NCBI RefSeq assembly: GCF_024055725.1
Contig: NZ_JAMXMX010000009.1
Span: 186,001-250,000, forward strand
Source of the DNA: Actinoallomurus spadix
GTDB lineage: Bacteria > Actinomycetota > Actinomycetes > Streptosporangiales > Streptosporangiaceae
DNA length: 64,000 bases
Direction: 5' to 3'
The notes beneath the pieces are model-generated. The model saw only the letters and a list, made by a program, of their open reading frames with translations, did no database searches and was not told where the DNA came from. Positions 1 to 64,000 of the stretch are shown piece after piece. Each line of letters starts with the position of its first letter. The first letter of the stretch is position 1. A program made the translations under genes and the position numbers.

Positions 1-1537
<1,537 letters not shown>

Positions 1538-2296
1538 ATGCGACTGGCCGGCAAGAGGGTACTCATCACCGGAACGGCGGGCGGCCAGGGAGAGGCCGCA
1601 CAGGCGATGTTCGCCAGGGAAGGCGCGCGCGTCGTCGGCTGCGACGTGCAGGAGGGCGGGGCGGAGCGGACCGCGGCCGCCGCGCGCCAGGAAGGCTACG
1701 ACGTCACCGGCCATACGGTCGACCTGAGCGACGCCGACGCGGCCCGGGAGTGGGTCGAGGAGGCCGTGGACGGCCTGGGTGGAATCGATGTCCTCTACAA
1801 CAACGCGTCCGGCTGGGGATTCGCGCCCTTCTCCGAGATGACCATTGAGCTGTGGCGGCATGTGATGCGCGTGGAACTCGACATCGTCTTCCACACCACG
1901 CAGCCGGCCTGGAGGCACCTGGTGGCGGCAGGCGGCGGGTCGATCATCAACACGGCGTCGATGTCGGCCATCCGCGGGATCGGCCCGCTCGGGCAGGCGG
2001 CGCACGCCGCGGCCAAGGGCGGCGTCATCGGGTTGACGAAGACCTTGGCCGCCGAGGGGGCGTCGGACGGCATCCGGGCCAACACCATCTCCCCGGGCTT
2101 CGTGCAGTCGCCCGCCACCGACGCGGCGGTGACCGACGAGTTCCGCGAGTTCATGATCGGCATGCACCTGATCCGGCGGGCGGGGGTGGGTGACGACATC
2201 GCGGCCCTCGCCGTGTTCCTGGCCTCCGACGAGTCGTCCTGGGTGACCGGGCAGAACTTCTCGGTCGACGGCGGGGCGACCGCGGGATGGCGATGA
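1538..2296 (+). CDS. SDR-family oxidoreductase with His in place of the catalytic Tyr
   Basis: Classical short-chain dehydrogenase/reductase of 252 residues. The cofactor loop TGTAGGQG is at residues 11-18, NNAS at 88-91, and Ser 141/143 lies in the INTASMS strand. The position that normally holds YxxxK reads HAAAK (His156, Lys160), so the general-base tyrosine is missing although the rest of the fold motif (IRANTISPG) is intact. I recall actinobacterial SDRs with the same HxxxK arrangement, so it is probably a subfamily trait rather than damage. ATG at 1538 is preferred to ATG 1532 because GGAAGGGAG sits six bases ahead of it. Substrate unknown; a loose operon with the NTF2-like gene is possible. 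Confidence 0.85.
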   Translation: MRLAGKRVLITGTAGGQGEAAQAMFAREGARVVGCDVQEGGAERTAAAARQEGYDVTGHTVDLSDADAAREWVEEAVDGLGGIDVLYNNASGWGFAPFSEMTIELWRHVMRVELDIVFHTTQPAWRHLVAAGGGSIINTASMSAIRGIGPLGQAAHAAAKGGVIGLTKTLAAEGASDGIRANTISPGFVQSPATDAAVTDEFREFMIGMHLIRRAGVGDDIAALAVFLASDESSWVTGQNFSVDGGATAGWR

Positions 2297-2445
2297 CCGG
2301 GGGCGGAACCGCCGAAAGTGTGGCGGCGGCTCGTCATGGACTGCCCGTCCGCCGATGAACGGCGGCCTCGCCGTACGACGCGCGGCAGCGACGTGCGGGA
2401 AGATCCCCTACCCCCTCTAGTGCGCATGTCCCCCAAGGAGGAGCA

Positions 2446-2838
2446 ATGACCGCCGACAGCGCGACGCGCCGACTCGTTGAGCAGTACTACGACTTGATCG
2501 ACTCGGGAGACCTCCACCAGGCCTGTGGGCTGATGGCCGAGAACGTCAAGTTCACCTTCGCGAACGCCGACCCGATCTTCGGCCAGGAGTCCGCCGAAGC
2601 GGCGATTCAGGTCGTGCTCGACCGCTGCACCGCCATCCGGCATCGCGTCGTCACCTGGTTCGAGGAGCCGGGTCCTGACGGGTCCGTCAACGCCAATTTC
2701 GAGATTCGGATCCGTTACGACCTGAAGAACGGCAAGGTCCTCGACAATCCCGGCGCCGTCTTCGCGACCGTGAATGACGACGGCGTATTCACCGAGCAGC
2801 GACTGTACGGCGACCTCAACGAGGTATTCGCCGACTGA
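2446..2838 (+). CDS. NTF2-like (SnoaL/steroid-isomerase fold) protein
   Basis: A 130-residue cone-fold protein. It has the N-terminal helix pattern RRLVEQYYDLIDSGD, the signature strand LMAENVKFTFANADPIFGQE, and later strands NANFEIRIRYDLKNGKVL and GVFTEQRLYGDL. Members of this fold act as isomerases, cyclases or small-ligand binders; the substrate cannot be read from sequence. A strong ribosome site (AAGGAGGAGC) precedes ATG 2446. It lies 149 bp downstream of the SDR on the same strand, so the two may act on the same compound, and it converges with gdhA. Confidence 0.75.
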   Translation: MTADSATRRLVEQYYDLIDSGDLHQACGLMAENVKFTFANADPIFGQESAEAAIQVVLDRCTAIRHRVVTWFEEPGPDGSVNANFEIRIRYDLKNGKVLDNPGAVFATVNDDGVFTEQRLYGDLNEVFAD

Positions 2839-2939
2839 AGCCGCTCCCCTGGGAATCATCGGACGTGCGCCCTGTTCAGCGGGGGCACCGGCTCCGGCCC
2901 CGGGTCGCTGCGGGCGCCGCCGAGCGGCTACGCCGCCCT

Positions 2940-4373
<1,434 letters not shown>

Positions 4374-4434
4374 TCATTACCGTCTCATGAATCACGTGAG
4401 CGGTCACGAGCACGCGTTCCACCGCAAGACGCCG

Positions 4435-4474
4435 AAGGGGGTTCCGCGGCCGTGGCAGGCCGCAGAACCCCCTT
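4435..4474 (-). terminator. strong hairpin terminator after the M16 peptidase gene
   Basis: Arms AAGGGGGTTC and GAACCCCCTT pair perfectly, and an inner GCGGCC/GGCCGC extends the stem. It starts 13 bases past the peptidase stop codon. No U-tract follows, which is usual in high-GC actinomycetes. Confidence 0.85.
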
Positions 4475-4486
4475 GGGAGACGCGTG

Positions 4487-5815
4487 TCAGAGGGTGAAGT
4501 CGCGGCCCTCGAACGGGCCGATGACGGTCATCGTCATCGGGCGGCCCAAAATCTCGCGGCCGACCGTGCGGACGTCGTCCAGCGTGACGGCCTCAATGCG
4601 GCCCAGGATGTCGTCGACCGAGAGCAGGCTGTCGTAGACCAGCTCGCTCTTGCCGATGCGGCTCATCCGCGACCCGGTGTCCTCCAGGCCCAGCACGAAC
4701 GATCCGCGCAGCTGGCCCTTGCCGCGTTCGAGCTCCTCCTCGGTGATGCCGTGCTCGGCCACCTTGGCGACCTCGTCGCGGCAGATCTCGAGGACCTCGT
4801 CGACCTTGGCCGGCAGGCATCCGGCGTACACCCCGAAGATGCCGGTGTCGGCGTACTGGGAGTTGTAGCTGTACACCGAGTAGGCGAGCCCGCGCTTCTC
4901 CCGGATCTCCTGGAAGAGGCGGGAGGACATCCCGCCGCCCAGCGCGGCGTTGAGCACGCCGAGGGCGAAGCGGCGCTCGTCGGTGCGGGTGATGCCGACC
5001 GTGCCGAGGATGAGGTTGGCCTGCTCGGTCGGGCGAACGATGGAGCGCACGCCCGCCGCCGGGGAGGCGCCCGGCCCGCCGATGCGCGGTGCGGTGGGCA
5101 GCTGCGCGGCATCACCGAGGACGCCCTCGAACGCCGCCTGCACCAGGCGCACGACCTCGTCGTGGTCGACGTTGCCGGCGGCCGAGACGACGAGGTTCTG
5201 GGGGACGTAGCGCTCCCGGTAGTACCGCGCGATGCGGTCCCGGCCGACTCCGCTGATCGACTCGACCGTGCCGAGGATCGGCCGGCCCAGCGGGGTGTCG
5301 CCGAACAGTGCGGCGGAGAACTCGTCGTGCACGGCGTCGGTGGGGTCGTCGTCGTGCATGGCGATCTCTTCGAGGATCACCCCGCGCTCGGCGTCGACGT
5401 CCTGCGGCTCGATGAGGGAGTTCGTCACCATGTCGGAGACGACGTCGATGGCGAGCGGCATGTCGGAGTCGAGCACCCGCGCGTAGTAGCAGGTGTACTC
5501 CTTGGCGGTGAAGGCGTTCATCTCGCCGCCCGCCGCGTCCATCAGCGAGGAGATCTCCAGCGCGGTGCGCTTGCGGGTGCCCTTGAAGAGCAGGTGCTCG
5601 AGGTAGTGGCTCGCGCCGGCGTCCTCGATCGACTCGTCACGCGACCCGACCCCGGCCCAGATGCCGAAGGCCACCGAACGCACGGTGGGCACGGTCTCGG
5701 TGACGATGCGCAGGCCGCCCGGCAGGACGGTCCGCCGGACCACCCCGGCGCCGTCGGCGCCGGGGTGAACGACGAACGTGGAGCCGGGCTCCTGTTCCCT
5801 GGCGAGGACCGTCAT
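4487..5815 (-). CDS. pepR: M16-family zinc metallopeptidase (processing-peptidase type)
   Basis: Inverzincin-type protease of 442 residues. The catalytic HxxEH is HYLEH at residues 70-74, with the further zinc ligand expected in [14 protein letters not shown] about 75 residues on. The C-terminal half has the usual inactive M16 repeat with the arginine/tyrosine-rich [15 protein letters not shown] stretch. ATG 5815 overlaps the pnp stop (ATGA), so translation is probably coupled to pnp, the standard actinobacterial arrangement. Its physiological substrate is not established. Confidence 0.93.
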
Positions 5816-8169
5816 GAGTTACGGTCGCTGTCGCCACGGTTGCTGCTGCCGCCACTCCGGGTGCGGCGCCGGCGGGGGCGCTCTCCTCCGTCGCGGCTCT
5901 CGCGGCGCTCCGGGCGCTCGGCCGGGGCGGTCTCGCCGCCGTCCGCCGACGGGGCCGCGGCCTCGTCGCCGGTGCCGCCGGCCTCGGCGGCCGCGGCCTC
6001 CCGCTCGACCACCTCGACCGGCACCAGCGACAGCTTGCCGCGGGCGTCGATCTCGGTGACCTCGACCTGGATCTTCTCGCCGACCTTGATGACGTCGTCG
6101 ATGTTCTCGATCCGCGCGCCGCCGTGCAGCTTGCGGATCTGGGAGACGTGCAGCAGGCCGTCCTTGCCGGGCAGCAGCGACACGAAGGCGCCGAACGTGG
6201 TGGTCTTCACCACGGTGCCGAGGTAGCGCTCGCCGACCTCCGGCATGTGCGGGTTGGCGATCGAGTTGATCGCCTGCCGCGCGGCCTCGGCGGACGGGCC
6301 ATCGGTGGCGCCGACGTAGATCGTGCCGTCGTCCTCGATGGTGATCTCGGCGCCGGTGTCGTCCTGGATCGAGTTGATCATCTTGCCCTTGGGGCCGATG
6401 ACCTCGCCGATCTTGTCGACCGGAACCTTGATCGTGATGATCCGCGGCGCGTTCGGGCTCATCTCGCCGGGGGCCTCGATGGCCTCCTGCATGACGTCGA
6501 GGATCGCCAGCCGGGCGCCCTTGGCCTGCTTGAGCGCGGCGGCCAGGACGTTCGCCGGGATGCCGTCGAGCTTGGTGTCGAGCTGCAGGGCGGTGATCAC
6601 GTCACGGGTGCCGGCGACCTTGAAGTCCATGTCGCCGAAGGCGTCCTCGGCACCGAGGATGTCGGTCAGCGTGACGTACTCGTCGCCCTCGTTGATCAGG
6701 CCCATCGCGATGCCGGCGACCATCTGCTTGAGCGGGACGCCGGCCGACAGCAGCGACATCGTGCTGGCGCAGACGGAGCCCATGGAGGTGGAGCCGTTCG
6801 AGCCGACCGCCTCGGAGACCTGCCGGATGGCGTACGGGAACTCCTCGCGGGTCGGCAGCACCGGGATCAGGGCGCGCTCGGCGAGGGCGCCGTGCCCGAT
6901 CTCGCGCCGCTTCGGCGAGCCGACGCGGCCGGTCTCCCCGGTGGAGTACGGCGGGAAGTTGTAGTTGTGCATGTAGCGCTTGGTGCGCTCGGGGTTGAGC
7001 GTGTCGATCATCTGCTCCATGCGGAGCATGTTCAGCGTCGTGACGCCCAGGATCTGGGTCTCACCACGCTCGAACAGCGCCGAGCCGTGCACGCGCGGCA
7101 CGACGCCGACCTCGGCGGTCAGCTGGCGGATGTCCTTCACGCCGCGGCCGTCGATGCGGACCTTCTCCGTGATGACCCGCTCACGCACGAGCTTCTTGGT
7201 CAGCGCGCGGAACGCGGCGCCGATCTCCTTCTCGCGCTCGACGAAGTCCGGGCCGACCTTCTCGGCGGCCAGGGCCTTGACGCGGTCGAGCTCGGCCTCG
7301 CGCTCCTGCTTGCCGGCGATCGTCAGCGCCTGGGCCAGCTCGGTGCGGACCGCGGCCTCCACGGCGGCGTACACGTCGTCCTGGTAGTCCAGGAAGATCG
7401 GGTACTCGGCCGTCTCCTTGGCCGCCTCCTCGGCGAGCCGGCTCTGCGCCTGGCACAGCACCTTGATGAACGGCTTGGCGGCCTCCAGGCCCTCCGCGAC
7501 CGTCTCCTCGGTCGGCGCGACGGCACCGTCGGCGATGAGCTTGAGCGTGCCGGGCGTCGACTCGGCCTCGACCATCATGATCGCGACGTCGCCGTCCTCG
7601 AGCACGCGGCCCGCGACGACCATGTCGAACGTGGCGTTCTCCAGCTCCGGGTGGGTCGGGAACGCCACCCACTGGCCCTCGATCAGCGCGACGCGCACGC
7701 CGCCGATCGGGCCGGAGAACGGCAGGCCCGCGAGCTGCGTCGACATCGACGCGGCGTTGATCGCGACCACGTCGTACAGGTGGTCCGGGTGCAGGGCCAG
7801 GATCGTCTCGACGACCTGGATCTCGTTGCGCAGGCCCTTCTTGAACGAGGGGCGCAGCGGCCGGTCGATCAGCCGGCAGGTGAGGACGGCGTCCTCGCTC
7901 GGCCGGCCCTCGCGGCGGAAGAACGAGCCGGGGATGCGCCCGGCGGCGTACATGCGCTCCTCGACGTCGACGGTGAGCGGGAAGAAGTCGAGGTTCTCCT
8001 TCGGCTTCTTCGACGCGGTGGTGGCGGACAGCACCATCGTCTCGTCGTCGAGGTACGCGACGGCCGAACCGGACGCCTGGCGGGCGAGCCGGCCGGTCTC
8101 GAATCGAATCTTGCGTTCGCCGAACTTGCCGTTGTCGATGACGGCTTCGGCGCTCTTCACACCTTCCAC
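5812..8169 (-). CDS. pnp: polyribonucleotide nucleotidyltransferase (PNPase)
   Basis: Phosphorolytic 3'-5' exoribonuclease/polymerase of RNA turnover. The 785 residues hold two RNase PH domains (the first starts near residue 10 with [11 protein letters not shown] and contains [15 protein letters not shown]; the second includes [12 protein letters not shown] and [18 protein letters not shown]), then a KH domain ([18 protein letters not shown]) and an S1 domain ([21 protein letters not shown]). An acidic, Arg-rich tail follows. GTG 8169 is chosen because GAGGAGG lies seven bases upstream; a longer reading frame to 8310 has no such signal. It follows rpsO. Confidence 0.97.
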
Positions 8170-8349
8170 GTGTGAACCTCCTCGGGTTAGGTCAACCCGC
8201 AATGCCTGGCCGGAGGTGCAGCGCTCTGGTAAGAGGTGCCGGTCTTCGATCGAAGCCGTCGGATCCGTGTCGATCCGAGGGCCACTACCGAGGACCGGCC
8301 CCCGACGCACCGTACGGGGCGGCCGCGGGTCTGTTGAGTTATACGAAGA

Positions 8350-8375
8350 GAGGGAGCGGCATGCGCCGCTCCCTC
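8350..8375 (-). terminator. hairpin between rpsO and pnp
   Basis: Arms GAGGGAGCGGC-like and GCCGCTCCCTC-like pair over 11 bp (core GGGAGCGGC/GCCGCTCCC) with a four-base ATGC loop, seven bases past the rpsO stop. The following minus-strand sequence is T-rich. Known biology: rpsO-pnp intergenic hairpins can act as terminators or as RNase III processing sites, and sequence does not tell which. Confidence 0.8.
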
Positions 8376-8382
8376 CCGGACG

Positions 8383-8652
8383 TTATCGGCGGAGGCCGAG
8401 ACGCTCGATCAGCTGCCGGTATCGGTTGATGTCCTTCTTCTGCAGGTATCCCAGAAGACGGCGGCGGCGGCCGACCATCAGAAGCAGGCCACGACGGCTG
8501 TGGTGGTCGTGCTTGTGGGTCTTGAGGTGCTCGGTGAGCTCGTTGATCCGCTTGGTGAGCAGCGCGACCTGCACCTCGGGCGACCCGGTGTCACCCTCGG
8601 CGGTGGCGTACTCGGCCATGATCTGCTTCTTGGTGGCGGTGTCCAGCGACAC
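8383..8652 (-). CDS. rpsO: 30S ribosomal protein S15
   Basis: Small-subunit protein that binds the 16S rRNA central domain. The 89 residues match the family length, with the signature [17 protein letters not shown] and [15 protein letters not shown] followed by [20 protein letters not shown] 8652 has AAGGAGA just upstream. It is transcribed toward pnp. Confidence 0.98.
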
Positions 8653-8811
8653 GGCTCTCCTTTTCGTTCGGGTACGCGATCATCTGAGGTGCACCCGGGA
8701 ACCATGCGTACCCACAGTCTCCCGGGTGGAGGGGCCGGACTCGGGTGGAGCCATCGTGCCCTGCGCGGGGCAGCCGACTACTACCGGTCACTTCCCCAGC
8801 GGCAAATCACG

Positions 8812-8840
8812 GTACCACGTCGTGCCGGGCAGCCCGTCAA
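8812..8840 (-). promoter_or_regulatory. candidate vegetative promoter for rpsO
   Basis: On the minus strand TTGACG (8840-8835) is followed after 17 bases by TGGTAC (8817-8812) in the 238-bp gap upstream of rpsO. The -10 match is poor, so this is only a candidate. Confidence 0.35.
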
Positions 8841-8890
8841 TCACGCTAACGCGGCCGTCCGCCGGGTTGTTCCCGCGTACGCCCGTCCGG

Positions 8891-9859
8891 TCAGGAACCG
8901 GTGATCTCTCGGGCGCGGTCGACGTCGTCGCGCATCTGCTCGACGAGCGACTCGATCGAGTCGAACTTCAGCGTGTCGCGCAGCCGGGCCGTGAAGTCGA
9001 CGCTCACGTGCTCGCCGTACAGGTCGAGGTCGTCGCGGTCCAGGGCGTACGCCTCGACCGTGCGCTCCTCCCCCTCGAACGTCGGATTCGTGCCGATGGA
9101 GATCGCCGCCGGCCAGCAGGCGTCCGGGAACCCGGCCGAGTCGTCACCCCGGGCCTGCCCGTACCCGGCGCAGTTGAGGTATCCGGCGTACACCCCGTCG
9201 CTCGGGATCGCCGTGTGCGGTGGCAGCTCCAGGTTGGCGGTCGGGAAGCCGAGCTCACGGCCACGCCGCGCGCCGCGTACGACCACGCCCTCCACCCGGT
9301 GCGGGCGGCCGAGGAGCTGCGCCGCGCCATCGACGTCCCCGGCCGAGAGCCGCTCGCGGATCCGCGTCGAGGAGATCGGCTCGCCGTTGGCGACGAGCGG
9401 GACGCCCTCCGCCTCGAAGTCGTACTTGTCGCCCAGCTCCCGCAGCAGGGCCACGTCGCCGCGCGCCTTGTGGCCGAACCGGAAGTCCTCCCCCACGACG
9501 ACGCGGGCCGCGTGCAGCCGGTCGACGAGGACCGACTGGACGAACTCGTCCGGCCCCATCCGGGACAGCTCGAGCGTGAACGGCAGGATCATCACGGCGC
9601 CCGCCCCGAGGCCGGCCAGCAGCTCCGCGCGCCGCTTCGGCGAGCACAGCAGCGGCGGGTGCGTGCCGGGGCGCACGACCTCGTCCGGGTGCGGGTCGAA
9701 AGTGATCACCACGGCCGGGAGTTCCAGCTCGCGGGCGAACTCCGCGGCCCGGGCGACGATGCGCTGGTGCCCCCGGTGCACCCCGTCGAACACCCCGATG
9801 GTGACGACGGACCTGCCCCAGTCGGCGGGAACCTCGTCGAGGCCATGCCAGCGTCGCAC
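8891..9859 (-). CDS. ribF: bifunctional riboflavin kinase / FAD synthetase
   Basis: Makes FMN and then FAD. The N-terminal nucleotidyltransferase domain has TIGVFDGVHRGHQ and, further on, SSTRIRERL; the C-terminal kinase domain has GRELGFPTANLEL and GVYAGYLN. GTG 9859 (protein start VRRWHGLDEVPADWG) is preferred over GTG 9877 because AAGGGG lies at normal spacing and the N-terminus then matches family length (322 residues). In most actinobacteria ribF follows truB directly; here about 2.3 kb is inserted. Confidence 0.95.
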   Translation of the reverse strand: MRRWHGLDEVPADWGRSVVTIGVFDGVHRGHQRIVARAAEFARELELPAVVITFDPHPDEVVRPGTHPPLLCSPKRRAELLAGLGAGAVMILPFTLELSRMGPDEFVQSVLVDRLHAARVVVGEDFRFGHKARGDVALLRELGDKYDFEAEGVPLVANGEPISSTRIRERLSAGDVDGAAQLLGRPHRVEGVVVRGARRGRELGFPTANLELPPHTAIPSDGVYAGYLNCAGYGQARGDDSAGFPDACWPAAISIGTNPTFEGEERTVEAYALDRDDLDLYGEHVSVDFTARLRDTLKFDSIESLVEQMRDDVDRAREITGS

Positions 9860-9936
9860 CTGTCCACCCCTTTTCACGGTCCTCTAAAGCCTGCCACACC
9901 GGTGACACCGGCTCGGTTCCGGCTCATGATCGGGCC

Positions 9937-11334
9937 ATGCCCATCGCCTGGAGACCCGTACTCGCCGTCAGTGTCGTGGCCGGAGTCGTGCTGACCGCGC
10001 TGAGCGGCCGATACGGATATCACCGCGACGAACTCTACTTCCGCGTCGTCGGCGCCCATCCGGCGTGGGGGTATCCCGATCAGCCGCCCCTGGTGCCGCT
10101 GTACGCGGCGGCCGCCGGTGGATCGCTGGTGCTGCTGCGTCTGCCCTCGGCGCTGGCGTTCATGGCGGGTGTCGTGCTGACCGCGCTCATCGCCCGCGAG
10201 ATGGGCGGTGGCCCGCGCGCCCAGACGGTCGCCGCGCTGGCCTGGGCGGTCACGCCCGCCCTGGCGGTCGGCGGGCACCTCATGCAGCCCACCATCTTCG
10301 ACGTCGTGGCCTGGACGGCGGTGACGTTCCTGGTGACCCGCTGGGTACGGGTCCGCGACGACCGTCTCCTGCTCGGCGTCGGCCTCGTCACCGCCGTCGC
10401 GCTGCAGGTCAAGTTCCTGATCGTGTTCTTCCTCGCCGCGCTGACCGTCGGGGTGCTGCTGGCCGGTCCCCGCGCGATGCTGCGGCGCCCACTGCTCTAC
10501 GCCGGCGCGGCGGTGGCCGTGCTCGCCGCGCTGCCGGGCCTGTGGTGGCAGGCCCGGCACGGCTGGCCGCAGCTGGGGATGGGGCGGGCGATCGCGGCCA
10601 AGGGCACCGACGGCGGCCGGCTGGGCTTCGTGCCCTGGCAGCTGATCGACACGGGGATCTTCACGGCGCCGATCTGGATCGCCGGGCTCGTGCGGCTGTG
10701 GCGCGGTCCGTGGCGGCTGTTCGTCTGGGCGTACGCCTTCCTCCTGGTCGTCTTCCTGATCACAGGCGGGAAGCACTACTACATGATGGGCGCGTATCCG
10801 GCGCTGTGGGCGGCCGGCGCCCAGGTGGTGGAGCGGTGGCGCCTGCGGTGGGTGATGTTCGGCGTCGTGGCGCTCACGACCGTCGGCCTGCTGCTGCCGG
10901 TCTATCCGCTCCGGACCCTGCACGCGACCCCGGAGGCGGCGATCGGCTACGACGCCCGGGAGACCGTCGGCTGGCCGGCGCTCACGGCGGCGGTGGCGAA
11001 GGTCTACCGCCCCGGGTACGTGATCCTGGCCGGGGACTACGGCGTCGCCGGGGCGATCGACCGGTACGGCGGGGCGTACGGCCTGCCGAAGGCCTACAGC
11101 GGCCACAACGGCCTGTGGTACCTCGGCCCGCCCGCGGACGACGGCGCTCCGGTCATCGTCCTGCCGGCCGAACGGGATCAGCTCACCCGGTACTGGTCGG
11201 ACGTCCGGGTCGCCGGGCGGGTCGACGACGGCGTACGGATCGACAACGAGGAGCAGGGGCAGCCGATCTGGATCTGCCGGGGTCCGCGCCTGCCGTGGGC
11301 CCGCCTGTGGCCGGAGTTGAAACGGCTCTCCTGA
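9937..11334 (+). CDS. GT39-type membrane glycosyltransferase (ArnT/PMT-like)
   Basis: A 465-residue polytopic protein. The first extracytoplasmic loop contains YGYHRDELYFRVVGAHPAWG followed by YPDQPPL, the family's acidic catalytic loop. About ten hydrophobic segments follow, for example VLAVSVVAGVVLTAL, LLLGVGLVTAVALQV and WVMFGVVALTTVGLLL. GT39 enzymes transfer sugars from polyprenyl-phosphate donors outside the membrane; acceptor unknown. It is divergent from ribF, and the ribosome site is weak (GATCGGG). Confidence 0.85.
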   Translation: MPIAWRPVLAVSVVAGVVLTALSGRYGYHRDELYFRVVGAHPAWGYPDQPPLVPLYAAAAGGSLVLLRLPSALAFMAGVVLTALIAREMGGGPRAQTVAALAWAVTPALAVGGHLMQPTIFDVVAWTAVTFLVTRWVRVRDDRLLLGVGLVTAVALQVKFLIVFFLAALTVGVLLAGPRAMLRRPLLYAGAAVAVLAALPGLWWQARHGWPQLGMGRAIAAKGTDGGRLGFVPWQLIDTGIFTAPIWIAGLVRLWRGPWRLFVWAYAFLLVVFLITGGKHYYMMGAYPALWAAGAQVVERWRLRWVMFGVVALTTVGLLLPVYPLRTLHATPEAAIGYDARETVGWPALTAAVAKVYRPGYVILAGDYGVAGAIDRYGGAYGLPKAYSGHNGLWYLGPPADDGAPVIVLPAERDQLTRYWSDVRVAGRVDDGVRIDNEEQGQPIWICRGPRLPWARLWPELKRLS

Positions 11335-11350
11335 GAACGCGCCGCCGCTC

Positions 11351-11506
11351 CTACAGCGGGCGGTCCGCGGCGTACGGGCGCAGGCGGACCCGGATCTCGC
11401 CGCAGACGCACCGGCTGTAGGTCACCACTCCTTCGGAGGTGAAGTGCCGGGACAGCACCTCGTGGACATCGGAGTCGGGCCAGCCGCAGGTGGAGCAGTC
11501 ACTCAC
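11351..11506 (-). CDS. small zinc-ribbon protein
   Basis: A 51-residue protein too short for most gene finders. Cysteines 4, 7, 33 and 35 (CSTCG and CVCG) can bind one zinc. Between them runs DVHEVLSRHFTSEGVVTYSR, a pattern I associate with small actinobacterial zinc ribbons. GTG 11506 is preceded by AGGCGG at seven bases. Function unknown. It is divergent from the CGNR gene across an inverted repeat. Confidence 0.65.
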   Translation of the reverse strand: MSDCSTCGWPDSDVHEVLSRHFTSEGVVTYSRCVCGEIRVRLRPYAADRPL

Positions 11507-11532
11507 CGGGATTCCGCCTATGCGTCGCGTCG

Positions 11533-11563
11533 TGTAAGCCTTTAGATTGAGATGACACTTACA
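11533..11563. promoter_or_regulatory. inverted repeat between two divergent zinc-protein genes
   Basis: TGTAAG (11533-11538) and CTTACA (11558-11563) form an inverted repeat in the 84-bp divergent spacer, in locally AT-rich DNA. It could be an operator or overlap both promoters. No regulator is assigned. Confidence 0.4.
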
Positions 11564-11590
11564 GGCTCTCACATACGGGAAGATGCGGCA

Positions 11591-12130
11591 ATGCGGATTA
11601 CCGGCTACAAGAGCCATGGCGTGGGGGCCGCCGCCGCGCTCGTCAACGCGGTCACGAGCCGTGACGGGGACGACGGCGACGACGCGCTGCGGGCGGTCCT
11701 CGCCGAGCACGGATTTTTCGTGCAGCGCTTCACCCCGGCGACCGCGGCGGAGCTGCGGCCCTGGGCCCGGACGCTGCGTCCGTTCTTCGAGGCCGAGAGC
11801 CTCGACACGGCCGTGACGCTGCTCAACCGCCTGCTGGCCGACGTGCCGATGCATCCGCACCTGGCCGACCACGACGAGCTGGGGCTGCACGTCCACTACG
11901 CACCGCCCGAGGTCGAGCTGGCGCACCGGGTCCGCGCGACGACGCTGATGAACCTCGCCGAGCTGCTGTGCGATCACGGCCTCGACCGGATCGGCGTGTG
12001 CGCCGCCGCCGGCTGCGACCGGGTCTACGCCGACGACTCACGGGGCGGACGGCGGCGCTTCTGCTCCGACGCCTGCGCCAACCGTACGAATGTCGCCGCC
12101 CACCGCGCCCGCCGCCGCGCCGCGCCGTGA
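11591..12130 (+). CDS. CGNR zinc-finger / ABATE-domain protein
   Basis: The 179-residue protein has an N-terminal helical ABATE-type domain (LVNAVTSRDGDD through TLLNRLLADVP). A C-terminal CGNR-type zinc finger reads CAAAGCDRVYADDSR then RRFCSDACANRTNVAAHRAR, with four cysteines; NR replaces the CGNR core with CANR. Members are presumed transcription regulators; targets are unknown. ATG 11591 fits the domain start better than ATG 11552. Confidence 0.85.
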   Translation: MRITGYKSHGVGAAAALVNAVTSRDGDDGDDALRAVLAEHGFFVQRFTPATAAELRPWARTLRPFFEAESLDTAVTLLNRLLADVPMHPHLADHDELGLHVHYAPPEVELAHRVRATTLMNLAELLCDHGLDRIGVCAAAGCDRVYADDSRGGRRRFCSDACANRTNVAAHRARRRAAP

Positions 12131-12186
12131 GGGCCCAGGGAGCGTAAGGGCTCAGAACACGGCGGGGGCTCGGGACCCCTGAGGGC

Positions 12187-13053
12187 TCAGGAGACGAAGA
12201 CGGCGAGGGGCTTGGCGACCGGCCCGTGCTCCTCGACGAGGGCCAGCAGCGTGCCGTCGGGGGCGAAGACCCCGATCGGGCCCTGACCGAGCCCCATGGC
12301 GGCCAGCACGCCACCGTGCGCGACCTTGCGCGCGTCGTTCTCCGAGACGTTCATCCGGGGGAACGCGGCGGCCACGGCCTCCTCCATCGGCAGCACGGTG
12401 AGCTCCTCGCCGAGCTGCTCCACCGTGTGCGCCATCGACAGGTCGTACGGGCCGACGCGGGTGCGGCGCAGCGCGGTCAGGTGCCCGCCGACGCCCAGGG
12501 CCGTTCCGAGGTCGCGGGCGAGCGCCCGGATGTAGGTGCCGCTGGAGCAGGTGATCGTCGCGGCGACGTCGAGCAGGTCGCCCTCGCGGCGGAACTCGCC
12601 GAGCCCGAACTCGTACACGGTGACGGGCCGCGCCTTGAGCTCGACCTCCTCGCCGGCCCGGGCCCGCTTGTACGCCCGCTCGCCGTTCACCTTGATCGCG
12701 CTGACCTGCGGGGGGATCTGCTCGATCGGCCCGGTCAGGTCGACGACGGCGTTGCGCACGGCGTCCTCGGTCACCTCCGCCGCGGAGACGGCGGCGGTGG
12801 GCTCGCCCTCGGCGTCGTCGGTGTTGGTGGACTGCCCGAGGCGGATGACCGCCTCGTAGGTCTTCTCGGTCAGCGCCAGGTGCCCGAGCAGCCGGGTGGC
12901 CTTCTCCACCCCGATGACCAGGACACCGGTCGCCATCGGGTCGAGCGTGCCCGCGTGCCCCACGCGGCGGGTGCCCGCCAGCCGGCGCAGCCTGCCCACG
13001 ACGTCGTGGGAGGTCCAGCCGGCCGGCTTGTCGACGATGACAAGTCCATTCAT
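12187..13053 (-). CDS. truB: tRNA pseudouridine(55) synthase
   Basis: Converts U55 of tRNA to pseudouridine. The 288 residues carry the catalytic aspartate motif GHAGTLDPMATGVL, the start motif GLVIVDKPAGWTSHDVV, and SGTYIRALARDLG. ATG 13053 overlaps the nrnA stop by one base (TGATG), so the two are translationally coupled. The stop is 56 bp from the convergent CGNR gene. Confidence 0.96.
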   Translation of the reverse strand: MNGLVIVDKPAGWTSHDVVGRLRRLAGTRRVGHAGTLDPMATGVLVIGVEKATRLLGHLALTEKTYEAVIRLGQSTNTDDAEGEPTAAVSAAEVTEDAVRNAVVDLTGPIEQIPPQVSAIKVNGERAYKRARAGEEVELKARPVTVYEFGLGEFRREGDLLDVAATITCSSGTYIRALARDLGTALGVGGHLTALRRTRVGPYDLSMAHTVEQLGEELTVLPMEEAVAAAFPRMNVSENDARKVAHGGVLAAMGLGQGPIGVFAPDGTLLALVEEHGPVAKPLAVFVS

Positions 13054-14078
13054 CAGCGCGTGGATACCTCGATCTCGGTCAGGAGCCCGCGCAGCCGCGC
13101 GACGGCCGGCTCCACATCGCCGTGCAGGGTGAATCCGGCGGCCGTCGGGTGGCCGCCACCGCCGAGAGCCACGCAGGCCCGTCCGACGTCGACGCGGCCC
13201 TTGGACCGCGTGGAGACCTGCCAGGCGCCCTCGTCGTCCTCCTTGAACACGACGGCGACCTCCGCCTCGTCGGTGCGGCGGACGACGTCGATGACGCCTT
13301 CGAGCAGGTCGTACGGGAGATCGTGGGCGGCGCGGTCGGCACGGGTCACGGTCGTCCAGACCAGGCCGAGGCCGTTCGCGACGTCCCGCTCCAGCCGGGC
13401 CCGGCCCAGCGCGGCGGCCAGGACCGGCAGGTAACCGAAGGGGGCGCGGTCCCACACCTCGCGGGCTACCTGCTCGGGCCGCACGCCCATAGCCAGCAGC
13501 CGCTGCGCGAGGGCGTGGACCTCCGGCGTCGTGGAGCGGTACTTGAACGAGCCGGTGTCGGTGACCAGCCCGACGTACAGGTCGAGCGCGATGTCGTGCG
13601 TGAGCGGCACGCCCAGCAGGTCGATGAAACGCTCGACCAGCACGGCGGTGGCCGCCGCGCCGGGGTCGACCAGGTGCGTCGTGCCGAACCGCGTGTTGGA
13701 CGCGTGGTGGTCCACGACGATCAGCTCTCCGGCCTTGCCCGCGTTGGCGGCGAGCGTGCCGAGCCGTTCGCCGCCGGCCGCGTCGAACGTGACCATCACG
13801 TCCGGCTCGGCGGGGAAGTCGGCCGGGTCGGTGAGCAGGTCCAGGCCGGGCAGGAACCGCAGGATCCGCGGCACGACGAACGCGTCGCCGAACGAGGCCG
13901 TGAACGGCTTGCCCAGCGCGCGCAGCGCCTGCGCGAACGCCAGCATCGACCCCAGGGCGTCACCGTCCGGGCAGACGTGGCAGGCCAGGCACACCTCGTC
14001 GGTCCGCTGGATCGCGTCGACCGCCCTCGCCCACTCGTCGGCGGCGATGGCTGGGACCTTACCCGGCGCGGAGTTCAC
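13053..14078 (-). CDS. nrnA: DHH-family oligoribonuclease / pAp phosphatase
   Basis: Degrades short RNA oligomers and 3'-phosphoadenosine 5'-phosphate. The 341 residues have the metal motifs [11 protein letters not shown] (usual D-x-D-x-x-G-S) and VVDHHASN (the DHH signature), then [15 protein letters not shown], and a C-terminal DHHA1 domain ending in [14 protein letters not shown] 14078 overlaps the rbfA stop by four bases (GTGA). Confidence 0.94.
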
Positions 14079-14557
14079 GACCGGGAGTATCCCGCGTCGT
14101 CGCCGCCGTCGCCGTCGGTTTCGTCAACCTCGCCGGAGATCACCGGCTCGCGGTACGGATTGGCGTCGCCCGCGGGCCGGGCGTTCTCGGCGGCCTTGGC
14201 GACCCGCTCGTCGGCGGCGCGCGCCTTGGCGAGCAGGTCGTCGATCTGCCGGGCGTTCTCCGGCAGGGCGTCGGGAACGAAGGTCAGGCTGGGCGTGTGC
14301 CGCACTCCGGTGCGCTTGCCCACCTCCGAACGGATGACGCCCTTGGCGCTCTCCAGCGCCGCGGCGCTGTCGGCGCGCTCGGCGTCGCTGCCGTACACGG
14401 TGTAGTAGACCGTCGCGTCCCGCAGGTCGTTGGTCAGCCGGGTGTCCGTCACGGTGACGAAGCCGAGCCGCGGATCCTTGATCCGCCGCTCCAGCATCTC
14501 CGCGACGATCTGCTGAATGCGATCGGCGAGCTTTCGAGCCCGCGCGGGGTCGGTCAC
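14075..14557 (-). CDS. rbfA: 30S ribosome-binding factor A
   Basis: Late 16S rRNA maturation factor of KH-like fold, 160 residues. Motifs include [41 protein letters not shown] and [15 protein letters not shown]. An acidic tail ([11 protein letters not shown]) extends past the usual fold. GTG 14557 has GGAGGA five bases upstream. It is coupled to nrnA by overlap. Confidence 0.95.
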
Positions 14558-14627
14558 AGTTCCTCCATTGTCGTTCGGCCGCGGAGGCGGCCGGGACGTG
14601 CGCTCACCGAGGCCTCAAAAACCCCGG

Positions 14628-14927
14628 TCAGGACTCCTCCTCGTTGAAGAGCCGCTGCCTGGCGCCCAGGAGCTCGACCTCCGGCCGCCCGGCGACGAGA
14701 CGCTCGCAGGCCTCGAGGACCTCGACGCAGTTGCCCGCCGTGGCGGACACCACCGCGATCCCGATCTCCGCCCGCCGGTGCAGGTCGAGATGGCCGGTCT
14801 CGGCCGCCGCGACCGCCGGGAACCGGCGCCGTACATCGGCGACGATCGGGCGGACGACGGAGCGCTTCTGCTTCAGCGAGCGTACGTCGCCGAGCAGGAG
14901 GTCCAGGGTCAGCGATCCCACATACAC
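14628..14927 (-). CDS. DUF503 (YlxP-like) protein
   Basis: A small ferredoxin-fold family regularly found between infB and rbfA. The 99 residues show SLKQKRSVVRPIVADVRRRF and the AEIGIAVVSATAGNCVEVLE segment. Function is not firmly established; the genomic location implies ribosome biogenesis. GTG 14927 lies downstream of the infB terminator, so DUF503-rbfA-nrnA-truB may have their own promoter in 14928-14997. Confidence 0.88.
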   Translation of the reverse strand: MYVGSLTLDLLLGDVRSLKQKRSVVRPIVADVRRRFPAVAAAETGHLDLHRRAEIGIAVVSATAGNCVEVLEACERLVAGRPEVELLGARQRLFNEEES

Positions 14928-14997
14928 AAACGGTCACCCCGCCCGATCCGTTCCGGTCATCCGCAATGAGCAACTCTAAGGGAACGGGCCGACAGCG

Positions 14998-15028
14998 AGG
15001 TGGCGTGCGACGAAGCCGCACGCCACCT
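14998..15028 (-). terminator. strong hairpin terminator after infB
   Basis: Arms AGGTGGCGTGCG and CGCACGCCACCT pair perfectly over 12 bp with a seven-base loop, 37 bases past the infB stop. It separates the rimP-infB operon from DUF503-truB. Confidence 0.85.
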
Positions 15029-15065
15029 ACGCCTGGTCGGCCGCCTCAGGGCCTTCGGATCGAGA

Positions 15066-18000
15066 TCAGACGCGCGGCTTCTCCCGCATCTCGAAGGTCT
15101 CGATGACATCGCCGATCTTGAGGTCGGCGTAGCCGATCCCGATACCGCACTCGAAGCCCTCGCGGACCTCGGTCGCGTCGTCCTTGAACCGGCGGAGCGA
15201 GGACACCGTGAGGTTGTCGGAGACCACCACGCCGTCGCGGATCAGGCGCGCCTTGCTGTTGCGCTTGATCGTGCCGGACTGGACCATCGAGCCCGCGACG
15301 TTGCCGATGCGCGGCACCTTGAAGATCTCGCGGATCTCCGCCGTGCCGAGCTGGGCCTCCTCGAACTCGGGCTTGAGCATGCCCTTGAGGGCCGCCTCGA
15401 CCTCTTCGATCGCCTGGTAGATGACCGAGTAGTAGCGGATGTCGACGCCCTCGCGGTCCGCCAGCTCCTGCGCGTTGCGCTCGGGACGGACGTTGAAGCC
15501 GATGATGACCGTGCCCTGGGACGTGAGCGCGAGGTTCACGTCGTCCTGGGTGATCGCACCGACACCGCGGCGGATGACGCGCAGACCGACCTCTTCGCCG
15601 ACGTCGATCTTGAGGAGCGCGTCCTCCAGGGCCTCCACCGAACCGGACACGTCACCCTTGATGACGAGGAGCAGCTCCTGCACCTCGCCCTTCTCGAGGT
15701 CCTTGAACAGCTCCTCGAGCGTGCGACGGCCGCGGCTGCGGAGCAGCTCGGCGTTGCGCTTGCGGGCCTGACGGCGGTCGGCGATCTGCCGGGCCATCCG
15801 GTCGTCGTCGACGACGATGAAGTTGTCGCCGGCGCCCGGCGTGGCCGACAGGCCCAGCACCAGGACCGGACGGGACGGCAACGCCTCCTCGACGTTGTTG
15901 CCGTTCTCGTCGAGCATCGCCCGGACGCGGCCGAAGGCCTCGCCACAGACGATCGAGTCGCCGACCCGGAGCGTGCCGCGCTGAACCAGCACGGTCGCCA
16001 CGGAACCACGGCCCTTGTCGAGGTGCGCCTCGATCGCGACGCCCTGCGCGTCCTGGGCCGGGTTAGCCCGCAGGTCGAGCTCGGCGTCGGCGGTCAGCAC
16101 GATCGCCTCGAGCAGGTCCTCGATGCCCATCCGCTGCTTCGCCGAGATGTCGACGAACTGCGTCTGGCCACCGAACTCCTCGGCGACGAGGCCGTACTCG
16201 GTGAGCTGGGCGCGCACCCGCTGCGGGTCCGCCCCCTCCTTGTCCACCTTGTTGACCGCGACGACGATCGGCACACCGGCCGCGTTGGCGTGGTCGATGG
16301 CCTCGGTGGTCTGCGGCTTCACCCCGTCGTCGGCGGCGACCACCAGGACGACCAGGTCGGTCGTCTCGGCACCACGGGCACGCATGGCGGTGAACGCCTC
16401 GTGACCCGGGGTGTCGATGAAGGTGATCTTGCGCTCCTGGCCGTCGACCTCGGTCGCGACCTGGTAGGCGCCGATGTGCTGGGTGATGCCGCCGGCCTCG
16501 CCGGCCACCACGTTGGCGTTGCGGATCGCGTCGAGCAGCTTCGTCTTACCGTGGTCGACGTGGCCCATGACGGTGACCACCGGCGGACGGGAGACGAGAA
16601 GCTCCTCGCCGCCCTCGTCCTCGCCGAACTCGATGTCGAAGGACTCGAGCAGCTCGCGGTCCTCGTCCTCGGGGCTGACGACCTGGACGTCGTAGTCCAG
16701 CTCGGCGCCGAGCAGCTGCAGCGTCTCCTCGCTGACCGACTGCGTCGCCGTCACCATCTCACCGAGGTGCAGCATCACCTCGACGAGCGACGCCGGGTTG
16801 GCGCCGATCTTCTCGGCGAAGTCGGTCAGCGACGCGCCCTGCGGCAGCCGGACGGTCTTGCCGTTGCCGCGGGGGACGCGGACGCCGCCGATCGCCGGCG
16901 CCTGCATGTTGTCGAACTCTTGACGCCGCTGCTTCTTGGACTTGCGGCCCCGCGCGGGACGCCCGCCCGGACGGCCGAACGCACCCTGCGTGCCACCACG
17001 GCCACGGCCGCCGCCACCAGGACGGGGACCGCCGAAGCCGCCGCCGCCACCGGGACGACCGGCACCGCCGCCGGCACCGGCCGGACGGCCGAAGCCGCCG
17101 CCGCCACCGGGACGACCACCGCCGCCGGGACGGCCACCGCCGCCGCCACCACCCGGACGGCCACCGCCGCCGGGACGACCGCGACCACCCGCGCCACCAG
17201 GGCCACCGGTGTCACGCTGCGGACGGGACGGCATGTTCATCGGGCTCGGCCGCGGGCCTCCGGGCCGAGGCGGCATGCTGCCCGGATTCGGACGGGGACC
17301 ACCGGCACCCGGAGCACCCGGACGGCCACCGGGCGGCGCCGGACGCGGCGGGGCGCCCGCCGGACGGTCGCCACGAGGCGCGCCGGGACGGTCACCACGC
17401 GGTGCGCCGCCCGGGCGGTCGCCGCGCGGCCCCGCGGGGCGGTCGCCACGCTGACCGGGCGGACCCGGACGCGGACCCGGCTTGGCCGAACCCATGCCGG
17501 TGTTGGTGGAAGAGAAGGGGTTGTTGCCCGGGCGGGGACGACCCCCGCCGGAACGCTGGCCCGGAGCGGCCGGACGCGGCCCACCGGGGCCGCCCGCACC
17601 ACCGGAACCACCGGCACCGGGACGCGGACCCGGGCCCGGCTTCGGCGCGGAACCGGGACGGCCCGCCGCGGGCCCCGGACGGGGACCGGGCCTGGGCGCC
17701 GAGGCACCGCCGCCGCCCTGCTGGGCGGGACCGGGGCGGGGCGCCGCGGGACGCGGCGCGGGCTGACGGGGACCCGGCCTCGGGGCCTGATTCGGAGCCT
17801 GCGGCGCGGACGGCGCCTCGGAGCGCGCCGGCTCCGGCTTGAACTCAGGCCGCAGGTCCTGCTTGGGCTGCTGTAGCGGCTGCTGTAGCGGCTGCTGCTG
17901 TTGCTGCGGCTGCGGCTGTTGCGGCTGCTCCTGCCGCGGCGCGGCAGGCTTCGGGCCCGGAACGGGCCGCCGCGGACCCGGCTTCGGAACCGGAGCCGAT

Positions 18001-18188
18001 CCTCTTCTGTCGGCGGACGGCTTCGCCGACCCACCGCCGAATGCTTCCTTAAGTCTGCGTACTACCGGCGCCTCGATCGTCGAGGACGCCGAACGGACGA
18101 ACTCGCCCATTTCATTGAGCTTGGCCATGACGGCCTTGCTCTCGACACCGAACTCCTTGGCGAGCTCGTACACCCGGACCTTTGCCAC
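15066..18188 (-). CDS. infB: translation initiation factor IF-2
   Basis: GTPase that places fMet-tRNA on the 30S subunit. The 1040 residues start with an IF2_N module ([20 protein letters not shown]). A Pro/Gly/Arg/Gln-rich linker covers about residues 55-430, followed by a second IF2_N module ([20 protein letters not shown]). The G domain has G1 GHVDHGKT near residue 542, DTPGHEAF, and NKVDKEG. The linker is long, as in other actinobacteria, and its GGX repeats explain the low-complexity DNA at 16930-17950. Confidence 0.97.
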
Positions 18189-18306
18189 TGCACTCCCTAC
18201 TCGGTCCGGGGAAACGTCCTCGGACCGTCGCTACCTTGCGGTAATCATCGCTGCGTGCTCATCGAGCGCTCATAGCAATCTCGACCTGCTTCCGACTAGA
18301 CGTCGC

Positions 18307-18582
18307 TTACGAACCGCCCCGCTCTGCCTCGAGCCGCCGCCGAAGCGCACTGGCGTCAAGCGGACCCGACAGGCGAAATGCCCGCGAGAACGCCCGACGA
18401 CGCTCGGCCAGCTCAAGACATGCCAGGTCAGGGTGCAGGGAGGCACCCCTTCCCGGCAGTCGCCCGTGCGGATCGGGGACGATGAAGCCCTCGATCACGA
18501 CCAGGCGCAGCAGGTCGGACTTGGCCGTGCAGACCCGGCAGCCCACACATGTGCGCTGTGGGGCCGCTCGGCCACGATTCAT
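18307..18582 (-). CDS. ylxR: YlxR (DUF448) RNA-binding protein
   Basis: A 91-residue basic protein between nusA and infB. It has the family signature RTCVGCRVCTAKSDLLRLV and PDPHGRLPGRGASLHPD. ATG 18582 begins four bases after the nusA stop with no clear ribosome site, suggesting translational coupling. Family members bind RNA, and some are reported to affect RNase P or transcription. The Cys pair (CVGC) is intact. Confidence 0.9.
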   Translation of the reverse strand: MNRGRAAPQRTCVGCRVCTAKSDLLRLVVIEGFIVPDPHGRLPGRGASLHPDLACLELAERRRAFSRAFRLSGPLDASALRRRLEAERGGS

Positions 18583-18586
18583 GAGT

Positions 18587-19609
18587 CTACCGCGTCGAGG
18601 CGTCGGCGGAACCTGCCGCATGCTCCCCTTCGGTGGAAGACCCCGACTCCGTGTCGGGACGGATGTCGATCCGCCAGCCGGTGAGCCGTGCGGCGAGACG
18701 GGCGTTCTGCCCCTCTTTGCCGATGGCCAGGGACAGTTGGTAGTCGGGCACCACGACCCGAGCCATCCGGCCCTCCGCGTCGACGACCTCGACATGGTTA
18801 ACCCGCGCCGGGGACAGGGCATTCCCGACGAACTCGGCGGGATCGTCCGACCAGTCGACGATATCGATCTTCTCGCCGTGCAACTCGTGCATGACGTTCC
18901 GGACCCGGCTGCCCATCGGCCCGATGCACGCTCCCTTGGCGTTCACCCCGGCCTTCCGGGACCGTACGGCGATCTTCGTACGGTGGCCGGCCTCCCGCGC
19001 GATGGCCGCGATCTCCACGGTGCCGTCGGCGATCTCCGGAACCTCGAGCGCGAAGAGCTTCTTGACGAGGTTCGGATGGGTCCGGGACAGCTTGACCATC
19101 GGGCCACGGTGGCCCTTCTTGACCTGGACGACGTAGGAGCGGATCCGCTCGCCGTGGTCGTAGTTCTCCCCGGGAACCTGCTCCTCGGGCGGGAGCACAC
19201 CCTCCAGCTTGCCGAGATCGACCAGGACGTTGCGCGGGTCCTTGCCCTGCTGGATCACGCCCGCCACGATGTCGCCCTCACGCCCGGCGTACTCGCCGAA
19301 CGTCAGCTCGTCCTCGGCGTTGCGCAAGTGCTGCAGGATGACCTGCTTCGCGGTGGTCGCCGCGATCCGGCTGAAATTGGTCGGCGTGTCGTCGTACTCC
19401 CGGACGCCGACGCCCTCTTCATCGGTCTCCGTCGCCCAGACGGTGACGTGACCGGTCTTCCGGTCGAGCTCGACGCGCGCCTTGGGCGCCGCACCCTCGG
19501 TCCGGTGGTACGCGATCAGCAGTGCTTCCTCGATGGCCTTGACCACGAGGTCGAGAGAGATGTCCTTCTCACTCTCGAGACTCCGCAGGGCGGTCATGTC
19601 GATGTCCAC
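18587..19609 (-). CDS. nusA: transcription termination/antitermination factor NusA
   Basis: Binds RNA polymerase and nascent RNA. The 340 residues hold the NusA N domain ([18 protein letters not shown]), an S1 domain ([23 protein letters not shown] is its start, written here in part), and KH domains with [11 protein letters not shown] and [15 protein letters not shown]. It lacks the C-terminal acidic repeats of enterobacterial NusA, as expected for actinobacteria. GTG 19609 has GGGGAGG upstream; rimP ends 12 bp before it. Confidence 0.96.
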
Positions 19610-19621
19610 GAGGCCTCCCCC

Positions 19622-20158
19622 CTAGTCCTCGTCGCCGGCGGCGGCGTCGTCGCCCCGGCGGTTGAACTCCACCTGGACCAGTCCGCGGGTGAGCTCGTCG
19701 TAGCCCAACCGGCGCTCGCGGCCGTCACTGTCCAGTACGACGGCCGTGTCGTCGGCGCTCATGACCCGGCCGGTGATCTCTCCGCCCTCGGAGAGCACCG
19801 CGCGGACGAGACGGCCGGCCGCGCGCCGCCAGTGCCGCGGCTGGGTGAGCGGCCGGTCGACGCCCGGCGAGGTCACCTCGAGGACGTAGGGCGCGGAGCC
19901 CATCGCGTCGCTTTCGTCGAGGGTCCTCGAAATCTCCTGGCTGACATCCGCGACGTCGTCGAGGCTCACTCCGCCGTCGGCGTCGACGATGACCCGCACC
20001 TGCCGGCGCTTGCCGGCGGGGGTCACGATGACGTCCTCCAGGTCGAACCCGGCACCGGCGACCACAGGATCGAGCAGTCGCATCAACGCGGCCCGTGCAT
20101 CGTGCCCGGACCCGCGCCGGCCCGCCTGAGCGCTGCCACGGCGGCCGTCCACGCTCAT
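19622..20158 (-). CDS. rimP: ribosome maturation factor RimP
   Basis: A 30S assembly factor of 178 residues. The N-terminal domain has [20 protein letters not shown] and [17 protein letters not shown]; the central motif is [17 protein letters not shown] 20158 is preceded by AAGGAGG at five bases. It is the first gene of the rimP-nusA-ylxR-infB operon and is divergent from the DUF4439 lipoprotein gene. Confidence 0.95.
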
Positions 20159-20326
20159 GTGGGCCTCCTTCATGCCTGATGGAATGGTGGCCGCCCGATG
20201 CGTCCACTCCGCACCCAAGACTATCCACAGCCGGAGGGGCCAGGTGCCCGCATCGCCAGCAGGCGGGTACACGCTTGTGGAATGCTTGCGCAGCGGAGTG
20301 CAAGAGATCACGAACTGGAGGCACGC

Positions 20327-20833
20327 TTGGACGCGCTGCGGTTCCCGGCTCCCACGCGGCGCGCGGCGATGCTCGGCGGCTCCGCCGCGGTGCTGGCGAC
20401 GGTCACCGGATGCACCACCGTGGGCCGGGCGGAGGCGCCCCCGCCGGGCCCCGACGTGTCCGTCCTCACCGCAGCGATCGAGAACGAGGCGGCCCTCATC
20501 GCCCTGTACGAGGCGGTGCTCGGCGCGCACCGGTCGCTGGCCGAGCGGCTGAGACCGCTCCACGATCACCACACTCAGCACCTGGCGGTCCTGCGGCGTC
20601 ACTATGTCCCCGGCACGACGACCGGCACCACCACGCCGAGCCCACGGGCGACCGCGACGGCGCCGGACAGCGAGTCCCGCGCGCTCGCGGCCCTGCGAGC
20701 GGCCGAGCGCAAGGCCGCGAGCGCCCGCGCCGACGACGTCCGGCGGGCCACCCCGGGCCTCGCCCAGCTGCTCGCCTGCATCGGCGCCTGCGAGGCCGGC
20801 CACGCCCAGTCCCTCACCGGAGCCACCTCATGA
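20327..20833 (+). CDS. DUF4439 ferritin-like lipoprotein
   Basis: A 168-residue exported protein. The leader holds [20 protein letters not shown]: a twin-Arg pair, a hydrophobic stretch and a lipobox cysteine, so a Tat-type lipoprotein is likely. After a Pro/Ser/Thr-rich hinge come the ferritin-like helices, with [19 protein letters not shown] and [17 protein letters not shown] 20327 is chosen because GGAGG stands at the right spacing; longer starts put extra residues before the signal peptide. It is coupled through two micro-ORFs to a second DUF4439 gene. Confidence 0.75.
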
Positions 20834-20892
20834 GCGAACGAACCATGAGCGCAGCCCTCCTGGTCACCTCCCCGACGAAGGAGGGCCCGTGA
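20830..20892 (+). CDS. micro-ORF 1 (20 codons) ending in LVTSPTKEGP
   Basis: ATG 20830 overlaps the stop of the DUF4439 lipoprotein gene (ATGA), and its TGA overlaps the GTG of micro-ORF 2. The last ten residues are encoded by the 35-bp repeat. It may be only a translational relay rather than a functional peptide. Confidence 0.3.
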   Translation: MSERTMSAALLVTSPTKEGP

Positions 20893-20895
20893 CCG
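20861..20895 (+). repeat. 35-bp hairpin repeat, copy 1
   Basis: Identical over 35 bp to copy 2. It contains GGTCAC and GTGACC as outer arms and CTCC/GGAG as inner arms around CCGACGAA, so it can fold with the ribosome site GAAGGAGGG inside the hairpin and the GTG start in the 3' arm. Confidence 0.85.
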
Positions 20896-20960
20896 AACGC
20901 AGCGAGGGAACCGGCGGCACAGCACCCTTGGTCACCTCCCCGACGAAGGAGGGCCCGTGA
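20889..20960 (+). CDS. micro-ORF 2 (23 codons) ending in LVTSPTKEGP
   Basis: GTG 20889 has GAAGGAGGG at good spacing, and its TGA overlaps the GTG of the following DUF4439 gene. The N-terminal half (VTERSEGTGGTAP) differs from micro-ORF 1 while the C-terminal ten residues are identical, because both run through the same repeat. Confidence 0.35.
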   Translation: MTERSEGTGGTAPLVTSPTKEGP

Positions 20961-20963
20961 CCG
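20929..20963 (+). repeat. 35-bp hairpin repeat, copy 2
   Basis: Second copy, 68 bp downstream of the first. It carries the ribosome site and GTG of the second DUF4439 gene. Sequestering that site in the hairpin would make its translation depend on ribosomes arriving from upstream. Confidence 0.85.
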
Positions 20964-21406
20964 CGGAGACGGTCGCGGCGCTGCAGGCGGCGCTCGCCGC
21001 CGAGCACGTCGCGGTCTTCGGGTACGGCGTTCTCGGCGGTCACGTCTCTCCGGCGCAGCAGCAGAACGTCAAGTCGATCTGGAACGCCCACCGGAGCCGG
21101 CGCGATCGCCTGCGTGATTACGTCCAGGCGGCCGGCGGCCGTCCGGTGGCCGCGGCCGCCGCCTACCGGCTGCCGTTCAAGGTCACTTCGGCGAGCACCG
21201 CCGCGCGGCTCGCCGCCACGCTGGAGGACGGCGTGATCGCGGGTTACGCGGTGCTGGCGGGGGTGAGCGACCCGAATCTCCGCCGCTACGCCGCCCAGGC
21301 GATGCAGGAGGCCACGGTGCGCGCGGTCCGCTGGCGGGGCGCGTCGCCGGCGCAGGCGTTCCCGGGTCTCCCGGCGGGCACCCTGTCTCCCAAACCGGAG
21401 GGCTGA
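20957..21406 (+). CDS. DUF4439 ferritin-like protein
   Basis: A 149-residue cytosolic paralogue of the upstream lipoprotein. Helices include LQAALAAEHVAVFGYGVLGG and ATLEDGVIAGYAVLAG, with the Glu and His spacing of ferritin-like four-helix bundles (AEH near residue 16). GTG 20957 uses the ribosome site in repeat copy 2. Function of the family is unknown; metal or oxygen chemistry is possible from the fold alone. Confidence 0.8.
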   Translation: MTAETVAALQAALAAEHVAVFGYGVLGGHVSPAQQQNVKSIWNAHRSRRDRLRDYVQAAGGRPVAAAAAYRLPFKVTSASTAARLAATLEDGVIAGYAVLAGVSDPNLRRYAAQAMQEATVRAVRWRGASPAQAFPGLPAGTLSPKPEG

Positions 21407-21490
21407 CCGCCCACCGCGCCGGGGGCCGGGGCCTCGCGAGTCCAACGGCACCGGCCGAGGCGGAGGATCGACCGCCCGCGACGAGCCGGC

Positions 21491-21618
21491 GGGCTCTCGC
21501 CGAAGGCAGGACCGGCCGCCTCGCAAGCCCGGGGGCTCTCGCCGAACCTTTGGACCGGCCGCCCCGCGAGCCTGCGGGCTCTCGCCGAACCGCTGGACCG
21601 GGCCGGCGGTCCGGGCCT
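21491..21618. repeat. three imperfect 42-43 bp tandem repeats
   Basis: GGGCTCTCGCCGAA recurs at 21491, 21533 and 21576, each time followed by a GGACCGGCCG-like block and a CGAGCCTG-like spacer. A further degenerate half-unit precedes 21491. The array fills the 323-bp non-coding gap before the thrE-like gene. No gene was found in 21407-21729. Confidence 0.75.
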
Positions 21619-21729
21619 GCGGGAGGACCGGCCGTCCGTTCGGCGCCGCCCGTCGGGGGCGTGCGGACCGTTCCGCGCGTACGGATAGCCTTCCCCGGAC
21701 GACCGATATTGGGGGTTACAGGCCGACTC

Positions 21730-23103
21730 ATGGGCGTTTCGGGCAATCGACTGCGAGAGACGTGGCGGACGTTGATGGGCGAGATCCCCGCCGAACCGCT
21801 CGAAGAGGAACCCGGTGACTCCGTCTCCCCCCGTGCCCTCGACCTCGTCCTGCGCGTCGGCGAGCTGCTGCTGGCCAGCGGTGAGGCCACCGAGCGCGTC
21901 AACGAGTCGATGCTGAGCCTCGCGGTCGCGTACGAACTGCCACGCCCGGACGTCGCGGTGACATTCACCGTCATCACCGTGAACGTCCACCCCGGTAACG
22001 GCGCGATGCCGGTGACCGGCGGGCGCGCGATCCGGCGCCGCTTCCCCGCCTACTGGCGGCTGGTCGCCCTGCACGCGCTCGTACAGGAGGCGTCCCTGGG
22101 CATGCTCGACGTCGAGGAGGCGCACCGCCGGCTCGCGGAGATCAAGCGGATGCCGCCGCCGTACCCGCCGTGGCTGATGGTCGTGGGCCTGGGGCTGATC
22201 GCCGCGTCCGCCAACGTCATGGTGGGCGGTGGGCCGCTCGGCGCGGGCACGGCCTTCGTGGCGACGATCCTCGGCGACCGTACGGCCGCGGCCCTGGCGC
22301 GTCGCGGTGTCGCGGAGTTCTTCCAGTTCACGGTGGCCGCCGGGATCGGCGCGGCGGCCGCGTCGCTGGTGATCGCGGTCGGCGCCCCGGCCCACGCCTC
22401 GGCGATCGTGACCGGCGCCGTCCTGGCTCTGCTGCCGGGGCGGCCCCTCGTCGCGAGCATCCAGGACGGCATCACGGGCGACCTCATCAGCGCGGGCGCC
22501 CGGCTGCTCGAGGTCTTCTTCATCGTTGCGGCGATCGTCTCGGGTCTCGGCGTGGTCGTGTACGCCGCCGTGCGCCTGGGGATCCCGGTGGACGTGGGCG
22601 ACCTGCCCGCCGCGCCGGCGTCTCTGCTGCCGGTCACGGTGATCGCCGCGGCGGCGGTGTCGCTGACGTTCGCGCTGTCCCTCGCCGTACCGCGCGCCGC
22701 GCTCGCCGCCGCCGCGCTGGGTGGCGCGCTGATCTGGGTGGTGTACGTCCTGGCGCGCGGGGCCGGCGTGACGCCGGTGCTCGCCTCGGCGATCGGCGCG
22801 GTGATCGTGGGACTCCTCGGGAACCTCCTGGCCCGCCGCCGTCACGAGCCGGCGCTCCCGTACATCGTGCCCGCGATCGCGCCGCTGCTGCCGGGCACGG
22901 CGTTGTACCGCGGGATGATCGAACTGAACCTCGGGCTCCCCCAGGACGGCGTGCTGAGCCTGATCGGCGGGATCTCCGTGGCGCTGGCCCTCGGGGCGGG
23001 CGTCAACCTCGGCGGTGAGTTCGTGCGCGCGTTCCAGCGGGTGGGTCTCGGGGTCTCCGGTCGCGGCGCCCGCCCGGCTGCCCGCCGCACCCGCGGCTAC
23101 TGA
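21730..23103 (+). CDS. thrE: threonine/serine exporter family membrane protein (ThrE)
   Basis: A 457-residue fusion of the two ThrE modules. The cytoplasmic start (ALDLVLRVGELLLASGEATE, then NVHPGNG and EEAHRRLAEI) precedes about ten membrane segments, among them WLMVVGLGLIAASANVMV and ALAAAALGGALIWVVYVLA. The C-terminal module has ALPYIVPAIAPLLPGTALY. ATG 21730 lacks a strong ribosome site. Family members export small amino acids; the substrate here is not proven. Confidence 0.88.
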   Translation: MGVSGNRLRETWRTLMGEIPAEPLEEEPGDSVSPRALDLVLRVGELLLASGEATERVNESMLSLAVAYELPRPDVAVTFTVITVNVHPGNGAMPVTGGRAIRRRFPAYWRLVALHALVQEASLGMLDVEEAHRRLAEIKRMPPPYPPWLMVVGLGLIAASANVMVGGGPLGAGTAFVATILGDRTAAALARRGVAEFFQFTVAAGIGAAAASLVIAVGAPAHASAIVTGAVLALLPGRPLVASIQDGITGDLISAGARLLEVFFIVAAIVSGLGVVVYAAVRLGIPVDVGDLPAAPASLLPVTVIAAAAVSLTFALSLAVPRAALAAAALGGALIWVVYVLARGAGVTPVLASAIGAVIVGLLGNLLARRRHEPALPYIVPAIAPLLPGTALYRGMIELNLGLPQDGVLSLIGGISVALALGAGVNLGGEFVRAFQRVGLGVSGRGARPAARRTRGY

Positions 23104-23116
23104 CCGTCGACCACCT

Positions 23117-23130
23117 AGCAAGCGTTTGGT
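23117..23130. promoter_or_regulatory. KstR2-like operator, site 1
   Basis: AGCAAGCGTTTGGT matches the published KstR2 consensus AnCAAGnnCTTGnT with one mismatch. It ends 12 bases before the GTG of the acyl-CoA dehydrogenase, so the transcript may be leaderless. Confidence 0.55.
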
Positions 23131-23142
23131 TATCATCGTTTC

Positions 23143-24147
23143 GTGAGCGACGAACTCGACGACCTGCGGGCGGCCGTCCGCGCGTTCCTGGGCGAAGAGT
23201 GCCCGCCTCCTGCCGTCCGAAGACTCATGGCCGACCCGGCCGCGCACGACGCGGCGCTGTGGCGGCGGCTCTCGGGGGAGCTCGGGCTCACGGGCCTGGC
23301 CGTCCCGGAGGAGCACGGCGGAGCGGGTCGCGGGCTCACCGAACTCGCCGTCGTCTGCGAGGAGCTGGGCCGGGCGCTGACCCCCGTCCCCTATCTCGCC
23401 GCCGCGGTGCTCACCGCGTACGCCGTGCGGGACGGGTGTCTGCTCGCCGGGATCGCCGACGGTTCCGTGATCGGGACCGTCGTCCTGGACGGGGACCTGA
23501 CGGCGGAGGACGACCGGCTGACCGGCACCGCCCCGTACGTCCTCGACGGGCACCTCGCCGAGGTCATCGTCTGCGCGGTCGCCGGCCGGGTGTACGCGGT
23601 GCGTGGCGCGGACGTCGCGCGGACGCCGCACGTGACCCTCGACCAGACGCGGCGGCTGGCGCGCCTGCGGTTCGACGGCACTCCGGCCGAGCGGATCGAC
23701 GGCGACCTGAGCCGGGTACGCGACGTCGCCCTGAGCGCGCTCGCCGCCGAGCAGGCCGGTGGCGCCCGGCGCTGCCTGGAGACGGCCGTCGCGCACGCGC
23801 GGACGCGGGTCCAGTTCGGCCGGCCGATCGGCTCGTTCCAGGCGATCAAGCACAAGCTGGCGGACATGCTCCTGCGCGTCGAGTCCGCGCGGTCCGCGGC
23901 GTACGAGGCGGCGCGGGTCGCCGATCAGGAGCCGGACCGCCTCCCGGTGTACGCCGCGCTCGCCGGGTCGTACTGCGCCGAGGCGTACCTGCACGCGGCG
24001 GGCGAGACGATCCAGATCCTGGGCGGCATCGGCGTCACCTGGGAGCACGACGCCCACCTGCACCTCAAGCGGGCGACCGCGTCCGCCCGGCTCTTCGGCA
24101 CGCCCGAGGCGCACCGCGCCCGGCTCGCCGCCGCGCTGGCGCTGTGA
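23143..24147 (+). CDS. acyl-CoA dehydrogenase (short steroid-type FadE)
   Basis: FAD-dependent dehydrogenase of 334 residues, shorter than the usual 380. It has LGLTGLAVPEEHGGAG at the N-terminus, RTRVQFGRPIGSFQAIKHKL, and the C-terminal ETIQILGGIGVTWEHDAHL. Short FadEs of this kind often form heterotetramers with a second FadE in mycobacterial steroid catabolism. The partner could be the dehydrogenase at 34130, but that is inference. GTG 23143 has no ribosome site; the KstR2-like site lies just upstream. Confidence 0.88.
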   Translation: MSDELDDLRAAVRAFLGEECPPPAVRRLMADPAAHDAALWRRLSGELGLTGLAVPEEHGGAGRGLTELAVVCEELGRALTPVPYLAAAVLTAYAVRDGCLLAGIADGSVIGTVVLDGDLTAEDDRLTGTAPYVLDGHLAEVIVCAVAGRVYAVRGADVARTPHVTLDQTRRLARLRFDGTPAERIDGDLSRVRDVALSALAAEQAGGARRCLETAVAHARTRVQFGRPIGSFQAIKHKLADMLLRVESARSAAYEAARVADQEPDRLPVYAALAGSYCAEAYLHAAGETIQILGGIGVTWEHDAHLHLKRATASARLFGTPEAHRARLAAALAL

Positions 24148-24240
24148 CTACCTGCCGACCCTCCGGTAGACGATCACCAGCACGAGGCAGAGGACGACCA
24201 GGGCGACGATGACGATCACGCCTTTGATCAGGTAGTCCAT
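24148..24240 (-). CDS. 30-residue single-span membrane peptide (putative)
   Basis: Nearly the whole peptide is one hydrophobic helix (GVIVIVALVVLCLVLVIVY) framed by MDYLIK and RRVGR, the positive-inside pattern of small bitopic proteins. ATG 24240 has only a weak ribosome site. It lies downstream of another small membrane protein on the same strand, and both are divergent from the TetR gene. Function unknown. Confidence 0.5.
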   Translation of the reverse strand: MDYLIKGVIVIVALVVLCLVLVIVYRRVGR

Positions 24241-24323
24241 CGCGAGCTCGTGGAGGACCCGGTCTCCGTCTCCGTCCGCGACGGCCCGGGTGCCTCCGGA
24301 CGACAGGACCGGCAGGCCCCGGC

Positions 24324-24629
24324 TCACCGGCCCGTCCCCTTCCCGTCCCGCGCCGGACGGTCTTCGAGGTATCCCAGGAGGGTGCGGGCCGCCGCGCGGC
24401 GGGCGCCGCCGCGCGCGCTCCGCCGGCCTGGAGGAACCCCGGCCGGACGGCCGTCCCGATCCTCCCGCGCGAGCGCCCGGAGGAGCGGCTCGACGTACCG
24501 ACGCGCCTCCTGCCACCTGCCGCGGCGTTCGATGGTCACCGCGACGGTGAATCCGGCGATGACCAGCAGCACGACTCCTCCCACGACGAGCGCGAATCTG
24601 ATCATCAGCAGATGCATGACGGTCCCCAT
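24324..24629 (-). CDS. small membrane protein with basic cytoplasmic tail
   Basis: A 101-residue protein. One N-terminal membrane segment (FALVVGGVVLLVIAGFTVAV) is followed by a charged segment (RRGRWQEARRYVEPLLRALA) and an Arg/Gly-rich tail. ATG 24629 has GAGAGGA at six bases. It faces the TetR gene across twin operators, so it is a likely target of that repressor. No family recognised. Confidence 0.6.
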   Translation of the reverse strand: MGTVMHLLMIRFALVVGGVVLLVIAGFTVAVTIERRGRWQEARRYVEPLLRALAREDRDGRPAGVPPGRRSARGGARRAAARTLLGYLEDRPARDGKGTGR

Positions 24630-24654
24630 GACGCGTCCTCTCCGGCCGAGCTTA

Positions 24655-24702
24655 TTTAGCACGACCTTGCTACAAAGAATTTAGCACGGTGGTGCTACAA
24701 AG
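24655..24702. promoter_or_regulatory. two tandem operator copies in the TetR divergent spacer
   Basis: TTTAGCAC-N5-TGCTACAAAG occurs at 24655-24677 and again at 24680-24702. Only the five central bases differ (GACCT, GGTGG), and each copy is itself an inverted repeat (TAGCA/TGCTA). Centres are 25 bp apart, so two repressor dimers could bind with a slight helical offset. The pair overlaps where both divergent promoters must lie. Confidence 0.8.
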
Positions 24703-24707
24703 GCGTC

Positions 24708-25337
24708 ATGCCGAAGAAGGTCGATCCAGAGGCCCGCCGCCACGAGGTGGCCGAGGCCGTGTTCCGCGTCACCCGCCGGGACGGGCTGGAGCACGCGTCC
24801 CTGCGCAACGTCGCCGCCGAGGCCGGTCTGGCCGTCGGCTCGGTACGGCACTACTTCGAGGGCCAGACCGACATCATGATCTTCGCGATGCGGCACTTCG
24901 TGGATCGCGTCGGCGCGCGCCTGCTGGAGCATGTGCGCGACAGGCCCGGCCCCGGCGCCTCCGCCGACCGGCACGTCGCCGCCTTCGAGGCGGCGCTCGC
25001 CGAGCTGCTGCCCCTCGACGCGGAGCGGCGCGAGGAGACCGAGGTGTGGCTGGCCTTCACCGTGAGCGCCCGCACCCGCGAGGAACTGCGGCCGTACGCC
25101 GAGCGGCTGTACGACCAGACCCGCGAACTCGTCCACAAGGTGCTCACGGCGGCGGAGCGGACCGGCGTCCTGCGGGACGGCGTCGACGCGGACACCGAGA
25201 CCGAGCGCCTGTACGCGCTGGTCGACGGGCTCGCGCTGCACTCCGTCCTGCAGCCCGGCCGTCTCGACGCGGAGGGTCTGCGGGCCGCGCTGCGCCGGCA
25301 CCTCGACGAGATCATGCCGCGGGCCGCCGGCCGGTGA
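24708..25337 (+). CDS. TetR-family repressor
   Basis: A 209-residue regulator. Its N-terminal helix-turn-helix reads ASLRNVAAEAGLAVGSVRHYF, followed by a helical ligand domain typical of TetR_C members. ATG 24708 is six bases after the second operator copy, so autoregulation is very likely. It probably also controls the two small membrane proteins opposite. Ligand unknown. Confidence 0.88.
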   Translation: MPKKVDPEARRHEVAEAVFRVTRRDGLEHASLRNVAAEAGLAVGSVRHYFEGQTDIMIFAMRHFVDRVGARLLEHVRDRPGPGASADRHVAAFEAALAELLPLDAERREETEVWLAFTVSARTREELRPYAERLYDQTRELVHKVLTAAERTGVLRDGVDADTETERLYALVDGLALHSVLQPGRLDAEGLRAALRRHLDEIMPRAAGR

Positions 25338-25434
25338 CCTGAGACACTTCCGCCCCCCTGCGGAACCGACGCCGGGGAATGCCGGCCCGCGCGCGGCTCG
25401 TTGGCTCCATGGATCCCCCCGTGAGGTGCCCCCT

Positions 25435-26577
25435 GTGAGCGATATCCCCCCGAGGCCCGGCGATCCCCCGCCCGGGCCGCGCCCGCCGGCGCGCCGTCGA
25501 TGGCCGCGCCGGACGGGACGCGCGGCGATGCTCGGGGCGGTCGGCGTCTCGGCCTGGGCGTTCCGCGGGAGCCTGCCCGACGCGGGTGCACTGTGGTCCG
25601 TCGCGACGGGCGCCGATCCCTGGTGGCTGGTCGTGATGGTGCTCGCGCAACTGGCGTCGATGGCGATGTTCGCACGGGTGCAGCGGCGGTTGCTGCGGGC
25701 GGGCGGGGTCCGGTTGCCGCTGCCCCGGGCGCTGCAGATCACCTACGCGGGGAACGCGCTGTCGACCACACTTCCGGTCGGCCCGGCGGTCAGCGTGGCG
25801 TTCACGTTCGGCCGGTTCCGGCGGGCCGGGGCGACGCCACGGCTGGCGACGGCCGTGATCGTCGTGGGCGGCGTGGTGATGAACCTCGGGTACGCCGTCG
25901 TGGGTCTCACGGCCCTGGTGGCCGAGCCGCACTCCCGGTCCACGGCGGTCACCGGCCTGGTGGCCCTGGCCGCCGCGCTGTGCGCCACCGCCCTGCTGTG
26001 GAGGTGGCGGCGGGCCGCGATGAACGGCCTGGCGCTGCGCGTGTTCGGGCCGCTGCTGCGGCACCGGTTCGCCGCACCGCTCACCGAGATGTGGCAGGGC
26101 CGGGGCGCGCTGCGCCTGAGCACCCTCGACTGGGGCGTCCTCGGCCTGATGGCCGTCCTGAACTGGTCCTTCGACATCCTCTCCCTCGTGGCCGCCGGGC
26201 GCGCGGTGGGCGTGCACACGTCGCTGTACGCCGCGGCGCTCGCCTACTACGCCGCCCAGGCCGCCGGCAGCATGGTTCCCCTGCTGCCGGGCGGCCTCGG
26301 CGCGATCGAGGCGAGCCTGACCGCGTCGCTGGTCGCGTTCGGCGCGCGGGCCGTTCCGGCGGGGGCGGCGGTGGCGCTCTACCGGCTCGCGGCCTTCTGG
26401 GCCGTCATCGGCGCCGGCTGGCTCGCCTGGCTCGCGATCAAGATGGGCGACGAGGACCTGTCCTGGATCCGGGGTCGCCGGGCGCTCGACGGCGTGGAGA
26501 CGCCGCCGGCCGGCGCGCTCATGGCGGCCGGTGCGGCGCGGGCCGCCCGGGCGCCGGAGTCCGCCGAGTCCGCCTGA
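25435..26577 (+). CDS. UPF0104 / lysylphosphatidylglycerol-synthase-like membrane protein
   Basis: A 380-residue protein with about eight membrane segments and a proline/arginine-rich N-terminus. Family signs are ALQITYAGNALSTTLPVGP and, near the end, AAGSMVPLLPGGLGAIEASL. Only the flippase-like transmembrane domain is present; there is no aminoacyl-transferase domain. GTG 25435 is chosen because GAGG precedes it. Lipid or glycolipid transport is a reasonable guess. Confidence 0.8.
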   Translation: MSDIPPRPGDPPPGPRPPARRRWPRRTGRAAMLGAVGVSAWAFRGSLPDAGALWSVATGADPWWLVVMVLAQLASMAMFARVQRRLLRAGGVRLPLPRALQITYAGNALSTTLPVGPAVSVAFTFGRFRRAGATPRLATAVIVVGGVVMNLGYAVVGLTALVAEPHSRSTAVTGLVALAAALCATALLWRWRRAAMNGLALRVFGPLLRHRFAAPLTEMWQGRGALRLSTLDWGVLGLMAVLNWSFDILSLVAAGRAVGVHTSLYAAALAYYAAQAAGSMVPLLPGGLGAIEASLTASLVAFGARAVPAGAAVALYRLAAFWAVIGAGWLAWLAIKMGDEDLSWIRGRRALDGVETPPAGALMAAGAARAARAPESAESA

Positions 26578-26626
26578 CCCGTCGCACCCGCCTTGTTGCC
26601 GTACGATCTCGCTGCTACGCTTCCCA

Positions 26627-26640
26627 AGCGAGCGCTTGGT
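26627..26640. promoter_or_regulatory. KstR2-like operator, site 2
   Basis: AGCGAGCGCTTGGT has one mismatch to AnCAAGnnCTTGnT. It also lies within a perfect palindrome with arms CCAAGCG and CGCTTGG (26624-26639). It stands 22 bp before the LLM oxidoreductase start. Confidence 0.6.
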
Positions 26641-26662
26641 CGAACAGACTGCCGGAGGCGTG

Positions 26663-27727
26663 ATGTCCCTACGGGTCAGCGTGGGTTACGAACTCGAGGT
26701 GCGCGGGCGCACCCGCGACGTCGAGCAGCGGGCCTTCCAGAACGTCATCGACCAGGTCGTCCTGGCCGACCGCCTCGGCTACGACACGGCGTGGTTCGTG
26801 GAGCACCACTTCACGCGCGGGTTCTCCCACTCCTCCGCCCCCGACCTCGTCCTGGCGGCCTGCTCCCAGCGGACCGAGCGCATCCACCTCGGCCTGGGCG
26901 TCGTCCTGCTGCCGTTCCAGCACCCGGTGCGCACGGCCGAACGGGTCGCCACCCTCGACGTCCTCAGCGGCGGGCGCGTGGAGTTCGGCACCGGGCGCGG
27001 AGCGTCCCCGCTGGAGTACCAGGCGTTCCAGCGGCCCTTCGAGCGGTCCCGGCGGATCTGGGAGGACACCCTCGAGGCGGTGCTGGCGATCTGGACCGCC
27101 GACGGCGAGCCGGTGACCAGGTCCAACGAGTTCTTCGAGGTGCCGGACGTCGCGGTCTACCCGCGTCCGGCGCAGGAGCCCCACCCCCCGGTCTGGGTCG
27201 CCTCGACCTCGCTGGACGGCTACCTCGCGGCGGCCCGCAAGGGCTACAACCTGCTCGGCATGACCATGCTCAAGGGCCTCGACGACGTCGCCGAGGACAT
27301 CGCCGAGTACAAGAAGTGCCTGGCGAGCAGCGGATTCGACCCGGAGACCCGGCGGATCGCGCTGATGATCCCCTGGCACGTCGCGCAGTCGAAGGACGAG
27401 GCCGTCTCCGCGGCCGCCGACGCCGTCCTCTGGTACATCCGGCGCCAGGTGAACCTCGTCACTCCCCCCGACTACTACGACGCCCGGCACGCCACCCACC
27501 GGGTGCTGGGCCAGCTCGCCGCCGGCCTGCCGCCCGAGGATGCCATGGAGACCCTCCGCGAGCACCACATGGTGGTCGTGGACGACGTCGAGGGCTCCCG
27601 CAAGGCCGTCGAGCGCGTCCAGGCCGCCGGGGCCACCGACCTGATCCTCCAGGCCCAGGTCGGCGGCCTGGCGGGCGAGCACGTGACCGCGTCGATGCGG
27701 CTGTTCATGGACGAGGTGATGGGGTGA
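26663..27727 (+). CDS. LLM-class (luciferase-like) flavin/F420 oxidoreductase
   Basis: A 354-residue TIM-barrel monooxygenase/oxidoreductase. It has DTAWFVEHHF, GLGVVLLPFQHPVRTAERVATLD and the family GGRVEFGTGRGASPLEYQAF segment, then PPVWVASTSL. ATG 26663 has GGAGG at good spacing. FMN versus F420 cannot be decided from sequence. It is the first gene of a three-gene operon with a PaaK-like fragment and a FadD3-like ligase, headed by a KstR2-like site, so it probably acts on a CoA-linked or ring-cleaved acid intermediate. Confidence 0.88.
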   Translation: MSLRVSVGYELEVRGRTRDVEQRAFQNVIDQVVLADRLGYDTAWFVEHHFTRGFSHSSAPDLVLAACSQRTERIHLGLGVVLLPFQHPVRTAERVATLDVLSGGRVEFGTGRGASPLEYQAFQRPFERSRRIWEDTLEAVLAIWTADGEPVTRSNEFFEVPDVAVYPRPAQEPHPPVWVASTSLDGYLAAARKGYNLLGMTMLKGLDDVAEDIAEYKKCLASSGFDPETRRIALMIPWHVAQSKDEAVSAAADAVLWYIRRQVNLVTPPDYYDARHATHRVLGQLAAGLPPEDAMETLREHHMVVVDDVEGSRKAVERVQAAGATDLILQAQVGGLAGEHVTASMRLFMDEVMG

Positions 27728-28800
27728 CCTGGCTCTCCCGCGACGCCCTCCCGGCCGGCCGTGACGCGGCGGGGCTGCTCCTCGTCTCCCCCGAGGCCGA
27801 CGTGGTCCTGCCGCTGACCGCCGAGGACCGCGCGGCCGCGCTGGACCTCGCGGCGACGACGCTGCGCGCCGCCGGCGTCGGCCCCGGCGACCGGGTCGTG
27901 GTCGCGCTGAACAACGACGGCGAGGCGACCGGGACCCTGATCGCGCAGGCGTGCGCCGAGGTCGCCCGGGCCACCGCCGCGCCCGGGCCGCGCGGCCGTC
28001 TCCGCCTGCACCACGCCCTGGAGGCGGTACGGGCGACCACGCTGCTCGCGACGCCCGCGGGCGCGATGGACCTGCTCGCTCGCCTGCATCTGGAGTTCCT
28101 CCTCGACCCGCTGGACCTCGGTCTGCGCCACATCCTGCTCACCGGGGAGATCCCCTCGCCGGGCACGTACGCGCAACTGGCGTCGGAGTTCGGGGCCGAG
28201 GTCGGCGAGCTGTACGCCGATCCGTTCTTCGGCCTGCCGGTGGCCCACCGGACCGCGCGCGACGCGGCGTACACCCCGGCCCGCGAGGGGCTACTGGGCG
28301 TGGCGCCGATCGGCAAGGACGTGCTGCTCGAACCGCCGTACGAGGCCGGGGCGGCGGAGATCGTGATCACGCCCGCCTGGCACTCCACGCTGGCCGGCGC
28401 GACGCTGCGCACCGGGCAGGTCGTGCGCCTGACCGGGGGCGCGGGTGTCCCCCCGCCGGGCCATACGGTGGGCGAGCACATCCTCGTGCGGGGACGGTGG
28501 CTCTCGATCCCGCGGGTGGCGGCGGCCCTGGCCCGGATCGACGGCATCGCCCGCTGGGACCTGCGCGTGTCCCGCGCGGGCACCCTCGACGCCGCGGCGC
28601 TGCACGTCACCTTCAACCGCACGACGCTCGTGAAGAACCCGATGTGGCGGTCGCGCATCCACCAGGCCCTCGTCGCGATCACCCCGATCGCCGTCGAGGT
28701 CGTCGTCGAGGACGACGTCGCGGAGCAGGCCCGGCCCGGAACCGTGACCGATCTGCGCGGACACCACCTGGGCCGGGACAGGGCGGCCGTCTCGGAGTGA
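27724..28800 (+). CDS. truncated PaaK-like adenylate-forming protein
   Basis: A 358-residue protein whose middle and C-terminus resemble phenylacetate-CoA ligases: HILLTGEIPSPGTYAQLASE, GELYADPFFGLPVAH, a TGQVVRL segment and RGRWLSIPRVAAALARI. The N-terminal P-loop region of an active ligase (SSGTTGxPK type) is absent; in its place is only about 90 residues without that motif. GTG 27724 overlaps the LLM stop (GTGA). It may bind acyl-adenylates or act as a non-catalytic partner of the ligase downstream; I cannot assign a reaction. Confidence 0.6.
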   Translation: MTWLSRDALPAGRDAAGLLLVSPEADVVLPLTAEDRAAALDLAATTLRAAGVGPGDRVVVALNNDGEATGTLIAQACAEVARATAAPGPRGRLRLHHALEAVRATTLLATPAGAMDLLARLHLEFLLDPLDLGLRHILLTGEIPSPGTYAQLASEFGAEVGELYADPFFGLPVAHRTARDAAYTPAREGLLGVAPIGKDVLLEPPYEAGAAEIVITPAWHSTLAGATLRTGQVVRLTGGAGVPPPGHTVGEHILVRGRWLSIPRVAAALARIDGIARWDLRVSRAGTLDAAALHVTFNRTTLVKNPMWRSRIHQALVAITPIAVEVVVEDDVAEQARPGTVTDLRGHHLGRDRAAVSE

Positions 28801-28841
28801 CGGCGGGCCGTTCCCCACCCACAGGAGCGGAGGCGTGTGCC

Positions 28842-30428
28842 ATGGAACCGGTACCGGACTGGGAGACCATCCCGCGGATGCTGCGCGACCAGGCGGCACG
28901 CCATCCCGGTGACGTCGTCGTCGTGGACGGCGCCGCGACGCTGACGCTGCGCGCGCTCCGGGAGGAGGCCGCGCGGGTGGCCCGCGGGCTGGCCGCCCTC
29001 GGCGTCGGGCCCGGCGACCGCGTCGCCGTGTGGGCGCCGAACTCCGCCTCCTGGGTGGTCATCGCCTGCGGCGTCTGGGACGCCGGGGCGATCGTCACGC
29101 CGTTGTCGACCCGGTTCCGCGGGATCGAGGCCGCCGCCCTGCTGCGGCGGACCGGCGCGCGGGTCCTGTTCATCGACGAGGGATTCCTCGGGTTCTCCTA
29201 CGCCGGCGCGCTGAGAGAGGTCTGCGGCGGGCCGGTCGGCCAGCGGCCGTACGGCGACCTGCCGGAGTTGCGGCACGTCGTCACGCTCCCCGGGACCGGC
29301 GCGCCCCCGCCCGCCCTCGCGTACGAGGACCTGCTCGCGGGCGGCGAGAGGGTCACGGACGCCGAGGAGCGCGCGCTGGCGGTCGGCCCGGACGACCTCG
29401 CCGAGATCATGGCCACGTCCGGCACGACGGGCACGCCGAAGGGCGTCATGCTGCACCACGCGCAACTGCTGCGCGGCTACTGGGACTGGGCGTCGATCGT
29501 CACGCTGCGCGCGGGCGACCGGTATCCGATCATCGCGCCGTTCTCGCACGGGTTCGGGATCAACGCCGGGCTGCTGGCCTGCCTGCTGAGGCGCGCGACG
29601 ATGACGCCGATCTCGGTGTTCGCGCCGGACCCGCTGCTGGACTTGATCGAACGGGACCGGATCAGCGTCCTGGCGGGGCCGCCGACACTGTTCCACCGGA
29701 TCCTGAAGGAGGCCGACGGCCGGGACGTGTCGTCCCTGCGGGTGGCGATCTGCGGGGCGACGGCGGTGCCTCCGGAGCTCATCCGGCGGCTGGTCGAACG
29801 GGTCGGCCTGGACCGGGTGATCAACGCATACGGCCTGATGGAGGGCACCGTCGTGTCGATGACACGCGCCGGGGACCCGGTCGAGGTGATCGCCGCCACC
29901 ACCGGGCGTCCCGTGCCGGGCGTGACGGTCCGGATCGTCGACGACGACGGGAAGGACCTGCCGGCCGGGGAGCGCGGAGAGATCCTCGTCGGCGGGTACG
30001 GCGTGATGCGCGGCTACTGGGACGACCCCGCGCGGACGGCCGAGGCCGTCGACGCCGACGGGTGGCTGCACACCGGGGACGTCGGCGCGCTCGACGCGCA
30101 AGGAAACCTCGCGGTCGTCGACCGGAAGAAGGACATGTTCATCGTCGGGGGGTTCAACGCGTACCCGGCGGAGATCGAGGCGCTGCTCCTGCACCATCCC
30201 GCCGTCGCCCAGGCGGCGGTGGTCGCGGTGCCCGACGAGACGCTGGGCGAGGTCGGATGGGCCTTCGTGGTCCCCTCGGCCCCGGTCGAACCGGCCGAGA
30301 TCGTCGCCTGGGCGCGCGAGCACCTGTCCAACTACAAGGTTCCCCGGCGCGTCACGATCGTCGACGCCCTGCCCGCGAACGCCAACGGCAAGGTCGACAA
30401 GCGGGCGCTCCGCGCCCGGATCCGCTAG
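28842..30428 (+). CDS. acyl-CoA synthetase, FadD3-like
   Basis: ATP-dependent CoA ligase of 528 residues. The AMP motif is MATSGTTGTPKGVMLHH, followed by AYGLMEGT, GWLHTGDVGALD, the hinge DRKKDMFIVGGFNAYPAEIE, and the catalytic lysine in ANGKVDK. From memory the sequence closely follows mycobacterial FadD3, the ligase for the steroid-derived acid HIP. ATG 28842 has GGAGG nine bases upstream. Third gene of the operon behind KstR2-like site 2. A general fatty-acid ligase role is the alternative. Confidence 0.85.
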   Translation: MEPVPDWETIPRMLRDQAARHPGDVVVVDGAATLTLRALREEAARVARGLAALGVGPGDRVAVWAPNSASWVVIACGVWDAGAIVTPLSTRFRGIEAAALLRRTGARVLFIDEGFLGFSYAGALREVCGGPVGQRPYGDLPELRHVVTLPGTGAPPPALAYEDLLAGGERVTDAEERALAVGPDDLAEIMATSGTTGTPKGVMLHHAQLLRGYWDWASIVTLRAGDRYPIIAPFSHGFGINAGLLACLLRRATMTPISVFAPDPLLDLIERDRISVLAGPPTLFHRILKEADGRDVSSLRVAICGATAVPPELIRRLVERVGLDRVINAYGLMEGTVVSMTRAGDPVEVIAATTGRPVPGVTVRIVDDDGKDLPAGERGEILVGGYGVMRGYWDDPARTAEAVDADGWLHTGDVGALDAQGNLAVVDRKKDMFIVGGFNAYPAEIEALLLHHPAVAQAAVVAVPDETLGEVGWAFVVPSAPVEPAEIVAWAREHLSNYKVPRRVTIVDALPANANGKVDKRALRARIR

Positions 30429-30469
30429 GACCTGGGTAGGACAGTGGGCTTCGAGATGGGCCCTGGGTC

Positions 30470-31387
30470 TCAGCCCGCCTGGTCGGAGGTCACGAGGGCC
30501 GGGGCGCCGAGCACCTCGACGGGCTCCTCGTCGTGCCGGGGCATCAGCACGACGACGACGATCGACGCCGCGAACCCGGCCGACCGCAGCACGAGGCGGA
30601 CGGGATCCTCCGGCAGCGGCTCGCCGAACACCGCCGTGCCGGCCATGACGGTGTACACGCTGCCGACGACGCTGGAGACGGGCACCACGATCGAGGCGCG
30701 GCCGCGCTGCAGCCCGGTCTGGAACAGCAGCAGGCCCGCGCCCGACATCAGGACGTACAGGTAGGGGTAGGGCGAGGCGAGCGTGCGGCCGATGACGCCG
30801 CCGGCGTGGTCGGCGAGGAAGCCGGCGACACCCTTGGTCTGCAGCGCGCCCGCGCCGTACAGCAGGCCGGAGGCGGCGCCGTACAGCACTCCGGGCACCG
30901 GGCGGCCGGTGCGCCGCCCCGAGCGGATCGCGGCGAGGAACGCGCCCATGGCGACGACGACCGTCCCGGCGGACACGGCGAGGAGCACGCCCGTGCCCGC
31001 GTGCAGGCCGAGGCGGGTGGGCTCCATCGACAGGCAGACCAGCAGCAGCGACAGCGCGAGCACGCCGAGCCCGGTCCACTCGCGCGGCGTGGTGCGCTCC
31101 CCCAGGAACACCGCGGAGAAGACCACCAGGAGCGCGAGGCCGGCGAGCTGGATCGGCTGTCCCACGCTGAGCGGGACCAGCGACATCACCCCGAGCTGGC
31201 AGAGCAGCCCCATCCCCATGACGAGGAAGCCGGTCACCCAGGCCCGGCTGCCGCACAGGACACGGACGAGATGGCCCACCCGGTGCGCGCTGATCTTGGG
31301 CAGGTCGCGCAACGCCCGCTTCTCGAGGACGAAGCCGGCGTTGTACAGGACCGTCGCGATCAACGCGAGGATGATGCCGAAGAACAA
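30470..31387 (-). CDS. DMT-superfamily membrane protein (NIPA-like)
   Basis: A 305-residue protein with about nine membrane helices. It has the start FFGIILALIATVLYNAGFVL then EKRALRDLP, SVGQPIQLAGLALLVVFSA, and GRASIVVPVSSVVGSVYTV. TTG 31387 is chosen because AGGAGG lies four bases upstream and the first helix then begins at once. NIPA/EamA-type proteins move ions or metabolites; no substrate is assigned. It is convergent with the FadD3-like gene. Confidence 0.75.
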   Translation of the reverse strand: MFFGIILALIATVLYNAGFVLEKRALRDLPKISAHRVGHLVRVLCGSRAWVTGFLVMGMGLLCQLGVMSLVPLSVGQPIQLAGLALLVVFSAVFLGERTTPREWTGLGVLALSLLLVCLSMEPTRLGLHAGTGVLLAVSAGTVVVAMGAFLAAIRSGRRTGRPVPGVLYGAASGLLYGAGALQTKGVAGFLADHAGGVIGRTLASPYPYLYVLMSGAGLLLFQTGLQRGRASIVVPVSSVVGSVYTVMAGTAVFGEPLPEDPVRLVLRSAGFAASIVVVVLMPRHDEEPVEVLGAPALVTSDQAG

Positions 31388-31627
31388 GCAGCCTCCTGGG
31401 CTACGGGAAAGCGGGGCGATATGAAGAGCGTCGCGGTCGGCTGACGCCTGCGAGCTGCGGAGGCGTGCGGTGGCACAGGCCGTTGACGAAAATACCGGAT
31501 CAGCCTCAATGCGACACACCGACCCGGCGAAAACCGTCACCTCGGCGTGGCGGGGAGCCGCGGCGAAACCGGCTGCGACGCCGCGGTGGAACCGGCGGCG
31601 ATGGCGCCGCGGGCCGGTGGGGACGTC

Positions 31628-32041
31628 TCAGCGGGGGCGCCAGCGGACGAGCGTCAGATCGTCGTCGACGTCCGTGAAGACCGCCCGGACCGGCATGCCC
31701 GGCGTCACGTCGGCGGGGTCCGCGCCGGTCAGGTCGCCGTACATGAACAGGTCGTCGGCCTCGTCGAGCCGCACGTGCAGCACGGCGTAGGGCACCTCGT
31801 CCGCGAAGGCGCGCAGGAATACCTGGTGGTTCACGACCCAGCTCGCGACGCGGCCGGTCCCGCGCACCGGCGCCCAGGCGCTCCGCCGGGACCGGCAGCG
31901 GCCGCAGATCGCCCGGGGCGGGAAGCGGAGCGTTCCGCAGTCGCCGCACTCCTGGACCAGCAGCTCGTGCCGGCGGACCGCCTCCCACCACGGCGCGGAG
32001 TCGCGATCGGGCTGCGGCCTCGGCCGCCCGCCGAGACTCAT
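31628..32041 (-). CDS. DUF35 OB-fold zinc-ribbon protein (thiolase partner)
   Basis: A 137-residue protein. The N-terminal zinc ribbon has C32, C35, C46 and C49 (ECGDCGTLRFPPRAICGRC), then an OB fold (GTGRVASWVVNHQVFL, VPYAVLHVRLDE). DUF35 proteins dock on thiolase-like partners; ChsH2-Ltp2 of steroid side-chain cleavage is the known example. ATG 32041 overlaps the stop of the thiolase-like gene (ATGA), so the two are co-translated. Confidence 0.88.
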   Translation of the reverse strand: MSLGGRPRPQPDRDSAPWWEAVRRHELLVQECGDCGTLRFPPRAICGRCRSRRSAWAPVRGTGRVASWVVNHQVFLRAFADEVPYAVLHVRLDEADDLFMYGDLTGADPADVTPGMPVRAVFTDVDDDLTLVRWRPR

Positions 32042-33195
32042 CGATCGGCCCGGAGGATCAGCGCGGAGGTGCCGGCCAGGACGTAGCCGGGCTGGGCCGT
32101 GGACAACGCCACCTCGGCGCCTCTCACCTGGCGGTCGCCGGCGGTGCCGCGCAGCTGCGCGACGGCCTCGGCGACGTGGTTGATGCCGTGCACGTAGCCC
32201 TCCGAGAGGAAGCCGCCGTGGGTGTTGACCGGCAGCGGGCCGCCCAGCCGGGTCGCGCCGGAGGCGGCGTACGGCCCGCCCTCCCCCTTGGCGCAGAACC
32301 CGTAGTCCTCCAGCTGGACGAGCACCGAGTAGGTGAAGCAGTCGTACAGCTCGGCGACGTCGACGTCCTCCGGGCCGGCGCCCGCCATGGCGTACAGCCG
32401 CGGGGCGATCCGCGCGGCCTCCGAGACGGTGAAGTCGCCGCCCTGGCCGGAGAGGAGACTGTCGCCGCCGCCCCAGACGGCGCCGGAGATCAGGACCGGC
32501 GGGGCGGCGAGGTCTCGGGCGCGCTCGGCGGAGGTGACGACGACCGCGCAGGCCCCGTCCGTCTCCAGGCAGCAGTCGAGCAGGCGCAGGGGCTCGGCGA
32601 TCCACCGCGAGGCCAGGTAGTCCTCCATGGTGATCGGGTCGCGTTTGAGCGCCCGCGGGTTCCCGGCGGCGTGGGCCCGCTGGGTGACGGCGATGGCGCC
32701 GAGCTGCTCGTGCGTCGTCCCGTACTTGATCATGTGCGCGCGGGTGAACATCGCGAACTGCTGCGGCGGCGCGAAGTGGCCGTACGGCGCCTGGTACTGC
32801 GCGTCGAACACCGGCGCGACGCCGCGCCCGGTGCCGCCCATGCGGAACTCCGAGCGGGCGTTGATCGCGCGGTAGCAGACGACGGTGCGGGCGACGCCGG
32901 CGGCGACCGCCATGGCGGCCTGCCCGATCACCGCGTGCGAGACGCTGCCCCCGCCGAACTGGTCGAGGTACCAGTGCACCTCCGGGACGCCGAGCGCCGG
33001 GGCCACCACCCAGGGCGGCGTCGAGTCGCCGACGCGGTGGGTGGCCAGCGCGTCGACGTCGTCGACGCCGAGCCCCGCGTCGTCCAGGGCGGCGAGGATC
33101 GCGTCGATGGCGAGGGTGAGCGTGGAGACGCCGGAGTCCTTGCTGAACGGCGTGTACCCGACTCCGGCGATCGCCGCCCGGTCCCGCAGTCCCAT
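32038..33195 (-). CDS. thiolase-like / lipid-transfer-type protein (possible retro-aldolase)
   Basis: A 385-residue thiolase-fold protein. The position of the usual nucleophile Cys reads GGGSVSHAV near residue 84, so classical thiolysis is unlikely. LYDCFTYSVLVQLEDYG and LSEGYVHGINHVAEAV contain tyrosines that could match those catalytic in the Ltp2 aldolase (alignment needed). Pairing with DUF35 supports an aldolase role on a CoA-linked side chain or ring fragment. ATG 33195 has GAAGG six bases upstream. KstR2-like site 4 lies 17 bp ahead. Confidence 0.82.
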   Translation of the reverse strand: MGLRDRAAIAGVGYTPFSKDSGVSTLTLAIDAILAALDDAGLGVDDVDALATHRVGDSTPPWVVAPALGVPEVHWYLDQFGGGSVSHAVIGQAAMAVAAGVARTVVCYRAINARSEFRMGGTGRGVAPVFDAQYQAPYGHFAPPQQFAMFTRAHMIKYGTTHEQLGAIAVTQRAHAAGNPRALKRDPITMEDYLASRWIAEPLRLLDCCLETDGACAVVVTSAERARDLAAPPVLISGAVWGGGDSLLSGQGGDFTVSEAARIAPRLYAMAGAGPEDVDVAELYDCFTYSVLVQLEDYGFCAKGEGGPYAASGATRLGGPLPVNTHGGFLSEGYVHGINHVAEAVAQLRGTAGDRQVRGAEVALSTAQPGYVLAGTSALILRADR

Positions 33196-33211
33196 GCGCC
33201 GCCTTCCACCC

Positions 33212-33225
33212 ACCAAGCGCTCGGT
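33212..33225. promoter_or_regulatory. KstR2-like operator, site 4
   Basis: ACCAAGCGCTCGGT has one mismatch to AnCAAGnnCTTGnT. It lies 17 bp upstream of the thiolase-like gene. Between this site and site 3 (33226-33482) I see only non-coding DNA for two divergent promoters. Confidence 0.55.
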
Positions 33226-33482
33226 CAAGACCATTGGACGGTAGAGCCCGCCCGGCCGCCCTGTCAATGATCGGCGCCGGAACTCGCAGGTCATCGCCCG
33301 TTCCGACCGGAATGACCGAGGCGATGACCGGTTCACCGGCCCACACTTGAGGCCTAGGACTTTGGGCGGATTTTCGGCCTCGCCCGGAATGAGACTGAGG
33401 TAGCGGCGTTTTACTGATTGAGGCGGACCACGGGCGGTGGCCGGTCAACTTGACACTTCATCAGGCCGCCACCTATCGTCCA

Positions 33483-33496
33483 AGCAAGCGCTTGGC
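33483..33496. promoter_or_regulatory. KstR2-like operator, site 3
   Basis: AGCAAGCGCTTGGC matches AnCAAGnnCTTGnT except for the last base, and an extra CCAAG half lies directly upstream. It stands 19 bp before the flavin-reductase start. Confidence 0.65.
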
Positions 33497-33515
33497 TAAG
33501 AGAAAGGATCCGGTC

Positions 33516-34130
33516 ATGCCCGACGGCGCGACCGCCGCCACGCCGATCCCCCGGGGTCCGGCCGCGCGATCCTCCGGCCAGAACACGCCACGGCGCGCAC
33601 CCGGCCCGCCCGATGGAGCGGCCCGCCCGGCCACGGCCGAGCAGGTCGCCGACATCGACAAGATGCGTTTCCGCAACATCCTCGGCCGGTTCGCCACCGG
33701 CGTGGTCGCCATCACCGCGATCGACCCCGAGAGCGGCCGGCCCACCGGCCTGGCCGCCAACTCGTTCACCTCCGTGTCGCTGGACCCCGCCCTCGTCTCC
33801 TTCTGCGTCGCCCACACCAGCTCCACCTGGCCCAGGCTCCGCGGCGCCGGCCGGCACTGCGTCAACATCCTCTCCGCGCCCCAGCGCGAGGTCTGCCTGC
33901 AGCTGGCCACGAAGGGCGCGGACAAGTTCGCCGGGCTCGAATGGACCGAGTCCCCCGGCGGCAGCCCCGTCATCGACGGCGCGCTCGCCTGGCTGGAGTG
34001 CTCCGTCGAGGCGGAGTACGTCGCCGGCGACCACGTCATCGTCGTCGCCCAGGTGCACCACCTCGACAAGCACCACGACGGCGATCCGCTCGTCTTCTAC
34101 AAGGGCTCCTACGGCCGCTTCGACGGCTGA
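33516..34130 (+). CDS. HsaB-like flavin reductase
   Basis: A 204-residue FMN-binding split-barrel protein. It has FRNILGRFATGVVAITAI, LAANSFTSVSLDPALVSFCV, GRHCVNILSAPQREVCLQLA and DKFAGLEW, the pattern of HsaB and related reductases that feed reduced flavin to two-component monooxygenases. A 45-residue Pro/Ala-rich extension precedes the fold. ATG 33516 has AAAGGA seven bases upstream. No oxygenase component was found adjacent; the LLM protein at 26663 is one possible client. Confidence 0.85.
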   Translation: MPDGATAATPIPRGPAARSSGQNTPRRAPGPPDGAARPATAEQVADIDKMRFRNILGRFATGVVAITAIDPESGRPTGLAANSFTSVSLDPALVSFCVAHTSSTWPRLRGAGRHCVNILSAPQREVCLQLATKGADKFAGLEWTESPGGSPVIDGALAWLECSVEAEYVAGDHVIVVAQVHHLDKHHDGDPLVFYKGSYGRFDG

Positions 34131-35281
34131 TGGACTCCGCCTTCCGCGCCGAGGTGCGGGCCTGGCTCGAGGCGAATCTCACCGGCGAGTTCGCCGGCGC
34201 CCGCGGGCTGGGCGGACCCGGCCGCGAACACGAGGGCTTCGCCCTGCGCCGTGCCTGGGAGCGGAGGCTCGGCGAGGCGGGCTGGACCTGCCTCGGCTGG
34301 CCGAAGGCGTACGGCGGACGCGACGCGACACTCGAGCAGCAGGTCGTCTTCCACGAGGAGTACGCCCGCGCGAACGCCCCCCACCGCGTCGGCGACATCG
34401 GCGAGGGCCTGATCGGGCCCACGATCATCGACTTCGGCACCGAGGAGCAGCGGCGCCGGTTCCTGCCGCCGATCCGGTACGGCGACGAGCTCTGGTGCCA
34501 GGGCTACTCCGAACCCGAGGCGGGCTCCGACCTGGCCAACGTGCAGACGCGCGCGGAACCGCGCGGCGGCGAGTGGGTGATCACCGGGCAGAAGGTCTGG
34601 ACCTCCCTCGCGCACCTGGCCGACTGGTGCTTCGTCCTCTGTCGCACGGAGGCGGGTTCGAAGCGCCATCACGGCCTGTCGTACCTGCTCGTGCCGATGC
34701 GCCAGCCGGGGGTCGAGGTGCGCCCCATCGTCCAGCTCACCGGGACCGGCGAGTTCAACGAGGTGTTCTTCGACGGCGCCCGCACGGACGCGGCCTGCGT
34801 CCTCGGCGCCCCCGGCGACGGCTGGCGCGTCGCCCTCGCCACCCTCGGCTACGAGCGCGGCGCCTCGACGCTCGGCCGGCAGATCGGCTTCCGGCGGGAG
34901 TTCGAGCAGGTGGTCGCGGCGGCCCGGCGTACCGGCGCGGCCGCCGACCCCGTGCTGCGGGACCGGCTCGTCCAGTCGTGGATCGAGCTGGAGATCATGC
35001 GTCTCAACGCGCTGCGCACCCTGTCGTCCCTCGCGGCCGGCGAGCCGGGCCCGGAGGCGTCGATCACCAAGCTGTACTGGTCGGAGTGGCACCGGCGGCT
35101 CGGCGAGCTGGCCATGGCCGCCCTCGGCGACGAGGCCCTGATCGCGGAGGCCGGACCGTACGAGCTGTCGGACCTGCAGCGGCTCTACCTCTTCAGCCGC
35201 GCTGACACGATCTACGCCGGGTCCAGCGAGATCCAGCGGAACATCATCGCCGAGCGCACCCTCGGCCTGCCCCGCGCCTGA
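34130..35281 (+). CDS. fadE30: acyl-CoA dehydrogenase, FadE30-like
   Basis: A 383-residue FAD enzyme. It has AGWTCLGWPKAYGG, ELWCQGYSEPEAGSDLAN, GQKVWTSLAHLADWCFVLCR and the C-terminal RADTIYAGSSEIQRNIIAER. From memory nearly every block parallels mycobacterial FadE30, which acts on HIP-CoA derivatives in cholesterol ring-C/D breakdown. ATG 34130 overlaps the flavin-reductase stop by one base (TGATG), so it shares the transcript headed by KstR2-like site 3. A terminator follows at once. Confidence 0.88.
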   Translation: MDSAFRAEVRAWLEANLTGEFAGARGLGGPGREHEGFALRRAWERRLGEAGWTCLGWPKAYGGRDATLEQQVVFHEEYARANAPHRVGDIGEGLIGPTIIDFGTEEQRRRFLPPIRYGDELWCQGYSEPEAGSDLANVQTRAEPRGGEWVITGQKVWTSLAHLADWCFVLCRTEAGSKRHHGLSYLLVPMRQPGVEVRPIVQLTGTGEFNEVFFDGARTDAACVLGAPGDGWRVALATLGYERGASTLGRQIGFRREFEQVVAAARRTGAAADPVLRDRLVQSWIELEIMRLNALRTLSSLAAGEPGPEASITKLYWSEWHRRLGELAMAALGDEALIAEAGPYELSDLQRLYLFSRADTIYAGSSEIQRNIIAERTLGLPRA

Positions 35282-35286
35282 ACGGC

Positions 35287-35320
35287 CGGTGCTGGAGGGG
35301 GTTCATCGCCTCCAGCACCG
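35287..35320. terminator. bidirectional hairpin terminator
   Basis: Arms CGGTGCTGGAGG and CCTCCAGCACCG pair perfectly over 12 bp with a ten-base loop, followed by TCTGTCTTCCCTC on the plus strand. It sits between the convergent stops of the FadE30-like gene and the 99-residue gene. Confidence 0.85.
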
Positions 35321-35331
35321 TCTGTCTTCCC

Positions 35332-35631
35332 TCAGTCATGCTCGCCCGTTGTCGCGAGCACCCGCAGTACGCGTTCGACGGTGTCGTCGAGATCATCGAC
35401 GCGTGCGATCCGCTCGGCCCACGACCACCAGTACCACCATCCGTCGTCTGAGCTCTCGGCGAGGATGTGCTCGGCGAGAACCGACACCTGTGGGTTCACC
35501 ACATGCAGGCTCGGTGGTCCGACTCGTGGAACCGTCAGCCGTACGGCGAAGCCCCGCCCGCGGAGCTCGTCGCCGAGGCGTTCGAGATATTGGATGCGTG
35601 TCCGCGCTAAGGCGGCGGTCTCATTCGACAC
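35332..35631 (-). CDS. hypothetical protein, 99 residues
   Basis: A small soluble protein with helix LARTRIQYLERLGDELRGRG, strands VRLTVPRVGPPSLHVVNPQ, and a Trp-rich segment DGWWYWWSWAERI followed by DDLDDTVERVLRVL. I have seen this type beside helix-turn-helix genes in actinomycetes, but no such gene is next to it here. The 272 bp upstream (35632-35903) hold no gene I can support. GTG 35631 is the likely start; its ribosome site is about 11 bases away. No function assigned. Confidence 0.65.
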   Translation of the reverse strand: MSNETAALARTRIQYLERLGDELRGRGFAVRLTVPRVGPPSLHVVNPQVSVLAEHILAESSDDGWWYWWSWAERIARVDDLDDTVERVLRVLATTGEHD

Positions 35632-35903
35632 GCTGGGCTCATCCCTCCTGGAACGACGAATTCGTTCCGACCGAGGGTCAGCATTCCCACGTGGTGCCTC
35701 GGCGCGCAATCCGCAGCACCGAACACGCATGAACTTGCCGAACGCAAACCCGCAAGGGGTGAGGAAGGTCCGTTCAGGTGGCAGGTTTCCCATCCCGACC
35801 GGCATGCTCCCGGTAGAAAGCTTTTCGCCGGGATGTTCCGTCGTGCCGCCAACTCCACGGGCCGCGCGCACGTCATAGACGGCGGTAGAGGAGAGGGGAA
35901 AAG

Positions 35904-37109
35904 ATGGAACTCGACGCGGGACCACGGTCACCGGCCAAGGCGGCCGGATGGCACCGCCTGCACTATCCGGTGGCCGTATTCGTGATCGTCTTCGGCGCCA
36001 CCCGGATCGCGTCGCTGCTCGACTGGAGCGGCCGCCACCGCGACGCCGCCCGGCTCCTCGAAGCGGGCGGCGGCACGGTCACGGCCCTCCTGGGCGCGTC
36101 CGCCGCCGGCGAGTTCCTCCTCACCATCGCGGCGCTCCTCGCCGTGAGCCGCCGCCGTGGCGTGTGGCTGCTGGTCGCCCTCGCCGGGTGGTCGGTGGAG
36201 TCCCTGGCGCTGGCCGTGGTGGCCGGCGTCGCCGGTGACACCTCCCGGCTCGTCGAGCACGGCGTGTTCCTCCTGGTCTTCGCCGGGCTACTGGCGGCGA
36301 CCTACCGGTGGAACGCGGCCACGCGCGCCTCCGACGGGCCCGGCACGACGGACGCGGCGGTGTCCTCGCCCGCGCAGCGCATGCTCGCGCCCCTGACCCC
36401 CGCGCCGGCCTCCACCCCGGCCTCCGCCCCGGCCCCGGGACGGTCGCCGGAGTTCTCGGCCGCCGCGCCACCGAACCCCCCGGCCACCCTCGCGTCACCG
36501 CCGGACCTCCCGGTCGATCGCACCGCGTCACCTGCCCGCACGGCCACCCTCGTGTCCCCGTCGGATGCGCCGGACGGCCCCGGCGCACCGACGGACCCCT
36601 CGGCCACCATCGTGTCGCCGCCGGACTCCCCCGACGGCTCCGCCTCGTCGCAGGAACCGCCGGCCGGCCGCGCGCCGGAGGACCCGTCCGCGACCCGGGC
36701 GGAGCCGGCGCCCACGCCGCAGCCGGTGTCCGGGTCCCCGAGCGGTGACGTCACCCGGCGGGACCTCAGGCTGCAACGGCCGGGCGCCGACGGCGAGCAG
36801 ACCGGGAAGCCCGCCGGCACCCGTCCCCCGAAGGCGAAGGTGCCGGAGAGCGACGTCACGCGCCGGGACGGCTACCGGATCCCGAGCGACACCACCCGGC
36901 GGGACCTCCGGATGGAGGAGGACACGCCCGGTGACCAGGCGTCCGCCGACGAGGAACGAGCCGCGGACGACAGCGGGTCGACGAGGAGCGACGTCCCCAT
37001 CGACCCCCGCGACACGCCCATGCGCCCGCGCGGCACCGCCCCGTCGGCCGCCACGGACGAGGGCGCGGACGGGAGCGCGGACGAGACGATGCTCGACCGG
37101 GAGGGCTGA
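35904..37109 (+). CDS. membrane protein with repetitive Thr-containing cytoplasmic tail
   Basis: A 401-residue protein. Four membrane segments occupy residues 20-135 (for example YPVAVFVIVFGATRIASLL). From residue 140 the rest is disordered and Pro/Ala/Asp-rich. Two motif families repeat in the tail: P-S-A-T-I-V-S-P-like units near residues 193, 213, 233 and 261, and D-V-T-R-R-D-L-R units at 282, 317 and 329. Each repeat carries one conserved Thr in an acidic or basic context, which would suit phosphorylation or FHA binding (inference). ATG 35904 has GGAGAGGGG upstream. Family not recognised. Confidence 0.75.
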   Translation: MELDAGPRSPAKAAGWHRLHYPVAVFVIVFGATRIASLLDWSGRHRDAARLLEAGGGTVTALLGASAAGEFLLTIAALLAVSRRRGVWLLVALAGWSVESLALAVVAGVAGDTSRLVEHGVFLLVFAGLLAATYRWNAATRASDGPGTTDAAVSSPAQRMLAPLTPAPASTPASAPAPGRSPEFSAAAPPNPPATLASPPDLPVDRTASPARTATLVSPSDAPDGPGAPTDPSATIVSPPDSPDGSASSQEPPAGRAPEDPSATRAEPAPTPQPVSGSPSGDVTRRDLRLQRPGADGEQTGKPAGTRPPKAKVPESDVTRRDGYRIPSDTTRRDLRMEEDTPGDQASADEERAADDSGSTRSDVPIDPRDTPMRPRGTAPSAATDEGADGSADETMLDREG

Positions 37110-37217
37110 CGGATCCCGCCACGGCCCGCGCCCGCCCGCCGGCGTCCGCCGGAGGACCGCCGAGAATTCGTGGCCGGCGCCGGACTCGACCCTGGCGCGG
37201 CGGGGCAGGGGTGACTC

Positions 37218-38099
37218 ATGCGCGTGCTGGTGACCGGGTGGTTCAGCTTCGTCCATGGTGAGGTGACAGCCGGGGACGCCCTGGCTCTGGACACCGTGGC
37301 CTCCGCGCTGGCGCGGGCCGGCATGCCGTACGACGAGGCGTGGAGTCCGGTCTTCCGGCCGGACGCGATGTCCCTCGAGGAGGCCGACCCGGCGCGTTAC
37401 ACGCACCTCGTCTTCGTGTGCGGGCCCGTCCACGGCGAACAGGTCCGGGACCTGCACGAGCGGTTCCCCGACTGCCACCGGGTGGCGGTCGGCGTGTCGG
37501 TGATCGATCCGGCCGACCCGGCCGTCACCGGCTTCCACCGCGTACTGGCCCGGGACGGCCTGGGCGAGCCGGACCGCGACCTGGCGGGCCTGCCGGTGGG
37601 CGCCCCGCCGGTCGCCGGGGTCGTCCTGGCGCAGGGGCAGGGAGAGTACGGCGCCCGCCGCCGCCATGACGACGTCGCCGCGCGGCTGACCGGTTGGCTC
37701 GGCGAGCGCGACTGCGCGGCACTCCCCCTGGATACTCGGCTCGATCGGCGCGACTGGCGGCTGTGCTCCACCGCCGATCAGTTCGTCGCGGTCGTACGGC
37801 GGCTCGACGTCGTGGTGACCACCCGGCTGCACGGGCTGGTCCTGGCGCTGCGCGCGGGGGTCCCGCCGCTGGCCGTCGATCCGGTCGACGGCGGCGGCAA
37901 GGTGTCGGCGCAGGCCGGCGTCTGGGAGTGGCCCGTGCTGCCCGCGGACGCGGACGTGACGGAGTTCGACGCGGCCTGGGCGTGGTGCCTCTCCGAGGAG
38001 GGACGGCGGGCCGCCCGTGACCGCGCGACCGCCCCTCCGGCCGCGCTCGGCCGTCTCATCGAGGCCCTGTCCGCCTCCCACGCCCCCGGACCGGCCTAG
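37218..38099 (+). CDS. polysaccharide pyruvyl transferase family protein
   Basis: A 293-residue GT-B-like protein. It starts with LVTGWFSFVHGEVTAGDALA and ends with the family hallmark VVVTTRLHGLVLALRAGVPP followed by LAVDPVDGGGKV. Family members attach pyruvate ketals to envelope sugars, or act on related polymers. Acceptor unknown. It lies alone between a membrane protein and a convergent epimerase. Confidence 0.8.
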   Translation: MRVLVTGWFSFVHGEVTAGDALALDTVASALARAGMPYDEAWSPVFRPDAMSLEEADPARYTHLVFVCGPVHGEQVRDLHERFPDCHRVAVGVSVIDPADPAVTGFHRVLARDGLGEPDRDLAGLPVGAPPVAGVVLAQGQGEYGARRRHDDVAARLTGWLGERDCAALPLDTRLDRRDWRLCSTADQFVAVVRRLDVVVTTRLHGLVLALRAGVPPLAVDPVDGGGKVSAQAGVWEWPVLPADADVTEFDAAWAWCLSEEGRRAARDRATAPPAALGRLIEALSASHAPGPA

Positions 38100-38136
38100 T
38101 CAGGGGAGGCGCAACGACGAACTCCCAGCGGCGCCG

Positions 38137-39168
38137 TCAGCGGCGGCTGGTGAGGAGTTCGCGGAGGCGGCCGCCGGACGGGCGAGGCGTCAGGGGCGGC
38201 GTGGAGAAGCCGGCGCCCTCGCGGAGTCCCTCGAAGAACTCGCGCAGCGCGTCCAGCGACGAATGACGCGGCGTCCAGCCCAGGTCACGGCGTGCCCGCC
38301 CGGTGTCCATGATCGGCAGCCGGATCACGGCGTCGAACAGGCCGGGTGAGGCCGGCACCAGGTTGAGCTGCCAGCCCGCCCAGATCAGCCCGCGTACGAC
38401 CGTGGCCGGGACCCGGATCCGCCGGGCGCCGAGCAGGTCGGCCAGTTCCGCGGTGCCCACGACGGGGTCGGCGGCGAGGTTGAACGCTCCCCGCGCGTCG
38501 CCCAGCACGGCCAGGCGGTAGGCCTCGGCGACGTCGGAGGTGTGCAGCGTCTGGAAGCGCAGGCCCGGGATGTCGGGCAGGACCGGCAGCAGCCCCGCCG
38601 AGACGTTCGGCACCAGCGGCCCGCCGAAGATCCTGCGCTGTTCCTGTGCGGCCTCCCGCTTGAAGATGAACCCCGGGCGCAGGCGTACGACCCGGCGGTC
38701 GGGGTGGGCGCCCTCGAAGGCGTCGAGGACGCGCTCGAGGTAGGCCTTCTCGCGCGTGTACGAGGCGCCGGGCCAGCCGTGGGTGGGCCAGGACTCGTCG
38801 ACGGCGCGGTCCTTGGGACCCGGGGAGTACGCGCCCACCGACGAGGCGTGCACCAGGGCGGGGACGCCCGCCGCGGCGACGGCGTCGAAGACGCGCGTGC
38901 TCCCGATGACGTTGGTCCGCCAGGTCGCCGCGGAGTCATGGGTCGGGTGGAACGCCCACGCCAGGTGGATCACCGCGTCCGCGCCGCGGAACAGCGGCAC
39001 GAGGTCGGCCGTCACGACGTCGGCGGCCGCCCATTCGGTCTTCGGAGCCGTCCAGTCGGGCTCGCGCCGGGCCAGCCCCAGCACCGAGTCGACGTCCGCG
39101 TCCCGGCCGAGCGCCTCGACGACGCTCGTCCCGACATTCCCGGTCGCCCCGGTCACCACGATGCGCAT
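38137..39168 (-). CDS. NAD(P)-dependent epimerase/dehydratase family protein
   Basis: An extended SDR of 343 residues. The cofactor loop is GATGNVGTSV near the N-terminus, with the acidic LARREPDW strand, VIHLAWAFHP, HASSVGAYSPG, and the catalytic YTREK (Tyr-x-x-x-Lys). Substrate not evident. ATG 39168 is used; a TTG six bases upstream is possible, and neither has a clear ribosome site. The upstream CAAGCGCTA is a poor KstR2-like half-site and was not counted. Confidence 0.85.
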   Translation of the reverse strand: MRIVVTGATGNVGTSVVEALGRDADVDSVLGLARREPDWTAPKTEWAAADVVTADLVPLFRGADAVIHLAWAFHPTHDSAATWRTNVIGSTRVFDAVAAAGVPALVHASSVGAYSPGPKDRAVDESWPTHGWPGASYTREKAYLERVLDAFEGAHPDRRVVRLRPGFIFKREAAQEQRRIFGGPLVPNVSAGLLPVLPDIPGLRFQTLHTSDVAEAYRLAVLGDARGAFNLAADPVVGTAELADLLGARRIRVPATVVRGLIWAGWQLNLVPASPGLFDAVIRLPIMDTGRARRDLGWTPRHSSLDALREFFEGLREGAGFSTPPLTPRPSGGRLRELLTSRR

Positions 39169-39271
39169 GTCCAAGCGCTACCCGGCCGGGCCCGGCCTAA
39201 TCCGTCGCCGCATCGGCGCTGGTCGCGACATGTTCGCGCATGAAATCGCTCTATAGGGGAGAAAGCCCCCC

Positions 39272-40729
39272 ATGAAAAACGGCAGAACGATCGAGACGAA
39301 CATCCCCGCACGGCTCGATCGACTTCCCTGGGCACGCTGGCACTGGCTGATCCTCCTCGGGCTGGGGACCGTTTGGATCCTCGACGGCCTCGAGGTGAAC
39401 GTGGTGGGCGTCATCGGGCCCCGGCTGACGGACAAGGCCGGCGGCCTCGGGCTGACCGACTCCCAGGTCGGGCTCGGTGCCGCGTGCTACGTCGCGGGGG
39501 CCTGCGCCGGCGCGTTGTTCTTCGGCTATCTGACGGACCGGTTCGGGCGCAAGAAGCTGTTCCTGATAACGCTCGCGGTCTATCTGCTGGCCACCGTGGC
39601 GACCGCCTTCTCGTTCAATCCGATCTGGTTCTACGCCTGCCGGTTCGTCACCGGAACCGGCATCGGCGGCGAGTACGCCGCGGTGAACTCCGCCGTCGAC
39701 GAGCTGATCCCCGCGCGGCTGCGCGGCACCGTCGACGTGGTGGTCAACGGCTCGTTCTGGCTGGGGACGACGTTCGCCGCGCTCATGTCCGTGCCCGTAC
39801 TGAACGCCTCGGTGCTACCGAAGGACGTGGGCTGGCGGCTGCTGTTCGGGATCGGCGCGCTGCTCGGCGTCGGCATCCTGTTCGTACGGCGGATGGTGCC
39901 GGAGAGCCCGCGCTGGCTGTTCATCCACGGCCGGGACGAGGAGGCCGAGAGGATCGTCCGCGGCATCGAGGGGACCGTCTCGGAGGAGAGCGGCGAACGG
40001 CTCGACGAGCCGGAGGAGACGATCGAGATCCGGCAGCGGCGGACGGTGGGCTTCGGCGAGATCGTCCGGACGGCCGTGAAGCTGTACCCCCGACGGACGG
40101 TCCTGGGGCTGGCCCTGTTCATCGGGCAGGCGTTCCTGTACAACGCCGTCTTCTTCACGTACGCGCTGGTGCTGTCGAAGTTCTTCAAGGTGCCGGACGA
40201 CCGGACCGGCTGGTACCTCGTGCCGATCGGGCTGGGCAACTTCTTCGGCGCGTTCGTCCTGAGCCGGCTGTTCGACCGCCTGGGCCGCAAGATCATGATC
40301 TCGGGAACGTACATCCTCTCCGGGCTGCTGCTGATCGGCACCGCGCTCCTCTTCCGCGGCGGGCACCTGTCCGCCACGACCCTGACGATCTGCTGGGTGA
40401 TCGTGTTCTTCTTCGCCTCGGCGGGTGCCAGCTCCGCGTACCTCACCGGGTCGGAGATCTTCCCGATGGAGACCCGCGCCATGGCGATCGCGTCGTTCTA
40501 CGCGGTCGGCACGGCGCTGGGCGGCATCATCGGCCCGGCCCTGTTCGGGAGGCTCGTGGACACCGGCAAGGAGTCGGCGGTGAGCGACGGCTACCTGCTC
40601 GGCGCCGTCCTGATGATCGCCGCGGGCATCGTGGAGATCTTCGTCGGGGTCGAGGCCGCCAACCGCTCGCTCGAGGAGGTCGCGGCGCCGCTGTCCGCCC
40701 AGGAGGAGCCGGAGAAGGTCGGCGCCTGA
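39272..40729 (+). CDS. MFS transporter, sugar/aromatic-acid porter type
   Basis: A 485-residue twelve-span carrier. It has the loop 2-3 motif GYLTDRFGRKKLFLI, the following TGIGGEYAAVNSAVDEL, PESPRWLFIHGRDEEAE, and loop 8-9 RLFDRLGRKIMIS. These signs place it near the sugar-porter and metabolite:H+ symporter groups. The ribosome site GGGGAGA can pair with CCCCCC directly before ATG 39272, which may damp translation. Substrate unknown. Confidence 0.88.
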   Translation: MKNGRTIETNIPARLDRLPWARWHWLILLGLGTVWILDGLEVNVVGVIGPRLTDKAGGLGLTDSQVGLGAACYVAGACAGALFFGYLTDRFGRKKLFLITLAVYLLATVATAFSFNPIWFYACRFVTGTGIGGEYAAVNSAVDELIPARLRGTVDVVVNGSFWLGTTFAALMSVPVLNASVLPKDVGWRLLFGIGALLGVGILFVRRMVPESPRWLFIHGRDEEAERIVRGIEGTVSEESGERLDEPEETIEIRQRRTVGFGEIVRTAVKLYPRRTVLGLALFIGQAFLYNAVFFTYALVLSKFFKVPDDRTGWYLVPIGLGNFFGAFVLSRLFDRLGRKIMISGTYILSGLLLIGTALLFRGGHLSATTLTICWVIVFFFASAGASSAYLTGSEIFPMETRAMAIASFYAVGTALGGIIGPALFGRLVDTGKESAVSDGYLLGAVLMIAAGIVEIFVGVEAANRSLEEVAAPLSAQEEPEKVGA

Positions 40730-40736
40730 GAAACGC

Positions 40737-40754
40737 GCGGCCGAGGCCGGCCGC
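40737..40754. terminator. weak hairpin between convergent genes
   Basis: GCGGCC and GGCCGC pair over 6 bp around GAGGCC in the 42-bp gap between the MFS gene and the MarR-PDZ gene. It is short for a terminator. Confidence 0.35.
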
Positions 40755-40771
40755 CGCTCCGCAGGAGGAGA

Positions 40772-41662
40772 TCAGACGAGATAGGTCGCCTCGCCGCCGA
40801 TGGCGCGGCCCGGCGGCCTCTCGTCGGTGGATCCGGGATGCAGATCCAGGACCGCGTCGAACTCGGCATCGGCACCGCGTACGGCCGAGAGCGTCAGCTT
40901 CCCGGAGTCCCGGCCCCGGCTGACGGCCGTGTACAGCGTGGTGACCGACCGCAGCGGCCGGCCGTCGGCGCGGACGAGGACGTCCCCGGTTCTGAGACCG
41001 GCGCGGTCGGCACGGCTCTCCGGCTCGACCACGCGGACGAGGAGTCCGATGGTCTCGGGCAGCCCCACACTACGGCGGATCTTCACCGTGACGTGGGCGG
41101 GAGCGAGGGTCAGCCCCAGGTGGGGGAAGGTCTCGTCGGTCGTCCAGCCCTCGAAGGAGATGAGGAGCCGTCGCAGGAGTGTGGCGAGCGCGTCCCGCTC
41201 CTCCTCGTCGAGCGCGGCGAGAAGGCGGTTCTCGGTCGCGACGTGCGCCGGAGTGACGCGCTCGAACAGCGACCGGCCCGCGTCGGTGAGCCTGACGAGG
41301 CTGTTGCGCCGGTCCGTCGTGTCCGGTGACCGGGTGACGAGTCCTCGCTCTGCCAGGCGCTCCACGCGAACGCTGACCGTGCCGGAACTGAGGTTCAGCT
41401 CCCGCATCAACCGGCGCTGGGAGACGCCGCCGGGTCGATCGAGCCGGCGGAGCGTCACCAGCGCGTAGAAGTCCGCGCCGTTGAGATCGAACTCGGAGTA
41501 GGTCGCCGCGAGCTCGGTGTCGAAGATCTGGCGGAGCCGTCCGAGCCGTGCGACGACCGCCACGGGCGAGAGGTCGAGGTCGGGCCGCACCGCCGCCCAG
41601 CCCGCCAGCAGCCGGTCCACCGAGTCGTGCGGACCGCGCATCATCGGGGCCGATTCTGACAT
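40772..41662 (-). CDS. MarR-family regulator fused to a C-terminal PDZ domain
   Basis: A 296-residue protein. Residues 35-170 form a MarR winged helix (LRRLDRPGGVSQRRLMREL, SGTVSVRVERLAERGLV, DRRNSLVRLTDAG). Residues 180-275 form a PDZ-like domain with the binding loop IGLLVRVVEPES then ADRAGLRTGDVLVRADGRPL. MarR proteins normally end near residue 160, so about 130 residues are added. It could sense peptides or protein C-termini through the PDZ groove (inference). It is divergent from a reductase remnant and an MFS exporter, its likely target. ATG 41662 has no strong ribosome site. Confidence 0.85.
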   Translation of the reverse strand: MSESAPMMRGPHDSVDRLLAGWAAVRPDLDLSPVAVVARLGRLRQIFDTELAATYSEFDLNGADFYALVTLRRLDRPGGVSQRRLMRELNLSSGTVSVRVERLAERGLVTRSPDTTDRRNSLVRLTDAGRSLFERVTPAHVATENRLLAALDEEERDALATLLRRLLISFEGWTTDETFPHLGLTLAPAHVTVKIRRSVGLPETIGLLVRVVEPESRADRAGLRTGDVLVRADGRPLRSVTTLYTAVSRGRDSGKLTLSAVRGADAEFDAVLDLHPGSTDERPPGRAIGGEATYLV

Positions 41663-41683
41663 GGCCGTAGTGTACGCTCGGCG

Positions 41684-41695
41684 AAAAAGCTTTGG
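41684..41695. promoter_or_regulatory. candidate MarR operator with AAAGCTTT core
   Basis: AAAAAGCTTTGG contains the palindrome AAAGCTTT in the spacer between marR-PDZ and the exporter operon. The same core occurs before the other MarR gene at 63156-63171. Confidence 0.5.
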
Positions 41696-41723
41696 CCCAA
41701 GCGTTCCCCCCAAGTGAGGCTTT

Positions 41724-41960
41724 ATGAAGATCGGTGTCATCGGTGCCGGCCGGATCGGCGGCAACGCCGCGAAGCTGTTCGCCGCCGCAGGGCATGACGT
41801 GCTCCTCTCCTTCAGCCATGACCCGGTGCGCCTGCGCGAGAAGGCCGCGGCCTTAGGGGAGTACCGGCCCACCGAGGCGCGGCAGGTGGTCGAGGCTCTT
41901 CGCGACGGCCACCCGCTCCCGCCCCCTCCGGACTACCGCCGGGAGGGGAACGCGCGGTGA
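41724..41960 (+). pseudogene. remnant of an NAD(P)-binding (F420-reductase-like) gene
   Basis: The first 35-45 residues (MKIGVIGAGRIGGNAAKLF then AAGHDVLLSFSHDP) match the dinucleotide fold of NADPH:F420 reductase-like proteins of about 200 residues. The frame then runs 30 residues through unrelated-looking sequence (YRPTEARQVVEALRDGH) and stops, so most of the gene is missing, probably by internal deletion. Its TGA overlaps the GTG of the MFS exporter. It may survive as a leader ORF coupling translation of the exporter. Confidence 0.65.
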
Positions 41961-43447
41961 GCACCTCCGAGGAAAAGATCTCGCCGCACCTGTCCGCCAC
42001 CGATCCGGCGCGTACCACCCCTTCCCGCGAGGGGGGCACGGGTCTCGCGCTCGCGCTCATGGTGACGGCCCAGTTCATGGTGATCCTCGATTCTTCGATC
42101 ATCAACGTGGCGCTGCCGACAATCCAGCGATCACTGGGCTTCACCGCCCTCGGCGCCGAGGGCGTGATCACCGCCTACGCCACCGCCTTCGGCGGTCTGC
42201 TGATCCTGGGAGGCAGGCTCTGTGACCTGTTCGGCCACCGCCGGATCTTCGTCACCGGCCTGCTCGCCTTCGGCGTGACCTCGCTGGCCTGCGGTCTGGC
42301 GATCTCCCCGGCGTTCCTGGTCATCGCCCGTGTCGCGCAGGGTGCGAGCGCCGCCCTCCTGGCGCCCTCGGCCCTGGCGCTGCTGACCACGACCTTCCCC
42401 GAAGGCGCCGCGCGCAACCGGGCCCTGGGCGTCTTCGGCGCCGCCACGTCGCTGGGCTTCGTCGCCGGGCAGATCCTCGGCGGGGTGCTCGCGCAGACCG
42501 TGGGGTGGCGCAGCGTCTTCCTCATCAACGTGCCGATCGCGGCCCTCGCCGCCGCGCTGACCGTACGGGTGATCGCCGGCTTCACCCCGTCGGGCGGCCG
42601 TCGGACGCCCGACGTCCTCGGGGCCGTCCTCATCACGTCCGCCGCCGCTCTGCTGGTGTGGGCGCCGACGTACGGGTCGGGCCACGGTTGGACCTCAAGC
42701 GGCTTCCTCGGCGTCGTGGTGGCCTCGATCGTCCTTGCGGGGATCTTCGTGCTGATCGAGAGATCCCGGCGCGATCCGCTCATCCGCTTGTCGCTGCTGC
42801 GTTCCAGGTGGCTGCTCGGCACGAATCTCGCGACCGCGGTCACCGGCGCGCTCAACGGCGCGGTCGTCCTGCTGTGCAGCCTCTTCCTCCAGCAGGCGCA
42901 CCACTACAGCCCGCTCCGCGCGGGTCTGGCGTTCGCGCCGACCGGCGTGGCCGGCCTCGTCGCCGGAGTCCGCCTGGCGGGGCCTCTGGTCACCCGGCTG
43001 GGCGTCCGCTCGGTGCTGACCTGGATGCCGCTGATCTCCGCGGTCGCGATCGCCGGGCTGAGCCGCCTCCCCGGTCACGCGCCGTACTATCCGCCGCTGC
43101 TCCCGTGGCTCGTGGTGATCGGGGTCTCGTTCACCACCGCCGCGGTCGCGACGACGGTCGCGGTCTCGACCGGTGTCGCGCGCGGTGAGCAGGGGATGGC
43201 CGCCGCCCTGCGTCAGACTGCGTTCCAGCTGGGCGTCGCCCTGGGCGTGGCGGTCTTCGTCTCCCTGGCGGCGAGTCACACCGCCGCGCTGCTCGGCCAC
43301 GCGCACGCGCCGAGCCGGGAGGCGGCGCTCACGGCAGGGTTCCGCCTGTCCCTGGTCGTCCTGGCCTTTCTCTCGGCCGCCGGAGGTCTGATCGCGTTCG
43401 CGCTGCTCCGCTCTTCGGAAGAGAGCGCGGAGCCGGCCGGAGGCTAA
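41957..43447 (+). CDS. MFS multidrug exporter, DHA2 type
   Basis: A 496-residue carrier of the 14-span drug:H+ antiporter group. It has TAQFMVILDSSIINVALPTI, LGGRLCDLFGHRRIFV and the antiporter motif C region LGVFGAATSLGFVAGQILGG. GTG 41957 overlaps the reductase remnant. Location beside marR-PDZ and the AAAGCTTT site suggests drug or xenobiotic induction. Confidence 0.9.
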   Translation: MSTSEEKISPHLSATDPARTTPSREGGTGLALALMVTAQFMVILDSSIINVALPTIQRSLGFTALGAEGVITAYATAFGGLLILGGRLCDLFGHRRIFVTGLLAFGVTSLACGLAISPAFLVIARVAQGASAALLAPSALALLTTTFPEGAARNRALGVFGAATSLGFVAGQILGGVLAQTVGWRSVFLINVPIAALAAALTVRVIAGFTPSGGRRTPDVLGAVLITSAAALLVWAPTYGSGHGWTSSGFLGVVVASIVLAGIFVLIERSRRDPLIRLSLLRSRWLLGTNLATAVTGALNGAVVLLCSLFLQQAHHYSPLRAGLAFAPTGVAGLVAGVRLAGPLVTRLGVRSVLTWMPLISAVAIAGLSRLPGHAPYYPPLLPWLVVIGVSFTTAAVATTVAVSTGVARGEQGMAAALRQTAFQLGVALGVAVFVSLAASHTAALLGHAHAPSREAALTAGFRLSLVVLAFLSAAGGLIAFALLRSSEESAEPAGG

Positions 43448-43460
43448 GACCGGCCGGAGA

Positions 43461-44099
43461 CTAAGAGACGAGGCGGGCGACGGCGGTCATCGTGCCGGGG
43501 GCGACCTCGGTGAAGCCGCCGTCCCGTACGGCCACGTCGGCCTCGGCGACGCTGCGGGCCCAGTCGTCCGCCTCGACGACCCGGACCCGCAGCCCCGGCC
43601 ACTCGCCCTTGGCGCGCAGCAGCAGCTGCGCGGCGTGGCCGGACTGCGCGGCGGACTTCCCAGTGGTCATGGCGACGCCGGGGTCGAGGGTGACCAGGGC
43701 GTACGGCGCCTCGGGCGGCGGTTTCGGCTCGTCGTCGCGCGGCAGGTCGGTGCCGCCGACCTGCAGCTTGGAGATCTCGGGCGGCACCTCCGTGACCGGT
43801 CCGGGCACGAAGGCCCGCGCCGGCGCGCCGTCGTGGTCCACCAGCACCCCGGGCAGGGCCGCGAGGGCCTCCCAGCGCGCGCCCCGCGCCCGCCGCGCCA
43901 CCTTGCGGATACGCCGCGACTCCCATGCCGCCACCGCGTCGTGCCACTCCCCGCCGGGAGCGGAGCGCGGATCGGTGAGCAGCCGGACGACGGCCATGGC
44001 GGCCGCCTCGCAGACCGCCAGGTGCGACGGCGGCGCGGCCTTCTCGATGCGCAGGGCGAGCTGCATGGCCCAGGCGGGCTCCTCGGGTTCGTCGGTCAC
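43461..44099 (-). CDS. peptidyl-tRNA hydrolase, PTH2 family
   Basis: A 212-residue protein whose C-terminal half carries the PTH2 signs: MTTGKSAAQSGHAAQLLL and VEADDWARSVAEADVAVRDGG split by short linkers, ending FTEVAPGTMTAV. The N-terminal half (MQLALRIEKAAPPSHLAVCE) is the actinobacterial extension. It would release peptides from peptidyl-tRNA. GTG 44099 is the first start in frame with the conserved part; the ribosome site is weak. Confidence 0.8.
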   Translation of the reverse strand: MTDEPEEPAWAMQLALRIEKAAPPSHLAVCEAAAMAVVRLLTDPRSAPGGEWHDAVAAWESRRIRKVARRARGARWEALAALPGVLVDHDGAPARAFVPGPVTEVPPEISKLQVGGTDLPRDDEPKPPPEAPYALVTLDPGVAMTTGKSAAQSGHAAQLLLRAKGEWPGLRVRVVEADDWARSVAEADVAVRDGGFTEVAPGTMTAVARLVS

Positions 44100-44178
44100 G
44101 TCCCAATGTCTACCAGCCCCGCGATCCGGGCCGTCCGCCACCTCGCGCCCCGCCGCGCCGGCGTGGCAGGGTGGGCCC

Positions 44179-44592
44179 ATGAGGGTGGTGTTCGGCGCGG
44201 ACGACGAGAACGACTGCACGCGGGCGGTGCTGGAGCACCTGGGCAAGGTCGCGGATCTGCGGGTCATCGACGGTCTCCCGGCGTGGCCCGACTTCTCGCG
44301 GGAGGCGGGCCGGGCGGTGGCGAGCGGCGAGGCCGACTTCGGCGTGCTCATGTGCTGGACCGGCACCGGCACGTCGATCGCGGCGAACAAGGTCCCCGGC
44401 GTGCGCGCCGCGCTCGCCTGGGAGCCCTGGATCGCGCGGAACGCCCGGCTGTGGAACGACGCGAACGTCCTCGCGCTCAGCCTGAAACGCCTCGCCCCGG
44501 ACGTCGCGGTCGAGTGCGTCACGGCGTTCCTCGAGACCGAGCACGAGGACCCCGAGGAGACCGCCACCATCGACCTGATCCGCGACCTGTGA
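44179..44592 (+). CDS. RpiB/LacA/LacB-family sugar-phosphate isomerase-like protein
   Basis: A 137-residue protein with VVFGADDENDCTRAVLEHL, DFGVLMCWTGTGTSIAANKV, and the domain end LWNDANVLALSLKRL. The Cys in CWTGTG corresponds to the catalytic base position of RpiB. It is shorter than ribose-5-phosphate isomerase B, so the exact substrate is open. ATG 44179 is preceded by AGGGTGGG. It lies head to head with PTH2 and 25 bp before the Nudix gene, likely co-transcribed with it. Confidence 0.8.
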   Translation: MRVVFGADDENDCTRAVLEHLGKVADLRVIDGLPAWPDFSREAGRAVASGEADFGVLMCWTGTGTSIAANKVPGVRAALAWEPWIARNARLWNDANVLALSLKRLAPDVAVECVTAFLETEHEDPEETATIDLIRDL

Positions 44593-44617
44593 GGATCCCT
44601 GTGGGACGCTGAACCGC

Positions 44618-45154
44618 ATGATCCAGGTCTCCAGTCGCGTGGTCTATCAGAACCGGTGGATGACGGTCCGCGAGGACGACATCCGTCATCCGGACGGCTC
44701 CCCCGGGATCTACGGCGTGGTGGACAAGCCCACCGCGGCGCTGATCATTCCGATGGAGGACGACGGGTTCCACCTCGTCGAGCAGTACCGCTACACGCTC
44801 GCCCGCCGGTCGCTGGAGTTCCCGCAGGGCACCTGGCCGGACGACCGGGAGACGAGCACGGAGGAGCTGGCGCGCGCCGAGCTCGTCCAGGAGACGGGCC
44901 TGCGCGCCGAGACGCTGAAGCGGATCGGGTCGTTCGCCATCGGCCCGGGGTTCACGAGCCAGCGCTGCGACGTCTTCCTGGCCACCGGCCTGACCGCGGG
45001 AGAGGCGGCCGACCGCGACCCGGAGGAGCAGGAGATGACGCAGCGCTGGGTCGCCCGGCCGGACCTGGAGCGGATGATCCGCGACGGGGAGATCGTCGAC
45101 GGCTGCACCATGGCCGCCTACACCCTGCTGGGGCTCGGCGAACCCTCCCGGTAG
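44618..45154 (+). CDS. Nudix hydrolase (ADP-ribose pyrophosphatase-like)
   Basis: A 178-residue protein with the ADPRase-type lead-in YRYTLARRSLEFPQGTWPDD. The Nudix box is altered: ELARAELVQETGL has Ala for the usual Arg of REUxEE and Gln for the first Glu of the EE pair, leaving fewer metal ligands. Activity may therefore be changed. ATG 44618 follows the RpiB-like gene; the stop is one base from the convergent kinase stop. Confidence 0.82.
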   Translation: MIQVSSRVVYQNRWMTVREDDIRHPDGSPGIYGVVDKPTAALIIPMEDDGFHLVEQYRYTLARRSLEFPQGTWPDDRETSTEELARAELVQETGLRAETLKRIGSFAIGPGFTSQRCDVFLATGLTAGEAADRDPEEQEMTQRWVARPDLERMIRDGEIVDGCTMAAYTLLGLGEPSR

Positions 45155-45155
45155 G

Positions 45156-46439
45156 TCAGACGGAGGGCAGTTCGCGGAGCAGCGCGTCGGCGCGGCCGCG
45201 GGTCAGGCCGCCCTCACCCAGCCGCGTGATGATCTTCTGGCGGAGATCCGTGATCCGCTGCCGCAGGTCGACGCGCCGTCCGGCGGCGACCTCGTTCGTC
45301 AGCGCCGTGATGATGTTGTCGAGGTCCACGGCCACGTCGGAGCGGACCTCCCGGGCGGCCGTGCCCTCGTCCACCGTGCGCCGCATCCGGGTGAGCGCCT
45401 CGACCGTGCCGGCCGGGGCCGGCGCGGTCCGGGTCCTGACCTGGCGGGCCGTCGGCGGTGGCGCGGGCGGCGGGGCTGCGCTGGTCACCGAACCGGGGGT
45501 CCTGGCGTCCGGTGCGGGCGTCACGGGTTCGGAGGTCCTGGGCGCGGCCGACGACGGCGCCGTGGACGCCACGGGGCCGGATGGGGCGGTCAGCGCGGCC
45601 CGGGAGCCGTCGTCGCCGGAGCTGAGGACGACGGCGATCACCGCCGCCGTGATCGCGGCTGCGGCGCCCGCCGCCATCGGCACCCGGCGCCGCCGGACGG
45701 CCGGGGCGGTCAGGACGCGGGTGATCGGATGCGCGGGTCTCCTCGGCGTGACCGCGCCGGGGCCGGCGACGGGCTCGGCGTCGGCCCCGAGCGCCGCGGC
45801 GACCTCGGCGGCGGTCGGCCGGTCCGCGGCGGACCGGGCGACGCAGCGCGCCTGCAGGCCGCCGAGGGTCTCCCCCGGCTCGGGGCGGTGGCCCTTCACC
45901 GCCTCGAACCACACGATCCCGAGGGAGTACACGTCGGCGGAGGGCGACAGGTCGTTCTCGGGCGGCAGGTAGTCGGGCGTCCCCATCCGCGCGTCACCGG
46001 CGATGCCGAAGTCGAGGACCTTCACCCCGGACGCCGTGACGAAGACGTTGGTGGGCTTGATGTCGCGGTGGACGATGCGCGCGGCGTGCGCGGCGGCCAG
46101 CGCCGAGGCGATCTGGCCGATCACCCGCTCGGCGTCGGCGACCGGGCGCAGGTCGGCGAGCGTCGAGCCGGTGAGCAGCTCCATCACGATGTACGGCGTG
46201 TCCTCGGACTCTCCGTAGTCGTGCACGGTGACGATGTGCGGGTGGGACAAGGCGGCCGCGGCGCGCGCCTCGTCCCGGAACCTCCTGCGGAACTCCGGGT
46301 CCCGGGCCAGCTCCGGGTCGATGAGCTTGACCGCGACGTCGCGGACCAGGACCTCGTCCCGGGCCAGCCAGACGGATGCCATGCCACCACGGCCGATCCG
46401 CTCGCGGAGGCGGTACCGGCCGGCCAGATGCGACTGCAT
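45156..46439 (-). CDS. membrane serine/threonine protein kinase
   Basis: A 427-residue PknB-like kinase. It has the glycine loop RIGRGGMASVW, VAVKLI, HRDIKPTNVFV and DFGIAG. The activation segment is very short: DFG to PPE spans 19 residues and has no Ser/Thr before GTPDYLPPE. A single membrane helix (MAAGAAAAITAAVIAVVL) follows, then a Pro/Thr-rich stalk and a helical extracellular domain (DVAVDLDNIITALTNEV). ATG 46439 fits the domain start; a TTG at 46457 is possible. Ligand and targets unknown. Confidence 0.88.
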   Translation of the reverse strand: MQSHLAGRYRLRERIGRGGMASVWLARDEVLVRDVAVKLIDPELARDPEFRRRFRDEARAAAALSHPHIVTVHDYGESEDTPYIVMELLTGSTLADLRPVADAERVIGQIASALAAAHAARIVHRDIKPTNVFVTASGVKVLDFGIAGDARMGTPDYLPPENDLSPSADVYSLGIVWFEAVKGHRPEPGETLGGLQARCVARSAADRPTAAEVAAALGADAEPVAGPGAVTPRRPAHPITRVLTAPAVRRRRVPMAAGAAAAITAAVIAVVLSSGDDGSRAALTAPSGPVASTAPSSAAPRTSEPVTPAPDARTPGSVTSAAPPPAPPPTARQVRTRTAPAPAGTVEALTRMRRTVDEGTAAREVRSDVAVDLDNIITALTNEVAAGRRVDLRQRITDLRQKIITRLGEGGLTRGRADALLRELPSV

Positions 46440-46501
46440 CGGCTCAGTCTTCCCCAACTCCCGCGCTTCGCACGAGCGATCTCGTATCCCGCCCGATCTC
46501 C

Positions 46502-47536
46502 TCAGCGTCCTCCCGATCTCGCGCTGCCGAGGGAGGACTCTCGGGCCACCAGGTGGGTGTCCAGGATGACGACGGGGCGTTCGAGCTCCTCTCCGCGGAT
46601 GCGGGCGACGAGCAGCCGGGCCATCTCCCGGCCCATCGCCTCCAGTGGCTGGTGCACGGAGGTGAGGGGCGGGTCGGTGTGCCGTGCCGTCGAGGAGTCG
46701 TCGAATCCCGCGACCGCGACCTGCCGGGGAATGGGGATCCCGCGGTCCTTCAGCACCCGCATGGCGCCGACCGCCATCGGGTCCGACGCCGCGAACACGG
46801 CGTCCAGTTCCGGTTCGCGGGCGAGGAGTTCGAGCATTCCACGTTCGCCGGACTCCTCGCTGAAGTCCCCGTGCACGATCGGCCCGGTGAGCCCGGCCGC
46901 GGTGAGGGCGTCGTGGTACCCGTTGAGACGGTCGACACCGACCTGCATGTCCTGCGGGCCGGTGATCGTGCCGATCCGGCGGCGCCCCAGGCCGATGAGG
47001 TGTTCGACGGCCTGCCGGGCGCCGCCGCGGTTGTCGGCGTCAACGCAGCTCACCGGGACCACGCCGACGGGCTTGCCGCCGAGCACGGTCGGCACGCCGT
47101 TCTCCTCCAGGTGAAGCGGCAGCGGGTCGCCGCCGTGCAGGGAGATCAGCAGGACCCCGTCGACGTGCTGGCCGGTGAGGTAGCGCTCGAACCGGGCGTG
47201 TTCGTCCTCCGACTGTGCGATCACCAGCAGCAATTGCAGGCCGGTGTCCGCAAGGCCCGCGCTGATCCCGCGGATGATGCCGGCGAAGTACGGCTCGCCG
47301 AAGACGCGTTCCTCCGACTCCGACACGAACAGCGCCACGGTGTCCGTACGGCGCGTGACCAGGGCGCGGGCCGCGCGGTTCGGGACGTACCCGAGCTCGT
47401 CGATGGCCCGCAGGACGGCCTCACGCGCCTCCGGGCTGACCTTCGGCGAGCCGTTGATCACCCGGGAGACGGTGCCGCGGCCCACGCCGGCCCGTGCGGC
47501 GACGGCCTCGAGGGTCGGTCGCCGCCCGCTCGTCAC
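46502..47536 (-). CDS. cebR: LacI-family regulator CebR
   Basis: A 344-residue repressor. The LacI helix-turn-helix is TLEAVAARAGVGRGTVSRVI with the hinge NRAARALVTRRTDTVAL, followed by a periplasmic-binding-like sugar domain (VAGFDDSSTARHTDPPLTSV). Context identifies it as CebR, which blocks cellobiose/cellotriose uptake genes until the sugar binds. Unlike in Streptomyces, where it is divergent, it is the last gene of the same strand. GTG 47536 has GGAGG; a palindrome lies 20 bp upstream. Confidence 0.9.
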   Translation of the reverse strand: MTSGRRPTLEAVAARAGVGRGTVSRVINGSPKVSPEAREAVLRAIDELGYVPNRAARALVTRRTDTVALFVSESEERVFGEPYFAGIIRGISAGLADTGLQLLLVIAQSEDEHARFERYLTGQHVDGVLLISLHGGDPLPLHLEENGVPTVLGGKPVGVVPVSCVDADNRGGARQAVEHLIGLGRRRIGTITGPQDMQVGVDRLNGYHDALTAAGLTGPIVHGDFSEESGERGMLELLAREPELDAVFAASDPMAVGAMRVLKDRGIPIPRQVAVAGFDDSSTARHTDPPLTSVHQPLEAMGREMARLLVARIRGEELERPVVILDTHLVARESSLGSARSGGR

Positions 47537-47556
47537 GGGACCTCCGGCCGGGGCGC

Positions 47557-47570
47557 AGAGAGCGCTCTCT
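47557..47570. promoter_or_regulatory. CebR-box-like palindrome before cebR
   Basis: AGAGAGCGCTCTCT is a perfect 14-bp palindrome that shares GAGCGCTC with the CebR box TGGGAGCGCTCCCA. It probably mediates autoregulation of cebR, perhaps more weakly than the exact box at 52399. Confidence 0.65.
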
Positions 47571-47624
47571 GGCCCGGCGGAAGAGCCCGCGACGGCGGGC
47601 GGCTCGATGGTCGGTCGACAGTGT

Positions 47625-49052
47625 TCACGTGTTAATTGTGCCGAGCCCGCCCTGACCGATCACGGAGGAGTACCACTGCGCGCTGGTCTTGGGGATCCGG
47701 GCCTGGGTCAGGAAGTCGACGTAGACGAGCCCGAACCGCTTGGCGTATCCCCAGCCCCACTCGAAGTTGTCCAGCAGTGACCAGCAGAAATAGCCGCGCA
47801 GCGGCACACCCGCGCTGATCGCCGTGTGGCAGGCGCGCAGGTGCGCCTCGATGTAGGCGACGCGGTCGGGGTCGTCGACCCGCGGCCCGTCGCCGTTCTC
47901 GCCCTCCGCGACGACGTCGTCGAAGGCCGCGCCGTTCTCCGTGACGTACAGCGGCACGGAGGGGTACTCCTCCGCCACCCGGGTCAGCACCTCGGAGAGC
48001 CCGGACTCGTCGATCTCCCAGCCCATCGCGGTGACCGGCCGGCCGACCTGGACGAACCCGACGTGTTCGCTGGCGGGCCACGGCGAGGCCTCGGCGAACG
48101 GCGAGGTGATCGCGCGCGCCGCGCCCTCCTTGCCGGTGACGAAGAACCGGTTGTAGTAGTTGATCCCGAGCTGGTCGACCGACCCGCCGATGATCTTCAT
48201 GTCGCCGTCGTGGACGTCCGGCGCGAAGTCGCCGAGGTCCGCGATGACGTCCTCGGGGTACGTGCCGCGCAGCAGGGCGTCCAGGAAGAGGCGGTTCTGC
48301 AGCCCGTCGATACGCCGGGCGGCGTCGACGTCCTCCGGGGCGTCGCTGGCCGGTGACACGGCGTACAGGTTGACCGACGCGCCGACGTTCCTGCCCTCCC
48401 CGCGCAGGGACTGCGCGGCGAGGCCGTGGCCGAGGAGCAGGTGGTGGGCGGCGTTCAGGGACGCCCCCGGCTCGCGGCGGCCCGGCGCGTGGTCCCCGGA
48501 CGCGTACCCGAGGAACGCCGCGCACCACGGCTCGTTGATCGTCGTCCAGTTGACGACCCGGTCACCGAGCGCGTCGCAGAGGAGCTGGGCGTACTCGGCG
48601 AAGCGGTACGCCGTGTCGCGTGCCGGCCAGCCACCGGCGTCCTCCAGCGGCTGCGGCAGGTCCCAGTGGTACAGCGTCGGCCAGGGCTGGATGCCGGCCT
48701 CGAGGAGGGTGTCCACGAGGCGCCGGTAGAAGTCCAGGCCCTTGGCGTTGACCGGTCCGGTGCCGCCCGGGCGCACCCGCGACCAGGAGATCGAGAACCG
48801 GTACGCCGTCAGGCCGAGGGAGGCCATCAGCGCCACGTCCTCGCGGAACCGGTGGTAGTGGTCGGTGGCGACGTCGCCGGTGTCGCCGCCCAGCACCTTG
48901 CCCGGCGTGTGAGCGAAGGTGTCCCAGATCGACGGCCCGCGCCCGTCCTCGCTCACCGCCCCCTCGATCTGGTACGCCGCGGTCGCCGCGCCCCAGATGA
49001 AGTCGGTCGGGAACTTGAGCTCTGTCTCCGCGCGTGATCTCTGAATCGTCAT
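47625..49052 (-). CDS. bglC: GH1 beta-glucosidase
   Basis: Cytoplasmic enzyme of 475 residues that splits imported cellobiose to glucose. The acid/base is Glu174 in TTINEPW and the nucleophile Glu372 in LYVTENGAAF. The GH1 start FPTDFIWGAATAAYQIEGA is intact. No signal peptide. ATG 49052 overlaps the cebG stop (ATGA), so it is coupled to the transporter genes. Confidence 0.96.
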   Translation of the reverse strand: MTIQRSRAETELKFPTDFIWGAATAAYQIEGAVSEDGRGPSIWDTFAHTPGKVLGGDTGDVATDHYHRFREDVALMASLGLTAYRFSISWSRVRPGGTGPVNAKGLDFYRRLVDTLLEAGIQPWPTLYHWDLPQPLEDAGGWPARDTAYRFAEYAQLLCDALGDRVVNWTTINEPWCAAFLGYASGDHAPGRREPGASLNAAHHLLLGHGLAAQSLRGEGRNVGASVNLYAVSPASDAPEDVDAARRIDGLQNRLFLDALLRGTYPEDVIADLGDFAPDVHDGDMKIIGGSVDQLGINYYNRFFVTGKEGAARAITSPFAEASPWPASEHVGFVQVGRPVTAMGWEIDESGLSEVLTRVAEEYPSVPLYVTENGAAFDDVVAEGENGDGPRVDDPDRVAYIEAHLRACHTAISAGVPLRGYFCWSLLDNFEWGWGYAKRFGLVYVDFLTQARIPKTSAQWYSSVIGQGGLGTINT

Positions 49053-49945
49053 GCCTTGACGGCCCCTTCCATGATTCCGCTGATGATCTGGCGGCCGAAT
49101 ACGACGAAGACGACGAACAGCGGGATGGTCGCCACGACAGTGCCGGCGAACATCAGCGTGTAATCGTTGAAGTAGGCGCTGTTCAGCAACGCCAGGGAGT
49201 ACTGAACGGTCGGGTTCTCCGGGTTCAGGACGGCCCGTGGCCAGATGAACTCGTTCCAGGTCGACATGAACGTGAAGAGCGCCAGCACGGAGGCCGCGGG
49301 TCGCAGCGCGGGCAGCACCACGCTCCAGAAGATCCGGAACGTCGACGCGCCATCGACGCGGGCCGCCTCGACGAGGGCGTCCGGGATGGCCTGCGAGGCG
49401 TACTGCCGCATCATGAACACGCCGAACCCGGTGACGAGGAACGGCACGATCACCGCCTGGAGCTTGCCGGTCCAGTGCAGGTGCACCATCACCATGTACA
49501 GCGGGATGATCCCCATCTGCACCGGCACCATCATCGTGGCGACGACGATCAGCAGGAGCGCGTTGCGGCCCTTGAAGCGCAGCTTCGCGAAGGCGAAGCC
49601 GGCCAGCGACGCGAAGAACACCGTCGACAGGGCCACGACGGCCGAGGCGATCCCCGAGTTGATCAGCGCCTTGGCGAAATGCGCCTGCTCGTTCTCGAAC
49701 ACCCGGCGCAGGTTGCCGCCGAGGTGCTGACCGGCGATGAACGGCGGCGGCACGGCGCCGACGACCGCGTTGGTCCGCGTGGCCACGACGAACATCCAGT
49801 ACAGCGGGAACGCCGATAGGACGATCGCGAAGATCAGCACGATGTACGTGAGCGGGCTGGCCTGCCACAGCCGCGCCGAGCCGGCGACGGCCTGCCGGGA
49901 ACCGCGGACGACGGCGCGCCGGGAACGTTTCGCGGCATGCTTCAT
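49049..49945 (-). CDS. cebG: cellobiose ABC transporter permease CebG
   Basis: A 298-residue inner-membrane permease of the MalG type. Six spans are visible, and the EAA loop reads EAARVDGASTFRIFWSVVLP, the contact for the ATPase. The ATPase is not encoded here; in Streptomyces the shared MsiK ATPase serves this transporter. ATG 49945 overlaps the cebF stop by four bases. Confidence 0.94.
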   Translation of the reverse strand: MKHAAKRSRRAVVRGSRQAVAGSARLWQASPLTYIVLIFAIVLSAFPLYWMFVVATRTNAVVGAVPPPFIAGQHLGGNLRRVFENEQAHFAKALINSGIASAVVALSTVFFASLAGFAFAKLRFKGRNALLLIVVATMMVPVQMGIIPLYMVMVHLHWTGKLQAVIVPFLVTGFGVFMMRQYASQAIPDALVEAARVDGASTFRIFWSVVLPALRPAASVLALFTFMSTWNEFIWPRAVLNPENPTVQYSLALLNSAYFNDYTLMFAGTVVATIPLFVVFVVFGRQIISGIMEGAVKA

Positions 49946-50907
49946 TTGTCCTCACCTCCGGCGAAGCGGCGGATCAGCAGGAAGTTGACGAGTGAGAACA
50001 GCAGGATCATCAGGAAGAGCATCCAGGCGACCGCGGAGCCGTAGCCGTACTGGAAGCGGTTGAAGGCGTTCTCGAACATGTACATCGCCACGGTCTGCGA
50101 CTGCCGCAGCGAACCGCCCTGCATGTAGCCGAAGTTGAACAGGAGCGGCTCGGTGAACAGTTGCAGGCCCCCAATGGTGGAGATGATGGTGGTGAAGATG
50201 ATGGTCGGACGCAGCATCGGCACGGTGATGCGCCAGAACTGCTGCCGCCGGGACGCGCCGTCGATCGCCGCGGCCTCGTACAGGTCGCGCGGGATCGCCT
50301 GCATGCCGGCGAGGAAGATCAGCGAGTTGTAGCCGGTCCATCGCCAGTCGACCATGGTCGAGACGGCGACCCAGGAGCCCCACCGGTTCGCCTGCCAGTC
50401 GATCTTGTGGACCCCGAAGAAGTGCAGGATCCAGTTGATCATGCCGTAGTCACGGCCGTAGAGCTGGGTGAACACGATGGCGACCGCCGCGACGGACGTC
50501 ACGAGCGGCAGCAGCACACCCATCCGGAACAGCGTCTGGAAGCGCAGCCGCCGGTTGAGCGCGTTGGCCAGCATCAGCGCCAGGATCAGCTGCGGCACGG
50601 TGGCGATGGCGAACATGCCGAGCGTGTTGACGACGGCGTTCCAGAACTGGTCGTCGGTCATCAGCCGCGTGTAGTTGCGCAGGCCGATGAAGTTGTGGCC
50701 GCCGATGATCTCCCAGTGGTTCAGGGAGACCCAGAACGTGTAGCCGAGCGGGAAGAGACCGAACGCCAGGAAGATGATGTAGAACGGCGAGATGTAGAGG
50801 TACGGCGAGTACTTCAGGTCCATCCGGGCGAGCCGGGCGCGCAGAGAGCGCCGCCCGGGAGGTGCGGCGCGAGGTGCGGCCGTTGCGGGCCGCATGTCGA
50901 CAGCCAT
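49942..50907 (-). CDS. cebF: cellobiose ABC transporter permease CebF
   Basis: A 321-residue permease of the MalF type. It begins with a membrane helix after SPYLYISPFYIIFLAFGLFP and has the EAA loop EAAAIDGASRRQQFWRITVP. It pairs with CebG to form the channel for cello-oligosaccharides. ATG 50907 has GAAAGGA eight bases upstream. Confidence 0.94.
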   Translation of the reverse strand: MAVDMRPATAAPRAAPPGRRSLRARLARMDLKYSPYLYISPFYIIFLAFGLFPLGYTFWVSLNHWEIIGGHNFIGLRNYTRLMTDDQFWNAVVNTLGMFAIATVPQLILALMLANALNRRLRFQTLFRMGVLLPLVTSVAAVAIVFTQLYGRDYGMINWILHFFGVHKIDWQANRWGSWVAVSTMVDWRWTGYNSLIFLAGMQAIPRDLYEAAAIDGASRRQQFWRITVPMLRPTIIFTTIISTIGGLQLFTEPLLFNFGYMQGGSLRQSQTVAMYMFENAFNRFQYGYGSAVAWMLFLMILLFSLVNFLLIRRFAGGEDK

Positions 50908-51001
50908 CCAACAGGTCCTTTCAGGGAAGAAGACGGGCGGGTGTGGAGACGGGCGGCGCCGGCCGACGCGTCCTGGGGAAGGCCGGCGCCACCCGCCGGT
51001 C

Positions 51002-52327
51002 TCAGAGGCCCGCCGCCTTCTTGGCGTCGGAGACGGCCTTGTTCCAGCCGGCCGACGAGGACAGCTTCTTCTGTGCGATCGCGCGCAGGTCCGCCTCGAC
51101 CGCCTGCCGGACCTCCTGGTTGTCGGCCCCGAGGTAGACCGGCTTGAGGTTCAGCGCGGTCGTCCCGTAGATCTGGCCGACCGGGGCGTTGTTGAAGTAG
51201 TCGTTGCTGAATCCCTTGACCGCCGCGTCATTGAGCGCCTGCGGGCTGGAGGGGAGGTTGTTGGCCGACTTGAACGCCGCGATCTGGCCCTGCGGGCTGG
51301 TCAGGAACTTGGCCAGCTCGGCCGCCTCCTTGGGGTGCTTGCTCTGCGTGGGCACGGCCAGCCAGGAGCCGCCCCAGTTGCCGCCGCCGCCCGGCACGCC
51401 CGCGACGTCCCACTTGCCCTTCTGGCCGTCACCGCCGAACTGCTTGATGAGGCCGAGCATCCACGCCGGGCACGGCGCGGTGGCGAACGCGTCCTTCTTC
51501 AGCGCCTGGCTCCACGGGTCGGACAGGAACTGCACGCCGTTGGCGAGGCCGGCGTCCGACATCTTCACCGTCTCGTCGAACGCCGCCTTCACGGCCGGGT
51601 TCGACTCCATGACGAACTTGTTGCTCCGGTCGAAGTACGTCTGGTTGGCGCCCTTGCCGGCCTCCTGCATGAGGATGGTGTTGTAGTACGTCTCGGGGCT
51701 GTCGATGAACTTCGTGTCGCCGCCGACCTTGTCGGTGAACCGCTTGCCGACGTTGATGAAGTCGTCCCAGGTCGGCCAGAGCTTGGTGACCTCGTCGCGC
51801 TGCGTGGGCAGGCCCGCCTTCTTGAACAGGTCCGTGCGGTAGCACAGCGACATGCTGCCGACGTCGGTGCCGAGGCCGATCAGCTTGGAGCCGTCCGCGC
51901 TGATGCCCGCCTGCCACTTCCAGCGCAGGTAGTTGCTCTGCAGCGACGACGCGCCGTACTGCTTCAGGTCGACGAACTTGTCGGGCTGCGCCATGAACTT
52001 CGTGACGATGCCCTCTTCGAGGGCGACCACGTCACCGGCGCCGGCACCCGCGGCGATCCACTGCTGAAGCCGCGGCAGGTAGTCGTCGAGCTTGGGGACG
52101 TTCCGCTCGTTGATCTTGATGTTCGGGTGCTGGGCCTGGAACTGCTTGTACAGCTCCTGGTAGCCGAAGTTGCCGAAGTTGTCGACGTTGAGCGTGACCT
52201 TCTCGCTCGAGCCGTTCGGATCGTCCGACTTGCCGTCGTCACTGGAGCATGCGGACGCCGCCGCGAGCGCGGCGGACAGCACGATCGCCAGGGCGCCGAC
52301 TCGCCCGCGGTGCATGTTGACCCTCAT
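51002..52327 (-). CDS. cebE: cellobiose-binding lipoprotein CebE
   Basis: A 441-residue extracellular solute-binding protein. The leader RVGALAIVLSAALAAASAC ends in a lipobox Cys near residue 27, so it is anchored to the membrane. The mature part has the type 1 fold (VTLNVDNFGNFGYQELYKQF, then GWNKAVSDAKKAAG at the end). First gene of the operon; ATG 52327 follows AGAGGGG, and the exact CebR box is 72 bp upstream. Confidence 0.94.
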   Translation of the reverse strand: MRVNMHRGRVGALAIVLSAALAAASACSSDDGKSDDPNGSSEKVTLNVDNFGNFGYQELYKQFQAQHPNIKINERNVPKLDDYLPRLQQWIAAGAGAGDVVALEEGIVTKFMAQPDKFVDLKQYGASSLQSNYLRWKWQAGISADGSKLIGLGTDVGSMSLCYRTDLFKKAGLPTQRDEVTKLWPTWDDFINVGKRFTDKVGGDTKFIDSPETYYNTILMQEAGKGANQTYFDRSNKFVMESNPAVKAAFDETVKMSDAGLANGVQFLSDPWSQALKKDAFATAPCPAWMLGLIKQFGGDGQKGKWDVAGVPGGGGNWGGSWLAVPTQSKHPKEAAELAKFLTSPQGQIAAFKSANNLPSSPQALNDAAVKGFSNDYFNNAPVGQIYGTTALNLKPVYLGADNQEVRQAVEADLRAIAQKKLSSSAGWNKAVSDAKKAAGL

Positions 52328-52398
52328 GACGGACCCCTCTCAGGTCGTCTCCATAGGCGGGGGGTTACCGGGCTCCGCGATGAACCCGGGATGTTCTG

Positions 52399-52412
52399 TG
52401 GGAGCGCTCCCA
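52399..52412. promoter_or_regulatory. CebR box
   Basis: TGGGAGCGCTCCCA is an exact copy of the published CebR operator, placed in the cebE promoter region. It makes control of cebEFG-bglC by cello-oligosaccharides near certain. Confidence 0.9.
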
Positions 52413-52561
52413 CGAAGGGAAGCCGGGAGGCACCGTCGGTGTCAATAGCCCGAAACATATTCGTTACGCGGACGTCACGTCGTCCTTCCCCGCGGCGACA
52501 CGGCGAGTCCGCCGCACGCCGCCTGCCGCCTCGGGCGGCGGACCCGTGGCAGCCTCGGAGA

Positions 52562-52978
52562 ATGAGGCTCCCGGAGCAGATCGCGCGCACCCGTTTCGCG
52601 GCCGCACGCGCCGTCCGCATGGCGACCGTCGATGAGACGGGGCGTCCGCATCTGGTCGTGATGACGTTCGCCGTGGACGGCGATCGGATCTACTCCGCCA
52701 TCGACGCGAAACCGAAGCACACCCGGGACCTCAAACGGCTGCGCAACATCCAGGCGGACCCCCGCGTCACGGTGCTGGCCGACCACTACGAGGACGAGTG
52801 GTCCCGTCTCTGGTGGGTGCGCGCCGACGCCACCGCCCAGATCATCGAGGACCCGGAGGCCATGGCAGGGCCGATCGGTCTCCTGCGCGAGCGGTACCGG
52901 CAGTACCGCGCCCATCCCCCGGACGGCCCGGTCATCGCCCTGACCGTCCACAAGTGGACCGGCTGGTCCGCCTCCTGA
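52562..52978 (+). CDS. PPOX-class (F420-type) split-barrel oxidoreductase
   Basis: A 138-residue protein with RFAAARAVRMATVDETGRPH, VVMTFAVDGDRIYSAIDAKP and ADPRVTVLADHYEDEWSRLWW then VRADATAQII. The size and these blocks match the actinobacterial family that binds F420 rather than FMN. Reaction unknown. ATG 52562 is divergent from cebE. Confidence 0.82.
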   Translation: MRLPEQIARTRFAAARAVRMATVDETGRPHLVVMTFAVDGDRIYSAIDAKPKHTRDLKRLRNIQADPRVTVLADHYEDEWSRLWWVRADATAQIIEDPEAMAGPIGLLRERYRQYRAHPPDGPVIALTVHKWTGWSAS

Positions 52979-52992
52979 CGCCGGGCGGGGCG

Positions 52993-53589
52993 TCAGGAGG
53001 CGATGAGCGCCCGGACCTGGCCGGCCGAGCGGAAGACCTCCGCGCGCATGCCGAGTTCACGGGCGGCGACGACGTTGACCTCGGTGTCGTCGATGAACAG
53101 GCAGTCGGCCGGAGCGACGCCGAGTTGCTCGGCCGCGATCTCGAAGGCGCGATGGTCGGGCTTGGCCACACCGATCGCGCAGGAGTACGTCCGCGCGTCG
53201 AAGTGCGCGAGCCAGTCCCCGTGCCGTTCCTCGAAGACCGGGACCAGGTTGGCGATGATGTTCGACAGCAGGCCGAGCCGGCGGCCCTCTCCCGCCAGTT
53301 CCCCGATGAGGGACACCATGGCCGGGTCGGCGTTGGTCCAGCTCGCCAGGTCGGCCCCGGTCAGAGCCTCGATCGTCGCGGGCGCGAACCGAACACCGAG
53401 CCGGTCGGCGACCGCCGTCCAGTACTCCGCGCTCGACTGTCCCGCGTCGTACGGTTTACGGAGCGCCCAATAGGCGTCCCAGAGCGCGTCGGAAGCAACA
53501 CCGGCGATCTCCTCGATCCGGCGTTTGGCCTCGGGCGTCTGCTGCAGGGCGATGACGCCGAACAGGTCGAACACGATCGCACGCGGCAT
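52993..53589 (-). CDS. HAD-superfamily subfamily IA hydrolase
   Basis: A 198-residue phosphatase-like protein. Motif I is AIVFDLFGVI; motif II lies in LGLLSNI; Lys and motif IV are in GVAKPDHRAFEIAAEQLG and CLFIDDTEVN. The second Asp of the usual DxD motif is Phe, which reduces confidence in phosphatase activity. Substrate unknown. ATG 53589 is divergent from the kstR2-like gene. Confidence 0.85.
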   Translation of the reverse strand: MPRAIVFDLFGVIALQQTPEAKRRIEEIAGVASDALWDAYWALRKPYDAGQSSAEYWTAVADRLGVRFAPATIEALTGADLASWTNADPAMVSLIGELAGEGRRLGLLSNIIANLVPVFEERHGDWLAHFDARTYSCAIGVAKPDHRAFEIAAEQLGVAPADCLFIDDTEVNVVAARELGMRAEVFRSAGQVRALIAS

Positions 53590-53712
53590 GCGGTCCTCTC
53601 CTCAGGCGATGACCAGGGGCGATGCGAGCCTATGCCGGGCAGGCGCCGCCTCACGAGGGCGGGCGTCCGGAGGGATCGTTCAACCGGTGACCGGACGTGA
53701 CCCTGTTAGTTG

Positions 53713-53726
53713 AGCAAGCGGTTGGG
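53713..53726. promoter_or_regulatory. KstR2-like operator, site 5 (autoregulatory)
   Basis: AGCAAGCGGTTGGG has two mismatches to AnCAAGnnCTTGnT. It lies 21 bp before the repressor's start codon and is the weakest of the six by base match. Confidence 0.5.
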
Positions 53727-53747
53727 CGGACAGGCCATAATGAGGGG

Positions 53748-54419
53748 GTGACGACCACGCGCAAGGACAACGAACGGCCGCGGGCCGACGCCCGCACCGG
53801 CACCTCGGGGGGCGCTCGCCGTCGCGCGAAGGGCTCGTCGACGCTCGCCTCCGAGCGCCGCGAGCACCTCGTGAGGCTCGCCGCCGAGCTGTTCGCCGAG
53901 AAGGGCTACCAGGCGACGACCGTCCGCAACATCGCGGACGAGGCCGGGATCCTGTCCGGGAGCCTCTACCACCACTTCGACTCCAAGGAGTCGATCGTGG
54001 ATGAGATCCTCACGTCCTTCTTCGACGAGCTGGCGACGGCGAACCACGCGGCCTTGGCCAAGGGCGGCGACCCGCGGGAGGTGCTGTCCGAGCTCGTGCG
54101 CATCTGCTTCGGCACGCTGGTCCCGCACCGCGCCGCCATCATGGTGCTGCAGAACGACTGGAACTACCTCAAGCAGTTCGACCGGTTCGACTACCTCGCC
54201 AAGGCCGAGGCCGAGACCGAGCGCCTGTGGGTCGGTCAGATCGAGCGCGGCCAGGAGACCGGACTGTTCCGTGAGGACATCGACCCGAAGCTCACCTACC
54301 GCATGATCCGCGACACCATCTGGGTGACGGTGCGGTGGTTCCAGCCCGAGGGCCGGCTCGACGCCGCGGGCCTCGCCGACCACTACATCAAGGTCCTCTT
54401 CGACGGCATCTCCCGGTAA
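53748..54419 (+). CDS. kstR2: TetR-family repressor, KstR2-like
   Basis: A 223-residue regulator. The helix-turn-helix is ATTVRNIADEAGILSGSLYHHF followed by DSKESIVDEIL, and near the C-terminus RMIRDTIWVTVRWFQPEG. Both blocks are almost the same as in mycobacterial KstR2, as I recall it; KstR2 responds to HIP-CoA. A 35-residue basic N-terminal extension (RKDNERPRADARTG) is extra. GTG 53748 follows GGGG with almost no spacing, so a leaderless or weak start is possible. A KstR2-like operator lies just upstream. Confidence 0.8.
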   Translation: MTTTRKDNERPRADARTGTSGGARRRAKGSSTLASERREHLVRLAAELFAEKGYQATTVRNIADEAGILSGSLYHHFDSKESIVDEILTSFFDELATANHAALAKGGDPREVLSELVRICFGTLVPHRAAIMVLQNDWNYLKQFDRFDYLAKAEAETERLWVGQIERGQETGLFREDIDPKLTYRMIRDTIWVTVRWFQPEGRLDAAGLADHYIKVLFDGISR

Positions 54420-54421
54420 CC

Positions 54422-54502
54422 GTGAGAGCCGGGTTCGAGGACGTCCAGGTCATCGCCAGCCCTCTGGGACGGCTGGTCCTCGCGCGCAAGCCCGGCCACT
54501 GA
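54422..54502 (+). pseudogene. C-terminal scrap of a SAM-dependent methyltransferase
   Basis: The frame VRAGFEDVQVIASPLGRLVL then ARKPGH resembles the last 25 residues of small class I methyltransferases (GFxDVxVxxSPLGRLVxARKP). Nothing of the SAM-binding part is present between the repressor stop and this frame. It is best read as a deletion remnant. Confidence 0.5.
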
Positions 54503-54517
54503 TCCGGCCGGCCATCG

Positions 54518-54547
54518 CGGGGCGCCGGGCTCGATGCCGGCGCCCCG
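54518..54547. terminator. hairpin terminator between convergent genes
   Basis: Arms CGGGGCGCCGG and CCGGCGCCCCG pair perfectly over 11 bp with an eight-base loop. It separates the repressor transcript from the ferritin-like gene. Confidence 0.8.
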
Positions 54548-54553
54548 GCGCCG

Positions 54554-55123
54554 TCAGATCTGTTCTGGGCTCTCGTTCACCCTCCTGAGCTCCTCCGGAA
54601 GGCGTTCGAGCAGGCCTCGCAGGTCGTCGGCGTGCTCCTCCTCCTGCGCGAGGATCGTCTCGAACACCCGCTTCGTCGTGGGGTCCTTGTCCCCGATCCA
54701 CTGGATGATCTCGGTATAGGACATGATCGCGACGCGCTCGGCGACGAGATCCTCCTTGATCATCTCCACCAGGTCGAGACTCCCGGCGTACTCGGCGTGC
54801 GCGCGGGTCGCGAGCGTGTCTGGGTTGAAGTCGGGCTCACCGCCGAGCTGGACGATGCGCTCGGCCAGCATGTCGGCGTGGTTCTGCTCCTCCTGGGCGT
54901 GCTCCAGGAACTCCCCGGCGACCGACTCGGCGTGGATGCCGGTGGCGGTGAAGTAGTGCCGCTTGTACCGCAGGACGCAGACGATCTCCGTGGCCAGCGC
55001 CTCGTTGCAGACCTGGATGACGCGCTCCAGATCGGCGCCGTACGCGTCGGTCACCGGCCCCTTGTCGATCTCGGTCTTGGCCCGCTCGCGGAGCGTCTTG
55101 ATGTCGGTCAGGAATTCGGCCAT
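54554..55123 (-). CDS. ferritin-like / bacterioferritin-type protein
   Basis: A 189-residue four-helix protein. It has CNEALATEIVCVLRYKRHYF, FLEHAQEEQNHADMLAERIV and AQEEEHADDLRGLLERL, which supply the Glu/His pairs of a di-iron site. Iron storage or detoxification is likely. ATG 55123 begins the only gene of this transcript; a terminator follows. Confidence 0.88.
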   Translation of the reverse strand: MAEFLTDIKTLRERAKTEIDKGPVTDAYGADLERVIQVCNEALATEIVCVLRYKRHYFTATGIHAESVAGEFLEHAQEEQNHADMLAERIVQLGGEPDFNPDTLATRAHAEYAGSLDLVEMIKEDLVAERVAIMSYTEIIQWIGDKDPTTKRVFETILAQEEEHADDLRGLLERLPEELRRVNESPEQI

Positions 55124-55197
55124 GGCGTTGGTACCTCCCGCCCCTGACCTACCTCAGCGCGCACGGTCTACACACCGATCGGCCATTTCCCCGGCGC

Positions 55198-57345
55198 TCA
55201 CCGGCCCGACTCGACGCGCACCGGTACGGCCGGCGCCGCGGCGGGCGGCTCGGCGGCGGGCAGCAGGCGGGCGAGCCACCCCGGCAGCCACCAGTTCACC
55301 GCGCCGAGCAGCTCCATGACGGCGGGAACGAGCACCATGCGCACCACCGTCGCGTCGACCAGCACGGCCACTCCCAGGCCCAGGCCCATCTGCTTGACCG
55401 CGATGTCCGCACCGAGCAGCACCGACAGGAACACGCACACCATGATCGCCGCGGCGGCGGTGATCACCCGGGCGGTACGGGCCAGGCCGCGGGTGACGGC
55501 GAGCCGCGTCGGCGTCCCCGCGTCGTACTCCTCCCGGACTCGGGAGATGAGGAACACCTCGTAATCCATCGACAGCCCGAACAGGATCGGGAACATGAAC
55601 AGCGGCACCCAGGCGGTCACCGGCATCCCGGTCGGGAAGCCCAGCGCGTGCCCCAGCCATCCCCACTGCACGACCGCGGTGAGCACGCCGTACGCCGCCC
55701 CGATGGACAGCAGGTTCATCAGCGCGGCCTTGAGCGCGATGGCCACCGAGCGGACCAGCACCAGCAGCAGGACGAGGGACAGCCCGACGACCACCGCGAT
55801 CAGCCACGGCAGCCGCGAGATGACCGCGTCGGCGAAGTCGATCGCCACGGCGTTCGGCCCGCCGACGTAGACCCGCGGGCCGCCGGCGCGGTGCCGCTCG
55901 GCCATGGCGTCCCGCAGCCGGTGCACGAGCCTCGGCGTCGCGGCGTCCTGCAGGCCCGTCCTCGGATACGCGACGAACATGGCGGCCGTGCCGTCCGCGC
56001 CGGCCCGCACGGGAGTCACCGAGGCCACCCCCGCCGTACGGCGGACGGCCTCGGCTACCGGCCGTACGTCACCGGGCGACCGGACCACCACGACCAGCGG
56101 CGCGTCGTACCCGGCTCCGAAGCCGTCGGCGAGGATCCGGTGCGAGGCGTACGCGCTCGTGTCGTGCGGCTGGGTGCTGGAGTCGGTGAAGCTCAGCCGC
56201 ATCGACAGCGCCGGCACGGCCAGGACGAGCAGTGCGGCCGCCGAGACCGCCAGGGCGACGACCGGACGCCGCTGGATCACTCCGGCCCACCGCTCGGACA
56301 GAGGCCGGCGCGCGTGCCGCCGGGTCACGAACGGAAGCCCGAAGCGGTCGATGTTCCGGCCGGTGAAGCCGAGCAGCGCGGGCAGCAGGGTCACGGCGGT
56401 GACCATCGTCATCAGCACCGTCAGCGACGCGGCGACGGCGACCGCGTTCAGCAGCCGCTGGCCCATCACGAACAGCCCCAGCAGTGCGACGACCACGGTC
56501 GAGCCGGCGAACAGCACCGACCGCCCCGCCGTGGCGATCGCGACGACGGTCGCGTGCTCGGGATCCGCGCCCTCCTCGCCCAGGGTCTCGCGGTAACGGG
56601 TCACGATGAACAACGCATAGTCGACACCGACGCCGAGCCCGATGAGACCGGCGACGATCGGGCTGAAGCCCGGCGCGGGCAATACGTGGCCGAGCAGGGC
56701 GATGCCGGCCAGACCCGTGCCGATGCCGAAGACCGCCGTCACGATCGGCAGGCCCATGGCCAGCAGCGACCCGAACGCGATGAGCAGCACGATCACGGCC
56801 GCGAGCAGCCCGATGCCCTCGGTCGGCCCGCCACCCGGGGTCTCCGCCTTGACCACGGCCCCGCCGCCGAGCGCGAGGGTGAGGCCGTCTCCGGACGCTC
56901 TCCGCACATCGGAGATCATCGCGGTGACGTCCTTCACCGGCATGTCGTCCTCGTTCACGTCGAGCTGGACCGCCGCGAACGCCGTCCGGTGGTCCGGGGA
57001 CACCTGGCCGGGCACCTGGTACGGCGAGCTCACGGACGCGACGTGCGAGGCGCGGGCCAGGTCACCGAGCACCCTCTCCACCCGGGGCCGCACGGCCTCG
57101 ACGCCGCCGTCCGCGCGGACGGCGAGGGTGAGCGTGTCGCCGCTCCGGCCCGGGAAGTGCTTCTCGATCAGGTCGTGCGCCTGGGAGGACTCGGCCTTGC
57201 CGCCGGAGAAGTCGTTGTCGGCCGGCGCGGCGAAGCCGAAGCCGACCGCGATGACGATCGCGGCGCCGACCGTCCAGGCCGCCAGGACCAGGCGCCTACG
57301 GCGGTAACAGAAACGGGCCAGCCGTGCGAGCGGTCCGTCGTACAT
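55198..57345 (-). CDS. MMPL-family RND transporter
   Basis: A 715-residue export protein with 12 spans in two halves. The first half has FCYRRRRLVLAAWTVGAAIV and the large outside loop (SSQAHDLIEKHFPG and following). GLGVGVDYALFIVTRYRE and its counterpart LFGLSMDYEVFLISRVREEY carry the membrane Asp residues that relay protons. MMPL proteins export lipids or drugs. A 22-bp palindrome precedes it and a histidine kinase lies upstream, so it may be induced by that kinase. Confidence 0.9.
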   Translation of the reverse strand: MYDGPLARLARFCYRRRRLVLAAWTVGAAIVIAVGFGFAAPADNDFSGGKAESSQAHDLIEKHFPGRSGDTLTLAVRADGGVEAVRPRVERVLGDLARASHVASVSSPYQVPGQVSPDHRTAFAAVQLDVNEDDMPVKDVTAMISDVRRASGDGLTLALGGGAVVKAETPGGGPTEGIGLLAAVIVLLIAFGSLLAMGLPIVTAVFGIGTGLAGIALLGHVLPAPGFSPIVAGLIGLGVGVDYALFIVTRYRETLGEEGADPEHATVVAIATAGRSVLFAGSTVVVALLGLFVMGQRLLNAVAVAASLTVLMTMVTAVTLLPALLGFTGRNIDRFGLPFVTRRHARRPLSERWAGVIQRRPVVALAVSAAALLVLAVPALSMRLSFTDSSTQPHDTSAYASHRILADGFGAGYDAPLVVVVRSPGDVRPVAEAVRRTAGVASVTPVRAGADGTAAMFVAYPRTGLQDAATPRLVHRLRDAMAERHRAGGPRVYVGGPNAVAIDFADAVISRLPWLIAVVVGLSLVLLLVLVRSVAIALKAALMNLLSIGAAYGVLTAVVQWGWLGHALGFPTGMPVTAWVPLFMFPILFGLSMDYEVFLISRVREEYDAGTPTRLAVTRGLARTARVITAAAAIMVCVFLSVLLGADIAVKQMGLGLGVAVLVDATVVRMVLVPAVMELLGAVNWWLPGWLARLLPAAEPPAAAPAVPVRVESGR

Positions 57346-57437
57346 GGGATCACCTCGTGGGACGTGTCAATGGCGTCCCGAGGTTCGCGGGCGGTCGTGC
57401 TCACGCGCGTCCGTCCCGCGATGACACTTCCCGGCCC

Positions 57438-57459
57438 CCGTACTCCCCCGGGAGTACGG
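57438..57459. promoter_or_regulatory. perfect palindrome upstream of the MMPL gene
   Basis: Arms CCGTACTCCC and GGGAGTACGG flank two bases (CC). It lies 93 bp before the MMPL start and 36 bp past the kinase stop. It could be a response-regulator operator for the exporter, or a kinase terminator. Confidence 0.6.
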
Positions 57460-57494
57460 ACGGGTCGTCGCCCGTACGGAGCGGCGAGCGGCGC

Positions 57495-58655
57495 TCACCC
57501 GCGCCGCGGCGGATCCTCCGGTACACCCGAGACCGGCAGCCGCGCCGACACCGTGAACCCACCGGCGCCGCCCCGCCCCGCGGCGAACGAACCCCCGACC
57601 GCCTCGGCGCGCTCCCGCATCCCCGTCAGCCCGTTACCGGGCCGCCCGTTCCCGGGCGGGCCGGCACCGTCGTCGGCGACCTCGATGCGGAGCTCACCGG
57701 CGGCGTACGTCAGCGACACCCGCGCGGTCACCACCGGCCCGGCGTGCCGCAGCACGTTGGTCAGCGCCTCCTGCACGATCCGGTACGCGACGTGGTCCAC
57801 ATCCGCGGCGAGCCGTCCCGACCCCTCGCGGACGAGGTCGACCCGCAGCCCCGCCGTACGCAGCTCGTCCAGCAGGGCGGGCATCCGGTCGAGACCGTGC
57901 GCGGGCGCGGACGGGCCGCCGTCCCGCAGCATCCCGAGTGTCGCGCGCATCTCGGCCAGCGCCTGCCTGCCCGTCCTGCGGATCGCCGTCAGCGCCGCCC
58001 GCGACCCGTCGTCGCCGTCTCCGAGCAGGTGCAGGGCGCTGCCCGCCTGCACCGTGATCGTCGCCATGCTGTGCGCGACCGTGTCGTGCAGTTCGCGGGC
58101 GATCCGCAGCCGCTCCTCCGCGACCCGCCGGGCGGCCTCGCGTTCGCGGCTCTCCTCGGCCTGCCGGAGGCGCTCGCGCGTCTCGGCGGCCAGCTCGCGG
58201 CGGCTGCGGGCGTACTCGCCGAACAGGATGATCCCCGCCAGCAGCGTCACCTGCGGCAGCGAGTCGCTGAGCGTCTGCAGCAGCGCCTGGTCCTTCAGAC
58301 CGAGAAGGACGATATACCCGGCGATCAGGTAGAAGAGGGTGACCCCGGTCGCCCAGCGCCACTTCCCCGCCAGGGACGCGAAGTACAGCTGGACCGACAG
58401 CGCGAACGCAGGGGAGAAGCCCGGATACCCCGTCGAGTAGTAGACGAACAGCAGCGCGGCGGAGGCCAGCAGGGCCCCGAGCGGCCGGCGGCGGTGCAAC
58501 GGGATCGGCAACGCGATCAGCGCGGCCATGAGGTACGCCCCGAGGTCCACCGGCCGCGCCCGGGGCTCGGTCGCCACCGACACGGTGACGCACAGCCCGA
58601 CCACCACGCCGGTCGTCAGCAGCAGATCGAGCACCACGGCGCGGGACGGACGCAT
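57495..58655 (-). CDS. NarL/DesK-type sensor histidine kinase
   Basis: A 386-residue kinase. Five to six membrane helices fill residues 10-150. The phosphoacceptor box is LRIARELHDTVAHSMATITV, and the ATPase domain has QEALTNVLRHAG, a DDGAGPPGNG loop and GLTGMRERAEAVGG. No response regulator gene is adjacent, although this class nearly always comes with one. The upstream neighbour is a thiolase-like gene and the downstream one the MMPL exporter. Confidence 0.9.
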   Translation of the reverse strand: MRPSRAVVLDLLLTTGVVVGLCVTVSVATEPRARPVDLGAYLMAALIALPIPLHRRRPLGALLASAALLFVYYSTGYPGFSPAFALSVQLYFASLAGKWRWATGVTLFYLIAGYIVLLGLKDQALLQTLSDSLPQVTLLAGIILFGEYARSRRELAAETRERLRQAEESREREAARRVAEERLRIARELHDTVAHSMATITVQAGSALHLLGDGDDGSRAALTAIRRTGRQALAEMRATLGMLRDGGPSAPAHGLDRMPALLDELRTAGLRVDLVREGSGRLAADVDHVAYRIVQEALTNVLRHAGPVVTARVSLTYAAGELRIEVADDGAGPPGNGRPGNGLTGMRERAEAVGGSFAAGRGGAGGFTVSARLPVSGVPEDPPRRG

Positions 58656-58719
58656 GCGCCAGAACCTACGCCGCGCCGCCCCTCCCCCGCAGTCGGGCTG
58701 CCCCTACCCCCGCCGGAGT

Positions 58720-59829
58720 TCACCGGCCGGTCCCCGGGCGGACGAGGATCGCGGCACTGCCGTAGGAGCCGCCGAAGCCGGTGCAGAGCGCGACCTCGGC
58801 GCCGGGGACCTGGTTCACCCCGTCGCCCCGCAGCTGCCGGACCGCCTCGGCGACGTTGTTGAGGCCGTGCACGTAGCCCTCCGACAGCAGCCCGCCGTGC
58901 GGGTTGACGGTGGCCAGGCCGTCGTGGAGGGTCGCGGCGAGGTCGGCGCGGGCGCACAGCCCGAAGTCCTCCAGCTGGCGCGGGACCAGCCAGGAGTAGG
59001 CGTCGTACAGCAGGGCGACGTCGACGTCGGCCGGCGTCATCCCCGCGGCGGCGAACAGCGGGCCGGCCACGTGGGAGGAGAAGATCCTCGTCACGTCGTC
59101 GGTCCGGTCCATGGCCGAGGCGCCCGGACCGCCGCCCCGTACGACGGCGTGGACGCGTGGCGCGGCCGGCGCGCGGTCGGCGGACGTGATGACGAGCGCG
59201 CAGGCGCCGTCCGTCTCCTGGCAGCAGTCGGCGCGGCGCAGGGGCGAGGCCACCATCGGGCTCGCCCAGTAGTCCTCCACCTCCCGGCGCAGCGCCCGGG
59301 GATTGGCCACGGCGTGGGTGCGCGAACCGCGCACCACCGCGCACAGGTGCTCCTCGGTGAGGCCGGTGTGGTGCAGGTAACGCTGGGCGGCGAGGGCGAA
59401 CTGCTGCACCGGGCCGGCCAGGCCGTACGGGTGGGTGAACTGCTCCTCGACGCCCTCCCCCAGCTTCAGGGAGAGGGTGTTCATCCGCCGCCCGGAACGC
59501 CCGTTCAGGGCGCGGTAGACCAGGACCGTACGGGCCAGGCCGGCGTCGATGAGCATGGCGGCGTCACCGAGGATCGAGGCGCACTGGGTGCCTCCGCCGT
59601 AGATCTCGTTGTGCCAGCCGAGTTCGATCCGCAGCTCCCGGGCGACGTGGATCACCGGGGCGGAGTCGCCGAGGTGGTAGCCGAGGATCGCGTCGGGCCG
59701 CTGCCCGGCCTCGTCGATCGCGTGGCGGGCGGCCTCGACGGCGAGCTGCAGTTCGGTTCGGCCGGAGTGGCGGGACAGGTCCGTCATCCCCACCCCGGCG
59801 ACCGCCGCCTTACCGGAGAAGCCCTGCAT
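58720..59829 (-). CDS. second thiolase-like / lipid-transfer-type protein
   Basis: A 369-residue paralogue of the protein at 32038. It shares CCQETDGACALVITSADRA and LSEGYVHGLNNVAEAV, but keeps a Cys at the nucleophile position (GGTQCAS, Cys83). No DUF35 gene is next to it, so it may share the one at 31628. KstR2-like site 6 lies 12 bp upstream of ATG 59829. A CoA-thiolysis or aldolase step is plausible. Confidence 0.82.
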   Translation of the reverse strand: MQGFSGKAAVAGVGMTDLSRHSGRTELQLAVEAARHAIDEAGQRPDAILGYHLGDSAPVIHVARELRIELGWHNEIYGGGTQCASILGDAAMLIDAGLARTVLVYRALNGRSGRRMNTLSLKLGEGVEEQFTHPYGLAGPVQQFALAAQRYLHHTGLTEEHLCAVVRGSRTHAVANPRALRREVEDYWASPMVASPLRRADCCQETDGACALVITSADRAPAAPRVHAVVRGGGPGASAMDRTDDVTRIFSSHVAGPLFAAAGMTPADVDVALLYDAYSWLVPRQLEDFGLCARADLAATLHDGLATVNPHGGLLSEGYVHGLNNVAEAVRQLRGDGVNQVPGAEVALCTGFGGSYGSAAILVRPGTGR

Positions 59830-59841
59830 CCGTCCAGTCTA

Positions 59842-59855
59842 GCCAAGCGCTTGTT
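59842..59855. promoter_or_regulatory. KstR2-like operator, site 6
   Basis: GCCAAGCGCTTGTT matches AnCAAGnnCTTGnT with one mismatch (first base) and includes the perfect 10-bp core CAAGCGCTTG. It sits 12 bp before the second thiolase-like gene. Confidence 0.65.
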
Positions 59856-59917
59856 CGCGAAGCCGTCCGAGTCATCAGGGCGCCGACGCGTCGCCATCGG
59901 TATCACGGCCAGGTGTG

Positions 59918-59936
59918 GTCCGAATATTCTTCGGAC
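59918..59936. promoter_or_regulatory. inverted repeat before the AsnC gene
   Basis: GTCCGAA and TTCGGAC flank five bases (TATTC), the size usual for Lrp/AsnC operators. A related CCGAACGATCGTCGG lies at 60546-60560 before the exporter gene. Confidence 0.55.
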
Positions 59937-60001
59937 GACGGACCGTTGAGCCGACGTTCCGCGTACGGCGTTCGGCGCGGCGGCGATGAGTGGAGGGTCA
60001 C

Positions 60002-60493
60002 ATGGACGCGGTGGATCAGGCGATCCTGCGGCGGCTGCAGCGGGACGGCCGGCAGACGAACCGGGAGCTGGCCGAGGCGGTCGGCATCGCGCCGTCGACC
60101 GCGCTGGAGCGGACCCGGGCGCTGCGCGCCCGGGGCGTCATCACCGGCTTCCACGCCGCGGTGGACCCGGCGGCGCTGGGCCGGAGCGTGCAGGCGCTGA
60201 TCTCGATCCGGATCCGGCCGCAGTCGCGCGAGGCCATCGAGTCGGTCCGCGACACGATGGCGGCGCTGCCCGAGACGCTGGGCGTGTTCGTGGTCACGGG
60301 CAACGAGGACGTCCTCGTGCACGTCGCGGTGCCGAGCACGGCGTACCTCCGCGACTTCGTGCTGGACCGCTTGGCCCGGCGCAAGGAGTTCGTGGACGTC
60401 CGCACCACGGTGGTCTTCGACTATGTCCAGCCGGTCGAGCAGGCCGAACTTCCGGCGGCCGATGACCGTGGTCGCCGAACTCCGTACGCCTGA
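60002..60493 (+). CDS. Lrp/AsnC-family regulator
   Basis: A 163-residue regulator. The helix-turn-helix is LRRLQRDGRQTNRELAEAVG then IAPSTALERTRAL; the ligand-binding RAM domain has QALISIRIRPQSREAIES and GNEDVLVHVAVPS. ATG 60002 has GGAGGG at good spacing. It precedes an EamA exporter on the same strand and probably controls it in response to an amino acid. Confidence 0.9.
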   Translation: MDAVDQAILRRLQRDGRQTNRELAEAVGIAPSTALERTRALRARGVITGFHAAVDPAALGRSVQALISIRIRPQSREAIESVRDTMAALPETLGVFVVTGNEDVLVHVAVPSTAYLRDFVLDRLARRKEFVDVRTTVVFDYVQPVEQAELPAADDRGRRTPYA

Positions 60494-60602
60494 ACCGCCC
60501 CGGACCCGGTTTCGACCGAAGGAAAGCCCGCTCTGAGCGGTGACACCGAACGATCGTCGGTCCAGCATCGGTATCTCCGCACTTACGCCTAGCGTTCCCG
60601 GC

Positions 60603-61583
60603 ATGGAGCAACGAAATGACCTGGCCGGAGTCTGGCTCGTGCTGGCGGCCGGGGTGCTGTGGGCGACGGTGGGGCCCGCCCAGGTGTTCGCGGACTCGCC
60701 GGCCGGACCGGTGGCGCTGGGCGGGGCCCGCATCCTGACGGGCGGCCTGGTGCTGGCCCTGGTGGTCCTGGCGACGCGCCGGGACGCGTTCCGCACGCTG
60801 ACGCGGAGCGCGTGGCCGCCTCTGCTGGCCGCCTCCTGCGCGACCGGGGTCTTCCAGGCGGCCTTCATGAGCTCCGTGGCCCGTACCGGCGCGGCGGTGG
60901 CCACGGCGGTCGCGTTCGGCGTCGCGCCGGTCAGCACCGGTGTCGTCGAGCGGATCGCGCTCGGCACCCGGTTCTCGCGGGGATGGGTGGTCGGCACGTG
61001 CGCCGCCGTCCTCGGCTGCGCCCTGGTGGTGACGCCGGACGGGCCGGTTCACGTCGACCCGTACGGCGTGCTGCTCGGCGTCGTGTCGGGTGGCTGCTAC
61101 GGGGTGTACACGGTGGCGGCCAAGCGGCTCACCGGGGACCGGGTCGACATGCGGGCGGCGGTATCGGTGACCCTTCTCATCGGCGGGTCGTTCCTGGCGC
61201 CGTGGACGCTGTCGCGGCTGCCGGATCTCGGCACGGCGCGTTCTCTCCTGGTGGCCGGCTGGCTGGGCCCGGTGACGGCGGCGCTGGCGTACTCGCTGTT
61301 CGTCGCCGGGCTGCGCCGGGTCACCGCGGCGACGGCGGGCACCCTGTCGCTGGCCGAGCCGCTCGTGGCCACGGCGCTGGCCGTGCTGTTCCTGGGCGAG
61401 CGGATGTCCGTGCCGGTCGCGGCGGGGTCCGTGCTGCTGCTCGGGGGGCTGGTGGTGGTCTCGATCCCCGGTCGCCCCTCCCGGCGCCCGGAGCGCGCGG
61501 GAGGGCTCCCGTCCGCGGCCGCGGACGCGCCGGGGGTCAGAGTCCGTACTGGACCGCGGCGCGTTCGGCGAGGATCGGCGTGA
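60603..61583 (+). CDS. EamA/DMT-family exporter
   Basis: A 326-residue carrier with ten spans in two EamA repeats. The first starts GVWLVLAAGVLWATVGPAQV; the second has GVLLGVVSGGCYGVYTVAAK and TLSLAEPLVATALAVLFLGE. Family members export amino acids or related metabolites, which fits the AsnC gene next door. The 3' end overlaps the convergent Dabb gene by 47 bp; the true C-terminus could be shorter in function. Confidence 0.85.
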   Translation: MEQRNDLAGVWLVLAAGVLWATVGPAQVFADSPAGPVALGGARILTGGLVLALVVLATRRDAFRTLTRSAWPPLLAASCATGVFQAAFMSSVARTGAAVATAVAFGVAPVSTGVVERIALGTRFSRGWVVGTCAAVLGCALVVTPDGPVHVDPYGVLLGVVSGGCYGVYTVAAKRLTGDRVDMRAAVSVTLLIGGSFLAPWTLSRLPDLGTARSLLVAGWLGPVTAALAYSLFVAGLRRVTAATAGTLSLAEPLVATALAVLFLGERMSVPVAAGSVLLLGGLVVVSIPGRPSRRPERAGGLPSAAADAPGVRVRTGPRRVRRGSA

Positions 61584-61836
61584 GGCACTCGTCGATGACG
61601 GCGCGGTGCACCGGGTGGTCGCGGTAGACGGTGTAGGCGTCACGGTCGGCGAAGTCCGCGACCACGGCGAAGTCGAAGTTGCCGGGGTTCAGCCCGGCGT
61701 CGGCGCCCACGTGGTACGCCTCGATCTCGCGGATGGCGCCGGGGAGGGCGGTCAGCCGCTCCACCAGCTCCCGCTTCCGCTCTTCCGTCGCGCTCTCGTT
61801 CCAGCGGAACATCACCACGTGCCGGAACCCGGCCAT
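61537..61836 (-). CDS. Dabb (dimeric alpha/beta barrel) protein
   Basis: A 99-residue protein with the family start RHVVMFRWNESATEERKREL, GLNPGNFDFAVVADFADRDA and YRDHPVHRAVIDECLTPIL. Dabb proteins include olivetolic acid cyclase-like and stress-response members; no reaction can be given. ATG 61836 is 73 bp downstream of the amidohydrolase on the same strand. Confidence 0.88.
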   Translation of the reverse strand: MAGFRHVVMFRWNESATEERKRELVERLTALPGAIREIEAYHVGADAGLNPGNFDFAVVADFADRDAYTVYRDHPVHRAVIDECLTPILAERAAVQYGL

Positions 61837-61909
61837 GTCGCCTCCTCGATCGATGGTTCGCCGACGACGATACGAGAAGGGCCGCGGCGGGGGGCGGGCG
61901 CCACGCGGT

Positions 61910-63142
61910 TCACTCAGCGAGATGCGCGGCCGTGCGTTCGGCCAGGTCGAAGGCCCGCCGGAGGTCGGCGCGCAGCAGCCGGCCGCCCCGCTTGACGATC
62001 TCCCCGCCGACCAGGACGGTGTCCACGTTGCTCAGGTCGGCCGCCGTGACCACGGCGGTGATCGGGTCGCGCAGCGGCACCAGGTTCGGGGTGTCGGCGC
62101 GGAGGAGGACGAGGTCGGCCTGCTTGCCGGGCCGCAGCGACCCGATGCGGTCGTCGAGGCCGAGCGCGGCGGCGCCGTCGAGAGTGGCCATGCGCAGCAC
62201 GTCGGCCGCGGAGACGGTGGGATCGTCGGCGCGCGTCGCCGCGAAGGCCGCGCGCATCAGGCCGAACATGTCGCCGCCGACGCTGGTCACGGCGTCCGCG
62301 CCGAGCGTCGTGCGGACCCCGGCGGCGCGCAGGCGGCCGAGCTCCGGGCGGCCGAGGCGCATCTGCTCCTCCAGGACCGGGGCGACCGAGGCGGTGCCGC
62401 CGCTGTCGGCGATGAGCTTGAGCGCCTCGTCGGTGACCCCGTTGAGGTGGATGTAGGTGGTGTCCGCGCCGAGGAGGCCGTGGTCGCGCAGCCGCTCGAT
62501 CGGGCCGGGGCCGTTGACGTGGACGCTGATCCGCAGGCCGAGTTCCCGGGCGAGGCGCCAGTCGGCCTCCGTGTCCTCGACGCTCGCGAAGCCGGGCCCC
62601 CAGGCGGCGAGCGTCGCCGAGACGCGGCCGCCGACGAGGCCGAGCACCCGGCGCACCTCGCCGGGCCGCCGCTCGTCCGGCGCCGGGTGGGCGTAGCCGA
62701 AGACGGCGCGGATGCCGGAGTCGCGCAGGGCGGTGACGGCCGCGTCGGTGTGGTCGGGCGAGCGCTGGATGTGGGACCAGTCGAGCAGCGTGGTGATCCC
62801 GGAGTTGAGGCATTCGAGCGCGCCGGCGAGGTTGCCCGCGTGGACGTCCTCGGGCCGGAACCGGGGCGCGGCGCCGTACACGATCGCCTCGAGGTACTCG
62901 GCGAGGGAGGCGTACGGGGCGGTGGACCGCAGCACGCTCTGCCAGGTATGGCGGTGGGTGTCGACGAAGCCGGGGAGCACGATGTGGTCCCGCGCGTCGA
63001 TGACCTCGGCGCCCTCGGCGGGCAGGCCGGGACCGACGGCGGTGATCACACCGTCCTCGATCAGCAGGTCGGTCGCGGGCGTGGCGCGCGGCGCGGGCTC
63101 GGTGTCGATGACGAGCCCGCGCCGGATCAGGATCCGGGACAT
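61910..63142 (-). CDS. amidohydrolase (TrzA/AtzA/deaminase-like)
   Basis: A 410-residue metal-dependent hydrolase. The metal motif is VLPGFVDTHRHTWQ, with further ligands expected in RISVHVNGPG, YIHLNGVT and TLGADAVT. The N-terminal small sandwich (ILIRRGLVIDTE) and the closing GSLRPGKQADLVLLRADTP segment are typical. A His-to-Asn change in VHVNG and IHLNG should be checked against the family. Likely a deaminase or dechlorinase; substrate unknown. ATG 63142 has AAAAGGA. It is divergent from a MarR gene. Confidence 0.85.
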   Translation of the reverse strand: MSRILIRRGLVIDTEPAPRATPATDLLIEDGVITAVGPGLPAEGAEVIDARDHIVLPGFVDTHRHTWQSVLRSTAPYASLAEYLEAIVYGAAPRFRPEDVHAGNLAGALECLNSGITTLLDWSHIQRSPDHTDAAVTALRDSGIRAVFGYAHPAPDERRPGEVRRVLGLVGGRVSATLAAWGPGFASVEDTEADWRLARELGLRISVHVNGPGPIERLRDHGLLGADTTYIHLNGVTDEALKLIADSGGTASVAPVLEEQMRLGRPELGRLRAAGVRTTLGADAVTSVGGDMFGLMRAAFAATRADDPTVSAADVLRMATLDGAAALGLDDRIGSLRPGKQADLVLLRADTPNLVPLRDPITAVVTAADLSNVDTVLVGGEIVKRGGRLLRADLRRAFDLAERTAAHLAE

Positions 63143-63155
63143 GATTAATCCTTTT

Positions 63156-63171
63156 CCAGAAAGCTTTTTGG
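63156..63171. promoter_or_regulatory. near-perfect MarR-type palindrome
   Basis: CCAGAAAGCTTTTTGG is palindromic except for one base pair, with the core AAAGCTTT and an extra GAAAGCT half just downstream. It lies between the amidohydrolase and the MarR gene, so it likely controls both. Confidence 0.7.
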
Positions 63172-63206
63172 AAAGCTATCACGCTGGCCGACTAGGCTCA
63201 ACGGCC

Positions 63207-63719
63207 ATGGAACGGCGGGATCGCGTGGACGCCATGCTCGCGGCCTGGCGCGCGGAGGACCCTGAGGTCGCGACGCTGACGCTGGAGCTCACCAAGCGCG
63301 TCGGGCGCCTGTCCGCGCTGAGCATGGAGGCCACGCAGCGGGCACTGGAGGAGTTCGGCGTGACCTACGCGGAGTTCGACGTGCTGGCGACGCTTCGCCG
63401 GTCCGGCCGGCCGTACCGCCTCAAGCCGGGCACGCTCGCGGAGTCGTCGATGCTGACGACCGGCGGCACCAGCAACATCCTGCAGCGACTCGGCGCGGCG
63501 GGCCTGGTGCGACGGGAGCCGGACCCGGACGACCGGCGCAGCTCGTGGGTCCGCCTGACCCCGGAGGGCCTCGAACTGACGGGCCGGATCGTCGCCGCGA
63601 CCGGCCGGGCCCACGAGGCGCTGTTCGAGAAGGTCCCGGAGGAGACCGGGCGGGCACTGGCGGATCTTCTCCGGGAGGTTCTGCTCACGCTCGGCGACGA
63701 GGCTCCGCGCCGGCCCTGA
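63207..63719 (+). CDS. MarR-family regulator
   Basis: A 170-residue winged-helix regulator. The DNA-binding part reads TPGTL-like (KPGTLAESSMLTTGGTSNIL), LGAAGLVRREPDPDDRRSSW and VRLTPEGLEL. It is adjacent to and divergent from the amidohydrolase and probably senses its substrate. ATG 63207 lacks an obvious ribosome site. A terminator follows. Confidence 0.9.
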   Translation: MERRDRVDAMLAAWRAEDPEVATLTLELTKRVGRLSALSMEATQRALEEFGVTYAEFDVLATLRRSGRPYRLKPGTLAESSMLTTGGTSNILQRLGAAGLVRREPDPDDRRSSWVRLTPEGLELTGRIVAATGRAHEALFEKVPEETGRALADLLREVLLTLGDEAPRRP

Positions 63720-63729
63720 ACGGAGACGG

Positions 63730-63762
63730 CAGGGCGGCCGGGTCGTCCGCCCGGCCGCCCTG
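63730..63762 (+). terminator. strong hairpin terminator after marR
   Basis: Arms CAGGGCGGCCGGG and CCCGGCCGCCCTG pair perfectly over 13 bp with a seven-base loop, ten bases past the stop codon. Confidence 0.85.
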
Positions 63763-64000
63763 TCGCGGGGCCCTTCAGGCCCAGGACACGCCGCCCATCG
63801 CAGCCTCCTTCCCCGACGCCGATCAGGGTCGCCGCTCCCCCGAGCCAGACGATGCGTGGACCATAAATGCTAGGGAAACGATCACTGCGGGCAAATACGT
63901 CGTTTGACATATTTTGTGGCGATCACCGCCTGTATGCGGATATCGACGGCCGGTATTTCGCAATCCCGCGCTCCGCCGGGACTCCTTCACGGACCCGGCA
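63763..64000. other. non-coding tail of the window
   Basis: No gene is supported. From about 63855 the DNA becomes richer in A and T and has a TTGACA at 63904-63909 without a good -10 partner. It may be the upstream region of the next gene. Confidence 0.4.

Follow-up and report, generated by a model that had tools for sequence, protein, structure and literature searches.

The window analysed here, a stretch of 64,000 nucleotides of Actinoallomurus spadix DNA, raises the question of whether a TetR-type repressor encoded within it controls a scattered set of steroid catabolic genes, and how such a set would relate to the degradation of steroid rings C and D through HIP. The reading that we favour, with a probability of about 0.72, is that steroid C/D-ring (HIP) catabolism is divided between this KstR2-like repressor and a sister repressor encoded on contig C10, the two using different operator words. 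A preliminary description of the locus had reported six operator-like sites, at 23117, 26627, 33212, 33483, 53713 and 59842, and all six were found at these coordinates, with a central CG in common. Zero to two mismatches had been claimed; relative to AnCAAGnnCTTGnT there are two at 53713 and one at each of the other five, and no site is free of mismatches. The sites do stand close before start codons, the distance, given earlier as 12-25 bp, being 13-23 bp to the likely starts.

The gene families named for the targets (FadEs, a FadD3-like ligase, thiolase-like and DUF35 proteins, a flavin reductase and a luciferase-like monooxygenase, LLM) were borne out by Pfam and NCBIfam, the NCBIfam scores of the window enzymes falling below the curated cut-offs. 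Operator AGCAAGCGTTTGGT (23117..23130, plus strand) is found 13 bp 5' of the gene of a small, IpdE2-like acyl-CoA dehydrogenase (23143..24147, plus strand; Pfam acyl-CoA dehydrogenase), whose top model, IpdE2 (NF050027), gives 239 bits against a cut-off of 450, and which is the genome's top IpdE2 match. Operator AGCGAGCGCTTGGT (26627..26640, plus strand) lies 20-23 bp 5' of the start of the monooxygenase LLM1 (26663..27727, plus strand; PF00296). Between LLM1 and the ligase is a short AMP-binding-like protein of uncertain start codon (27724..28800, plus strand; PF00501 at 27.4 bits, below the cut-off), which is retained in the relatives G003, G051, G059 and G091. For the acyl-CoA ligase itself (28842..30428, plus strand, start inferred; AMP-binding), the FadD3 family NF005801 ranked first of 110 families, with 604 bits against a cut-off of 657. 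The targets of 33212 and 59842 are minus-strand genes: operator ACCGAGCGCTTGGT (33212..33225, minus strand) reads toward the gene of an Ltp2-like thiolase-fold protein (32038..33195, minus strand; PF22691; lipid-transfer protein NF005892, 403 bits, cut-off 469; top PDB match 6ok1, a lipid-transfer protein, 305 bits), 17 bp 5' of its start, with a DUF35/ChsH2-like protein (31628..32041, minus strand; PF01796 and PF12172) beside it, and operator AACAAGCGCTTGGC (59842..59855, minus strand) reads toward a second Ltp2-like gene (58720..59829, minus strand; PF22691; NF005892, 305 bits, cut-off 469), 13 bp 5' of its start. Operator AGCAAGCGCTTGGC (33483..33496, plus strand) stands 20 bp 5' of the start of an HsaB-like flavin reductase (33516..34130, plus strand; PF01613; NF045630 HsaB, 181 bits, cut-off 230), which is followed by a large acyl-CoA dehydrogenase (34130..35281, plus strand; PF00441, PF02770 and PF02771; top PDB match 6wy9 Tcur3483, 188 bits), likely the partner of a small one.

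How far the motif can be trusted depends on its form. At two mismatches or fewer, the degenerate pattern AnCAAGnnCTTGnT has 23 matches in the window versus 5.16 expected, 17 of the 23 falling in other places, and by itself it is a poor discriminator. When the whole 8.02-Mb genome was scanned with the tight form AGCAAGCGCTTGGT, again at two mismatches or fewer, 45 rows representing 44 positions were obtained; six positions fall in the 37-kb span, versus 0.17 expected from the remaining 38. The corresponding Poisson P of about 3e-8 is optimistic, because the consensus was derived from these same sites. The regulon is dispersed, as had been proposed, its targets being spread over the span with unrelated-looking genes between them; the intervening genes tested (35904-53589 and 54554-58655) have no tight-form site at two mismatches or fewer. 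A seventh site lies 17 bp beyond the window edge (C71:250017), with genes for a luciferase-like monooxygenase and for a ligase behind it; further, weaker sites extend out to C71:287711. An 18-bp palindrome, CCAAGCnnnnGCTTGG, which is exact at 26627, 33483 and C71:250014, was considered as the true motif and dropped, since 33212 and 59842 misfit it and relatives have perfect 14-bp forms, e.g., ACCAAGCGCTTGGT; the longer form may be a sign of an extra half-site. Outside the C71 cluster, 13 tight-form matches were followed (14 stretches), and the sites on C33, C55, C4 and C69, followed in part, were unconvincing. On C21, a tight site is located 5' of a CYP125-like gene, where a KstR-like site abuts the operator at a distance of 1 bp.

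A motif that arose by chance or from codon usage would be consistent with the 17 other matches of the degenerate form and with the finding that 11 of the 13 matches followed outside the cluster lie within called ORFs. Against such an artefact, which is highly improbable, stand the genomic clustering of the sites and the conservation of their position in relatives. A site with no more than one of 10 fixed positions wrong precedes the TetR gene in 55/78 relatives and occurs in 18/1450 control windows, counts that contradict chance; the other TetR-upstream regions have two positions wrong (17/78) or three to four (6/78). These 78 are the testable ones among 80 named relatives, L085 and L132 being left out for having no helix pattern. 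With targets so dispersed, the survey of the 80 neighbourhoods could not delimit the regulon; comparison of promoters did so, and operators precede the orthologues of most window target genes in the relatives fetched. Counterparts of the sites at 26627 and 33483 occur in 4/4 relatives fetched and of 33212 in 4/4 testable relatives, while for 59842 a site lies no more than about 350 bp from the aligned start in 3/3 (G048, G051 and G059); for 23117, a counterpart at the tight threshold was found in one of four fetched (in G003, not in G051, G059 or G091).

The repressor itself (53748..54419, plus strand; PF17932 and PF00440) has the recognition helix ILSGSLYHHF and carries a site of its own, the predicted autoregulatory operator AGCAAGCGGTTGGG (53713..53726, plus strand), 22 bp 5' of its start; judged from sequence, it thus has a AnCAAGnnCTTGnT-type operator with autoregulation, at two mismatches. 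Against the PDB it matches 2ibd, which we take to be KstR2 of R. jostii, with 175 bits and the KstR2 structure 4w1u with 158 bits, the next non-KstR2 match reaching 86 bits. The strong resemblance to KstR2 noted earlier holds for fold and sequence; the genome's closest KstR2 is a second KstR2-like TetR at C10:97775-98377, 45% identical to the first and scoring 220 and 205 bits with the same two structures. In a tree without outgroups, the C10 type and both solved KstR2s fall on one side and the window type on the other (100/100), a split on which a plain KstR2 orthologue at 53748 was rejected; an initial tree that included three highly divergent outgroup rows did not settle the order of the types. 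L051 (a short locus) and L226-L228 (no match to the helix pattern) were left out of the trees. The RDTxW motif, presumably with a role in HIP-CoA contact, is retained in the window repressor. The position of this motif is given in PMC13176608. A BetI-like TetR at 24708 was weighed as a candidate regulator and set aside: KstR2 is not among the solved structures related to it, and it lacks a tight-form site.

The C10 repressor adjoins ipdABC, echA20 and fadA6, named from family matches together with the order in which genes stand in the published KstR2 cluster. Its recognition helix is ILGGSLYYHF, and its operator, CTAnCAAnnnnTTGnTAG, occurs at only two places in the whole genome and, at one mismatch or fewer, nowhere in the window. 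The C10-type helix was found in 23/23 loci and in 11/12 further loci, and operator type tracks repressor type: the C10 operator is exact in 15/23 and 11/12 C10-type loci versus 0/29 window-type loci. It could be argued that the window sites are bound by the C10-type repressor as well, giving one combined regulon with two interchangeable repressors, as the CAA and TTG arms are common to both operators and four C10-type loci (G022, G144, G125 and G104) contain an exact CAAG-type site in addition to the C10 operator. The helix and the operator change in step, however, and the window is without a C10 operator, which makes interchangeability unlikely; the CAAG-type sites in these four loci mean that insulation of the two systems may be incomplete.

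The preliminary description had also assigned the regulon to a HIP-like pathway. The link to HIP stands, ipdA being near this type of TetR in 12 genomes that lack the second repressor (each giving one match only at the threshold applied) and LLM1 occurring only in ipdA genomes; the HIP core genes themselves, in this genome, are not under the window-type operators, but on C10 under the other operator and beside the nearer KstR2 relative. Elsewhere, ipdA is near a C10-type TetR in 34 genomes and near neither repressor in 24/71 ipdA genomes, a third kind of TetR being its neighbour in G067 and beside one of the G016 copies. At the echA20/ipdA promoters, a CAAG-type operator was found in 5/6 single-repressor relatives examined (no operator was found before ipdA in G051), and a C10-type operator in G091, G115 and the present genome. 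No ipdA match at E 1e-40 was obtained in 38/94 genomes with a window-type TetR, and the TetR therefore has another or a vestigial role there.

It is possible, at lesser odds than a divided HIP regulon, that the window genes form a separate side branch for another steroid or polycyclic acid that joins the HIP pathway later, with an Ltp2/DUF35 aldolase and with luciferase-like monooxygenases that are perhaps Baeyer-Villiger enzymes, the repressor and operators being as proposed and the effector different. The C10 locus has its own acyl-CoA dehydrogenase pair, 36/71 ipdA genomes are without LLM1, progesterone is oxidised in Caenibius by an enzyme of the luciferase-like monooxygenase class (in the available part of PMC12239570), and the printed KstR2 regulon list, in the part available, is without an Ltp2-like gene (PMC5380842). 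On the other hand, LLM1 orthologues, present in 35/150 family genomes, are accompanied by ipdA in 35/35; the C10 stretch 66000-118000 yielded no FadD3-like ligase; and G003, G051 and G059 have both gene sets in one region with one operator type (the G051 promoter operator was not found).

The division of one HIP regulon between two repressors is supported because the sites cluster and because conserved operators precede the TetR gene and most target orthologues. For binding, repression, effector and substrate of the window regulon, we infer the following: the TetR at 53748 would bind 14-bp CAAG-CG-CTTG palindromes just before its targets and, once bound, would repress its own gene and dispersed HIP-linked steroid catabolic operons, the window half comprising the FadD3-family ligase, IpdE-like dehydrogenases, the Ltp2/DUF35 pair, the flavin reductase and luciferase-like monooxygenases. 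Its release would be brought about by a pathway CoA thioester, probably HIP-CoA or a near relative, and the HIP ring-opening core (ipdABC, echA20 and fadA6) would be under the C10 sister repressor, with its altered recognition helix and operator. We lean toward the view that coupled changes in protein and DNA transferred part of the catabolic regulon between the sister repressors: with C10-type KstR2, the helix [IM]L[GA]GSLYYHF would have replaced ILSGSLYHHF and the echA20-ipdABC promoter acquired a new operator to match; the window-type repressor would have retained the operator word printed for KstR2 together with the remaining operons. KstR2-type control would be extended to Streptosporangiales, monooxygenase and aldolase genes would be tied to HIP-linked catabolism, and a natural case would be provided of two paralogous repressors sharing one pathway, in which the operator arms change along with two residues of the helix; if true, dozens of genomes would offer a ready repressor-operator specificity code. 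In a literature search, with most subscription papers outside its reach, no report was found on KstR2 in connection with Nonomuraea, on steroid degradation in connection with Streptosporangiales, or on cholesterol and KstR in connection with both Actinomadura and Nonomuraea; among the matches listed for Actinoallomurus and steroids, none is on steroid catabolism by title.

Related arrangements are known. In the pdc system of Caenibius tardaugens, a luciferase-like monooxygenase takes part in steroid catabolism and is thought to need a flavin reductase (PMC12239570, available part); its likeness to the window LLM is one of class. Rhodococcus equi has second copies of ipdAB and fadA6, likewise a duplication in the HIP gene set, but of enzyme genes, and divided repressors are not mentioned in the available part of PMC5380842. 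Within the same genome, the C10-type KstR2 also has a HIP-linked cluster and a palindromic operator and differs in helix and operator word. The KstR2 regulon of Mycobacterium and Rhodococcus, in the available parts of PMC3068626 and PMC5380842, consists of one cluster with three operators, and the printed kstR2-promoter probe contains GAGCAAGCGCTTGGT. It has in common with the window set a TetR-type repressor, autoregulation (predicted in the present case), 14-bp AnCAAGnnCTTGnT operators near starts, and, as candidates in the window set, FadD3 and IpdE-type dehydrogenases among the targets. In contrast to that regulon, so far as printed in those parts, the window repressor belongs to a sister clade of characterised KstR2 in the tree, the window set has at least seven dispersed sites, the HIP core lies elsewhere, putatively under the sister repressor, and LLM, flavin reductase and Ltp2/DUF35 genes are added.

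The six operator sites claimed for the window, positions 186001-250000 of contig C71, are all present in the genome (8.02 Mb, 71 contigs), each differing from AnCAAGnnCTTGnT at one or two positions and having the central CG, and 13-23 bp separate them from likely starts, in keeping with the closeness to start codons described for them. The degenerate pattern by itself is weak, giving 23 matches against 5.16 expected. In its tight form, AGCAAGCGCTTGGT, it occurs at 44 genome positions with up to two mismatches, and the genome scan bore out the clustering, with six of these inside the 37-kb span against 0.17 expected, a count qualified by the derivation of the consensus from the six sites themselves. 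In an independent test, a site with at most one of ten positions wrong was found upstream of the TetR gene in 55 of 78 testable named relatives, compared with 18 of 1450 control windows; the TetR of Actinoallomurus soli is 97% identical to the window TetR, which places the organism in Actinoallomurus or very close by. A seventh site lies 17 bp beyond the window edge, before another luciferase-like monooxygenase and a ligase, and no tight site with up to two mismatches was seen at intervening genes (e.g. transporters, a kinase, a LacI regulator, MMPL, a histidine kinase). The site at 23117 has a counterpart in one of four relatives, which counts against the regulon reading. At 24658-24671, AGCACGACCTTGCT, with one mismatch to AnCAAGnnCTTGnT and lacking the central CG, stands about 36 bp before a BetI-like TetR gene (24708).

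The gene types said to lie behind the sites were recovered: acyl-CoA dehydrogenases, a FadD3-family ligase, Ltp2-like/DUF35 proteins, a flavin reductase and a luciferase-like monooxygenase. One site precedes a small acyl-CoA dehydrogenase that is the genome's best IpdE2 match; another precedes the luciferase-like monooxygenase LLM1 (26663-27727), a short AMP-binding-like protein and the FadD3-family ligase; two more stand before gene pairs, one coding for an Ltp2-like and a DUF35/ChsH2 protein and the other for an HsaB-like flavin reductase and a large acyl-CoA dehydrogenase; a fifth precedes the gene of a second Ltp2-like protein, and the TetR gene (53748) lies behind its own site. NCBIfam scores of these enzymes fall under the curated cut-offs. 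The short AMP-binding-like protein (27724-28800), between LLM1 and the ligase, has no C-terminal domain and is kept there in G003, G051, G059 and G091 of the family.

The preliminary reading of a KstR2-type regulon for HIP, a steroid ring C/D intermediate, was right in kind, but the HIP core (ipdABC, echA20, fadA6) lies elsewhere. On contig C10, a second KstR2-like TetR (97775-98377), 45% identical to the window TetR, is surrounded by genes assigned as fadA6, SDRs, an acyl-CoA dehydrogenase pair, ipdC, ipdB, ipdA and echA20; these names are based on family matches and on the gene order printed for the KstR2 cluster in PMC3068626 and PMC5380842. Its predicted operators are ACCAAACAGTTGTT and ACCAAACGTTTGTT, and a genome scan with CTAnCAAnnnnTTGnTAG, allowing one mismatch, returned those two places only. 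Judged from sequence, the HIP core of this genome is on C10, under a sister repressor with another operator. On contig C9, two long ORFs of 733 and 745 aa (5629-10090), each matching a small IpdE2-like plus a large acyl-CoA dehydrogenase, resemble fused dehydrogenase pairs.

Across loci, predicted operator type goes with repressor type. The helix ILSGSLYHHF occurs in 29 of 29 window-type loci (counterparts of the window TetR), as in the solved KstR2s, and [IM]L[GA]GSLYYHF in all 23 C10-type loci and 11 of 12 further typed loci; the exact C10 operator was found in 15 of 23, 11 of 12 and 0 of 29 C10-type, further typed and window-type loci, respectively. A point against the reading is that an exact site of the window (CAAG) type is present also in four C10-type loci, L206, L208, L233 and L235 (G022, G144, G125, G104). 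At the echA20 or ipdA promoter, G003, G059, G027 and G050 have AGCAAGCGTTAGGT, G048 has AGCAAGCGTTAGTT, and the dual-repressor genomes G091 and G115 have AACAAATGTTTGGT; no operator was seen there in G051.

Among 150 family genomes, 94 have a window-type TetR and 71 have an ipdA match; 38 of the 94 have no ipdA match, which counts against the HIP-linked reading. In 12 genomes, each with a single TetR match in the search, no more than 40 kb separates ipdA from the window type; in 35 ipdA is near a second KstR2-like TetR (34 of the C10 type, including this genome, and a third kind in G067), 34 of the 35 having the window type too; in 24 it is near neither. The third kind (L239 in G067, L243 in G016) is about 44% identical to both types, and at both loci ipdA copies are 1.4 kb away. 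Immediately behind the TetR gene, 42 of 80 named loci (L070-L149) share a conserved ORF family, about 600 bp downstream of the TetR start region; in L120 and L135, for example, it overlaps the TetR stop.

LLM1 was found in 35 of the 150 genomes, all with ipdA and a window-type TetR, and in 28 of the 35 on the contig of that TetR, at 10-58 kb. Because it is missing in 36 of the 71 ipdA genomes, the window regulon is possibly a side branch. Several observations touch on steroids. The window set lies together with ipdABC-echA20-fadA6 in a single region of about 55-70 kb in G003 and G059. On contig C21, a tight site (L008, 92059) lies 41 bp before a P450 gene whose best PDB match is CYP125 (8vxi, 529 bits); 1 bp away, TAGAACGTGTTTCA fits the KstR motif, TnnAACnnGTTnnA, an abutment that suggests dual control of this CYP125-like gene. 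Thermomonospora belongs to the same order as the host; its growth on cholate is reported in PMC4810484.

In the proposed mechanism, a dimeric, autoregulated TetR would bind the palindrome shortly before its genes and would be freed by a CoA thioester of the pathway. The RDTxW motif, through which KstR2 touches HIP-CoA, is conserved in both the window and C10 TetRs. It spans KstR2 residues 162-166 in the numbering used in part of PMC13176608, and HIP-CoA is named as the actinobacterial KstR2 effector in part of PMC5380842. The C10 TetR is nearer the solved KstR2s (220/205 bits) than is the window TetR (175/158 bits), and an outgroup-free tree of 59 rows separates the C10 type, together with the two solved KstR2s, from the window type by a branch of 100/100; a tree with distant outgroups did not fix the order of the repressor types. 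A luciferase-like monooxygenase acts on progesterone in Baeyer-Villiger fashion, as described in part of PMC12239570, and by class likeness alone the monooxygenases of the window regulon may be Baeyer-Villiger enzymes.
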